This document shows, in pieces, positions 1-45,405 of a DNA stretch of 45,405 nucleotides; the first letter of the stretch is position 1; each line of letters starts with the position of its first letter. The translations under genes were made by a program, and so were the position numbers. A model generated the notes under the pieces. The model was not told the origin of the DNA. It searched no databases and saw only the letters and a program-made list of their open reading frames with translations. This stretch comes from Aequorivita soesokkakensis (GTDB taxonomy: Bacteria; Bacteroidota; Bacteroidia; Flavobacteriales; Flavobacteriaceae), in assembly GCF_001641085.1 (NCBI RefSeq), contig NZ_LXIE01000007.1:1-45405 (forward strand). Direction: 5' to 3'.

Positions 1-230
1 GAATAAATATTTCCCCACCAGTAATTTGTCTCGAAGGGAGTTCCTTTTAAAAAATGCAAAAATCCAGTATTTACAAAATAGGCATACCAACTAAAAAGTT
101 CGGAAAAAAAAGTAATTCCCAAAAACCAAACCAGATATAAAGTAGGTTTGGATTTATTTTTTTGGTAATAGAATATTCCTGTAACAAATGCTATTATCTC
201 AAAGAAGTTTATTAGTAATCCTGCTAGCAC
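1..230 (-). CDS. Partial membrane protein, N-terminal part only
   Basis: The reverse strand is open from 230 to the window edge. It encodes about 76 residues with two hydrophobic stretches (roughly residues 1-18 and 28-50) followed by a polar, aromatic segment. No ATG is available in frame; the GTG at 230-228 is the best start because an in-frame TAA lies a short way upstream. It begins four bases after the stop of the 116-aa gene, which suggests translational coupling in one transcript. The family is not recognised. The C-terminus lies outside the window. Confidence 0.5.
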   Translation of the reverse strand, partial: MLAGLLINFFEIIAFVTGIFYYQKNKSKPTLYLVWFLGITFFSELFSWYAYFVNTGFLHFLKGTPFETNYWWGNIY

Positions 231-234
231 CGAA

Positions 235-585
235 TCAATAGTTTGTAGGGGGAAATCCCGTAATACCTTTATTTAAAGGTTCCAAGTTATAGTTGTTTGG
301 CGATCCCGCTGTAATACCCGAAGTGGGTGCTAAAAATACGGTCGCTTTATCATTGGTAGGATTGTCATAAGCAGCAAAATAGATACGGACACCCGGCTGT
401 GCGCCCATTCCTGAGCCTGATTTTATATAATCCAAAAACTGTTGAAGCTCTGCAACGCTGAACAAAAATTCACGTGTATCCACAGAGCCCATGGCTGCTT
501 CAATATCTACAGCGCGCGTTGCTTTCCAGTTGTCCTGTAATTGTCTTGCTTCTGTTACGGAAATACAATTTGATGGTTTTGGCAT
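235..585 (-). CDS. Hypothetical 116-aa protein, divergent from the eCIS operon
   Basis: A small, soluble-looking protein with no signal peptide or membrane segment. The N-terminal half is predicted helical (residues 8-55). The C-terminal half holds a beta-like core (VRIYFAAYD at about 67-75, ATVFLAPT at about 81-88) and ends in a Pro/Gly/Asn-rich tail. I do not recognise a named domain. It is transcribed away from the contractile injection operon and shares about 240 bp of upstream DNA with it, so it may share regulation. The downstream membrane-protein gene starts four bases after its stop. It could be a regulator, an accessory protein or unrelated to the injection system. Confidence 0.7.
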   Translation of the reverse strand: MPKPSNCISVTEARQLQDNWKATRAVDIEAAMGSVDTREFLFSVAELQQFLDYIKSGSGMGAQPGVRIYFAAYDNPTNDKATVFLAPTSGITAGSPNNYNLEPLNKGITGFPPTNY

Positions 586-665
586 AATTGAAAATAATTT
601 ATTGGTTATATGTGGACGAATGTAGTAAAAACAATCAAATAAGCATTTTATCCAGCAAATAAACA

Positions 666-720
666 GGGAAAATCCCCTTTACAAAAAGGGTTTTCCCTGT
701 ATGCATGTAGGGGATTTCCC
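666..720 (+). promoter_or_regulatory. Three evenly spaced GGG-N4-CCC boxes, putative operator array
   Basis: Three palindrome-like boxes, GGGAAAATCCCC (666-677), GGGTTTTCCC (688-697) and GGGGATTTCCC (710-720), start 22-23 bp apart, about two DNA turns. The first two can also pair with each other as one hairpin (about 664-700, outer arms ACAGGGAAAA / TTTTCCCTGT). They lie between the divergent 116-aa gene and the eCIS promoter, 48-102 bp upstream of the -33 element. This looks like a binding array for an activator or repressor of the injection-system operon; the regulator is not known. Confidence 0.5.
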
Positions 721-767
721 TATTGAAAAAACAGTGAAAAACCCCTCGAAAATTCAGGTAAAAACCT

Positions 768-799
768 GTTGTACAGAAGCTTATAAACACTTAAATTTG
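768..799 (+). promoter_or_regulatory. Bacteroidota-type promoter of the eCIS operon
   Basis: GTTG at 768-771 serves as the -33 element and TAAATTTG at 792-799 matches the Bacteroidota -7 consensus TAnnTTTG exactly, with 20 bp between them. The predicted transcript start near 806 lies about 20 bases ahead of the TTG start at 827. A small inverted repeat (CAGGT/ACCTG, 755-768) abuts the -33 element. The ATG at 701 would be upstream of this promoter and therefore not in the mRNA. Confidence 0.6.
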
Positions 800-826
800 G
801 GTTTCATTCTTAAAGATTCCTCACAA

Positions 827-1420
827 TTGATCTACGAAACACTCGAAATAGTAAAGGATCAGGTTTCAAAATATTTGGAACTTAAAACCACGGACAGCAA
901 TCTGGTGGTACTGGAAAACGTGTCCAAACACGACGATCCGGACATCAACACCACGAATGACAAAGTGGTTCTTTCACTTTTAAATATTGAGGAAGAAACT
1001 GCGCTTAAAAACAATCCAAACGTAAAATTTAAAAACGGGGAAACTATCTATAAAAACCCAGCTGTAAACCTGAATATTTTTGCGCTGTTTTCATCTAACA
1101 GAAGTACTTATACCAGTTCGTTAACGGCACTTTCCTTTATAATAGAATTCTTCCAATCAAAAAAAATCTTTACCCAAACAAATACACCTTTAAACCCATC
1201 CATTCCCGCTTTGGAAAACATAAAAGAGTTTCGCTTTATAGCAGAGCTCTATACCCCAACTTTTGAGCAATTAAATTATATCTGGGGCACTTTGGGCGGA
1301 AAAGCCCTGCCCAGCGTACTTTACAAAATAAGTATTGTGAAAATTGAAAGCGACTCGCTTGTTGAAAAAGGAAAACCAATTACTGAAATTTCTGGAATCC
1401 TAAAAAATAATGCGCCATGA
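827..1420 (+). CDS. eCIS cap / tube-terminator protein, DUF4255 (Pvc16-like)
   Basis: DUF4255 proteins (Pvc16/Afp16) cap the distal end of the inner tube and sheath and set the end of polymerisation in contractile injection systems. Translation from the TTG at 827 gives about 197 aa beginning (M)IYETLEIVKDQVSKYL, the usual start of the family. The hydrophobic central segment (NLNIFALFSSN...TSLTALSFIIEFFQSK) and the late motif YTPTFEQLNYIWGTLGG also fit DUF4255. An in-frame ATG at 701 would add 42 residues, but these read through the operator and promoter region and do not resemble the family, so I prefer 827. The stop overlaps the next start (ATGA at 1417-1420). In PVC loci this gene is last; here it is first. 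Confidence 0.85.
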   Translation: MIYETLEIVKDQVSKYLELKTTDSNLVVLENVSKHDDPDINTTNDKVVLSLLNIEEETALKNNPNVKFKNGETIYKNPAVNLNIFALFSSNRSTYTSSLTALSFIIEFFQSKKIFTQTNTPLNPSIPALENIKEFRFIAELYTPTFEQLNYIWGTLGGKALPSVLYKISIVKIESDSLVEKGKPITEISGILKNNAP

Positions 1421-2292
1421 GTTTTATTGCCACATATAAAATTCTGTTTGGTATAAATTTGTACCACCACTATTTTTTGGATGATGGCAGTATAGCTTTT
1501 GATACGAATGCTTCTTTAAAGGAAGTGCAACTCAACAAATACAATTTTGGGGATTTTTGTGAAATAGTCCCTTCCGAAGAAACACAGGAAATTTTTAAAG
1601 GCAACAAGCTCGTTTTTAAAACCACTCCCAGTGGGTTCACTATGTATGCTAAGGCGGAAGAAACTGCCCCCAATTCGGGAACTTATAAACCTTTTGTAAA
1701 CCTTCCGCAAACAACAGTTTTCAATTTTTTGATTTATGTAAAAGATTCACTTTTTGAAAATTATTCAACTGTAAATTCAAAACCGTCCATCCCTTATTAT
1801 TTTTCCAATAAAAAACCAGTTTCCGAAGGAGTTTCCTTCAAATACATAGATTTGGAAACCACTACCCTGCCCATTGAAAATTTCAGCATAAACCAAACAA
1901 GTTATGATGAAATAGCAAAAAATCTTTCCACAAAAGAAAAGGTTGGGCTTTTCGGAATTATTTCCTTGGAAATGGCGGGCGATGATACAATTCCCTTTGA
2001 CGGCAACCCTCGAAATATTTTGAACGCAAACGGAACAATTCCCGACTTCCCAAAAAACTTCAAACTTCAATTAAAAAACCGAAGCACCATCTGGAACTAC
2101 CGCGATGCTTCAACCAATACTCTCCTCCACTCCACAGATCCCACAACACTCCCGCTGGCCAAAAACGGCATTATAGGTTACAGTTTCAACGGCCAAGAAA
2201 GACCTTCCGCATTCCCATCCCGACTCATATTTGAAAAGGACGGGGGCGGAAATATCATAAAAACCATTTCAGAAATATTTATTAACCAATAA
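1417..2292 (+). CDS. Unknown 291-aa eCIS-associated protein
   Basis: No signal peptide, membrane segment or named motif is visible. The protein is rich in aromatic residues and beta-prone segments and starts with MSFIATYKILFGINLYHHYF. It overlaps the cap gene by four bases (ATGA) and ends eight bases before the sheath gene, so it is co-translated with structural components. PVC-type loci have no counterpart between cap and sheath that I can name. Structural roles such as a cap-associated, sheath-end or baseplate protein are plausible, but this rests only on position. Confidence 0.7.
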   Translation: MSFIATYKILFGINLYHHYFLDDGSIAFDTNASLKEVQLNKYNFGDFCEIVPSEETQEIFKGNKLVFKTTPSGFTMYAKAEETAPNSGTYKPFVNLPQTTVFNFLIYVKDSLFENYSTVNSKPSIPYYFSNKKPVSEGVSFKYIDLETTTLPIENFSINQTSYDEIAKNLSTKEKVGLFGIISLEMAGDDTIPFDGNPRNILNANGTIPDFPKNFKLQLKNRSTIWNYRDASTNTLLHSTDPTTLPLAKNGIIGYSFNGQERPSAFPSRLIFEKDGGGNIIKTISEIFINQ

Positions 2293-2300
2293 CAAAAACT

Positions 2301-3725
2301 ATGGCAACTACGTACAAAACACCCGGGGTCTATGTGGAGGAAATATCGAAGTTTCCGCCATCTGTGGCCCAAGTGGAAACAGCAATCCCAGCCTTTATAG
2401 GCTACACACAAATTAGTGATACTACAGTTCGCAACAAACCGAAACGTATTGTTTCGCTACTGGAATATGAAACCTATTTTGGAAAAGCACAAAACGAGGC
2501 AAATATTGCTGTAACTATCAATGACACTATAAACAATGGACCGCCAATTCAGCTTTTGAGTCAAAAGTTCAGCGTTGCGGTTGGTGCTACAAGTCCCTAT
2601 GTAATGTATTATGCCATGAGGATGTATTTTGACAATGGTGGTGGGCCCTGCTATATAAATTCAGTTGGCGATTATACGAGTGGAGCAGTAAATCAGCCTT
2701 TGCTCGCGGCGGGTTTGGATGAGTTTGAAAAATTTGACGAACCCACACTTTACGTATTTCCGGATGCAATGGCTGTTTCAACAGCGGCAAGTTATTATTC
2801 GCTTATAAACAGGGCATTGATGCAATCACAAAAATTGAAAGACCGCTTTGTTATTATTGATGCTTTCGCAAATAGTAGTGATAACATTCGCAATACTGCC
2901 TCATTGGGCAATGGTGTTGACTTATTGAAATACGGTGCCGCCTATCATCCATTCCTGAAAACAGTTTACAGCTATGCTTATGACGATGCCGATATAACAC
3001 TAGCGCATAATGTTACTGATGAAACCAATACCACCACAACTGGAGCCTACGATGGAAAAGCTTTGAGCGAACTTGCTGACAGCGGTGATACGGATTTTAA
3101 TTTGATTTTATACAATAAAATCAAGTCCGAATTGGAGCAGCAATATGTCACACTTCCTCCAAGCAGTGCAATGGCCGGAATTTATGCACGAGTAGACAGC
3201 AATCGGGGCGTTTGGAAAGCACCCGCCAATGAATCAGTAAGTGCTTGTGTGGAACCTTCCATAAAAATAACACATGAAGCGCAGCAGGATTTAAACATAC
3301 ATACTACCGGAAAATCCATTAACGCCATTCGTTCCTTTACAGAGAAAGGTATTTTGGTTTGGGGTTCGCGTACACTCGCTGGAAATGACAACGAATGGAA
3401 GTACGTTCCTGTCCGTCGTTTCTTCAATATGGTTGAAGAATCTGTTGAAAAAGCAACTGCGCAATTCGTTTTTGAACCTAATGATGCCAATACGTGGGTG
3501 AAAGTACGTGCTATGATAGAAAACTTCTTAATTCTTCAATGGAGAGCAGGCGCGTTAGCTGGAGCCAAACCCGAGCAAGCATTTTATGTGCGCGTAGGTT
3601 TAGGCGAAACAATGACGGCTGACGATATTCTCAACGGAATTATGAATATCGAAATAGGAATGGCAGCAGTACGTCCAGCAGAATTCATCGTTTTGAAATT
3701 CTCACACAAAATGCAGGAAGCATAA
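2301..3725 (+). CDS. Contractile sheath protein (phage tail sheath family)
   Basis: Forms the outer contractile sheath around the inner tube. The N-terminus KTPGVYVEEISKFPP is the classic tail-sheath start, forming the linker that joins neighbouring subunits. The C-terminal third carries the conserved sheath domain: GILVWGSRTLAG, then VPVRRFFNMVEESVEKA, FVFEPNDANTWVKVRAMIENFL, and a final beta strand MAAVRPAEFIVLKFSHKM. At 474 aa it is of ordinary eCIS sheath size. It is the only sheath gene here, whereas PVC and Afp carry three paralogues; MAC-like systems manage with one. A 95-bp spacer separates it from the tube genes. Confidence 0.95.
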   Translation: MATTYKTPGVYVEEISKFPPSVAQVETAIPAFIGYTQISDTTVRNKPKRIVSLLEYETYFGKAQNEANIAVTINDTINNGPPIQLLSQKFSVAVGATSPYVMYYAMRMYFDNGGGPCYINSVGDYTSGAVNQPLLAAGLDEFEKFDEPTLYVFPDAMAVSTAASYYSLINRALMQSQKLKDRFVIIDAFANSSDNIRNTASLGNGVDLLKYGAAYHPFLKTVYSYAYDDADITLAHNVTDETNTTTTGAYDGKALSELADSGDTDFNLILYNKIKSELEQQYVTLPPSSAMAGIYARVDSNRGVWKAPANESVSACVEPSIKITHEAQQDLNIHTTGKSINAIRSFTEKGILVWGSRTLAGNDNEWKYVPVRRFFNMVEESVEKATAQFVFEPNDANTWVKVRAMIENFLILQWRAGALAGAKPEQAFYVRVGLGETMTADDILNGIMNIEIGMAAVRPAEFIVLKFSHKMQEA

Positions 3726-3735
3726 ATTTAGTTAG

Positions 3736-3759
3736 CAGTATTCAGTGGCAGTTTGCAGT
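3736..3759. repeat. CAGT-rich degenerate intergenic repeat
   Basis: Four copies of CAGT lie at 3736, 3743, 3749 and 3756, at 6-7 bp steps, in the spacer between sheath and tube genes. They are followed by A/T-rich TTTAAC repeats (3782-3810) directly ahead of the tube start. From memory, similar GCAGT/TTCAGT strings occur between genes in other flavobacteria, so this may be a decayed dispersed repeat. No promoter of the TAnnTTTG type is evident in the spacer. Confidence 0.4.
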
Positions 3760-3820
3760 GATTTATGAGCAGCCCAAATACTTTTAACATATAACTTTTA
3801 ACCTTTAACTTTTTTCAAAG

Positions 3821-4258
3821 ATGACAAACACATATCCATTAGTAAAGTTTCATTTCTCAGTGGACTGGGGAGGAACAAACATAGGTTTTACCGAAGTCAG
3901 CGGACTGGATGTAGAAACCGAAATGATCGAGTACAGACATGGTGCAAGTCCGGAATACAGCAAAATCAAGATGCCGGGGATGCAGAAATACAGCAATATC
4001 ACCTTAAAACGTGGTTCGTTTGCAAACGACAACGAGTTTTATAAATGGTGGAACACCGTAAGTTTAAATACTATAGAACGCCGGGATATTACCATTTCAT
4101 TGTTGAACGAGGAGCATGCGCCCGTAATAGTTTGGAAAGTTAAAAACGCTTTTCCGCTAAAAGTGCAATCCACAGATCTTAAAGGCGATGGCAATGAAAC
4201 TGCAATTGAATCTTTGGAAATTGCACACGAAGGTCTAACAATCCAAAACGGAGATTAA
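3821..4258 (+). CDS. Inner tube protein 1 (T4 gp19-like / Pvc1-like)
   Basis: A Hcp/gp19-fold subunit that stacks as hexameric rings to form the inner tube. The family hallmarks are present: VKFHFSVDWGG at the N-terminus, FTEVSGLDVETEMIEYRHG (the FxEVSGL motif), the central KMPGMQKYSNITLKRG, and late EIAHEGLTIQNGD. Its 145-aa length is standard. The spacer ahead of it is A/T-rich with no Shine-Dalgarno. Its TAA overlaps the ATG of the second tube gene by one base, so the two are probably translated together. As the first of the pair it is probably the bulk tube component, as Pvc1 and Afp1 are. Confidence 0.93.
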   Translation: MTNTYPLVKFHFSVDWGGTNIGFTEVSGLDVETEMIEYRHGASPEYSKIKMPGMQKYSNITLKRGSFANDNEFYKWWNTVSLNTIERRDITISLLNEEHAPVIVWKVKNAFPLKVQSTDLKGDGNETAIESLEIAHEGLTIQNGD

Positions 4259-4698
4259 TGGCGACAGCATATCCTCCTGTAAGTTTTCATTTTAAAGTGG
4301 AATTTAACGGAATTTCCGCTCAGGAAAAAGACGTTCAGTTTCAATCAGTATCGGGACTTTCAGTAGATATCGAAACCGAGGAATTTGCTGAGGGGGGCGA
4401 AAACAGGTTCAAACATAAATTTCCTGTGAGGTCGAAATATCCAAATCTCGTTTTAAAACGAGGGATGGTAACCGATTCCGAACTCATAAAATGGTGCCGA
4501 AATGCCATTGAAAGTTTTCAGTTCGAACCAGTAGATCTCACAGTAAAATTGCTAAACGAAAAGCATGAACCCCTTGTTACATGGAACGTGGTGCATGTTT
4601 ATCCAGTAAAGTGGAGTGTTGATGATTTCAATGCCGAAGAGAGCAAAATTACTATTGAAACCATAGAATTAGCCTATAACTATTTTACACTCGTATAA
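4258..4698 (+). CDS. Inner tube protein 2 (T4 gp19-like / Pvc5-like)
   Basis: Paralogue of the preceding tube subunit. It keeps the gp19 pattern: PVSFHFKVEF, FQSVSGLSVDIETEEFAEGG, KFPVRSKYPNLVLKRG, and a closing IETIELAYNYFTLV. The two are clearly diverged in sequence. In PVC and Afp the second tube-like protein forms the first ring, joining the hub to the growing tube, and position next to the hub genes supports that here. The stop is followed within two bases by the start of the 53-aa gene. The assignment to a base ring rather than the shaft is inference from order. Confidence 0.92.
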   Translation: MATAYPPVSFHFKVEFNGISAQEKDVQFQSVSGLSVDIETEEFAEGGENRFKHKFPVRSKYPNLVLKRGMVTDSELIKWCRNAIESFQFEPVDLTVKLLNEKHEPLVTWNVVHVYPVKWSVDDFNAEESKITIETIELAYNYFTLV

Positions 4699-4699
4699 A

Positions 4700-4861
4700 A
4701 TGCCTATCGAAATTAAAGAGCTCCACATAAAAATAAATGTGAACGGTGATGAACAAACCAATGCCTCTCCAAACAAACAATCAGGAGGCAAAGCAGAAGC
4801 TGTAATAAAAGCTGCTGTTGAAGAAGTTATGCGAATTGAATCACGAAAAAAAGAACGGTAA
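4700..4861 (+). CDS. Small eCIS protein, DUF5908-like (Pvc6 position)
   Basis: A 53-aa frame starts at the ATG at 4700 and ends with TAA overlapping the next ATG by one base (4861). It begins MPIEIKELHIKINVN, the typical DUF5908 opening, has a polar Gly/Asn/Ser linker, and ends in an amphipathic, basic helix (EAVIKAAVEEVMRIESRKK). Proteins of this type lie between the tube and LysM genes in many eCIS loci. The function is unknown; a baseplate or tube adaptor role is plausible from position. Tight coupling on both sides supports it as a real gene. Confidence 0.8.
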   Translation: MPIEIKELHIKINVNGDEQTNASPNKQSGGKAEAVIKAAVEEVMRIESRKKER

Positions 4862-5547
4862 TGAAAGGGGAACTTACAAAGTTGAAAATAATAGCCTATC
4901 GCGATAACAAGTTTACACGAATTGTGGGTGATGGTATATTTTCATCATTATTGAACCCAGAAAAATATGCTTTCAAATACAAGGTGGAGTATACCGAATC
5001 GCAGGGCCAAGGCACTAGCACATCACAGCCAAAATACGTTCGTTCCGTTCCAGAGGATTTAAACTTGGAGTTTCTTTTTGACAGAACAGGTATAATCAAA
5101 GGCCACAGCAATGATCTAGGAGTGGGAATCGTGGCCGATATTGAACGATTCAAAAGAATTGTTTTCGATTACAATGGCGACGAACACAAACCAAATTATT
5201 TAATGATTGGATGGGGTACACTTCTTTTTAAAGGAATTTTGGCCGAAATGACCATTGAATACAAGCTTTTTTCTCCCGAAGGAGTTCCATTGCGCGCCGT
5301 AGTAAAAGCCAGCTTTAAAGGAATTGTTGAAGATTTATTGCGTTTGGCCAAGGAAAATAATAATTCTCCAGATTTAACACACGTGCGGATTGTGAAGGAG
5401 GGCGATACATTGCCTTTGATGACGTTCAGAATTTATGGCGATTCAAAATATTATTTACAGGTTGCCGCAGCGAATAATTTAACAAATTTCAGAAGATTGC
5501 AGGCCGGACAACATATCAAATTTCCACCCATAGAAAAAGTTTCATAA
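4861..5547 (+). CDS. LysM-domain hub / tube-baseplate adaptor (Pvc7-like)
   Basis: 228 aa. Residues 1 to about 165 are a tube-like adaptor domain (ERFKRIVFDYNGDEHKPNYLMIGWG, then YKLFSPEGVPLRAVVKASFKG). Residues about 173-225 form a LysM module, with VKEGDTLPLMTFRIYGDSKYY and a closing LQAGQHIKFPPI. LysM here joins the spike to the tube inside the baseplate and does not bind peptidoglycan, as in phage gp53-like and Afp7/Pvc7 proteins. The gene starts on the stop codon of the 53-aa gene and ends one base before the spike gene, matching the Pvc6-7-8 order. Confidence 0.9.
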   Translation: MKGELTKLKIIAYRDNKFTRIVGDGIFSSLLNPEKYAFKYKVEYTESQGQGTSTSQPKYVRSVPEDLNLEFLFDRTGIIKGHSNDLGVGIVADIERFKRIVFDYNGDEHKPNYLMIGWGTLLFKGILAEMTIEYKLFSPEGVPLRAVVKASFKGIVEDLLRLAKENNNSPDLTHVRIVKEGDTLPLMTFRIYGDSKYYLQVAAANNLTNFRRLQAGQHIKFPPIEKVS

Positions 5548-5548
5548 T

Positions 5549-7294
5549 ATGCCCAATAGTAGAATCATAGAAACACAGCAAAGTGCAGATTTAGTGACCT
5601 TCAAAATATTGATTGACGGCAGTGAAATTTCCGCTGCATATCAAGTGAAGAACATTTCTGTAGAAAAGGAAATAAACCGTATTCCCTTTGCTCAGATTGT
5701 ATTTATTGATGGTGAAGCAGCTTCGCAGGATTTTAAATTAAGCAATGAGGACATTCTTATTCCAGGGAAAAAAATTGAAATTAAAGCAGGATATCATAGC
5801 GATGATGAAACAATTTTCAAAGGAATCATTATAAAACACAGTCTTAAAATTCGGGAAAACAATTCAGTTTTAATTGTAGAATGCAGGGATGAAGCCGTGA
5901 AAATGACCATTGGCAGAAAAAGTAATTTTTACTACGAAAGCAAGGATAGCGATATTATTGAAGAACTAATTGGGAAATATTCTCTCGAAAATGAGATAGA
6001 ATCTACATCATTTATAAACAAAGAAATGGTGCAATATCGCGCTTCCGATTGGGATTTTATAATGATGCGTGCTCAGTTGAACGGACAAATCTGTACCGTT
6101 GATGACGGAAAAATAAAAATTTCCAAACCAGATCTTTCCCAAGCCGAAATAGAAACTGTTGCTTTCGGTTCTACTTTATTGGATTTTGACGCCGAAATGG
6201 ATGCCCGAAATCAATTTAACTCAATTACTGCTTACGGTTGGAATCCCTCGGAACAGGAAATTATTGACGCTGAAGCCAATGATCCCGGAATTTCCCTTAA
6301 CGGAAATATTTCAGTTTCAGATTTAGCTGAAGTAATAAATCTCGAAAATCTAGAATTAAAACACGGCGGCAATTACAATTCAACACAATTACAAAATTGG
6401 AGTGATGCAAAAAATCTTTTTCAGCAGCTTTCAAAAACTCGCGGAAGGGTAAAATTTCAAGGAATTCCGATAGTAAAACCCGGAACCATGCTGAAGTTGC
6501 AAGGCGTTGGAGATCGTTTTAATGGAAAAATATTTATCAGCTCCGTACGCCATGAAATTGTTAATGGAAATTGGACCGTTGACGCTGAATTTGGAATGAA
6601 CCCAAAATGGTTCAGCGAAACCTATGATATTTCAGAATTGCCTGCTGCTGGTATTATTCCAGCAGTTAGTGGTTTGCAAGTTGGGGTTGTTTCACAATTG
6701 GAATCAGACCCAGATGGCGAGGATAGAATTTTGGTAAAAATACCCATCATCAACAATGACGAACAAGGCATTTGGACACGAATTGCAACTTTAGATGCCG
6801 GTGATAATCGTGGTTCTTTCTTCTTACCGGAAATTGGCGATGAAGTAATAGTTGGTTTTATTAATGACGATCCAAACCATGCCATAATTCTCGGAATGCT
6901 TCACAGCAGCGCAAAACCTGCTCCATTGACAGCTTCCGACGACAATCACGAAAAAGGATTTGTAACCCGAAGCGAAATGAAATTGATTTTCAACGATGAG
7001 AAAAAATCAATCATTATTGAAACTCCGGGCGGTAAAAAAGTAACCATCGATGAAGATGCGGGAGTTATAAAAATTGAGGATGACAATAGAAATATAATAA
7101 CAATGGATAACGCCGGAATTGCAATGGAAAGTGGAAAGGATTTCAGCATAAAAGCAACAGGCGATTGCAACATTGAAGCGATGAACATAAATGTAAAAGC
7201 CAATGCCCAGTTTAAAGCCGAAGGCAGTGCCGGCGCGGAAGTTTCAACCAGCGCCATTGCCGTTTTGAAAGGTTCTTTGGTTCAAATAAATTAA
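5549..7294 (+). CDS. VgrG-like spike protein (Pvc8-like)
   Basis: 581-aa central spike that trimerises at the tip of the tube. Residues 1 to about 375 make the gp27/phage late-control-D-like hub (KVEKEINR-type start seen as NISVEKEINRIPFAQIVFIDG). Residues about 380-457 are the gp5 OB-fold, with DPDGEDRILVKIP, GDNRGSFFLPEIGDEVIVGF and DDPNHAIILGMLH. Residues about 475-581 form a repetitive beta-helix needle (KSIIIETPGGKKVTI, IKIEDDNRNIITMDNAGI). No extra C-terminal enzymatic domain is fused, so the spike is not itself an effector. The PAAR gene that follows should supply its sharpened tip. Confidence 0.94.
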   Translation: MPNSRIIETQQSADLVTFKILIDGSEISAAYQVKNISVEKEINRIPFAQIVFIDGEAASQDFKLSNEDILIPGKKIEIKAGYHSDDETIFKGIIIKHSLKIRENNSVLIVECRDEAVKMTIGRKSNFYYESKDSDIIEELIGKYSLENEIESTSFINKEMVQYRASDWDFIMMRAQLNGQICTVDDGKIKISKPDLSQAEIETVAFGSTLLDFDAEMDARNQFNSITAYGWNPSEQEIIDAEANDPGISLNGNISVSDLAEVINLENLELKHGGNYNSTQLQNWSDAKNLFQQLSKTRGRVKFQGIPIVKPGTMLKLQGVGDRFNGKIFISSVRHEIVNGNWTVDAEFGMNPKWFSETYDISELPAAGIIPAVSGLQVGVVSQLESDPDGEDRILVKIPIINNDEQGIWTRIATLDAGDNRGSFFLPEIGDEVIVGFINDDPNHAIILGMLHSSAKPAPLTASDDNHEKGFVTRSEMKLIFNDEKKSIIIETPGGKKVTIDEDAGVIKIEDDNRNIITMDNAGIAMESGKDFSIKATGDCNIEAMNINVKANAQFKAEGSAGAEVSTSAIAVLKGSLVQIN

Positions 7295-7333
7295 AAAACT
7301 ATCAACTAACAACCATAAATAATCAACCAAATT

Positions 7334-7627
7334 ATGCCTCCAGCAGCCAGAATAAACGATATGCACATTTGCCCGGTGACAAACCCAAACGGAAGTCCCC
7401 ATGTGGGTGGGCCAATATTGCCGGCAGGAGAACCAACAGTTTTAATTGGCGGAATGCCCGCAGCAAGAGTTGGAGATATGGCGACGTGCGCAGGACCACC
7501 GGATTCAATTATTATGGGCTCTTCATCGGTTTTGATTGGCGGAATGCCAGCAGCAAGGTTGGGAGATAGCACGGCACACGGCGGAAGTATTGTTTTGGGA
7601 GAATTTACGGTTTTGATTGGTGGGTAA
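7334..7627 (+). CDS. PAAR-domain spike tip protein (Pvc10-like role)
   Basis: 97-aa PAAR protein forming the conical tip that sits on the VgrG-like trimer. Three repeats are visible: PAAR at residues 3-6, 42-45 and 72-75, each associated with a VLIGG strand (36-40, 66-70, 93-97). Candidate metal ligands at the apex are H11, C13, H23, C52 and H82. No toxin domain is attached. Compared with the PVC locus, this gene comes before the gp25-like gene instead of after it. Confidence 0.93.
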   Translation: MPPAARINDMHICPVTNPNGSPHVGGPILPAGEPTVLIGGMPAARVGDMATCAGPPDSIIMGSSSVLIGGMPAARLGDSTAHGGSIVLGEFTVLIGG

Positions 7628-7656
7628 AGCACTTCTACTGCGCTCAGTGTGACAAG
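7628..7656. repeat. Possible dispersed intergenic repeat
   Basis: The 80-bp spacer between the PAAR and gp25 genes begins with a string containing ACTGCGCTCAGTGTGACA. I recall very similar strings (CTTCGACT.CGCTCAG.GTGACA) scattered between genes in other Bacteroidota, so this may be a diverged copy. The rest of the spacer is A-rich, with no clear promoter or hairpin. Confidence 0.3.
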
Positions 7657-7707
7657 TGTTGGATGACGGATGATGAAAATAAATAATAGAAATAGAAAAT
7701 AATTAAT

Positions 7708-8118
7708 ATGAATACATCAGATACATTTTTAGGGGAAGGATGGAGTTTTCCGCCGCATTTTGATAAGAAAACTGGGGAATTGGTTACAACTGCGGGAGTT
7801 GTTGACATTAATAAAAGCCTCGAAATTCTTTTATCAACCCGTTTGGGCGAGCGGGTAATGCTTCCGAATTATGGCTGCAATCTGGAAGAACTACTGTTTC
7901 AACCACTTGATGTGACCTTAAAAACATATGTAACGGAATTAATAAAAACCGCAATCCTTTATTACGAACCCCGAATCGATACACAAACCGTAACATTGGA
8001 TGCCACAAATGAATTGAATGGCGAAATTTTAATAAACATTGAATACGTGGTCCGAATCACCAACTCACGGGCAAACATGGTATTTCCATTCTATAAAACC
8101 GAAGGAACTGAAGTATAA
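7708..8118 (+). CDS. gp25-like baseplate wedge protein (Pvc9-like)
   Basis: 136 aa with the gp25/W lysozyme-like baseplate fold, which nucleates the sheath at the baseplate. Diagnostic stretches are FLGEGWSFPPHFD near the N-terminus, INKSLEILLSTRLGERVMLPNYGC (the family core, about residues 34-57), LEELLFQPLD, and a C-terminal region with INIEYVVRITNSRANMVFPFY. Despite the family name it is a structural protein, with no catalytic role expected. It ends five bases before the large baseplate gene. Confidence 0.93.
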   Translation: MNTSDTFLGEGWSFPPHFDKKTGELVTTAGVVDINKSLEILLSTRLGERVMLPNYGCNLEELLFQPLDVTLKTYVTELIKTAILYYEPRIDTQTVTLDATNELNGEILINIEYVVRITNSRANMVFPFYKTEGTEV

Positions 8119-8123
8119 AAACA

Positions 8124-11100
8124 ATGGCAAAAAACTGCGAAAATAAATTCCTGATAAACCATAAGGGCACCGAACAAACCCAAAGGTCAATCAGCGCTAT
8201 GCTTTCAGAAAATCTAAACCTGAACGATTTTTCAACGGAAGACTGGATGAAGTTTGCATATAATTTCGCTTCGGAAGTAAATTATTTTTCAGTTGAAAAC
8301 GCTACAGTACCATCGGGAAATTGGGAATCATTTTTTATCGAAAAGGATAAAATAAAAAGTTTTCTTTCTGAAGCTGAAAATTCCAATAACCTCACCCCGC
8401 ACCTCACCCTTTTTGTGTGTTTTCTGAAATTGCTTGAAATTTCCAAAACACATTTTAACACGCTTACCAAAAGACATCTCGATTTCTATTACAACGAAAT
8501 TCTTCAAATAGATAAAAAAGCTCCGGTCGCAGATAGTGTTCATCTCATTTTTGAATTGGCCAAGAATTTTTCTACATCTAAAGTAGATGAACACACGCTA
8601 CTGGAGGCCGGAAAAGATGCATTGGGAAAACGTCTTCAATATGCAACCGATAAAGAAGTTGTAATCAATAAAGCGAGTGTTGCCGCGTTAAAAAGCGTTT
8701 ACCATCACAGAAAAACCAACAATCTAAACCCAAATGAATTCAACGAACTATTCGTTGCGCCAGCAGTAAATTCAGTAGATGGAAAAGGCGAACCTTTTAA
8801 AAGTGATGCAAATTGGTTGCCTTTTGGTTATCCAACCCATTTTAAACCTTCAGTTCCTTTGGAAACGCCCAATTTGGGTTTTGCAATTGCCGCTCCAACT
8901 TTAAATTTAGCCGAAGGAGAACGGATTGTTCAAGTGATTTTCAATCTTGATAAATCAATTCCGGTTTTTAATATTTCGCAGGTTATTGATTGCATTGACG
9001 TTTTTGCAACGGGTGAAAAAGGATGGCTCGGACCTTTTAAAATTTCAGCTTCTGTCAATGGTTTTACATCTTCTATTGGAAATAAAACAGTCCAACTTTG
9101 CTTAAAAATCGATAAAACCGAAAAAGCAATTGTTTCCTATAACAAAGAAATTCACAAAGAAAATTTTGAAACCGAGCAACCTGTTTTTCGATTTCTTCTG
9201 AAAACAAAACAACCTGAATTCACTATTGGGTATAATCTTTATACAGAATTGCTTCAGAAAAAAGTAAAAAAAGCAACAATAAAAGTCTCCGTTTCCGAAG
9301 CTGAAAAATTGCAACTGAAAAATGATTTCGGAAATCTCGCAGCTGACAAACCCTTTTTTCCTTTTGGAACGCAGCCAATGGAGCGTTCGGCATTTTATAT
9401 TGACTATCCCGAAATGTTCAGCAAAAAGTGGGATACAGTTTCGCTTAATGCTTCTTGGCTAAATACTCCGGCCGATTTCAAACAACATTACATTGCTTAT
9501 AGAAGAGATGATACCAATTTCAATCTTTCGCCAAATCTCTATTTTCAAACGCTGTACTTCAATTTTAATACGGTAACCAAAAAATACGCAAAGCCTTCTG
9601 GTTTAGCTTTTAATCCCACCTCAAGTCCGAACAATCTTTACGTTACTGGAAATGATTATTTCAAAGCGAAAGTTTCCATTGAAAACAATGAAAATTTGGT
9701 TTCAGTAAATGATACTTTTACGCTTTTCACCAAAAATGGGGAAATATTTGAAAGCAATCTATCAGTAAATAATTCAAATTATACAACTGGGAAAAACGGA
9801 CCAATAAAGCTTTCATTAAATCAATCATTTTTGCACGCTTTGTTTCCAAAAGTTTATGCGCTCGCACTTTCCACGGAAGAAGATACCGTATTGCCAAATG
9901 AGCCCTATACTCCAATAATTGAAAAAATGGAGCTTTCATATACGGCAAGTCAAGAAGTGGATTTTGGTATTTCACAAACTGCAAATCTTGAAAAAATCCA
10001 GCTTTTTCACGAGCATCCGTTTGGGCAGGCGGAAACTTCCGAAACTTTGGTTCCCACCTATTGTATGGGCGGTGAGCTATATATCGGTCTTGAAAATACC
10101 GAAGATTTGCAGCAAGTTCAGCTTTTATTCCAATTGCTTGAAGGAACCGAAAATCCTTTGGCGGAAACTTTTTCTTCTTCGAAAAAAATTTCTTGGTCTG
10201 TTCTTTCAAACAATTTGTGGATGGAACTTACGAGCGATTATCTTTTGGGAAATACGACAGATAATTTCCTAAAAACAGGAATCGTAACCATTACAATTCC
10301 TAGAGAAGCTACAACTGACAATACATTATTGAGTTCAGGTTTGGTTTGGATTCGCGCGAAAAGTCCGAAAAGTTTTGATGCGGTTTGCAGATTTATAAAT
10401 ATTCACGCACAGGTTATTACATCAACTTTCTTAGATAATGGCAATGAACTTTCCCATCTTGAAAACGGGTTGCCATCTGAAACGATAAGCAAACTTACCG
10501 AGCGTGATTCAGCAATAAAAGGCGTTTCTCAACCGTACAATTCCTTTGGCGGAAAAGCTGAGGAAAGTGATGAAAGCTACTATCGCCGTATAAGTGAAAG
10601 GATTCGTCATCGCGACCGCGCAATTTCACTGTGGGATTATGAACATTTAATTCTTCAGAAATTTCCGGAAGTTTATAAAGTGAAATGTCTTAATCATACA
10701 AAAGGGAATGATTATCATTCCCCCGGAAGTGTTGCTGTAGTTGTAATTCCTGATATTAAAAACAACAATGCTTTCGATATTTTTCAACCGCGATTGAGCA
10801 CTGCAAAGCGAAACGAAGTTCAAAATTATATCAATGATTTGAATACATTTTTCGTTTCTGCGGAAATAATAAATCCCGATTACGAAGAGGTTGAGGTTAC
10901 GCTTGGCGTGAAATTCAATATAGGTTTTGATGAAAATTTTTACACAAAACAATTAGAGGAAGACATCAAAAAATACCTTTCGCCGTGGGCATATTCTGAA
11001 ACCTCTGTTCTGAATTTCGGGGTGGCTTTTCACAAAAACAAACTTATTTCCTATTTGGAAAACCAACCGTATGTTGACTTTTTGGACGATGTGATTGTAA

Positions 11101-11261
11101 AACACAGAACTTCTGAAACAGCTGTATATATTGAAAAAACTAATGTAATTCCATCGAGTCCGAAAGCGATTTTAGTTTCGGCAAAAAAGCATTTTATAAC
11201 TGCAGTCCAATCAAAATGCAGTGTACAAACCCCTAAAAAACCTGTGGTATGTCTTCCGTAA
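8124..11261 (+). CDS. Large baseplate wedge protein, gp6/J-like (Pvc11-like)
   Basis: 1045-aa baseplate component. The recognisable baseplate J-like part is C-terminal, about residues 800-1010: GVSQPYNSFGGKAEESDESYYRRISERIRHRDRAI (split here as GKAEESDESYYRRISER and LRHRDRAI-type RHRDRAISLWDYEHLILQKF), then VAVVVIP and a segment LGVKFNIGFDENFYTKQLEEDI. The larger N-terminal part has no motif I can name and probably forms the outer arms of the wedge. Its last 13 bases overlap the next gene's start (11249-11261), so the two wedge subunits are coupled and probably form a heterodimer, as Afp11/12 do. Confidence 0.9.
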   Translation: MAKNCENKFLINHKGTEQTQRSISAMLSENLNLNDFSTEDWMKFAYNFASEVNYFSVENATVPSGNWESFFIEKDKIKSFLSEAENSNNLTPHLTLFVCFLKLLEISKTHFNTLTKRHLDFYYNEILQIDKKAPVADSVHLIFELAKNFSTSKVDEHTLLEAGKDALGKRLQYATDKEVVINKASVAALKSVYHHRKTNNLNPNEFNELFVAPAVNSVDGKGEPFKSDANWLPFGYPTHFKPSVPLETPNLGFAIAAPTLNLAEGERIVQVIFNLDKSIPVFNISQVIDCIDVFATGEKGWLGPFKISASVNGFTSSIGNKTVQLCLKIDKTEKAIVSYNKEIHKENFETEQPVFRFLLKTKQPEFTIGYNLYTELLQKKVKKATIKVSVSEAEKLQLKNDFGNLAADKPFFPFGTQPMERSAFYIDYPEMFSKKWDTVSLNASWLNTPADFKQHYIAYRRDDTNFNLSPNLYFQTLYFNFNTVTKKYAKPSGLAFNPTSSPNNLYVTGNDYFKAKVSIENNENLVSVNDTFTLFTKNGEIFESNLSVNNSNYTTGKNGPIKLSLNQSFLHALFPKVYALALSTEEDTVLPNEPYTPIIEKMELSYTASQEVDFGISQTANLEKIQLFHEHPFGQAETSETLVPTYCMGGELYIGLENTEDLQQVQLLFQLLEGTENPLAETFSSSKKISWSVLSNNLWMELTSDYLLGNTTDNFLKTGIVTITIPREATTDNTLLSSGLVWIRAKSPKSFDAVCRFINIHAQVITSTFLDNGNELSHLENGLPSETISKLTERDSAIKGVSQPYNSFGGKAEESDESYYRRISERIRHRDRAISLWDYEHLILQKFPEVYKVKCLNHTKGNDYHSPGSVAVVVIPDIKNNNAFDIFQPRLSTAKRNEVQNYINDLNTFFVSAEIINPDYEEVEVTLGVKFNIGFDENFYTKQLEEDIKKYLSPWAYSETSVLNFGVAFHKNKLISYLENQPYVDFLDDVIVKHRTSETAVYIEKTNVIPSSPKAILVSAKKHFITAVQSKCSVQTPKKPVVCLP

Positions 11262-13909
11262 AAACATACAGCACCATTGCAAAGAATACGTCCACGCAGG
11301 ACGATCTTGATTATGAATTCCTTCGAAAAAAAGGAATTGAATACATCGAGTCTTTAGGAAGTGGTTTGTGGACGGACTACAACGCGTACGATCCGGGAAT
11401 AACCATTTTGGAAGTTTTGTGCTATGCCATTACCGATTTGGGTGCGCGGCTTTCCCTTCCGTTGGAAAATATTTTGGCAGAAGAAAATAATCCGAGTTTT
11501 TTAAACGAACAATTTCTAACCGCGGAAAATGCACTTCCTATAAAACCAGTTGCAGCACTGGATTACCGAAAATTGTTTATCGATATTGAAGGCGTAAAAA
11601 ACGCTTGGTTGAAAAAACACGAAAAGAAAGTGTATGCTAATTGTAAAGAAAATAAGCTTTCATACAGACCTTTTGAAATAAAAGAAAAATATAAAAAAGA
11701 CTTCCTTTTAAATGGATTGTATGATGTTTTGGTGGAATTGGACGAGTTGGATGTTGAAATTTTCAACACCGAAGCAAAGCAAATAAAAGAAATTAAACGG
11801 CTTAAAAATAAAGTTCGAACAGTCTATCACGCGCATCGAAATCTTTGCGAAGATGTAATTGAAATCGAAGAAGTTGAAAACCATCCCGTAGCTGTTTGCG
11901 CCATCGTGGAACTGAAACCTGAGGCGGATGAAGACAAAATTCACGCTGAAATTTTATACACAATTGACGAATATCTTTCCCCTTCCCTCCGCTTCTATTC
12001 GCTAAAAGAAATGTTGGAAAAAGGTTATGCTTCCGATGAAATTTTTAACGGCCCGCTGTTGAATAATGGGTTTATAGACAATTCTGAACTTCGAAAAACT
12101 GAACTTCGAAAAGAAGTGCGATTGACAGATTTGATAGATTTAATTCAAAAAATCGAGGGAGTTGATGTAATTCGAGATATAACCATCAATAATTGCGACG
12201 GAAAAACTGAAAGTAAAAAAATCTGGAATCTCTGCGTTCCGGTTGGAAAAAAACCGAAACGATGTGATAAAAGTTCATTCAGTTATTACAAAGGATTTCT
12301 TCCGCTGAACATAAACAAAAAAGCAGTTAAGGATTATCTCGAAGCAATTTATGATGAAATTGAGGCCAATATTCTCGATATCGCTTCCCAGAAAAAATCA
12401 TTGGAATTGCCTGTGGGAAATTATTCCGGCGTTGGGGATTATAGTACAATTCAAAATGATTTCCCCGAAGTTTACGGCGTTGGTGAGCTTGGCGTAAAAA
12501 GCACAGCAACCATTGCAGAACGAGCGAAAGTGAAAGAATTGAAAGCATATCTTTTATTTTTTGATCAGATTTTCGCAAGCTATTTCGCTCATCTTAAAAA
12601 TGTAAAAGACATTTTTTCAATCAATGGAGAGCTTGACAAAAGTTACTTCACCCAAATGGTCGAAAACGTAAAAGATCTTTCCGAATTGGTTTCTGCCAAT
12701 TATTCTTCCGATGAAAATATTACAGATATTTTGTTTTCAGACTTGGATGATAAAGTTTTGCGTAGAAATAAAATGCTCGACCATTTACTTTCGCGTTTTG
12801 CTGAAAACTTCAGTGAATATGCTTTTTTGATGAAGCAATTGTATGGCAGCAATACAGATGCAGCTGTGATCAAAACGAAAGAGCGTTTTCTTCATCAATA
12901 TGGAATGATTGGTTGCGAGCGGTCTTTGAGTTTTAATTATTACGAACAGGAAGATGCCGATTTGTGGGACACGGGAAATGTTTCGGCATTTCAAAAACGG
13001 ATTGCGCTTTTAAGCGGTAACCCAAATTATTTCCGAAGAAATTTTTCTGACGATCCTTTGGAGATTTACGAAGAGATTGATACAGATGGAATTATTGAAT
13101 ACCGCTTCCGTTTCCGAAGTAAAAACAAGGAAATACTTTCATCTTCCAGCAAGCATTACCACAATTTGGCTTCGCTCTATAAGGAAATTTTAGATGTGAA
13201 AAATTACGGACGCTTTGCCGAAAACTATGAAATAAAAGTGAATGTAGCCGGAAAGTTTTATTTCAATCTCACCAATCCGAACATTCCTGAAACTACAGAT
13301 GAAGATCACGTAATTGCTAGAAAAATTTCGAGTTATACCACGCAAGCTGGCGCTGAAACTGCAATTGCAAAAACAGTGGCTTTTATAAACACGCTCGATT
13401 TCAATGAAGGAATGTATGTTATTGAACACATTCTGCTTCGTCCCGATGTAACAACCGATACAGCGCCCGAAAATACTTTTTTACCAATCTGCACGGACAA
13501 TTGCGAAGGTTGTGAAGGTATTGATCCATATTCTTTCAGAGTTTCCATCGTGTTACCCGGTTGGACCGAACGGTACAGCAATGTTGATTTCAGAAGGTTT
13601 TTAGAAGAATTGATTCAAAAGGAGTTGCCTGCGCACATTATGGCAAAAATATGTTGGATTGGCTACCCAAAAAGTTACGTTACCAAAGGCGATGAAAATG
13701 AAATGGTTGAACTTGAAAAAGCTTACAAAGAATGGCTATTTGCCAAAACCGATATTGGTCAAAAACAACCTACCACAAAACTGAAACGTCTCATAAAAAT
13801 AATGAGCACGCTACACACAATTTATACACAAGGAAAACTTCACGTTTGTGATGATGATGAAGAACAACAAGATATTATCCTGGGCAGGACCAACCTGGGC
13901 AAACTTTAA
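11249..13909 (+). CDS. Second large baseplate wedge protein (Pvc12-like)
   Basis: 886 aa. The N-terminus holds the conserved wedge signature WTDYNAYDPGITILEVLCYA followed by ITDLGARLSLPLENILAEE. A later Cys-rich patch (CTDNCEGCEG) precedes a domain with YSFRVSIVLPGWTERYSNVDFR and ELPAHIMAKICWIG, a C-terminal module typical of bacteroidotal CIS baseplate proteins. It starts inside the end of the previous gene by 13 bases. It is the probable partner of the 1045-aa wedge. No enzymatic motif is visible. Confidence 0.87.
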   Translation: MSSVKTYSTIAKNTSTQDDLDYEFLRKKGIEYIESLGSGLWTDYNAYDPGITILEVLCYAITDLGARLSLPLENILAEENNPSFLNEQFLTAENALPIKPVAALDYRKLFIDIEGVKNAWLKKHEKKVYANCKENKLSYRPFEIKEKYKKDFLLNGLYDVLVELDELDVEIFNTEAKQIKEIKRLKNKVRTVYHAHRNLCEDVIEIEEVENHPVAVCAIVELKPEADEDKIHAEILYTIDEYLSPSLRFYSLKEMLEKGYASDEIFNGPLLNNGFIDNSELRKTELRKEVRLTDLIDLIQKIEGVDVIRDITINNCDGKTESKKIWNLCVPVGKKPKRCDKSSFSYYKGFLPLNINKKAVKDYLEAIYDEIEANILDIASQKKSLELPVGNYSGVGDYSTIQNDFPEVYGVGELGVKSTATIAERAKVKELKAYLLFFDQIFASYFAHLKNVKDIFSINGELDKSYFTQMVENVKDLSELVSANYSSDENITDILFSDLDDKVLRRNKMLDHLLSRFAENFSEYAFLMKQLYGSNTDAAVIKTKERFLHQYGMIGCERSLSFNYYEQEDADLWDTGNVSAFQKRIALLSGNPNYFRRNFSDDPLEIYEEIDTDGIIEYRFRFRSKNKEILSSSSKHYHNLASLYKEILDVKNYGRFAENYEIKVNVAGKFYFNLTNPNIPETTDEDHVIARKISSYTTQAGAETAIAKTVAFINTLDFNEGMYVIEHILLRPDVTTDTAPENTFLPICTDNCEGCEGIDPYSFRVSIVLPGWTERYSNVDFRRFLEELIQKELPAHIMAKICWIGYPKSYVTKGDENEMVELEKAYKEWLFAKTDIGQKQPTTKLKRLIKIMSTLHTIYTQGKLHVCDDDEEQQDIILGRTNLGKL

Positions 13910-13920
13910 AGACCAAAGTT

Positions 13921-16545
13921 ATGAGCATTAAATTAATGGAAATTACTCCACAGTACCGTTCCTTCGTGGACGACCAAGTACTGACCTCCGGGCAGCTGAA
14001 CGAATTTATTGAATATTTTGAGGACCAAGATCGGTTAACGCGTGTATGCCTTGTGGGCGTTGGCGTAGCTTGCGGTTTTAAGGTTTCGGTAAACAATCAA
14101 AATTCGTTGATAACGATTACGCAGGGTTGTGGCGTTACGACCGATGGTGACTTGCTGAAACTTCAAAAAAGTATCAAGGATTCTTCCGATACTTCAATTG
14201 TTTTGGAAAGCATCAAATATTCACATTTTCGGGATTTTGAGGATGATAAAGCGAAGTACAAGCACTTCAAAAATGGAAATGTAACTATAAATCTTTGGGA
14301 ATTGATTCCGCAGGAAAAAGTTGATTTGGAAGCTGGTCATCTTCCAATTAATTCACAATTGCTCAACGAAAAAGTTATCGTTTTATATTTGGAATGTTTT
14401 CCTAAAGAAGCGGATATATGTACTACAACAAATTGCGACAATCAAGGTCAGCCAAATGTTCAAAATTTAAGAGTACTGCTAATTGATAAAGAAGATGTTG
14501 AAAATGTAATCAATTCCAAAGATGGAATTTTCACGAAGCACAATGTTTACGAAGCATTTACAAATCTTCCGCAAACTGCTGTTCCGAAAGTGATTTTGAA
14601 TGGGAACAATACAAGTTCATACGCAAAATTGTCCGCGTCATATAAATCTGCTATAACTTCTTCAAAAAATAATTTGCATTCCGCGTTTACAGAATTGTTT
14701 CAAGGTTTTTCTGAAATACTCGGCATTTTGGACGGCACTTCAAACACGATGTTAAACCAGATAACAAATTTGGATGATTTCAATACAAATGAAAAGGTTC
14801 AATATCGCTATGATTTAGTAAAGGATTTAAGTGATACTTACAATGAATTGGCCGACATTCTTTTAAAATTGAAAACCGAATGTTGCCCAAATATTGAAGC
14901 ATTTCCAAAGCATTTATTATTGGGCGCAATTTCTTCCGAAGAAATTTTTCCCGAGTTGCGCCACGATTTTTACCATTCTCCAACAAATAATGAATACGCA
15001 AAATATCTCAAAATGGCGAAAAGTCTGGTTCAGCGTTTGGTTTTGGTTTTGGACAATTTTATTCTTTCGGACGAAAGACAGATTGCTATAACTCCTTCAA
15101 AAGCCTGTGGGAAGTTAGGCGAAAAAGCAATCCCTGTTTATTACGAAGTTGACAATGAAATACTCACCGCGTGGGATTTCAACAAAACCGAAAATTATAA
15201 ACAACGATTCAACGTAAGCTTTCATAAAGAAAACCTTGCGCCGAATAGTTGGGTTCAAAATCCATTGAATTTTGAATTGGATTGCAACGATTTTTATAGA
15301 ATTGAAGGACATTTTGGGCATCCCGCACAGGATAGCCGAAATGCAATCAACGGATTAAAAAATGATCACGCCTTGGATTTTGACTGTTTGCTTTTCGATC
15401 TTCAAAAAGACCCGCAAGCGTTTACTACTTTCTTAAAGGAAAATCCTTCAATAAGTCATAAAGGAGGCGTTCAAAAAGGGGGAACTTTTATTTTGGTTTC
15501 CGAAAGGGAAAATGTGGTGGCGGATTTTTGTATTTTGAATAAAATTAATGCTTCTTCCGAAGGTTGCTGTTCTTTAATGGAATGTACCTACCCTTGGATT
15601 AGTTCATTGAAATATATGAACAATCTTTCCCGAAGTCTAAAAGGAACGCAAAGCCGAAGAAGCCCGATGCCGAAAAACTATATTCTTCAAATTATTGAAT
15701 ATAGAATTAACGGCGAACCGCTTATAAATACTACTACAACGATAACTATTCCTTTGGAGCAAATTTTCCTGCGAAGAATTCACGCGGTTACTGAAGCGCT
15801 AAACAAAAAATTTGACAAAGGCGTTGTTTTCGATTTTAATGAAAGTCAAAAACGTTTGGTAATTACACGCGCTAAGGAAGACACATTTACTATTCGCATG
15901 CGCGAGATATCACAGGCAAATAACAATGCAATTTATACTTATAGTAACAGCGGAATGTTTCGAAATAATAAAATTTTCCGCCCAGATGCAATGCGCTGCC
16001 GTGATTTAAAAAGTTATCGCGAAGCATTTTATCAAAAACTTCATGCACAAATTGCGCCCGTAAACAAAGACGACGATTACGGAACATTTGATGAGAAATG
16101 GGCAAAATGGAGCAGATTGACTGAACGATTGGTAAGAAACAGTGATATTATTGAAGCCGGACTTACACGAATGATTACTTCGTCAGCTCAATTGCCACAG
16201 GAAATAAGAAGTTTGATCGCCATTATAAAAAGGGATTTTCAAGCAGCGGGAACTGGTGTAAATCTACAATTCCGTTTGGATGGTGATTGGGTTAATGGTA
16301 CCTGGGTAAACAAATTTATGCTGGATCATCACAGGGCCAATAAGAAAAATACCCACGATGATATTGTACTATTCGTGAATTTGCGAAAATTCCTCCACAA
16401 CGAGACTGGAGTCACAAAACTGTCCATTTACATTCCGAATTTTGACTATTCACAAGTTTTGGATGCTGCAATAGCAAAACACAAAACTGTTGCCGATTTC
16501 TATTTTGGAGCAGCGCCCACAGGAGAAAATTTTATAACTATATGA
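13921..16545 (+). CDS. Unknown 874-aa eCIS protein in the tail-fibre position
   Basis: The N-terminus (MSIKLMEITPQYRSFVDDQV, then LTSGQLNEFIEYFEDQDRL and CLVGVGVACGFKV) followed by ITITQGCGVTTDGDLLKL resembles baseplate-attachment segments of tail-associated proteins. The middle and C-terminal parts are mixed helix/strand without a named motif. There are no collagen-like, adenovirus-knob or lectin signatures of the Afp13/Pvc13 fibres. Its position, after both wedge proteins and before the tape measure, is exactly that of Pvc13. It may anchor the receptor-binding apparatus or be a peripheral baseplate protein. The stop overlaps a tiny ORF (ATGA at 16542-16545). Confidence 0.75.
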   Translation: MSIKLMEITPQYRSFVDDQVLTSGQLNEFIEYFEDQDRLTRVCLVGVGVACGFKVSVNNQNSLITITQGCGVTTDGDLLKLQKSIKDSSDTSIVLESIKYSHFRDFEDDKAKYKHFKNGNVTINLWELIPQEKVDLEAGHLPINSQLLNEKVIVLYLECFPKEADICTTTNCDNQGQPNVQNLRVLLIDKEDVENVINSKDGIFTKHNVYEAFTNLPQTAVPKVILNGNNTSSYAKLSASYKSAITSSKNNLHSAFTELFQGFSEILGILDGTSNTMLNQITNLDDFNTNEKVQYRYDLVKDLSDTYNELADILLKLKTECCPNIEAFPKHLLLGAISSEEIFPELRHDFYHSPTNNEYAKYLKMAKSLVQRLVLVLDNFILSDERQIAITPSKACGKLGEKAIPVYYEVDNEILTAWDFNKTENYKQRFNVSFHKENLAPNSWVQNPLNFELDCNDFYRIEGHFGHPAQDSRNAINGLKNDHALDFDCLLFDLQKDPQAFTTFLKENPSISHKGGVQKGGTFILVSERENVVADFCILNKINASSEGCCSLMECTYPWISSLKYMNNLSRSLKGTQSRRSPMPKNYILQIIEYRINGEPLINTTTTITIPLEQIFLRRIHAVTEALNKKFDKGVVFDFNESQKRLVITRAKEDTFTIRMREISQANNNAIYTYSNSGMFRNNKIFRPDAMRCRDLKSYREAFYQKLHAQIAPVNKDDDYGTFDEKWAKWSRLTERLVRNSDIIEAGLTRMITSSAQLPQEIRSLIAIIKRDFQAAGTGVNLQFRLDGDWVNGTWVNKFMLDHHRANKKNTHDDIVLFVNLRKFLHNETGVTKLSIYIPNFDYSQVLDAAIAKHKTVADFYFGAAPTGENFITI

Positions 16546-16628
16546 AGAAAATAGCTGAAAATAGGGCAAAAAAAGAAGGGTATCAGTCGGTAAAATTGTA
16601 CAATCCGAATGATACCCCTATGGGTTAA
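16542..16628 (+). CDS. Possible 28-aa ORF coupled to the 874-aa gene
   Basis: Starts within the stop of the preceding gene (ATGA overlap) and encodes a lysine-rich peptide MKKIAENRAKKEGYQSVKLY followed by NPNDTPMG. The coupling is suggestive, but the length is too short to judge by composition, and an ATGA overlap can occur by chance. It could be the remnant of a longer gene. Confidence 0.2.
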   Translation: MKKIAENRAKKEGYQSVKLYNPNDTPMG

Positions 16629-16795
16629 ACAAGATAAGAAAAAGGACTAACAAGAATGGACAAAAGGAACGAATGTAAATAACAATCGAAAGAACTAAAG
16701 GACAAACTATAAAAGAACTAAGACTACACTATAACAACCCAGTAATTCATCTCTGAATCGAATAGCAAATATAGGTCTAAAAAACTAAAAAACAA
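16629..16795. other. A-rich spacer splitting the eCIS operon
   Basis: With the tiny ORF ahead of it, this makes a 250-bp stretch without a convincing gene, the largest interruption in the injection-system cluster. I see no TAnnTTTG promoter, strong hairpin or terminator in it. Composition becomes more A/T-rich from here through the tape-measure gene. Confidence 0.5.
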
Positions 16796-18145
16796 ATGGT
16801 TGCGCAAAAAAATATCATAAAAAAAGTGGAAATTGGGGTAAATACCCCTTCACTTAGTTTGGGGATGCAATTAAAGGACGGATTGGATTTATTTTTTAAG
16901 GAAGAAATCTTTCCTGCAATGGATGAATATTTCAATTCAACACAAAAAAATAGTTCAAGTATTGTTCGAATAGACACTATTTCAATTGATATTTCATTTG
17001 AAAAAAACAATTCAATTAATGAATTAAAGTCATTAATTATCAATAAGTTAAAAAAAATTATTAATAATGAAATAATTTCGGACAAAGTAGAGGGAAATTT
17101 TACGATCATTTCTCTTGAACAAAAAGAAACAGATGCTTTCTTTCATTTTTTAAAAAATGGTACGCTACCATGGTGGCTTGAAAAAAAGGAAGATTTTTTA
17201 AATCTATTTATAAAAAACTTTAAGTGGGAGAAGAAAATTACAAAAAAACTAGAGGCATTTTTTTCAAATCTGGAGATTCGAAAAAGGTTAGTTTATCAAT
17301 TTGACGATGCGCAGTTATTTCAAATAATTTATTCTTTTTTAAACATATCAAAAGAAGAAAATTTAATTGCTAAAATTCCCCCAACTTACAGACTACAATT
17401 TTGGGAGGCTATTATGCATTTTTCAGTTTTCCAAAACGAGAAAGAAGTTGGAAAAATATTTCAAAATATCTCAAATAAGGATGTATCAAAAATACAGGAA
17501 ATATCAAAAAGAGCTTTTGGATTACATCTTTCTTTTAAAAGGGAAAGTCTTGAAAAAAAGGAGTTCAAGAATACGGTTTCTTCAGAGTTTGAAAAAGAAC
17601 CAAAAGCGTTGGATTTAAATAGTGTTAAAGAAGAAAATGAAATAGTCAAAGAAGGCATTTTGGTTAAAAATGCAGGTTTAATTTTGCTGCACCCATTCTT
17701 AAAGACTTTTTTTGAAAAAATGGATTTTCTTACGGGAAAGTTCATTAAAACTGAAAAAATAGATGAGGCAATACACGCTCTTCACTATTTGGCCACCGGT
17801 AAAGAACAAGCATATGAGCACGATTTGGTTTTTGAAAAATTTCTTTGCAATGTTCCAATTCACCAACCTATAAATCGCCATTTTATATTATCAAAAGAGC
17901 AAAAAATAGCGTGTGAAGTATTATTGCAAGCGGTTTTGGAGCATTGGAGCGCTTTAAAAAGCAAATCGACGGAAATACTTCAAAATGAATTTTTGCAGAG
18001 AGAGGGAAAATTGACTATTTCCGAAGAAAAGCAAACCCTAATTGTAGCGCGAAAAACGCAGGATATATTATTGGACAAACTTCCTTGGAACATTAATTTA
18101 GTCAAAGTTCCATGGATTGAAAAAATTGTATTCGTGGAATGGTAA
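16796..18145 (+). CDS. eCIS tape-measure protein (Pvc14-like)
   Basis: 449 aa matching the contractile injection system tape-measure family. Hallmarks are an N-terminal VEIGVNTPSLSLGMQLKDGL, the motif FLKNGTLPWWL (about 116-126), and a C-terminal block: NAGLILLHPFLKTFFEKMDFL, AIHALHYLATG, then VPIHQPINRHFILSKEQK and a final LPWNINLVKVPWIEKIVFVEW-type segment (LPWNINLVKVPW). Such proteins set tube length and help load cargo. At 449 aa it is short beside Afp14/Pvc14, which predicts a short particle if length scales with the ruler. The coding sequence is visibly richer in A/T and lysine than the baseplate genes. Four bases separate its stop from the DUF4157 gene. Confidence 0.88.
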   Translation: MVAQKNIIKKVEIGVNTPSLSLGMQLKDGLDLFFKEEIFPAMDEYFNSTQKNSSSIVRIDTISIDISFEKNNSINELKSLIINKLKKIINNEIISDKVEGNFTIISLEQKETDAFFHFLKNGTLPWWLEKKEDFLNLFIKNFKWEKKITKKLEAFFSNLEIRKRLVYQFDDAQLFQIIYSFLNISKEENLIAKIPPTYRLQFWEAIMHFSVFQNEKEVGKIFQNISNKDVSKIQEISKRAFGLHLSFKRESLEKKEFKNTVSSEFEKEPKALDLNSVKEENEIVKEGILVKNAGLILLHPFLKTFFEKMDFLTGKFIKTEKIDEAIHALHYLATGKEQAYEHDLVFEKFLCNVPIHQPINRHFILSKEQKIACEVLLQAVLEHWSALKSKSTEILQNEFLQREGKLTISEEKQTLIVARKTQDILLDKLPWNINLVKVPWIEKIVFVEW

Positions 18146-18149
18146 AAAC

Positions 18150-20897
18150 ATGAGAGCATTTTCAACAAATATAGCCCAAAACGGAAAACCTAATGCAGTG
18201 CAACAAATGAGGGTCAACTCATCGTTTTTTGTTGCTCAGACAAAGTTATCTGTGGGAAAAGCCGATGATGCATACGAAAAAGAGGCAGACGCCGTTGCAG
18301 ACAAAGTTGTACAGCGAACAGAAAATAATTCTTTAAACTCTTCGGGAACATTTTTTCCTCCAGCTCCAATTCAGAAAAAAAATGAAGAGGAAAAAACAAA
18401 TGAAATTCAAACAAAATCTCTTTCTGACTCCATCACGCCATTGATCCAACTAAAAGTTGATGAAGAAGAGAAGATTCAAGAGAAATGTGAGGCATGTGAA
18501 AAAGGAAATGCAATTTCAAAAGTTTCGGAGAATGAAGAAACCAAAAATGTGCAAAGAAAATGCGAAGCTTGTGAAGATGAAGAAAAGAAAGTTCAGAAAA
18601 AATCTGTTGGAAATAAAGAGATAAAAACTAACTCAATAGAACAGAGCCTTCAAAATAGTAAGGGTGGTGGAAGTGGTTTGCCAACAACTTCCAAAATGCA
18701 AATGGAACGAGGTTTTGGGGTAGATTTTAGCAAGGTTCGGATTCACGATAATACCACTTCAGTACAAATGAATCGTGATTTAGGGGCACAGGCTTTTACC
18801 AATGGCAATGATATATATTTTAATTCTGGGAAGTTTAGCCCTTCCTCAAAATCTGGAAAGCATTTGTTAGCGCATGAGTTAACACACGTAATTCAGCAAA
18901 ATAAAGGGATACATAATAATATTCAGCGGGCTTGTGAAAATAGTCCAACCACAGTTCCATCTACTGGAATGAATGGCTGTTCTACCGAAACTTCAAGACC
19001 TTCACATCAAAATACAGAAATAAATTATTTAGTTGGCCATTGGGCAATTGATGCCTCCGGATTGGCAGCTCTTTCTGCTATTGCCGCCAAATGGCATGCA
19101 GATGCAAGAAATGATGCCATAAGAATTGATGGTTTTGGAAGTTGCGATGGAGCAGCCTCTACCAATTGGAAGCTTTCCTGTGATCGTGCAAACGCAGTGG
19201 AAAACGAACTTAAGAATCCAAGCGATGGAAGTCCCGGAATTCCATCAACGGCAACCTTTCATAAATTTGCACACGGAGAAACCGAAGAGTTTTCAAGTGT
19301 TGATGAAACCCAAAACCGAAAAAGTTTAGTTACCCTCCAACCAACGGCAACTTCGGTGCCTGCTGTAATGCCCACTACTGGGCCGAACGACTTCCAAATA
19401 AGTAAAATACCGAATTCCAGACAGGACAAAATCTTTTTTGCCACAGGAAGTTCCGTTTTGACCCCAGCAGGAATACATGAAATTGAACATTTAAAATTGA
19501 CAACGCCCACAAATGTAAGGCTTATTGGTTTCGCAAGTTTGGAAGAACCCAGCACCCTAGCTCAGGATAGGGCCAATTCCGTTTCGGCAAGACTACAGCA
19601 AAGCCCAAATGCAATAAGCGTAGTTTCAGCAATTGGAAATGCAGCGGCCACTTCAACCAGAAGTGATTTTGCCAATGCAAGAAGTGTTGAAATTGTTACA
19701 GGAACTGCAACTCCCACAACCTTGGATTGTGATGCGGAAGTGCCCGGCAGTTCACCGCCAATAAAAGTAAATCCGCCAACGCAGCCGTGTACTGCAATGG
19801 ATCCAAATACATTGACAGCTTTCAATACGGTATTGCCCATTGCAAATGCGGCAATGATTGCTGCTATTAATGCTGCAAATCCTTCACATGCAGATTTTAA
19901 TGCTAATTTAGTACAGCAATTCTTCGGAAGAAATGATACTACAGTTTTAAGTACACTTTCAAATAATTTATTAAGATTACAAGCCCACGTAACCGGGCTG
20001 CCATCCATAACCCAATGTGGGGGGCAATGTGATACTGGAGGATGTGAATCTAAGGGTGTAATAGCCTATAATAATGATGTGGATTCTTCTTCAACAATGA
20101 CATTATGCGTACCTACTTTTAAAAATCTAAATATTAATGATGCCGCACGAAACCTTATTCACGAAAGTGCGCACGGAACAACCCCGTTGGGAGGAGCTGG
20201 AGCCCCAACCGAAGGAACAAAAGATGTTGCTTACAGACATGAAAGAATGATGTTTCAGCTTTCTCCTGAAGACAGACTGCGAAACTCTGATAGTTATGCA
20301 TTATTTGCTCTTTTTGCAAAAGAGATACAAACAACTGGAAATCCAAACGCAGTACCCAGCGGAATAAGAACACCCTTCACAGAAACGATTGTGGGAATAA
20401 GCAGCACCGACGAACCGCCATTAAAACTTGCACTTGCCCAAATGGAAAAAAGACTTTCTTGGGCAACGGATCATTCAGGGCAATTATTTGGAGAAGCGCA
20501 GAAGGTTCGATCGGGTTCAAAAATTTGGGCAGATAGTTGGGCACAATCATATATGCACGAAGCTGCTTTGCGTTTCCCCGTGAACGACCCCTCAATAGCT
20601 CCCCAGCAACCTACTTTGGATGATATGGTAAAATTGGCCGCTATTATTGATAGATATAAAACAATGAAAGAAGCAGTAAAACAAGATTTAACAATAACTG
20701 CAATGCCTACCGGTGTTGTAAGTTGGCCCAATATTGCAGTAAATGCCTTCTTTGTTGGGCCAGATTTTTTTAGAGCTGAGCCAAGACAACAAATATCATT
20801 ATTGCTGCAAGCCGTTGCTGGAGCTACTCCAAATATAGAAACAGCTTTTATTCCTGCATACGTTTCGTTTGCAGAATGGATTCACGATCACGCGTAA
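18150..20897 (+). CDS. DUF4157 protein with two OmpA-like domains and M35-like peptidase: putative eCIS cargo
   Basis: The ATG at 18150, four bases after the tape-measure stop, gives 915 aa; an in-frame TTG at 18117 would overlap that gene. Domains: a DUF4157-associated leader (LSVGKADDAYEKEADAVADK, 33-52); a linker with six I/V-Q-x-K tetrapeptides and two CEAC motifs (C113/C116, C138/C141); DUF4157 (about 170-255) ending in HELTHVIQQ with HExxH at 242-246; OmpA-like domain 1 (about 290-393); OmpA-like domain 2 (about 423-517); and a C-terminal region with HESAH (671-675), GTKDVAY (689-695) and NSDSY (712-716), the layout of aspzincin (deuterolysin/M35) zinc peptidases. No signal peptide is seen. 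DUF4157 is strongly associated with eCIS loci. I infer a cargo or effector; an assembly peptidase is the alternative. Confidence 0.85.
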   Translation: MRAFSTNIAQNGKPNAVQQMRVNSSFFVAQTKLSVGKADDAYEKEADAVADKVVQRTENNSLNSSGTFFPPAPIQKKNEEEKTNEIQTKSLSDSITPLIQLKVDEEEKIQEKCEACEKGNAISKVSENEETKNVQRKCEACEDEEKKVQKKSVGNKEIKTNSIEQSLQNSKGGGSGLPTTSKMQMERGFGVDFSKVRIHDNTTSVQMNRDLGAQAFTNGNDIYFNSGKFSPSSKSGKHLLAHELTHVIQQNKGIHNNIQRACENSPTTVPSTGMNGCSTETSRPSHQNTEINYLVGHWAIDASGLAALSAIAAKWHADARNDAIRIDGFGSCDGAASTNWKLSCDRANAVENELKNPSDGSPGIPSTATFHKFAHGETEEFSSVDETQNRKSLVTLQPTATSVPAVMPTTGPNDFQISKIPNSRQDKIFFATGSSVLTPAGIHEIEHLKLTTPTNVRLIGFASLEEPSTLAQDRANSVSARLQQSPNAISVVSAIGNAAATSTRSDFANARSVEIVTGTATPTTLDCDAEVPGSSPPIKVNPPTQPCTAMDPNTLTAFNTVLPIANAAMIAAINAANPSHADFNANLVQQFFGRNDTTVLSTLSNNLLRLQAHVTGLPSITQCGGQCDTGGCESKGVIAYNNDVDSSSTMTLCVPTFKNLNINDAARNLIHESAHGTTPLGGAGAPTEGTKDVAYRHERMMFQLSPEDRLRNSDSYALFALFAKEIQTTGNPNAVPSGIRTPFTETIVGISSTDEPPLKLALAQMEKRLSWATDHSGQLFGEAQKVRSGSKIWADSWAQSYMHEAALRFPVNDPSIAPQQPTLDDMVKLAAIIDRYKTMKEAVKQDLTITAMPTGVVSWPNIAVNAFFVGPDFFRAEPRQQISLLLQAVAGATPNIETAFIPAYVSFAEWIHDHA

Positions 20898-20908
20898 AAA
20901 TATTTAAA

Positions 20909-21829
20909 ATGATAAAGAATAATTCATTCTTAAAAATTGAGAAAACAATTTCACTACCAATTGCTGTTGAAACACAGGCCATTGCAATTACGTGGAATGA
21001 AGAACTTTACATCTTGATAAATTCAGCGGCAAATAAGGAAACATTTGTTTTCAAATTGAATACTTCGTTATCTTTTGAAAAAATTGCCCGTCTCCCTCTT
21101 TTGTCAACTTCTGCTACAATTTGCAAACAGCAATTAATCGTTATAGGTGCCAATAGGGAAGGGAAACCATTAGTAATTGCAATAAATAATTCCGGTGAAA
21201 TCCAAAAGGAAAATATTTTGGAAATTACCCCCACTATTTGGCCGGTTATGGCCTGCTCCAATGAAACAATAATCGCTTGGCAAGAAAATGCAACCGAAAT
21301 AGAACGTGGATATTTCAATGTGGAAACTAACAAAATTGAAAAGCTGCCGTCCATTTCTGTTAGTAATCCGCCAGCTATAATTTTTCCTTTAAAAGAAGAG
21401 ATTGTTGCAACTCTTTCGGAAAAAAATAAAACTCATCTCATAAATTTAACCAGCGGCGAAATAACAAATTTGGATATTTCCCAACCAATGGCCATTGGTA
21501 AAACCATCAATTCAATTTTTTATGGATGGTTGGAAAAAGATACTGTATCCCTCAAATTTTTGAAAAATAGCAAAGAGGTAAACTTTCATCTTAAAAATGC
21601 ATCATTGGGAAAATTAAATGCTATTTCAGGAAAGGAAGCTACACTTTGGATTCAAAAACAAGAAACGGAAATTGGCAACGATTACCAATGGAACTCGGCC
21701 ATTATACAAGAAAACACTGCTATTTTTGAGATTGAGGGCTTTATTTATGCGGTAGGGTCATGGAACGATAAAATTATTTTAATCCAAAACTCAAGATTGA
21801 TTTTGCTAAAAAAATCAATTAACAATTAG
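20909..21829 (+). CDS. Unknown 306-aa protein, possibly beta-propeller-like
   Basis: Starts at the ATG at 20909, 11 bases after the DUF4157 gene; an upstream ATG at 20876 would overlap that gene. It has no signal peptide or membrane segment. The sequence shows repeated short beta-strand pairs at about 40-45-residue intervals (AIAITWNEELYILINS, TICKQQLIVIGAN, VMACSNETIIAWQ, and later FEIEGFIYAVGSWNDKIILI), as in irregular beta-propellers. It sits between the putative cargo and the ATPase, and its composition resembles its neighbours. It could be a cargo chaperone, a cognate immunity factor, or a structural protein. None is shown by sequence. Confidence 0.65.
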   Translation: MIKNNSFLKIEKTISLPIAVETQAIAITWNEELYILINSAANKETFVFKLNTSLSFEKIARLPLLSTSATICKQQLIVIGANREGKPLVIAINNSGEIQKENILEITPTIWPVMACSNETIIAWQENATEIERGYFNVETNKIEKLPSISVSNPPAIIFPLKEEIVATLSEKNKTHLINLTSGEITNLDISQPMAIGKTINSIFYGWLEKDTVSLKFLKNSKEVNFHLKNASLGKLNAISGKEATLWIQKQETEIGNDYQWNSAIIQENTAIFEIEGFIYAVGSWNDKIILIQNSRLILLKKSINN

Positions 21830-21901
21830 ACAATAGTCTTTGTAGCTAAAGTTATACTGCTGTATTTAATTAGCGGATGAAAATACAATTCATTTTAAAT
21901 T

Positions 21902-23230
21902 ATGAAAAAAACACAGGGAATAGAATTAAAACATATCATTTCGTTTTTAGAAGCTTTGATTTCTTGGAGAATTAAAAATACGGCGGCAAGTTTTGAAAAA
22001 GATGCACCAAAACTGGATTTAAAAAAATTGGGGAAATCAAACTTAGGTACCTTTTTAAAAGAAGAAAATCTTTCGCAAGCGGAAAGTGCAATTCTTTTAC
22101 TTACAATTATCCCTTCTTTTAATCCCTCCTTTCTACAGGAAATTGTATCGAAAGAATTCCCAAACGGTACAGATTTTATAGAATTTGGCGGTGTAAAGGG
22201 ACAAAATCACCGGGGGATTCTTCCCACTGGCGAAACCGTACAATTCATTTTGGGCGGCACTGACCTTTCAAAACGAATGCAGTGCATGGATTTTTTTTCC
22301 GAAGCACATTTATTCAACAAAAAGGATATTCTCTATCTGGAAAATGTACCTTCCGGTGAACCATTGATGAGCGGGAAACTTATTCTTTTCCCTGAAATTA
22401 TACATAAACTTACCACTGGCACTGTTCCTCCGCCAAGACTTAGCACACAATTTCCCGCAGATAAGCTTGAAACTAAACTAAGCTGGAATGACCTTGTTTT
22501 GAGTGAAAAAACGATGCTTCAGATTAAGGAATTAGAAATTTGGCTACAACACAATGAGCATTTGTTCAAAAATTGGGGAATGGAAAAACGTTTGAAACCA
22601 GGTTACAGAGTGCTTTTTCACGGACCTGCAGGAACAGGAAAAACGCTAACTGCAAGTCTTTTGGGAAAATATACTAACAAACCAGTTTATAGGATTGATC
22701 TTTCAACCGTAGTTTCAAAATATATTGGGGAAACGGAAAAAAATCTTTCAAATCTATTCAATAAAGCAGCCCATAAAGATTGGATTTTGTTTTTCGACGA
22801 AGCGGATGCCATCTTTGGAAAACGCACGAATGTTCGCGACGCACACGATAAATACGCAAACCAAGAGGTTTCCTATTTGTTGCAACGTGTGGAGTCTCAT
22901 CCCGGATTGATTATTTTGGCTTCCAATTTTAAGGATAATATTGATGAAGCATTTACAAGAAGGTTTCAGTCTATCATTGCTTTTGAAATGCCCAATGCCG
23001 CCGAAAGGATTATAATTTGGAAAACAAACCTTCCGAAAAAACTTAAGGTTGATGCTGAAATTAATTGGGACCAAATAGCAAAAAAGTATGAACTTACAGG
23101 TTCAAATATTCTGAACATTATTCACTTTTGCTGTCTAAAAATTTTAAATGAAAAAAGTGGTATTCTTACTTTAGAAATTTTGCAACAAGGTATAAAACGG
23201 GAATTTTTAAAGGAAAACAGAACGCATTAA
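21902..23230 (+). CDS. eCIS AAA+ ATPase (Pvc15-like)
   Basis: 442 aa with a roughly 200-residue N-terminal region and one AAA+ module: Walker A GPAGTGKT at 241-248, Walker B ILFFDEADAIFG at about 294-305, sensor 1 in LIILASNFKDNID, and an arginine finger segment AFTRRFQSIIAFEMPNAAER. Afp15/Pvc15 ATPases are needed for particle assembly or cargo loading and are not part of the mature particle. Sixty-odd A/T-rich bases precede it, with no clear promoter. The stop lies one base from that of a convergent gene, so it is the last gene of the cluster. Confidence 0.92.
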   Translation: MKKTQGIELKHIISFLEALISWRIKNTAASFEKDAPKLDLKKLGKSNLGTFLKEENLSQAESAILLLTIIPSFNPSFLQEIVSKEFPNGTDFIEFGGVKGQNHRGILPTGETVQFILGGTDLSKRMQCMDFFSEAHLFNKKDILYLENVPSGEPLMSGKLILFPEIIHKLTTGTVPPPRLSTQFPADKLETKLSWNDLVLSEKTMLQIKELEIWLQHNEHLFKNWGMEKRLKPGYRVLFHGPAGTGKTLTASLLGKYTNKPVYRIDLSTVVSKYIGETEKNLSNLFNKAAHKDWILFFDEADAIFGKRTNVRDAHDKYANQEVSYLLQRVESHPGLIILASNFKDNIDEAFTRRFQSIIAFEMPNAAERIIIWKTNLPKKLKVDAEINWDQIAKKYELTGSNILNIIHFCCLKILNEKSGILTLEILQQGIKREFLKENRTH

Positions 23231-23231
23231 A

Positions 23232-24356
23232 TTATTTTCCGTGCAAAATATTCAATGCATAAATTGCAAAACTGCCCAGCCAATGGCCACCTTCATAACT
23301 ATCTCCCATCAAATTTGGGTAAGAATATGCTAGGTGTTCGTTCGCTAGGTTTTCAAGGTGTTTGTATTTTGGGTATTGCTTCGCCAAACCATAAAAAACC
23401 CAAGCTCTGCTAAAGTTCAAACCATCCAAATGCACAAGTTTGCCATCTGTGCGATCGCTCACCTCCCCTACTTTCAAATGATAATTTTCATCCGAAAGTT
23501 GCGGTAAAAATGTATCCATCCAACTTATAAATTCTTCCGAAGAAAGCACGCGCCGCATAATATCTACTTCTTCTAAGCAAGGAGAAAGAAAATCATAACC
23601 ACTGGGTTCCCAAGTTATTGGGCAATTTTCGTCATTCATATAGAAATCACGAGCACGCTTTTCAATAAGTTGTTTCAGTTCCAAATCTCCGTAGGCTTCA
23701 GCATAATCATAAGCAAAGGTTAGTCCAAAAGCAGTATTGGTATGTTCTCCCACACGAATGGGGTAATTCAGTTTCGGCAAGAATTCTTTATAACGAAGTA
23801 CAATAATATCAGCCAATGGTTTAAGATTTTGTTCCAATTCCTTTGCCATCGGATCATCCCAATTGTGAAGCTCTTCGAAAAGTTTCAACAGCCAAGCCCA
23901 GCCATACGTTCTTTCAAAGGATTTATTAATTGGTTTTTCAAAAAATGCTACTTCAGTTGCAACGTTTTTGGGAGTAATTTTTTCATTTAGCAATTTTCGA
24001 ACTTCTTCGGCCCTATCTATTTTTGGGAACTGTTTTAGTAATGTAACCATAGACCAATAGCCATGAACTGCGCTGTGCCAGTCAAAACAGCCATAAAATA
24101 TAGGATGAACAGCAATCGGTTCCACCAAATCTGCTTTGCTCTCCAGTGTTTCGCCTGGTTTATAAGGGTATTCTGTGCCCACGCAATGCAATGGTAGCTC
24201 GATTAGTTTATTGGCTTCTGCTAGCGTGAAAGTTGGTTTAGGAAAAATTTCAGTTGATACTGCTGCATTTTCTTTTGCTTCAGTAATTTCGGATGTATTG
24301 TTTTTACAACCTAAAAGAAGAGTTACAATTAAAAATGTTAGAAATAATTTATTCAT
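23232..24356 (-). CDS. DUF2891 lipoprotein
   Basis: The ATG at 24356 gives a lipoprotein signal MNKLFLTFLIVTLLLGC with lipobox cysteine C17, so an upstream in-frame ATG at 24404 is rejected. The mature part matches DUF2891, with HPIFYGCFDWHSAVHGYWSM, RTYGWAWLLKLFEEL, GEHTNTAFGLTFAYDYA, and a late FSRAWVFYGLA and GGHWLGSFAIYAL. The fold is an alpha/alpha toroid like those of glycan-active enzymes, but no activity is established. It probably sits in the outer membrane facing the periplasm. It converges on the eCIS ATPase gene with one base between the stop codons and no terminator. Confidence 0.88.
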   Translation of the reverse strand: MNKLFLTFLIVTLLLGCKNNTSEITEAKENAAVSTEIFPKPTFTLAEANKLIELPLHCVGTEYPYKPGETLESKADLVEPIAVHPIFYGCFDWHSAVHGYWSMVTLLKQFPKIDRAEEVRKLLNEKITPKNVATEVAFFEKPINKSFERTYGWAWLLKLFEELHNWDDPMAKELEQNLKPLADIIVLRYKEFLPKLNYPIRVGEHTNTAFGLTFAYDYAEAYGDLELKQLIEKRARDFYMNDENCPITWEPSGYDFLSPCLEEVDIMRRVLSSEEFISWMDTFLPQLSDENYHLKVGEVSDRTDGKLVHLDGLNFSRAWVFYGLAKQYPKYKHLENLANEHLAYSYPNLMGDSYEGGHWLGSFAIYALNILHGK

Positions 24357-24392
24357 AGCAATACAAATTTCAAATAAAGATAAAGTATAAAA

Positions 24393-24432
24393 CCACGAAT
24401 GCACGAATAAAAATATATTCGTGCATTCGTGG
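24393..24432 (-). terminator. Perfect 16-17 bp stem-loop between M16 and DUF2891 genes
   Basis: CCACGAATGCACGAAT (24393-24408) is the exact reverse complement of 24417-24432; one more A-T pair gives a 17-bp stem with a 6-nt loop. On the minus strand it is followed by TTTTAT, so it could end the M16 transcript. From memory, CCACGAAT-type strings also recur between genes in many Bacteroidota, so a dispersed repeat is equally possible. Confidence 0.5.
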
Positions 24433-24453
24433 CTATTATTTGCAATCTACTTT

Positions 24454-27321
24454 TTACAATTTCACATCGTCAAGTTTTACTTCCTCGCCGTTTTTGTCTA
24501 GAAGTTTAACTTCGTCAAAGCCCATTTTTTTGAATTGGGCAAACTGGGTTGCAGCATCACCAACCACTAAATAAGCCATTTTGGAAGCATCCAAATATTT
24601 ATTGGCAAGTTCTTTATGTTGCTCCAAAGTCATATTTTTCACAACAGCTTCTTCTTTTTCAATATAATCTGCTGGAAGGTTATACTCGTTAATTTCCTGC
24701 AACATTCCTAAAAGCGAACCTTGTGTTTCAAAACGACGTGCATTCGACTTTATAAGTGCATTCTTCGTAAACTCAAGATCTTCGGGAGAAATTCCTTCTT
24801 TGTATTTTGAAATTTCATCCTTAAAAATCTGGACAGATTCACCCGTTGTATTCGTCCTAACACTTGATGAAGCTGTAAAAGTCCCCGGGATTTTACTACC
24901 GCTGAAATTTGTACGGGCGCCATAAGTATAGCCTTTTTCTTCACGAAGAATCAAGTTCACATTTCCTGAAAAGGAGCCGCCCAATTTATAGTTCATCACT
25001 TCCACTGGGTAAAAATCCGCATCAGTTCTTGGCAATGCGATGTAACCAATATCAATAACCGATTGTTTGGCGTTTGGTATATCAACAAAATAAAGGGAAG
25101 CTTTGTCTCTATTGTTTGCAACTGGATATTCCGGAATGCTTACTTCTTTTGCGGCCCAACGCTCCTCCAAACTTTTTAAATCCTTTAAAACAGCGTCTTT
25201 ATCAATTTTACCCACCACTTGGAACGTGCTTATTGAAGGGGAAAAATTCTTATTGTAATATTCCTTTAAATCATTCATTGTGATTGCTTTCACAGATTCT
25301 ACAGTACCGATTGTAGGGTAACTGAAAATATGATCCTCACCATACAGAATTTTGTTATAAACCCGGTTTGCAACAGTATTTGGATCGGCATCTGAGCGCT
25401 CAATTTGATTTATGGTTTTGGTTTTTATTCGTCCAAGCTCTTCTTCATCCCAACGAGGTTCCAAAAGAATTTCGGTAACCAAATCCATTGTTTTGTCAAA
25501 ATTTCTAGTCAAAGTATTTCCACGAATAATTATGGATTCGTCAGTTGTGTACATTCTAATACTTGCCCCCAAAAGATCAATTTCCTCTTCCAACTGTTCC
25601 GGCGTTTTGTTGGCCGTTCCTTCCATCAAAATATCGCTCATTAAATTGGCAACGCCATTCTTTTTCATATCGTCAAGCAAATGACCCCCTTCAATAACCA
25701 AACTGAAGTTTACTGTTGGGATTTCATTTTGCTCAATTCCCGAAACTTTTATACCATTTTCTAAACTTGTATTCCACATTTCAGGAACATTAAGCTCTGG
25801 TGCAGGACCTTGCACGGGCGGTTTTGAACGGTCAAAGTTGGAAGGAGTTTTTACTATTTCTGTATTTGATTCTTCCACTTTTTTCGTAACGTTTTCCTTA
25901 ATTTCTTCCTCAACAACTTTTGCTTTTTCAGAATTTTCAGCAATTAAGTTAAGTTGTCCTTTTGGAACAAAGCTGGTCATAACATAAGGTTTGTCTTTAA
26001 TGTATTTATTGTAAACCCGCATTACGTCTTCCTTTGTAACTTTTTTGATGTTTTCAATATCTTGGGTAATAAAACCAGGATCGCCTGCAAAAACATTATA
26101 TCTGGCAAGTTGAAACGACTTACCTAAAACACTGCTAATACCGTTGTAAAATTGGGTTTCCAAACCAGCTTTAATTCTTTCAATGTCACGATCGGTTACA
26201 CCATCTTTTTCAAAAAGAACAAATGCTTCTTTGATTCCACTTTCTATAGAATCCAAATCCACACCATTATTCGCAGTTATTGAAATTTGAAAATCCCCAG
26301 CCAATTCGTTTGAGCTGTTGTAGGCAATCGTTCTAGCTGTTAAATCTTTTTCTTTTACCAATATTTTATAAAGAGGTGCTTTTTTTCCCTGTGAAAGAAT
26401 TTCACCCAAAAAGTCCAGTGCGTAAGCATCTTCAGTATATTGTTCTAAAGTTGGCCAAACCATATTCAGTTGTGGTGCGGTGGCAAAATTGTCCTCGTGG
26501 TAAAGTCTTTTGGTTTCGGCCAATGTTACAGGTTGTGGTTTTAATGGATCCACTTCTTGACGACGCTTTATTTCACCAAAGTATTTTTCAATCATCTGCT
26601 TAGCTTCGGCTGTGTCAAAATCGCCCGCCAACACTAAAGTTGCATTATTTGGACCGTAAAAACGATCATAAAATTCCTTTACATCTTCAACGGTTGCATT
26701 TTGAAGATCTTCCAATTCGCCAATAACTTGCCAATTGTATGGGTGTCCTTCTGGATAAAGTGCTTTATCAATCACCCAACTCGTGTGCCCGTAAGGATTG
26801 TTATCCACACGTTGGCGCTTTTCATTTTGAACCACTTCCTGCTGATTTTCAAAAGCAGCTTCGGTAACGGTGTTTATCAAATAACCCATTCTGTCGCTTT
26901 CCAGCCACATCACGGTTTCCATTGCGTTTTTTGGAACAACTTCGTAATAAACTGTTCCGTCTTTCCAAGTTCCACCATTCAGCGTTCCTCCGGCATCTTG
27001 GATGGTTTTGAAGAATTGATCCTGTGGCACGTTTTCAGATTCCTGAAAAAGCATGTGTTCAAATAAGTGTGCAAAACCGGTGCGACCAGTTTTTTCACGG
27101 TTGGAACCAACGCCATATTGAATAGCAAGAGAAACAATTGGGTCGCTTTTGTCTTGGTGAAGAATTACATCGAGCCCGTTTTCAAGTTCATATTTTTCAA
27201 ATGGAACAGAGAGCTTCGCACTTTCTTCTGCAGTGGCAGCTTTTTCGTTTTTACAGGAAACTGCAAAGAAAGCAACAGTAGCCAAAGCTACGAAGCTCAT
27301 TTTAAGGGAAGTTTTAAACAT
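24454..27321 (-). CDS. M16 zinc peptidase, two-domain, lipoprotein
   Basis: 955 aa with a lipoprotein signal (VALATVAFFAVSC, C23), so probably anchored in the cell envelope. The first M16 domain has the inverted zinc motif HLFEH at 85-89 and the distal acidic segment ENQQEVVQNEKRQ (E162/E167). The second M16 domain (from about residue 515, after a Lys/Glu-rich linker) lacks HxxEH and ends with the usual LREEKGYTYGARTNFSG motif. Such pairs form clamshells that degrade peptides. The gene lies downstream of yifB with a 102-bp spacer holding no clear promoter consensus. Confidence 0.92.
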   Translation of the reverse strand: MFKTSLKMSFVALATVAFFAVSCKNEKAATAEESAKLSVPFEKYELENGLDVILHQDKSDPIVSLAIQYGVGSNREKTGRTGFAHLFEHMLFQESENVPQDQFFKTIQDAGGTLNGGTWKDGTVYYEVVPKNAMETVMWLESDRMGYLINTVTEAAFENQQEVVQNEKRQRVDNNPYGHTSWVIDKALYPEGHPYNWQVIGELEDLQNATVEDVKEFYDRFYGPNNATLVLAGDFDTAEAKQMIEKYFGEIKRRQEVDPLKPQPVTLAETKRLYHEDNFATAPQLNMVWPTLEQYTEDAYALDFLGEILSQGKKAPLYKILVKEKDLTARTIAYNSSNELAGDFQISITANNGVDLDSIESGIKEAFVLFEKDGVTDRDIERIKAGLETQFYNGISSVLGKSFQLARYNVFAGDPGFITQDIENIKKVTKEDVMRVYNKYIKDKPYVMTSFVPKGQLNLIAENSEKAKVVEEEIKENVTKKVEESNTEIVKTPSNFDRSKPPVQGPAPELNVPEMWNTSLENGIKVSGIEQNEIPTVNFSLVIEGGHLLDDMKKNGVANLMSDILMEGTANKTPEQLEEEIDLLGASIRMYTTDESIIIRGNTLTRNFDKTMDLVTEILLEPRWDEEELGRIKTKTINQIERSDADPNTVANRVYNKILYGEDHIFSYPTIGTVESVKAITMNDLKEYYNKNFSPSISTFQVVGKIDKDAVLKDLKSLEERWAAKEVSIPEYPVANNRDKASLYFVDIPNAKQSVIDIGYIALPRTDADFYPVEVMNYKLGGSFSGNVNLILREEKGYTYGARTNFSGSKIPGTFTASSSVRTNTTGESVQIFKDEISKYKEGISPEDLEFTKNALIKSNARRFETQGSLLGMLQEINEYNLPADYIEKEEAVVKNMTLEQHKELANKYLDASKMAYLVVGDAATQFAQFKKMGFDEVKLLDKNGEEVKLDDVKL

Positions 27322-27423
27322 GATGAATTGGTTTTTTTTAGAAAGTTTTAAAGATACTATGTGAAGTGGGTTTAAATCTTAAAAATAAGTTAAAACGAAT
27401 AAGAAATGATTGAGAATGAAATT

Positions 27424-28965
27424 CTAACCAAACCACCCATCTCGATCCAAACTTCTATATTGAATAGCTTCGGAAATGTGGTTTCCATTTATTTCTTCAG
27501 AAGCTTCCAAATCTGCAATGGTTCTGGCAACCTTTAAAATTCTATCATAAGCACGTGCAGAAAGATTTAATCGTTCCATCGCGGTTTTTAAAAGTTGTAG
27601 TGAAGCTTCGTCCAACTTACAAAATTGGCGGATTTGCTTCACGCCCATTTGTGCATTATAGTGTACTTTTTCAAACTCTGAAAAACGTTCCAACTGGATT
27701 TTTCTGGCATTAGTAACCCGTTCACGAATTATAATGCTTGATTCGCCACGGCGTTCGTCACTCAGTTTTTCAAAAGGAACGGGCGTTACTTCTATATGGA
27801 TATCAATTCTATCCAAAAGTGGACCCGAAATTTTGCTCAAATAGCGTTGCATTTCAGCAGGTGAAGACATTATCGGTGCATCTGGGTCATTAAAATAGCC
27901 TCCGGGACTTGGGTTCATACTGGCCACGAGCATAAAACTTGAGGGATAAGTTACCGTAAACTTTGCACGAGAAATGGTTACATCGCGATCTTCCAAAGGC
28001 TGTCGCATTACTTCGAGAACACCACGTTTAAATTCAGGAAGTTCATCCAAAAACAAAACGCCGTTGTGCGCTAAACTTATTTCTCCCGGCTGCGGATATT
28101 GTCCGCCGCCCACAAGGGCAACGTCGCTAATTGTATGATGAGGACTGCGGAAGGGTCGCGAAGTCATAATTCCACCTTTTTCAATAGTTCGACCTGCAAC
28201 GCTGTGGATTTTTGTGGTTTCAAGACTTTCCTGTAAGGTCATTGGAGGAAGAATGCTCGGTAATCTTTTGGCAAGCATCGTTTTTCCCGAACCCGGCGGA
28301 CCAATCAAAATAATATTATGGCCACCAGCTGCAGCAATTTCCATACAGCGTTTTATGGATTCCTGGCCTTTTACATCAGCAAAGTCGTGTTCCGGATGTT
28401 CCAAGTGCTCATAAAATTCGGCCACCATATCCACCTCGGTTTTTTCAAGTTGAATATTTTCGTTGAAAAAATCGATTACTTCTTTTATATTCTCAATTCC
28501 ATAAACTTCAATTCCTTCAACGATAGCAGCTTCTTTTGCGTTTTGTTTAGGAAGAATAAATCCTTTAAATCCTTCTTCTTTCGCTTTTAAGGAAATAGGC
28601 AATGCCCCTCTAATGGGTTGCAGATTTCCGTCGAGGGAAAGTTCGCCCATAATTATATATTCCGAAAGCGGATTCTGCTCCTGAATTTGTTCCGTGGCAA
28701 CTAGGATTCCCATTGCTAAAGTAAGGTCATAGGCAGAACCTTCCTTCCGAAGATCGGCGGGCGACATATTGAGAATTAACTTTTTTCCAGGAATTTTGTA
28801 ACCGTTGTTTTGCAGGGCAGCGGCAATGCGGAAATTGCTTTCGCGAATGGCATTGTCAGGCAAGCCCACCAAATGGTATCCAACACCAATATCTACATTT
28901 ACTTCAACTGTAATAGTTGTGGCTTCAACGCCAAAGACGGCGCTTCCATAAACTTTTGTAAGCAT
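27424..28965 (-). CDS. YifB/ComM family Mg-chelatase-like AAA ATPase
   Basis: 513 aa. N-terminal ChlI/Lon-like domain ([41 protein letters not shown]), central AAA domain with Walker A GPPGSGKT at about 220-227, [19 protein letters not shown], Walker [12 protein letters not shown], and a C-terminal MgCh domain ([20 protein letters not shown]). In Gram-negatives the ComM branch is a helicase promoting branch migration in natural transformation; that role is not shown for this organism. Length is standard. Confidence 0.93.
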
Positions 28966-29050
28966 AACCCAAAAAGTATAAACGGGGAGTCTACAACTGA
29001 AAGATAAGAAAAAAGTGGGAAGTGTGAAATGGAAACTCCGAAGTTTATAG

Positions 29051-30619
29051 CTATTTTTTTTGAAATTTTTTCAGCAAATTAGCTGTTGAACGGTTTTCTA
29101 CTTTTGAAGCATTTTTATTTTCAATGGCTTTTAAGGTTCCTTTTGCAACAGTTTTTCCCAGTTCTACGCCCCATTGGTCATAACTGAAAATGTTCCAAAT
29201 GATTCCTTGTACAAAAAGTTTGTGTTCATAGATGGCAATGAGACTTCCGAGGTTTTTTGGGGTCAATTTTTCTATTAAAATTGAATTGGTTGGTTTATTG
29301 CCCTCGAAAAATTTAAAGGCATTTTCAACATTTTTGTTGTGCGTTCCTTCCCATAAAGCTTCAGTTTGAGCGAAAAAATTGGCCATCAAAATATTGTGGT
29401 TTTCACTATTGCCGTGAAGCGATTCGCTAAAACCTATAAAATCCGTCGGAATTAATTTTGTTCCCTGATGTAAAAGTTGAAAGTAAGCATGTTGTGAATT
29501 GCTACCCACATTTCCCCAGACGATCGTTCCTGTTTGATAATTTATTTTTTCGCCATTTCTGTCAACACTTTTTCCGTTGCTTTCCATTACGGCTTGCTGT
29601 AGATACGGAACAAGTTTGTGCAGATATTGTGAATATGCCACCACCGCTTCACTTTCCGTTTTAAAAAAGTTGTTATACCAAATTGAAAGTAAGGCAAGTA
29701 TAACAGGAATGTTTTTATCAAAACTTTCTTTTCTGAAATGATTGTCCATTTCAAGAGCGCCTTTCAGCATAGCTTCAAAATTTTTGAAACCTATGGCACA
29801 GCAAATGGAAAGACCCACGGAACTCCAAAGGGAAAATCTACCGCCAACCCAATCCTGCATTGGAAAAATATTTTCTTCGGAAATTCCAAAATCCTTTGCG
29901 CCTTTCACATTCGCAGACACGGCTACAAAATGTTTTTGAATGTCAGTTTCCGAAGCATTTTTTAAAAACCACGACCTTAAAACTGAAGCATTCGCAATGG
30001 TTTCCTGTGTTGTAAAACTTTTTGAAACAACTATGAAAAGCGTTGTTTCTGGGTTTAATTTTTTAAGTGATTCCGCAACCGCGTCCCCGTCAATATTTGC
30101 AATGAAATGAATCTTTAAATGGTTTCTGTAAAACTGAAGTGCTTCCGTAACCATTTCTGGACCCAAATGACTTCCGCCAATACCTATATTTACAATATCA
30201 GTAATCGCTTTTCCCGTAAATCCTTTATGCGACCCGTTTATTATTTCTTCGGAAAAAAACTTCATTTTTTGAAGTGTAGCCTTTACTTCTGGTTTCAAAT
30301 TATTAAAATCTCGCAAGGCAGTGTGAAGTACTTCCCGATTTTCGGTTTCGTTTATTTTTTCCCCAGAAAATTGTTGATTTATGGCTTTCTTCAGTTTTAC
30401 TTCTTCCGCAAGTTTTACTAAAAGCGAAAGCGTTTCTTCCGTAATTCTGTTTTTTGAATAGTCTAAATAAAAATCCTGCCATTCAATCTTAAAACAGTCT
30501 GCACGAGCGGAATCTTTTAAAAAAACATCCTGCAATTGCTGTCCTTTCATTTCTTGAAAATGGGTTTCAAGTGCCTTCCAAGCCTCGGTTTTTGTAGGAT
30601 TTATTTTGGGTAAAGACAT
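29051..30619 (-). CDS. pgi: Glucose-6-phosphate isomerase
   Basis: 522-aa SIS-fold enzyme interconverting glucose 6-phosphate and fructose 6-phosphate. Signature stretches: [32 protein letters not shown] (sugar-phosphate binding), [18 protein letters not shown] (PGI signature 1), [13 protein letters not shown], and [20 protein letters not shown]. It is the last gene of the pfkA-gapA-kinase-pgi group on this strand, 27 bases after the kinase gene. Confidence 0.97.
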
Positions 30620-30646
30620 TCTGATTTACGATTGAAAATTTTAGGT

Positions 30647-31504
30647 TTATGAGTTATGAATTCTGCTTTTATAATAATCTATTAACCCATCAATTGGGCG
30701 TTGAACAATGTTGCCAAGTTTAAGATTATGCGCCGCAAAACATTCCTTTATAATTTTTTCTGAAAAATGTGCAATGGAACCAATAAAATGAACGGGGACC
30801 TCGTGCGCTTTTTCATAACAAAGAATTCGGCATTCTATAAAATTTGAAATGCCTTCTTTTATCAGCGCGTAAAAGTATGGGTTTATTTCTTTCTGTGTAA
30901 ATATGAATTGGGCAAAAGACGCTAAATATGCGTTGGGATTTGGCTTTTTGTATAAATTCATTTTTATTTCGTCTGCCTCCAAATTGAATTTTTTCTCAAA
31001 TTCCTCAGCAATTTCTATAGGCATTCTATGGTAATAATAATCGCGGATCAATCTTTTTCCGAAGTAATTTCCACTGGCCTCGTCCATCAAAATAAAGCCC
31101 AAAGCTGGAATTGGCGCGTGAATTTCGGTGCCGTCAAAATAACAACTATTACTGCCCGTACCCAAAATGCAAACAATTCCCGGTTTGGTGGTTGCGGCAA
31201 AAACCGCGGCTTCCATATCTTCGGAAACGTTGACTTTCGCTTTTATAAATAGTTCTTCCAAGACTTCCTTTAAAATACTTCGCGGCGTTGCGGTGCCGCA
31301 GCCTGCTCCATAAAAATCTAGAATTTCAACACTATTGAAAACACTTTTTAAATCTTCATTTGAAGCAATGCGAAGCAACAATTCCTCTTTTGGAACAACC
31401 GTGGGATTAAGACCTGAAGTAGCTGTTTTAAAGACAAGCTCACCAGAATTATCCAACAATACCCAATCACATTTTGTAGAACCGCCGTCGGTTATTAGGG
31501 TCAT
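30647..31504 (-). CDS. BadF/BadG-type kinase, probable N-acetylglucosamine kinase
   Basis: 285-aa ASKHA-fold protein. The phosphate-1 loop LITDGGSTKCDWVLLD and the phosphate-2/adenosine motifs CILGTGSNSCYFDG and FGAGCGT-type DFYGAGCGTA are present. The family includes GlcNAc kinases and CoA-reductase activators; the single short domain and place among glycolytic genes favour a sugar kinase feeding GlcNAc 6-phosphate. The substrate cannot be read from sequence. Three bases separate it from gapA. Confidence 0.8.
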   Translation of the reverse strand: MTLITDGGSTKCDWVLLDNSGELVFKTATSGLNPTVVPKEELLLRIASNEDLKSVFNSVEILDFYGAGCGTATPRSILKEVLEELFIKAKVNVSEDMEAAVFAATTKPGIVCILGTGSNSCYFDGTEIHAPIPALGFILMDEASGNYFGKRLIRDYYYHRMPIEIAEEFEKKFNLEADEIKMNLYKKPNPNAYLASFAQFIFTQKEINPYFYALIKEGISNFIECRILCYEKAHEVPVHFIGSIAHFSEKIIKECFAAHNLKLGNIVQRPIDGLIDYYKSRIHNS

Positions 31505-31507
31505 AAT

Positions 31508-32506
31508 TTATAAAGTTGCAACGTGAGTGGCCAAATCTACCAATTTTGCGGAGTATCCGTATTCGTTATCGTACCAAGCCACTAACTTAAAGAAATTATC
31601 ATTAAGCGCAATGCCAGCGTTGGCATCAAAAGTACAAATATGCGGGTCTGAAACGAAATCCTGCGAAACCACTTCGGCCTCGGTGTAATTTACGATTCCT
31701 TTATATTCCTTTTCTGAAGCTTTTTTGAATAGTACTTTTATTTCTTCATAGTTTGCGGGTTTTTCAGTGCGAACCGTTAAATCAACCACCGAAACATCTG
31801 TGGTTGGTACGCGAAAAGCCATTCCCGTCAGTTTGCCCTTCAACTCTGGAATTACTTTGGTTACCGCAACGGCAGCGCCGGTTGTGGTTGGAATAATATT
31901 GCTCAAAGCACTTCTTCCCAAACGGTAATTTTTCTTTGAAGGTTGGTCAACCGTGGATTGGGTAGCCGTCACGGAATGAACCGTGGTCATCAAAGCTTCA
32001 ACAATTCCGTATTTATCATTGATAATCTTCGCCATTGGAGCCAAACAGTTTGTGGTGCAGGAAGCATTTGAAATTATTGTATCGGAAGGTTTAATTTCTT
32101 TGTGGTTAACACCCATTACGAACATAGGTGCCGTTTTTGAAGGAGCAGAAATAATTACTTTTTTAGCACCTGCTTTTAAATGTGCCGAAGCTGAATCAAC
32201 TTCCTTGAAAATTCCCGTGCAATCAATTATAATTGTTGCGCCAACTTTGTCCCATTTTAAATTTTCAGGATTTTTTTCAGCAGTGACCCTTATTTTGTTT
32301 CCATCAACAATTAAATTTCCATCCTTCACTTCAACTTTACCGGGATATTTTCCGTGAACGGAATCATATTCCAATAAATATGCTAAGTGATCTACTTCCA
32401 GCAAATCATTTACCGCAACAATTTTTATATCCTTTCTTTGTGATGCTATTCTGAAAGCTATTCGCCCTATTCGGCCAAAGCCGTTAATTCCTATCTTCGT
32501 TTTCAT
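31508..32506 (-). CDS. gapA: Type I glyceraldehyde-3-phosphate dehydrogenase
   Basis: 332 aa, full length. NAD-binding [10 protein letters not shown] starts at residue 7; the catalytic cysteine is C150 in [12 protein letters not shown]; the C-terminal helix carries [15 protein letters not shown]. The S-loop region reads [19 protein letters not shown], where the more common sequence has a lysine after GAA. D33 in VAVNDL suggests NAD preference. It is the second gene of the glycolytic group, 15 bases after pfkA. Confidence 0.97.
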
Positions 32507-32521
32507 TATTTTTTTTATTTT

Positions 32522-33505
32522 TTAAATTGAAATGATATCTGCAACGCGTATCAAATCTTCATCAATTTCATTACTGCCTTTTATTGCTTCGGAAAAAGGG
32601 ACTAAAGTCACTTTATTGTGAACAATTCCAATCATAACATTTGTTTCGCCATTCAGCAATGCATCAATCGCCCCAACACCCAAGCGACTTGCAAGAACAC
32701 GGTCATAACAACTGGGGGCGCCGCCTCTTTGAATGTGTCCGAGTACTGTAACCCGAACTTCGTATTCCTTTAAATTTTCTTCGATATATTTAGCGAGACC
32801 AAAAATATTCTTTCCTATTTGGTCACCCTCGGAAACTACGACAATACTTGAGGTTTTACCGGATTTTTTACTTCGGCTCAGTGACTCCAACAGGCGTTCG
32901 CGACCCATATTCTGTTCAGGAATTAAAATTTCCTCCGCTCCTGCGCCAATGCCTGCGTTTAAAGCAATATCTCCAGCATCGCGCCCCATTACTTCCACCA
33001 AAAAAAGACGGTTATGTGAATTTGCAGTATCGCGAATTTTATCTATTGCTTCAACAACAGTATTTAAAGCTGTGTCATAACCAATGGTATAATCAGTTCC
33101 ATTTATGTCATTGTCTATTGTTCCTGGAAGGCCAACAATAGGAAAGTTAAACTCTTTTATAAATACCGAAGCTCCAGCAAATGTACCGTCGCCGCCAATA
33201 ACTACCAAGGCATCAATGTTTTCGTTTTGAAGGTTGTTAAAAGCTTTTGTTCGGCCTTCAAAAGTCATAAAATCTTTTGAGCGGGCAGATTTAAGAAATG
33301 TACCACCACGGTTGATTATATTTTTTACGGAACGAGCGTTCAATTCCTTAAAATCAGCTTCAATCAAACCTTGGAGGCCACGATACACACCTACGCACTC
33401 CACATTATGATATGTGCATGCCCTAACAACAGCCCTTATGGCTGCGTTCATTCCTGGTGCATCTCCGCCACTGGTTAACACCCCTATTTTACTTGGTATT
33501 TTCAT
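32522..33505 (-). CDS. pfkA: ATP-dependent 6-phosphofructokinase
   Basis: 327 aa. ATP site LTSGGDAPGMNAAIR (11-24), GGDGTF at 104-109 (Gly at the fourth position, as in ATP-using rather than PPi-using forms), catalytic PGTIDNDI with the base D131, and effector-site residues in VTVLGHIQRGGAPS. It is the first gene of the pfkA-gapA-kinase-pgi group. About 250 bp of gene-free DNA lies upstream, which should hold the operon promoter. Confidence 0.97.
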   Translation of the reverse strand: MKIPSKIGVLTSGGDAPGMNAAIRAVVRACTYHNVECVGVYRGLQGLIEADFKELNARSVKNIINRGGTFLKSARSKDFMTFEGRTKAFNNLQNENIDALVVIGGDGTFAGASVFIKEFNFPIVGLPGTIDNDINGTDYTIGYDTALNTVVEAIDKIRDTANSHNRLFLVEVMGRDAGDIALNAGIGAGAEEILIPEQNMGRERLLESLSRSKKSGKTSSIVVVSEGDQIGKNIFGLAKYIEENLKEYEVRVTVLGHIQRGGAPSCYDRVLASRLGVGAIDALLNGETNVMIGIVHNKVTLVPFSEAIKGSNEIDEDLIRVADIISI

Positions 33506-33561
33506 AAATGGAAAGTTACTATTATTGTTTACAATTCAAAATGATTTCGGTCAGAAAAAAA

Positions 33562-33579
33562 ATACGTGTAAGTACGTAT
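33562..33579. promoter_or_regulatory. Perfect inverted repeat upstream of pfkA
   Basis: ATACGT and ACGTAT flank a 6-bp spacer, 57-74 bases upstream of the pfkA start. The dyad could be an operator for the glycolytic operon. Nearby minus-strand DNA is A/T-rich with no exact TAnnTTTG. The rest of the 33506-33753 gap holds only this and the hairpin at 33707-33735. Confidence 0.3.
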
Positions 33580-33706
33580 GGTGCAGACGGAATTACTGTC
33601 ATATATTTGATATATAGAATTAGTGGATAATGCACAAAGAAATATTTTTTGTGGGGATAGAAAATATTCTTAGTGCACTTTAAAGTTTACTAAGTTAGGT
33701 TTGTTA

Positions 33707-33735
33707 AAGAATCCCGGCCAATGGTCGGGATTCTT
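33707..33735 (-). terminator. Terminator-like hairpin after the CocE/NonD hydrolase gene
   Basis: AAGAATCCCG (33707-33716) pairs with CGGGATTCTT (33726-33735), with a further CC/GG pairing inside. It starts about 19 bases past the stop of the minus-strand hydrolase gene. The T-run after the stem is weak on the minus strand (TTCTTTAAC) and better on the plus strand (TTGTTTTA), so it may act in both directions. Confidence 0.7.
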
Positions 33736-33753
33736 GTTTTATAGATTCTTTAC

Positions 33754-35598
33754 TTACTTTTTCAGAATGGTAAATTCTATCGAAGAATCATTATAAACTT
33801 TATGCGTTTGTTTTTTGAAATCTTCAGTTTTCGCTTCAAAAATATTCGGAACAAATGTTTGTGGGTTTAAATCTATCAAGGGAAACCAAGTGCTCTGAAT
33901 TTGAATTTGGATTTTATGCCCTTTTTTGAAGGTGTGGTTTATGTCCTGAAGTTTTATGTTTACGGCAGTTTTTTCATTGGGGGTGAAAGGTTCCGGATTG
34001 CTGAAACTATTTCTGAAACGCCCACGCATCACTTCACTCCTAACCATCATAAAATAATTGCCCATTTTTAAATATTCCTGCGTCTCGGGATAATCTTCAG
34101 CATCGGGAGGGAAAACGTCAATAACTTTTACAATCCAATCTGCATCCGTGCCAGTTGTGGAAACATTCAGTTTCGCAAAAATTGGGCCTGCCATTAAAAC
34201 ATCTTCCGTAAGTACGGGAGTTTCAAAAACCAATACATCTGGACGGCGCGCGGCAAAACGCTGATCATCGGTCATATATTTACGCGGGGTGAAAACCATT
34301 TTAATATCTTCGGAATATGGCACCGGTTTTTTGGGATCGCTTATAAATTCTTCAAAAGTGGAACTTTTTTCAGCTTTTTCATTTAAACGTTGGTTACTTT
34401 GAAGAAAATAGGATTTCTTTTCAGCATTTTTTGGGGGCCATTGCGCATAGGATTTCCACTGGTTTGTACCGGTATCAAACATATATGCCTCGGGCAAATT
34501 GTTTTCTCCTTTCCCATTTTCCTTTAAAAATTTATTAAAAAAATTAGTTTCAATATCGCGCTGATAATCCCTCGAAATATTATCGCCAAAATATACATTT
34601 CCAATAGCTTGCCTTTCAATGGTGCGTGCCCAATCCCCATGGCTCCACGGTCCATAAACAATAGTGTTATAATTGGAACTATTCTTTTCTACAGCTTCAT
34701 AACTGTTGAAGGGCCCGTAAAGATCTTCCGCGTCAAAAAGACCACCAACAAACATTACGGCGGGCTTTACATTTTTTAAATGCTGGATTATTCCACGGGA
34801 TTTCCAAAATTCATCATAACTGGAATGTTTCTTTAATTGCTGCCAAAAAACATTGTCTTCTTTGTAATATTTATCAAGATTGCCCAGCGGGCCCGCATCC
34901 AAGAAAAACTGATATTGGTCTTTTGAGTTCAGCTCCGGAAAACTGTACCAAGGCTTGTCTGTAGGCTGCGTTTTTTCATAACCAAACAAAGCCGTTGCCC
35001 GCCAATAACTCAACAAATAAGCGCCATTATGGTGAAAATCATCAAAAAAGAAATCTGCAATACAGGCTTGTGGGGAAACTGCTTTTAGTGCAGGGTGCGA
35101 ATCGATCAAGGAACAGCTTGCATAAAATCCTGGGTAACTGATGCCCCAAATGCCCACATTTCCATTATTGTTGGGGATATTTTTCACCAACCAATTAATA
35201 CTATCAAAAGTATCACTGGACTCATCAATTTGTTTTCCTTTTTTATTTGGAATGTATGCGCGCATATTGTCATAAACCCCTTCGCTCATCCAACGGCCGC
35301 GAACATCTTGGTACACTATAATGTTTCCCTCTTTCATTAAAAATTCGTTCGGCGAAATTTTTGAACGAAATTCCGACTCTCCATAAGGCGCACAACTATA
35401 AGGAGTTCTCTGAAAAAGAATTGGATATTTTTTTGAAGAGTCTTTCGGCGAATAAATTACGGTGAAAAGCTTCACCCCATCACGCATGGTGATTGTTGTT
35501 TCAGTTTTGTTATAATTTTCTTTTACATAATTTTCATCCTGCGCGAAAGCGACAAAACCGACAAAGAATAAAAGGCAAAGTATTTTTAATGATTTCAT
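33754..35598 (-). CDS. Secreted CocE/NonD family acyl hydrolase
   Basis: 614 aa with a signal peptide (MKSLKILCLLFFVGFVAFAQ). X-Pro dipeptidyl-peptidase S15-type alpha/beta hydrolase: TMRDGVKLFTVIYSPKD, VYQDVRGRWMSEG, nucleophile S154 in WGISYPGFYAS, then a late GGLFDAEDLYG (candidate acid) and GPWSHGDW (candidate His). The C-terminal jelly-roll domain has LMAGPIFAKLNVSTTGTDADW and HKIQIQIQSTWFP. Relatives include glutaryl-7-ACA acylases and alpha-amino acid ester hydrolases; the natural substrate is unknown. It starts seven bases after tilS. Confidence 0.9.
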   Translation of the reverse strand: MKSLKILCLLFFVGFVAFAQDENYVKENYNKTETTITMRDGVKLFTVIYSPKDSSKKYPILFQRTPYSCAPYGESEFRSKISPNEFLMKEGNIIVYQDVRGRWMSEGVYDNMRAYIPNKKGKQIDESSDTFDSINWLVKNIPNNNGNVGIWGISYPGFYASCSLIDSHPALKAVSPQACIADFFFDDFHHNGAYLLSYWRATALFGYEKTQPTDKPWYSFPELNSKDQYQFFLDAGPLGNLDKYYKEDNVFWQQLKKHSSYDEFWKSRGIIQHLKNVKPAVMFVGGLFDAEDLYGPFNSYEAVEKNSSNYNTIVYGPWSHGDWARTIERQAIGNVYFGDNISRDYQRDIETNFFNKFLKENGKGENNLPEAYMFDTGTNQWKSYAQWPPKNAEKKSYFLQSNQRLNEKAEKSSTFEEFISDPKKPVPYSEDIKMVFTPRKYMTDDQRFAARRPDVLVFETPVLTEDVLMAGPIFAKLNVSTTGTDADWIVKVIDVFPPDAEDYPETQEYLKMGNYFMMVRSEVMRGRFRNSFSNPEPFTPNEKTAVNIKLQDINHTFKKGHKIQIQIQSTWFPLIDLNPQTFVPNIFEAKTEDFKKQTHKVYNDSSIEFTILKK

Positions 35599-35604
35599 AG
35601 TTTT

Positions 35605-36912
35605 CTATTCTTTCAAATACGTTATTTTAAATATTTTCCTTGTGTTTTCAGTAACTTTGAAACGTTCATCCATTCGATGACCAATAACCCACACTATTTT
35701 TTCCCCGCTTAAAAGCAACCAGATTTTTTCCTTTTCGTTTAAGGAGATTTTTTCATCTTTAAAGAATTTGCTCAGTTTCTTTTTTCCTTTCATCCCAAAA
35801 GGTTGAAATGTATCACCATCCCTCCACTTTCTAAGTTTTAAGGGAAAATTTAATTTTTCGGACGCAACGTAAATCAAATTCTTCTCTGTTTCTCCAATAT
35901 ATTTTGAAGGTTCCATTTTTAAAGTGATTGGCGCGGTAATTCCCTCTTCGAAAATCAAAATTTCTTTATCATCTTTTTCGAAATAAATTTCAGTCAGCAC
36001 CAATTCATCGCGATTTTTCAAAAGTCGGTGCGTTTTTGAAAAAACCTGTTTGCCAGTCTGCGCTTCCAATAAATTTGAAACATCTTCCCATTCCGAAAAG
36101 CCAAAGCCATTCAAAAGTTCATAAAGCAAAGCTTCCGTGTGCGGTAATTCCTTGATTTTTTTGATATTGATTTTATAGGAATCCATCCCTTCGGAAACCA
36201 CAAGTTTGTAAACCAACGCCATATAATCTTCTAAAAGATTTTGCGAAGCTTGCAGGTTTTGTTGGGTTTTCTGAAATTTTTTTAAAAGAGATTTACTTGT
36301 TTCCTTAAATTTTGGCAAAACTTCCAAACGCAACTTATTCCGAAGATAATCCGTTTTTTCATTGCTGCTGTCTTCGCGCCATTTTAAATTGTTTTGCTCA
36401 GCATATTTCAAGATTTCTTCCCGAGAAAAATTTAAAAGTGGTCGTATAATTTTGTTATTTTCTTTCGGAATCCCCGTAAATCCGTTTAAACCCGCTCCTC
36501 GGGAAAGGTTGATGAAAAATGTTTCCAAATCGTCGTCCAAATGATGGGCGGTCAATAAATAATCGTATTTAAAATCTTTTAATATTTCTGCAAACCAATT
36601 GTAGCGAAGGTCGCGCGCTGCCATTTGGGTGGAATTTTTATGCTCTTTGGCAAATTTTTTAGTGTCAAAAGTTTCAGCAAAAACTGGTATTTCCAAGGTA
36701 TTTGCCAAACCAATCACGAACATTTCATCGCCATCGCTTTCTTTGCCACGAAGCGAAAAATTGCAATGCGCCAAAGCGATTTCATAATTGAGATTTTTCA
36801 TCAGGTGTGTGAGAACCACGCTGTCCAAACCACCGCTGCAGGCAATGAGCAATTTTTTTCCTTTCAAAAAAGAAAAATGGGTTTCAATATTTTTTTTGAA
36901 TTGGGTAAGCAA
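35605..36912 (-). CDS. tilS: tRNA(Ile)-lysidine synthase
   Basis: 435 aa. The N-type ATP pyrophosphatase loop SGGLDS is at 26-31, followed by AHCNFSLRGKESDGDE and the HHLDDDLETFFINLSRGAGLNGFTG stretch (as TAHHLDDDLETF). The C-terminal TilS domain has LRKWRDGDTFQPFGMKGKKK and WVIGHRMDERFKV. It modifies the anticodon C34 of tRNA-Ile(CAU) to lysidine and is normally essential. It lies ten bases after the DUF3307 gene and is probably transcribed with it. Confidence 0.96.
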   Translation of the reverse strand: MLTQFKKNIETHFSFLKGKKLLIACSGGLDSVVLTHLMKNLNYEIALAHCNFSLRGKESDGDEMFVIGLANTLEIPVFAETFDTKKFAKEHKNSTQMAARDLRYNWFAEILKDFKYDYLLTAHHLDDDLETFFINLSRGAGLNGFTGIPKENNKIIRPLLNFSREEILKYAEQNNLKWREDSSNEKTDYLRNKLRLEVLPKFKETSKSLLKKFQKTQQNLQASQNLLEDYMALVYKLVVSEGMDSYKINIKKIKELPHTEALLYELLNGFGFSEWEDVSNLLEAQTGKQVFSKTHRLLKNRDELVLTEIYFEKDDKEILIFEEGITAPITLKMEPSKYIGETEKNLIYVASEKLNFPLKLRKWRDGDTFQPFGMKGKKKLSKFFKDEKISLNEKEKIWLLLSGEKIVWVIGHRMDERFKVTENTRKIFKITYLKE

Positions 36913-36921
36913 TCTCTTTAT

Positions 36922-37626
36922 TTAGAAAAAATTTATGATTATTCCAGCAATAACGGCAATTCCGAAGCTTAGCATGGTACCGATCAGCACGTATTCCGTT
37001 TTTAAGGTTTCGTTGTTTCCGTAACGTAAAATAGACTTTGCGGCAATCAAAAAACCGACCGCCGAATATTGCGAAACTATGATGAAAGTGAGCGTTAAAA
37101 TTCGTTCCAAAACGCCAATTACCTTTCCTGCATTTGGCATTTCATTATCGCTGCTTACTTGTATTTCCGTGGATTTAAAAACTTCCCGAATAAATATATT
37201 GGCTGGTTTTAGGCACACCAAATATCCAGTGATTATTAAAAGATATTTAAAGTTTATTGAAACATCAATTGATGGATTGATGCCCTGCCATTTATCAAAC
37301 AAAACAACAACCACTACCAAAATAATTAAATGAATTGCTTGATCAATAAAAAAAGCATATCGCCCAAAATACTTACTATTATTGAGATGGTGTTTAAAGC
37401 CATCCATCAAAAAATGGGTTATCGCAATTATAGCCGCAGCAAAAACGAAACTAATCTGTATTGAAAACAACCAGGCCAAAACAAAACATACCAACGCATG
37501 CCAATATAAAAAGGAGCTTTTAAAACCAATTGTATTTTTTTGTTTTGCGAGTCTATCGGTCTGAAAAAAATAATCCAAACACAGATGCGCGATGAATTGC
37601 AGCAGTATTAATTCTTTTAGTCCCAT
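36922..37626 (-). CDS. DUF3307 membrane protein
   Basis: 234 aa with about six hydrophobic segments. The opening MGLKELILLQFIAHLCLDYF and the motif ITHFLMDGFKHHLNN are typical of DUF3307. Function is unknown. The gene starts five bases after satD, a pairing I recall from other bacteria, so SatD may regulate it or act with it. Confidence 0.9.
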   Translation of the reverse strand: MGLKELILLQFIAHLCLDYFFQTDRLAKQKNTIGFKSSFLYWHALVCFVLAWLFSIQISFVFAAAIIAITHFLMDGFKHHLNNSKYFGRYAFFIDQAIHLIILVVVVVLFDKWQGINPSIDVSINFKYLLIITGYLVCLKPANIFIREVFKSTEIQVSSDNEMPNAGKVIGVLERILTLTFIIVSQYSAVGFLIAAKSILRYGNNETLKTEYVLIGTMLSFGIAVIAGIIINFF

Positions 37627-37631
37627 AGTTT

Positions 37632-38318
37632 CTATTTTGAAATTACCAGTTTGAAATAGTTAACCGCTTCTTCAATAGCGTTCCAACCAACACTGGTGGA
37701 ATGCTGATTTACTGCAGATTGCCCGATACCTAAGCGTTTAGCTATTTCATCTTCTGGATTGTTCATTAACTTTAAATATAAAACTTCGCATTGGCGCGAG
37801 GTTGCTTTACTCAATAAAACATCCAACAATGCGAGCAAAGGTTTTAAATTTTCATTTAAATCTTCGCTTTTTGAAGCGAAAAACATAGTATTTTTTATAA
37901 CGATCCGTTCTTTATTATATGTGGTTTCCCCACTAATTTCCCTGCCTGAAAAGTAAATTGCCTCTCCGTCTATAATCCCTTCCTCAGGCTTGTAGCGACT
38001 CAATTCGCCATAGCCAATTGCTAATCTTATTCCGTGGGTCTTGAATTGTTTTACTCTATTGTCCTCACTTTTATATTTTTTTATTTCCACGGGAATTGCT
38101 TTCACAAAACTTTTAATTGCCAGCGCTACCTGAAGTCCTTCTTTTGGATTAGGGACCACACATTCCAGATAATCACCTTTTATAATACGGCCAAATACAT
38201 TAAATTCCTGCTTTAAATCGGTTAACAGGATTTTTAAATTTTCCTCAACAAATTTTTTGTCTTCACTATTTAAACTTGTTGATGAAACAATGTCACCGGA
38301 TATTACTGAATACTTCAT
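37632..38318 (-). CDS. SatD-family protein with C-terminal helix-turn-helix
   Basis: 228 aa. The N-terminal domain starts YSVISGDIVSSTSL, with a later GRIIKGDYLECV and RLAIGYGEL...IDGEAIYFSGR. These resemble the layout of class III nucleotide cyclase domains (GDxVxST, KGDxxE, GxGEL, GxAxxxxxR), but only loosely. Residues about 172-225 form a helix-turn-helix (SRQCEVLYLKLMNN, AKRLGIGQSAVNQHSTSVGW). So it is probably a DNA-binding regulator. It heads the satD-DUF3307-tilS-hydrolase group, and its upstream DNA carries a four-copy repeat array that overlaps its promoter, suggesting autoregulation. Confidence 0.85.
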   Translation of the reverse strand: MKYSVISGDIVSSTSLNSEDKKFVEENLKILLTDLKQEFNVFGRIIKGDYLECVVPNPKEGLQVALAIKSFVKAIPVEIKKYKSEDNRVKQFKTHGIRLAIGYGELSRYKPEEGIIDGEAIYFSGREISGETTYNKERIVIKNTMFFASKSEDLNENLKPLLALLDVLLSKATSRQCEVLYLKLMNNPEDEIAKRLGIGQSAVNQHSTSVGWNAIEEAVNYFKLVISK

Positions 38319-38335
38319 TTCATTGAAATTTTATT

Positions 38336-38343
38336 CAAATATA
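38336..38343 (-). promoter_or_regulatory. Putative -7 element of satD
   Basis: On the minus strand this reads TATATTTG, an exact TAnnTTTG match, 18 bases ahead of the satD ATG. No strict TTG occurs at the -33 distance; that place is taken by the first 29-bp repeat unit, as expected if a bound protein controls the promoter. Confidence 0.5.
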
Positions 38344-38458
38344 AAAATTTATTAGCTTTTAAACTAATAAAGTATGTTTATAAGCTTAAACACTAATAAA
38401 TGGATAATATAAGTTTAAAGACTAATAAAATATATTTATAAGTTTCTGAACTCATAAA
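38343..38458. repeat. Four tandem 29-bp repeats between pabB and satD
   Basis: Units at 38343-38371, 38372-38400, 38401-38429 and 38430-38458. Each ends in ACTAATAAA (ACTCATAAA in the last), exactly 29 bp apart, preceded by a TATAAG-like half (TTTATAAGCTTAAACA in unit 2). The halves form an imperfect dyad, TTTATAAG / CTAATAAA. The fourth unit overlaps the last seven bases of pabB, and the first abuts the satD -7 box. There are no unique spacers, so it is not CRISPR. It is a candidate operator array for SatD. Confidence 0.75.
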
Positions 38459-39753
38459 GTATCGTTCAATACTTCGCGCATTGCTTTTGCCTTCAACAAA
38501 CATTCTTCGTATTCATTTTCGGGAAGGGAGTTTATGGTTATGGCACTTCCCACAGAAAAACTCACATATTTTCTGGAAGCATTATACAGAATACTTCTAA
38601 TAACAACATTAAAATCAAAATCGCCGATAGGGGAAAAATAGCCAATGGCACCACTGTAAAGACCGCGTTTGGCATCTTCAATTTCTTCAATAATCTTCAT
38701 TGCCGAAATTTTTGGCGCTCCAGTCATACTGCCCATTGGATAAGTATTTTTTAAAACCTCAACGCTGGAAATGTCTTGAGAAACAGTACAGGAAACAGTA
38801 GAAATCATTTGATGCACCTGTTCAAAAGTATAGATTTCACAAAGTTCTTCAACTGAAATACTGCCTTTTTCCGCTATACGCGAAAGGTCGTTGCGGACCA
38901 AATCTGTAATCATAATATTTTCACTGCGCTCTTTTGGGTCGTTTTTCAATTGCTGGGCTATTTGTAAATCAGCCGCCATATCTGCTACGCGTTTGGCAGT
39001 TCCTTTGATTGGCTGGGAAATTAGCGTGTTTCCAGTTTTTTTTAAATACCGTTCCGGCGAAGCGGAAAGTGCAAAAAATTCATGCAACTTTAAAAATACC
39101 GAAAAAGGCGGTCTGGAAATTTCATTAAGATGAAGAAATGTGGCCAAAGGATCAATTTGTGAGGCTTCAGAATAAAATTCCTGACAAATGTTTGCTTCAT
39201 AAATATCGCCGCGCTTTATGTGCTCAAGCGTTTTGTTCACTTTTTTGAGGTAGTTGTCCTTTGAAGTGCGAACACGGATGTTTATGGCATTGGAAACCTC
39301 CGTTTGGTCGTGCCGGTATATTGTTTCAGAGATTAATTTCCAATCTGTTTCAATTTCATCAGCAACCATATTCAAATAATGCAGCTCCACACTATTTTCA
39401 GAAAAAAGAAAAAGTTTTTTTGGTTGAAAAAAATATAAATCAGGAAAACCCAAGCCATCAAAATTGTTGGACTGTAGTTTTTCCAGATCGTTTTTAAGAT
39501 CATAGGAAAGATAGCCGAACAACCAATCTGCAGTAATGGTTTGATATTCCTTCAAGTTTTCAAAAGCATTTTGGGTGTCGGTTTTTAAAGCCGTAAATGC
39601 ATCTACAGCAAGAATTGCTTGATAGGATTCGTGCTTTTGGGAATAACGGTTACTGTCCAACCAAACAACCTCTTCAAACTGCTGTGCCCAATGGAGGAAA
39701 CGTTTTTTTGCATCTTCAGATAAAGAAAAAGGATATCTCTTTACAGTGCGCAT
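38452..39753 (-). CDS. pabB: Aminodeoxychorismate synthase component I
   Basis: 433-aa chorismate-binding enzyme of folate synthesis. SPERYLKKTGNTLISQPIKGTAKR carries the PIKGT motif whose lysine distinguishes PabB from TrpE (PIAGT). Further signatures: SENIMITDLVRNDLSRIAEKG, YPMGSMTGAPKISAMKIIEEIE, GLYSGAIGYF, and FSVGSAITINSLPENEYEECLLKA. The N-terminal half is the usual less conserved domain. The start overlaps the FMN-reductase stop by one base. No pabA glutaminase lies beside it. Confidence 0.93.
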   Translation of the reverse strand: MRTVKRYPFSLSEDAKKRFLHWAQQFEEVVWLDSNRYSQKHESYQAILAVDAFTALKTDTQNAFENLKEYQTITADWLFGYLSYDLKNDLEKLQSNNFDGLGFPDLYFFQPKKLFLFSENSVELHYLNMVADEIETDWKLISETIYRHDQTEVSNAINIRVRTSKDNYLKKVNKTLEHIKRGDIYEANICQEFYSEASQIDPLATFLHLNEISRPPFSVFLKLHEFFALSASPERYLKKTGNTLISQPIKGTAKRVADMAADLQIAQQLKNDPKERSENIMITDLVRNDLSRIAEKGSISVEELCEIYTFEQVHQMISTVSCTVSQDISSVEVLKNTYPMGSMTGAPKISAMKIIEEIEDAKRGLYSGAIGYFSPIGDFDFNVVIRSILYNASRKYVSFSVGSAITINSLPENEYEECLLKAKAMREVLNDTL

Positions 39754-40295
39754 TATTGCTCAATTTGATGGACAAAGTTTTGGATTACGTCCGTAAACCC
39801 AAGCAGTAAAACTTCGTTGGAAATTGAATTGGTTTCTTCGGAAAAGTTTTCAGAATATGAAGGAAAGCTGAAGCTTTCAACAATAGTAGCGCCAAATCTG
39901 GGCAATACATTTTTTGTAGCTTCCAAAGAGGAAGCTGCGCCAAGTTTTCCTCTGGAAGTGCTCATCAACAATATTTTTTTTCCTTCCAAAAAATTTCTAT
40001 CCAATCGCGATAGCCAGTCTATTGTATTTTTGAAAAAGGCAGAAACCATTCTATTGTGTTCATTAACAGAAATAACCAATGCATCGGCTTCTTTTATTTT
40101 GTTGTTGAGCATTTTAAGATTTACGGAATATCCTTTTTCACGTTCAATATCTTCGCTAAACATAGGTAATTCATAATCCGTTAGTTTAATAATTTCAACA
40201 TTATGGCCAACAATTTGCGACGCTGCGAAAGTTACAAGTTTATGATTGATGGATTTGCTGCTGTTACTGCCTGCAAAGAATAGAATTTTTTTCAT
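39753..40295 (-). CDS. NAD(P)H-dependent FMN reductase family protein
   Basis: 180-aa flavodoxin-like protein. The phosphate-binding loop is ILFFAGSNSSKSINHKL, and the isoalloxazine region includes ALVISVNEHNRMVSAFFKNTIDWLSR and LLMSTSRGKLGAASSLEA. It probably reduces FMN or quinones with NAD(P)H in the cytoplasm. Its stop overlaps the pabB start, so the two are co-transcribed; no functional link is apparent. Confidence 0.9.
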   Translation of the reverse strand: MKKILFFAGSNSSKSINHKLVTFAASQIVGHNVEIIKLTDYELPMFSEDIEREKGYSVNLKMLNNKIKEADALVISVNEHNRMVSAFFKNTIDWLSRLDRNFLEGKKILLMSTSRGKLGAASSLEATKNVLPRFGATIVESFSFPSYSENFSEETNSISNEVLLLGFTDVIQNFVHQIEQ

Positions 40296-40323
40296 CTGCC
40301 AAAGTTATTGAAAAGCAAGTTGT

Positions 40324-40357
40324 AAAAAAACCCGCGCCAAACAATTTGGCGCGGGTT
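40324..40357 (-). terminator. Rho-independent terminator of the M36 peptidase gene
   Basis: A 13-bp perfect GC-rich stem (AACCCGCGCCAAA at 40329-40341 with 40345-40357) and a 3-nt loop, followed on the minus strand by seven T residues. It lies 25 bases after the M36 stop and isolates that gene from the FMN reductase gene. Confidence 0.92.
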
Positions 40358-40381
40358 CTATAAAATTTAAAATTTGAAAAA

Positions 40382-43300
40382 CTATTGTTTAACGATACGT
40401 TTTACAATACTTGTGTTTTCAGCATTTATTTTAATAAAATACATTCCTGTTGCAAGGCTTTCCAATGAGAAATTGGTTTCAACCCCAGCTTCAGATAAAT
40501 CTATTGTTTTAATGGTTCTACCGTTTACATCAGTAATAACAGCATTTTCTAATTGCGCTGTTGTTTTGTTCATCAACGTAATTAAACCAGTTGTTGGGTT
40601 TGGATATAACGAGATATTGTTATAGAATTCGCTATCCTCAAGTCCTAAAACTTCTTCTACAGTAACAGTAAATGTACAAGTATCTGCATTTCCGGCAGCA
40701 TCTGTGGCAGTCATTGTCATTGTTGTAACACCCGCACCTACCATAGTTCCAGCCGCTGGATCTTGTGTTATTACAGGGTCTGGATTACAGTTATCAGTTG
40801 CAGATGCATCGCCAGTATAATCTGGTAATGTAAATTGATCCCCAACATTTACTTGAACAGTTACATTAGCTGGGCAAGTAATTTCAGGATTTACTGTTTC
40901 AGCGATAACCTCTGTAAGTGTGCGTTCTCCCGCACAACCCGCAGCTCCTAAGTTAATGTCACTGTTTGGTGTTCCGAAATCTGCAGTTTCGCAAGTTCCA
41001 GTCCAGTCTGCAGCCGCATTTGTATCTCCTACTCTTCTGAAAGAACCGGATGCGCATTCACCGGTTAGTGAAGCTCCAATTCCTGACCAATCAAGATCAG
41101 CAGCCGTAATATTGAAACCACTAACTGTAACATTGAAGCCAGCTATATCACCAGCGCTAAAATTCCAGAATACTGAATCTACCACGTTTCCACTTGGGTC
41201 GATAATTAAAATCCATCCAGAGCCTGTATTGTCCCAGAATAGGTTGTTACCCCAATATCCTGCGCCTCCATCATCATTATAATCAACAACAGAGTTTGCG
41301 GCCATATTACCTAACGTTTTTACAATAGGGTTTACGGTATTTATATTGTTATATGGAGTATCGCTAACAGCAACTTTATAACCTGAATAATCGGTAGCTA
41401 CACCCACATTTTGGATTTCGAATCTATCTGGAGTTTCCAAATTGATTTCTGAAACAACCAATTGTGACAAAGGTCCAGGAGCACTTTCTTGTGCATATAA
41501 ATTTATTGTTCCCGTTGGGGTAAAGGTATATGAAGTGCCTTCAAAAAGGAAGTTTCCTCCTGTTGGGGCATCAAACCATCTAATAACATTTGAAGGGTCG
41601 TTAAGTGTAGCCGTAACAGTAACTTCATCACCAACACAGAAATCACTTACACCCGTAGTTGTAGGTCCTGCTGGAACCGCAAGTACTTCAATAGTATCAG
41701 TAGCAGATGATGCCACTGCACAATCACTAGCTTGAATATCATACGTTATAGTATGAACACCTATTCCCGCTGCGGCTGGATCAAATGTAAATGTTGAACC
41801 GTTTCCGTTATCGGTAACGCCTGGACCGCTGTAAGTTCCTCCACTTGGCGCTCCACCTCCTAAATCTGTAAGTATTTCTGAAGAAGCACATACTTCCTCA
41901 AGAACTGATAAAGTAGCCGTTTGAGAAGGAGTGTCAAAAGCTTGTGTTCCATCACTTCTACTTCCTGAAGAACCTTGGCTAGCGCTGAAACCTAAACCTC
42001 TTTTTGCAAATGCATCCCAAAGTAGGCACTGGTTTGCACCACCATAAATAGCTTGATCTGCAGCCATGATTGCATCACGACCATCAACAAAACCAGGGCT
42101 ACAAGGCTGCAATTTCATACCTTCAGTAACAATAGCCAATGCCATAATGTTACCAGCATCTTGGTTTACATCTCCTGTGAAGTTATAAATATCTGCATCA
42201 AAACCGTGCTCATCAATTAAAGCCCAAGTTACTTCCCAAAGCATTTCTGCCCAAACCGAACCAACTCCGTGAGGCACAGCTGCAGTTTTGATAAAGTCAT
42301 AAGTTTGTGGATTAACCCCCATATCTGTACTATACGGATAATCACGGATTCCTCCACCTCCTTGGCCTTGACCAAAAAGATAGGTTCCCACCGCGCGAGC
42401 ATCTGTTCCTGTATCACCAGGCTCAATAGTCAATAATACCCCGAAAAAGTCACTCCATCCTTCTCCCATTTGTTCTTGGTTCTGCAAACAGCTTGATGCG
42501 CCAGGACCACCTGTTAAACGGTTTGAAATACCATGACCATATTCATGTAGAATTACCAAGTTGTCAAAATCTCCATCTTTATCGCCACAAATATACATCT
42601 GCATAGTTGGGTTGCTACCGTCTGGAGGTGTTCCGAAGTTAGCATTACAAGTTCCTGAACCGTCTTGCGCTTCTGCATTTACAGAATCACTTCCGGCACC
42701 GCCGTTTCCATAATTGTTTTCTTGAAAATTACCTCCTGCTTCATCAAACCCGTATTGATACATAATATCATGGAAGATATTATTCATATAAAAAAGGTTT
42801 GTAATTGCAGCATCTTCATATTGGTTTGCATTGGTATATATTTGGCTGAAAGGATACCCTATAAAATCCAAGTCTGAACCAGCATCTGGTTGGTAGCCAG
42901 AATTGTTTCCATCTTCATATGCATTTGCATTATTTCCGCGAGTGGTTGTAAACTCAGCACCAGCAACACCATTGGTATCGTGCCATCCAAATGGGGAAGC
43001 AGTAGCATCAGCAGGCTGAACTTCTACAGTGCGAGCACCATAATAAGGACTTTCAAGAGGCAATGCTATTACTTCATAACATTCAACACAACCTGCTTCT
43101 GCAGCGCCTTTAAGTTCAGCATAGTTTGGAATATCATAAAGGTTTGTATTGAAATTCATTTCTTTCACATCATTGCTGTGATCGTGATGCATAGCACAAC
43201 TTACCATCCAGTTTGCTCTGTTTACAATAGTACCTGTATTGGCGTCAATTCGTAAACTCCACCAATCTTGTTGGCTTTTTTCCTGAATAGAAATATCCCA

Positions 43301-43831
43301 CGTTAAAACCAGTTCGTTGGTTTCGGTGAGGGCATACATCAGTTTTGCCGGAATTGGGCTTAAAGAAATTCCTCCATCGCTAAGCAATGTTTCTCTGTCA
43401 ATTCCATGAGAGCCTTCTAAAATTGTAAGTGGTTGCGAAATAGAATAATTTAGTTGTGCAGCAGCTGCTTGAACTGCTTGTGTAGCAGTAAGTGCTGGAG
43501 AATTGGAACCAACCAATTTTTGAGTAGTATTTTTAATGAACCTACTGTCCTTTGAAATTACCTGTCCATTTGACAAAAGGTGGATACTGGATTCAGTACC
43601 GTAAATTTCAATTCCATTAAATAGCTGTCTGTAATAAACGTGCTGAACGCCGCTAGTACTACTAACAGTTTCACTCGTTACTTGCCACTGAACATCTTGC
43701 GGCAATAATTCATTCTGCTCAACAAAATGATTCAATTGTTGGTCGATTGCTCCTGAAAAGTTCTGTGCAACCATAGTGCCTGAAAAAGCGCACATAACTG
43801 CCAGGAATAAACTCCGGGTAACTTTTTTCAT
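40382..43831 (-). CDS. Secreted M36 (fungalysin) metallopeptidase with type IX sorting domain
   Basis: 1149 aa. A signal peptide (SLFLAVMCAFSGTMVAQ) is followed by an FTP propeptide (GVQHVYYRQLFNGIEIYGTE), then the peptidase with zinc motif HEYGHG at about 428 and the third ligand in EQMGEGWSDFFGVLL. After it come Ig-like repeats, a lamin-tail-like domain (about 795-910, LVVSEINLETPDRFEIQNVG), a HYR domain (about 980-1057, ATDNCNPDP, TATDAAGNADTCTFTVTV), and a C-terminal Por/T9SS signal (LYPNPTTGLITL ... GMYFIKI ... IVKRIVKQ). It should be exported by the type IX system and act on extracellular protein. It has its own terminator. Confidence 0.95.
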   Translation of the reverse strand: MKKVTRSLFLAVMCAFSGTMVAQNFSGAIDQQLNHFVEQNELLPQDVQWQVTSETVSSTSGVQHVYYRQLFNGIEIYGTESSIHLLSNGQVISKDSRFIKNTTQKLVGSNSPALTATQAVQAAAAQLNYSISQPLTILEGSHGIDRETLLSDGGISLSPIPAKLMYALTETNELVLTWDISIQEKSQQDWWSLRIDANTGTIVNRANWMVSCAMHHDHSNDVKEMNFNTNLYDIPNYAELKGAAEAGCVECYEVIALPLESPYYGARTVEVQPADATASPFGWHDTNGVAGAEFTTTRGNNANAYEDGNNSGYQPDAGSDLDFIGYPFSQIYTNANQYEDAAITNLFYMNNIFHDIMYQYGFDEAGGNFQENNYGNGGAGSDSVNAEAQDGSGTCNANFGTPPDGSNPTMQMYICGDKDGDFDNLVILHEYGHGISNRLTGGPGASSCLQNQEQMGEGWSDFFGVLLTIEPGDTGTDARAVGTYLFGQGQGGGGIRDYPYSTDMGVNPQTYDFIKTAAVPHGVGSVWAEMLWEVTWALIDEHGFDADIYNFTGDVNQDAGNIMALAIVTEGMKLQPCSPGFVDGRDAIMAADQAIYGGANQCLLWDAFAKRGLGFSASQGSSGSRSDGTQAFDTPSQTATLSVLEEVCASSEILTDLGGGAPSGGTYSGPGVTDNGNGSTFTFDPAAAGIGVHTITYDIQASDCAVASSATDTIEVLAVPAGPTTTGVSDFCVGDEVTVTATLNDPSNVIRWFDAPTGGNFLFEGTSYTFTPTGTINLYAQESAPGPLSQLVVSEINLETPDRFEIQNVGVATDYSGYKVAVSDTPYNNINTVNPIVKTLGNMAANSVVDYNDDGGAGYWGNNLFWDNTGSGWILIIDPSGNVVDSVFWNFSAGDIAGFNVTVSGFNITAADLDWSGIGASLTGECASGSFRRVGDTNAAADWTGTCETADFGTPNSDINLGAAGCAGERTLTEVIAETVNPEITCPANVTVQVNVGDQFTLPDYTGDASATDNCNPDPVITQDPAAGTMVGAGVTTMTMTATDAAGNADTCTFTVTVEEVLGLEDSEFYNNISLYPNPTTGLITLMNKTTAQLENAVITDVNGRTIKTIDLSEAGVETNFSLESLATGMYFIKINAENTSIVKRIVKQ

Positions 43832-44040
43832 CTCTTTGATTTGTTTAGATTAATATTAGTCTTAAGCGGGTTAAGTTTTGTAAAGCTATTAAAAAATATA
43901 ATTTTCACAACATTTTCTTAAAATTGACTCTAAATTTAACATTGCTCCAATAAAAATATATAGTGTTTTATGTGAATTCTAAAATCTCTCCAAAAACTTA
44001 ATTAATAATTTCATTACATTTACTTTCAAAAAAAAGTTCT
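43832..44040. other. Divergent promoter region, M36 peptidase / ECF sigma factor
   Basis: A 209-bp A/T-rich gap. TACATTTA at about 44013-44020 is one base off TAnnTTTG and may be the -7 box of the sigma-factor gene. A short dyad CTTAA/TTAAG (43861-43875) lies near the peptidase start. No strong consensus is visible on the peptidase side. Confidence 0.35.
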
Positions 44041-44574
44041 ATGGAACAACCCAATGATCTCATTTTAGAGATGCAAAACGGAAATGAAAAAGCATTTTCC
44101 CGTTTATATACAATGTATAGCGAGGCTATATATGGTATTATTTACAGCATCGTTTTGGACGAAAACACCGCCGAAGAGGTATTACAGGACGTTTTTATAA
44201 AAGTTTGGAACAATGCTGCTTCCTATTCCGTCAATAAAGGCCGCTTTTTCACGTGGTTGTTAAACATTGCCAGGAATACGGCTATTGATGAAACCCGTTC
44301 AAAAGCATTTAAAAACTCCAGAAAAAACCTAAGTACCACAAACTTCGTAGATATATTATCATCCTCAGATAGTTTAAATAAAAAAACCAATGCAATAGGT
44401 TTAAAAAAGTTTGTAGATGCCCTTAAACCGGCCTGTATCAAAATAATTGATCTGCTTTATTTTAAAGGATTTACGCAAGCTGAAGCATCAAAAACATTGG
44501 ACATACCATTAGGAACAATTAAAACAAGAAACCGAACCTGTATAAATGATTTACGGGTGATGGTCTTAGGATAA
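44041..44574 (+). CDS. ECF-type RNA polymerase sigma factor
   Basis: 177 aa. Region 2: MYSEAIYGIIYSIVLDENTAEEVLQDVFIKVW with the DNA-melting NIARNTAIDETRSKAF. Region 4: KIIDLLYFKGFTQAEASKTLDIPLGTIKTRN. Six bases separate it from the anti-sigma gene, the usual pairing. Its targets are not known; the divergent M36 peptidase is one possibility. Confidence 0.93.
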   Translation: MEQPNDLILEMQNGNEKAFSRLYTMYSEAIYGIIYSIVLDENTAEEVLQDVFIKVWNNAASYSVNKGRFFTWLLNIARNTAIDETRSKAFKNSRKNLSTTNFVDILSSSDSLNKKTNAIGLKKFVDALKPACIKIIDLLYFKGFTQAEASKTLDIPLGTIKTRNRTCINDLRVMVLG

Positions 44575-44580
44575 AAAATT

Positions 44581-45375
44581 ATGAACCCCGAAGAAATCAT
44601 AGCATCAGGAAATTTAGAGATGTACGTTTGTGGCGCATTGCCACCAGAGGAAGCACTTGAAATAGAAGAGGCAATCGCTGCCTACCCTGAAGTGAAGCGT
44701 GAAATAGAACTTATTGAAGAGTCATTGCTGCACTTGGCGGAAACCGTGGCTCCTCCAGTACAGGTAATGACTTGGACAAATATTTTAAATTCAATCCGAA
44801 ATATTAAACCCACAGAAGATACCAAAGTAAGAACATTAAACTGGCCTGCAATTACTGGCTGGGCAGCGGCAATACTGTTTATGGGCGGAATTATGTGGAT
44901 GCTGAAACAAACAAATGAGCTGAATAACTCACTTCAAGTTACTACTACAGAAAATACGGTTTTAAAGGGTGAAAAAGAAAGTGTTGAAAACCAACTAGCT
45001 GAAAACAACGAAGTGCTTGAAGTTTTAAGATCAAAAGAGTATCAAGCTTATACCCTTCCGGGAAATCAAGCTGTGGCGCCTGAAGCTTTTGCAAAAGTAT
45101 ATTTGAACAAAACACAAAATATAGCCTATATAGATATAAAAGGTTTACCAGCTCCGCCCCGCGGAAAAGTTTATCAAGTTTGGTCGCTTAAAATGGAACC
45201 ACTTACGCCAACTAGTGTCGGTTTAATTTCTTCTGAAAATGAAACCAGTGAAGGAATTTACAAGTTCGTAAATTTCCCAGACCCGGAAGCCTTCGGAATA
45301 ACGTTAGAGCCTGAAGGCGGAAGCGAAACTCCTACGCTATCACAACTATATACTTTAGGAATGATTACAATTTAA
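44581..45375 (+). CDS. RskA-like membrane anti-sigma factor
   Basis: 264 aa. An acidic N-terminal sigma-binding region (1-60; ASGNLEMYVCGALPPEEALEIEE) lacks a HxxxCxxC zinc motif. One membrane segment is at about 88-108 (WPAITGWAAAILFMGGIMWML split at its ends), followed by a coiled coil (110-151) and a periplasmic RskA domain with VYLNKTQNIAYIDIKGLPAPP and GKVYQVWSLKMEPLTPTSVG. It should hold the sigma factor inactive at the inner membrane until a signal triggers release. Confidence 0.92.
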   Translation: MNPEEIIASGNLEMYVCGALPPEEALEIEEAIAAYPEVKREIELIEESLLHLAETVAPPVQVMTWTNILNSIRNIKPTEDTKVRTLNWPAITGWAAAILFMGGIMWMLKQTNELNNSLQVTTTENTVLKGEKESVENQLAENNEVLEVLRSKEYQAYTLPGNQAVAPEAFAKVYLNKTQNIAYIDIKGLPAPPRGKVYQVWSLKMEPLTPTSVGLISSENETSEGIYKFVNFPDPEAFGITLEPEGGSETPTLSQLYTLGMITI

Positions 45376-45405
45376 AAAGCAAAGTTTTAAATTAAAAACC
45401 TGTAC

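Follow-up and report, generated by a model that had tools for sequence, protein, structure and literature searches.

Positions 827–23230 of the window (the whole stretch of 45,405 nucleotides of Aequorivita soesokkakensis DNA analysed here; Flavobacteriaceae) contain a complete eCIS with 17 protein genes, all on the plus strand. Judged from its genes alone, the locus is an eCIS of the AlgoCIS type. Between the tape-measure and ATPase genes lies a payload bay, the content of which is exchanged between species, and the novel part of the locus is the 250-bp gap preceding the tape measure. The minus strand of this gap carries an element that resembles a gene for a small RNA of ~200 nt, with promoter-like boxes, a conserved structure and a terminator. 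The features are listed in Table 1.

Table 1. Features of the eCIS locus, with coordinates in the window and the matches on which each assignment is based.
Feature	Position	Strand	Evidence
Cap (Alg16A/Pvc16 type), 197 aa, TTG start	827–1420	+	Pvc16_N 119 bits
Cap adaptor (Alg16B type)	1417–2292	+	7adz cap adaptor (Algo2) E 7e-23
Single contractile sheath	2301–3725	+	AlgoCIS sheath E 1e-161; Anabaena All3325 E 2e-155
Inner tube	3821–4258	+	Phage_T4_gp19 166 bits
Second tube protein, putative tube initiator, Alg5 position	4258–4698	+	Phage_T4_gp19 159 bits
Plug (Alg6), 53 aa	4700–4861	+	AlgoCIS 'inner protein (Algo6)' E 6e-6, 53/53 residues
LysM tube initiator (Alg7)	4861–5547	+	CIS_tube 173 bits; LysM match under its cut-off
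Spike (VgrG-like, Alg8)	5549–7294	+	Phage_base_V; vgr_GE 261 bits
PAAR tip (Alg10)	7334–7627	+	PAAR_motif 92 bits
gp25-like (Alg9)	7708–8118	+	GPW_gp25; 7aeb_S 185 bits
Baseplate wedge / cage (Alg11)	8124–11261	+	7aeb_G 817 bits
Baseplate wedge (Alg12)	11249–13909	+	7aeb_A (Algo12) 782 bits, full length
Short Alg19-type fibre, 874 aa	13921–16545	+	9wt0_a 337 bits, residues 2–491
Candidate small-RNA gene: 5' hairpin, long-range stem, terminator hairpin and U-tract	16566–16765	-	sequence only
Promoter-like boxes of candidate RNA: TTTG (16796–16793), 19 nt, TATATTTG (16773–16766)	16766–16796	-	
Tape measure	16796–18145	+	CIS_TMP 347 bits
Candidate cargo/effector: DUF4157, OmpA, M35 metallopeptidase	18150–20897	+	eCIS_core 102, Aspzincin_M35 50, OmpA 43 bits
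Cargo-linked predicted beta-propeller	20909–21829	+	28 strands; no known family
AAA ATPase (Pvc15/Alg15 type), probable cargo loader	21902–23230	+	AAA 94 bits

In a comparison with the PDB, the closest solved relatives of the eCIS proteins were components of AlgoCIS from Algoriphagus machipongonensis. The likeness covers the cap, cap adaptor, sheath, plug, gp25, Alg11, Alg12 and the N-terminus of the fibre, and a DUF4157 cargo is present in both systems. The PDB names Algo1, 2, 6 and 12 coincide with gene ranks 1, 2, 6 and 12 here; if these numbers stand for gene order, as we infer, the order matches that of AlgoCIS as far as the numbers go. Comparison of the core order showed an identical layout in nine Aequorivita relatives and in other Bacteroidota genera. 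The core genes are under purifying selection (concatenated dN/dS of 0.036–0.080 in the 42 pairs, out of 45, for which dS was finite; many of the dS estimates lie above 1 and are rough). The locus differs from AlgoCIS in having one DUF4157 cargo gene instead of two, a fibre of 874 instead of 1443 aa, and a propeller protein that matched no PDB entry. The fibre is read as Alg19 from its N-terminal 491 residues, where the match ends; the matched chain, 9wt0_a, is the 'PKD domain-containing protein' of an AlgoCIS entry. The AlgoCIS paper states that an Alg19 homologue was not found in AFP/PVC (PMC8894135).

The preliminary description had called the locus a nearly complete eCIS in which the order was rearranged, the sheath single, the tape measure short and three genes without a PVC counterpart. 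The homologues that it named all lie on the plus strand within the locus; 'nearly' can be dropped, as the set is complete. It includes a plug gene that had been overlooked and that is kept in Aequorivita and other Bacteroidota relatives. Both the cap-first order and the single sheath are departures from PVC/Afp. Those systems have the cap, tube, baseplate, tape measure and ATPase as well as a downstream payload in common with this locus (PMC11495950). They have three sheath proteins each (Pvc2-4, Afp2-4). For an AlgoCIS-type locus, a leading cap gene, one sheath and a cap adaptor are no departures. Two of the three supposedly unmatched genes have AlgoCIS counterparts (the cap adaptor and the fibre), and only the propeller gene is left without a known one. 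The tape measure spans positions 2–463 of the 463-position CIS_TMP profile and is thus not short. The proposed cap start, TTG 827, yields the 197 aa given for Alg16A in PMC8894135; the ORF list holds a further ATG upstream at 701, and the alignment with the AlgoCIS cap (E 1e-48) begins at residue 43 of the longer ORF. The cargo domains (DUF4157, OmpA, M35) and the conserved non-coding element had gone unmentioned.

The gene downstream of the tape measure is a putative cargo by its likeness to Cgo1/Cgo2. Its ORF covers 18117–20897, and the start was set at ATG 18150 because several relatives begin there. Among 11 Aequorivita loci, the payload bay holds an OmpA-M35 protein in six, a PG_binding plus HExxH protein in two, a 1471-aa protein with a nuclease match just below the cut-off in one, and no payload in two. 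The two payload-less loci also miss the ATPase, their genomes are without a DUF4157 domain, and on the core tree they represent independent losses. Here cargo and ATPase genes are neighbours, separated by the propeller gene only, so a single deletion could take both without a functional reason. An ATPase relative was detected in 25/25 genomes searched, none so close in G021 and G008. In two of 24 relatives (G099, G039) no DUF4157 domain was found, although an ATPase relative is retained. The payload bays repeatedly contain domains linked to peptidoglycan (OmpA, PG_binding_1, and CHAP with a match just below the cut-off), and the most likely target is therefore a Gram-negative bacterium.

The 28 predicted strands of the propeller make seven blades probable. 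The gene lies directly downstream of the M35 cargo gene and is present in 6 of 28 genomes of the genus, exactly those with the OmpA-M35 cargo at the locus; the pairing thus described concerns six related genomes of a single genus. The highest mean hydropathy over 19 residues is 1.12, and the protein is predicted to stay in the cytoplasm because it is without a hydrophobic signal segment. In four relatives measured, identity to the window was 49–64% for the propeller and 74–77% for the cargo. We suggest that the propeller acts as a cytoplasmic partner of the DUF4157-OmpA-M35 cargo, as chaperone or inhibitor.

The element in the gap was found at the same position in all ten Aequorivita loci tested and in six loci of other genera (10 of the 16 alignment rows are thus from one genus). 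In its best 48-nt window 44 columns are invariant, whereas none of 15,645 overlapping coding windows from 12 genes has more than 42; over the gap 55% of the columns are invariant, and the values for two other gaps are 4% and 2%. Covariation backs the RNA structure: on the minus strand, 99.4% of 350 cells are paired and 5 of 22 pairs are altered on both sides, values reached by none of 500 shuffles in either case (relatedness was ignored). The both-side changes number six in all and are confined to three rows, with four in L055. Two loci, diverged by eye, were detected by neither RNA model. Scanning the window with 4227 Rfam models gave no gathering match, and a search with 501 bases gave two of chance level (E 2.9 and 3.2). 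Of 18 loci, 17 have promoter-like boxes upstream of the element on the minus strand, in 16 cases inside the 60 nt counted; L059 has no such pair, and a pair also arises in 8.6% of shuffles of the window's flank. The boxes were compared with the Bacteroidota promoter consensus, in which we take the −7 box to end in G; the final base was A in 14 of the 17 loci with boxes. The −33 TTTG box shares one base with the tape-measure start codon.

The plus strand can adopt the same stems (97.0% of 332 cells are paired; 3 of 21 pairs changed on both sides, a value reached by 2 of 500 shuffles), and the tape-measure gene follows immediately downstream in 16/16 loci of alignment A5, as would suit a role within the mRNA, be it as leader, attenuator or processing site, at the junction of the fibre and tape-measure cistrons. 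We regard this as unlikely, since in the terminator hairpin and the 5' hairpin five A-C mismatches turn into G-U on the minus strand, a U-tract follows the hairpin on the minus strand only, the promoter-like boxes point the same way, and the folding z-score is −2.6 for the minus and −1.4 for the plus strand, computed on different lengths. One G-U pair of the plus strand turns into A-C on the minus strand. A tiny peptide that accounts for part of the conservation is possible because a minus-strand AUG frame starting M-N/Y-Y-W (MNYW...) occurs in 16/16 rows of alignment A6; it is, however, very improbable, as the frames range from 5 codons (L059) through 6 (L052, L056) and 8 (window) to 24 (L058) without a common end, and the terminator hairpin, distant from the frame, is conserved to an equal degree.

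Alternatives to the AlgoCIS-type reading of the particle were weighed likewise. The sheath, tube, hub and gp25 proteins are members of phage-tail families, but a defective prophage or R-tailocin cluster is already contradicted by the gene content and hardly merits consideration: a Pfam scan of 33 window proteins (the plug lay outside it) gave no match to capsid, terminase, integrase or TssJLM families, in agreement with the earlier reading, and none of the 33 belongs to head, packaging or integration families (the contig edge lies 700 bp left of the operon). Alg12 had no match among 50,697 phage records, and of 162 phage records matching the sheath none covered 80% of it (38–46% in the ten listed), which upholds the assignment to eCIS over phage. 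TssM is the defining membrane protein of the classical Type VI secretion systems i–iii; these were rejected, as IcmF_C (TssM) had no match anywhere in the genome, with a positive E. coli control. A T6SSiv can do without TssM. The lack of TssM thus tells only in part against a cell-anchored machine of T6SSiv or thylakoid-CIS type, which we nonetheless consider quite improbable. In its favour, clade Ib holds both released and anchored systems (PMC8894135), and a low-confidence fibre model resembles Anabaena All3314 (Foldseek E 2e-18). Homologues of the Anabaena thylakoid-CIS proteins All3314/Cis19, All3325 (sheath), All3315 and All3317 (baseplate) and Asl3322 (plug) are present here (PMC8894136). 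Against an anchored machine, no 19-residue stretch in the 16 eCIS proteins examined exceeds a mean hydropathy of 1.65, so that no hydrophobic anchor segment was seen, and Alg11, Alg12 and the sheath score lower to the thylakoid CIS than to AlgoCIS (the affinity of the sheath being judged on best-hit scores). A payload aimed at eukaryotes, such as grazing protists or animal hosts, is somewhat unlikely: the M35 part resembles a secreted-type endopeptidase, neutral protease II (1eb6, E 5e-5), M35 enzymes could act on eukaryotic substrates just as well, and other eCISs hit eukaryotes (PMC8894135, PMC8213781), whereas the recurrent wall-linked domains, and the attachment of AlgoCIS to a bacterium via Alg19 before firing (PMC13314943), argue for bacteria. 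That the propeller is an immunity protein against the M35 cargo deserves more credit yet is doubtful; the strict pairing and position fit, but a protease anchored by OmpA should work in the periplasm, away from a cytoplasmic propeller, which also diverges faster than the cargo.

Overall, we consider it probable that an AlgoCIS-type particle, a swappable payload bay, cargo loading and injection, and a minus-strand small RNA belong to one account, built on the observed gene content, family matches, payload swapping, conservation and covarying RNA structure. The cap-to-tape-measure genes would build a tube with its sheath, seated on a baseplate with a cage, and the short Alg19-type fibre would bind the target. 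The DUF4157-OmpA-M35 payload may be loaded by its N-terminus with the aid of the AAA ATPase (Pvc15 loads the payloads of PVC; PMC11495950) and injected upon contraction, after which OmpA could hold the protease at the cell wall, with the propeller as presumed cytoplasmic chaperone or inhibitor of the cargo. The small RNA of ~200 nt, encoded between the fibre and tape-measure genes, may pair with the operon mRNA and in this way probably determines how strongly the genes of its second half are expressed.

More tentatively, with a chance slightly below even, a dedicated antisense RNA splits some Bacteroidota eCIS operons, and two Aequorivita lineages make cargo-free, tailocin-like puncturing particles. 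Transcribed against the operon, such an RNA would set the dose of tape measure, cargo and loader relative to the particle. The element is retained in the two loci without cargo and ATPase, and the candidate RNA would therefore serve the particle and not the payload. Our literature search found no paper joining a contractile injection system, a noncoding RNA and a tape measure. Producers of an eCIS need sheath and tube subunits in large numbers but few tape measures, cargos and loader ATPases. If real, a conserved antisense RNA at that break in the operon would give direct access to the way in which this balance is struck. The two loci without cargo and ATPase offer a natural test of the purpose of the ATPase and of the function of an unloaded eCIS, and the recurrent wall-binding domains of the payloads suggest bacterial prey.

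The operon on contig C7 of the 3.19-Mb genome comprises 17 protein genes, summarized together with the other features. An AlgoCIS chain was the best solved match for the cap adaptor, plug, cap, sheath, Alg11, Alg12 and gp25 (E-values 3e-244 to 6e-6). The AlgoCIS cap, adaptor, plug and Alg12 are numbered Algo1, 2, 6 and 12 in the PDB, which equals the gene ranks in the window, and passages of PMC8894135 name a single sheath protein, Alg2. The gene order (as far as these numbers show it) and the single sheath, held to be unusual in the preliminary description, are thus not so relative to AlgoCIS. Absence of a counterpart, proposed for three genes, did not hold for two of them: the cap adaptor has its AlgoCIS match, and the fibre has 491 residues in common with 9wt0_a, a PKD domain-containing protein of an AlgoCIS entry that we read as Alg19. 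A Pfam scan of 33 window proteins found no head, packaging or integration proteins and TssM was not found in the genome, in agreement with the original reading of a one-strand eCIS lacking capsid, integrase and TssJLM. Nine Aequorivita relatives have a full locus, and in them the core gene order is kept up to the tape measure; the G003 locus is truncated upstream by a contig end, leaving tape measure to ATPase visible. We read the locus as an eCIS of the AlgoCIS type whose payload is exchangeable.

Features of the operon, the candidate RNA and the right flank
Feature	Position	Strand	Detail
Operon, genes 1-8	827-23230 (whole operon)	+	cap, cap adaptor, sheath, tube, second tube, plug, LysM protein, spike
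Operon, genes 9-17		+	PAAR, gp25, Alg11, Alg12, Alg19-type fibre, tape measure, cargo, propeller protein, AAA ATPase
Gap, fibre to tape measure	16546-16795		
Tape measure	16796-18145	+	
Cargo	18150-20897	+	eCIS_core, OmpA, Aspzincin_M35 (all above cut-offs)
Propeller protein	20909-21829	+	
Candidate RNA	16566-16765	-	
Promoter-like boxes		-	TTTG-N19-TATATTTG
5' hairpin		-	UUCAGAGAUGAA
Long-range stem		-	UGGGUU pairs with AACCCA 92-117 nt further
Terminator hairpin, then U-tract		-	3' of long-range stem
Sigma/anti-sigma pair	44041-45375		ECF sigma factor, RskA-type anti-sigma factor; close to contig right end

The fibre had no match in Pfam or PHROG; over its full length, last 380 residues included, it aligns in other Flavobacteriaceae and one Prolixibacteraceae MAG (identity 43–93%, complete copies only). 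The tape measure had been called short, a view contradicted by its alignment to positions 2–463 of the 463-position CIS_TMP profile. It is the quickest-evolving particle gene (identity 49–61%, dN/dS 0.15–0.26, 8 relatives), its C-terminal ~75 residues being better conserved than the rest; the other particle genes are 68–99% identical, the plug lowest. The Cochleicola tape measure (L059, 13316–14794) appears to be split into two separate frames. Other Aequorivita genomes hold a second, distinct locus for a contractile system, in which the CIS_TMP match is short (L035–L042: G004 contig 22, G019, G011, G021 contig 44). Stops fall within the CIS_TMP match in G004 contig 32, G019 and G007, yet the 172-aa frame of G019 itself is open.

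The genes between tape measure and ATPase (the payload bay) vary among the 11 Aequorivita loci compared. Cargo of the OmpA-M35 type occurs together with the propeller in six; of these, five additionally encode a PG_binding protein (CHAP match slightly below cut-off) and four a membrane protein of 857 aa (patatin match below cut-off). In two loci the cargo combines PG_binding_1 with an HExxH motif, and in one it is 1471 aa long, its nuclease match falling slightly below cut-off. The window's cargo is remotely similar to an M35 protease of solved structure. The predicted propeller, found in 6/28 genus genomes, the same six with OmpA-M35 cargo, was modelled from an alignment of 6 sequences with 28 strands (pLDDT 77, pTM 0.80).

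DUF4157 proteins also occur in bays of other genera. In Luteirhabdus (L052) a DUF4157-OmpA protein and a 296-aa HExxH protein (16121–17011) are separate genes; together they resemble the window's fused cargo. We read the latter as M35-like; it had no Pfam match and no DUF4157 match. Thermobacterium has near-identical counterparts of both, the domain scan having covered those of Luteirhabdus. The bay protein at L055 14342–15889 has OmpA and a weak M6 match, without a DUF4157 match. An N-terminal box, FF..Q.KL.VG, is exact in 7 of 15 listed bay proteins, the window's cargo included, and present in looser form in 12; it is absent from the G016, L055 and Luteirhabdus HExxH proteins. Alg19-type matches occur in 25 genomes, namely 24 (many with the N-terminal half only) plus G041. 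All 25 have a relative of the window's ATPase (P0016) at 1e-40 or better; DUF4157 is found in 22 of the 24, and in G041.

The remaining two loci, those of A. lipolytica (G021) and MAG UBA3591 (G008), lack both cargo and ATPase and are otherwise complete. The tape-measure frame ends 53 bp (G021) and 25 bp (G008) before the flank gene, which in G008 is DUF2891 (76% identity, L054) and in G021 equals the window's flank gene in place and length. Neither genome contains a DUF4157 domain or a close relative of P0016 (highest scores 51 and 69 bits). The losses were separate: in the phylogeny built on nine concatenated core proteins, G008 clusters with G022 (support 100), and G021 falls in a group with G013 and G027 (support 90). 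The genes checked have no internal stops, and dN/dS (0.043–0.069, pairs with finite dS) is similar to that of other loci. Both loci retain the candidate RNA.

No frame that begins within or beside the gap preceding the tape measure exceeds 39 aa; on the minus strand, a frame of 110 aa lying opposite the tape-measure gene terminates just inside the gap, at 16777. Invariant columns make up 55% of the gap in nine Aequorivita loci (G027 excluded). The corresponding values are 4% and 2% for two further gaps in these operons (a third being too short to measure) and 11–21% for the third codon positions of 12 genes. The most conserved 48-nt window of the gap contains 44 invariant columns versus a maximum of 42 in 15,645 coding windows. 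The element also occurs in six loci of other genera, Prolixibacteraceae among them. RNA model R1 found it in 11 of 148 relatives (the ten Aequorivita used in the model and G737), with one weak opposite-strand match in G023 on the same hairpin; model R2 had no match in 394 other genomes of the class. In 16 long-fibre loci with a tape-measure match, L116 included, the space ahead of the earliest possible tape-measure start is 32 bp or less in 13, and 67 and 92 bp in two others.

In the 16-row alignment, 99.4% of 350 cells pair on the minus strand and 5/22 pairs show both-side changes; 0/500 shuffles reached either value, and slid registers were 31–47% paired. The six both-side changes are confined to three rows, L055 (four), L058 and L059. 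Read on the minus strand, five cells that are A-C on the plus strand turn into G-U; one behaves oppositely. The box pair is found in 17/18 loci, including L051 and L098, the final base of the -7 box being A in 14. An AUG frame (M-N/Y-Y-W, 5 to 24 codons) lies in the conserved 5' part in 16/16 rows. We take the element to be a putative operon-specific antisense sRNA, which would be transcribed and pair with mRNA. The payload of this eCIS is probably antibacterial, and we infer its loading as cargo and its target.
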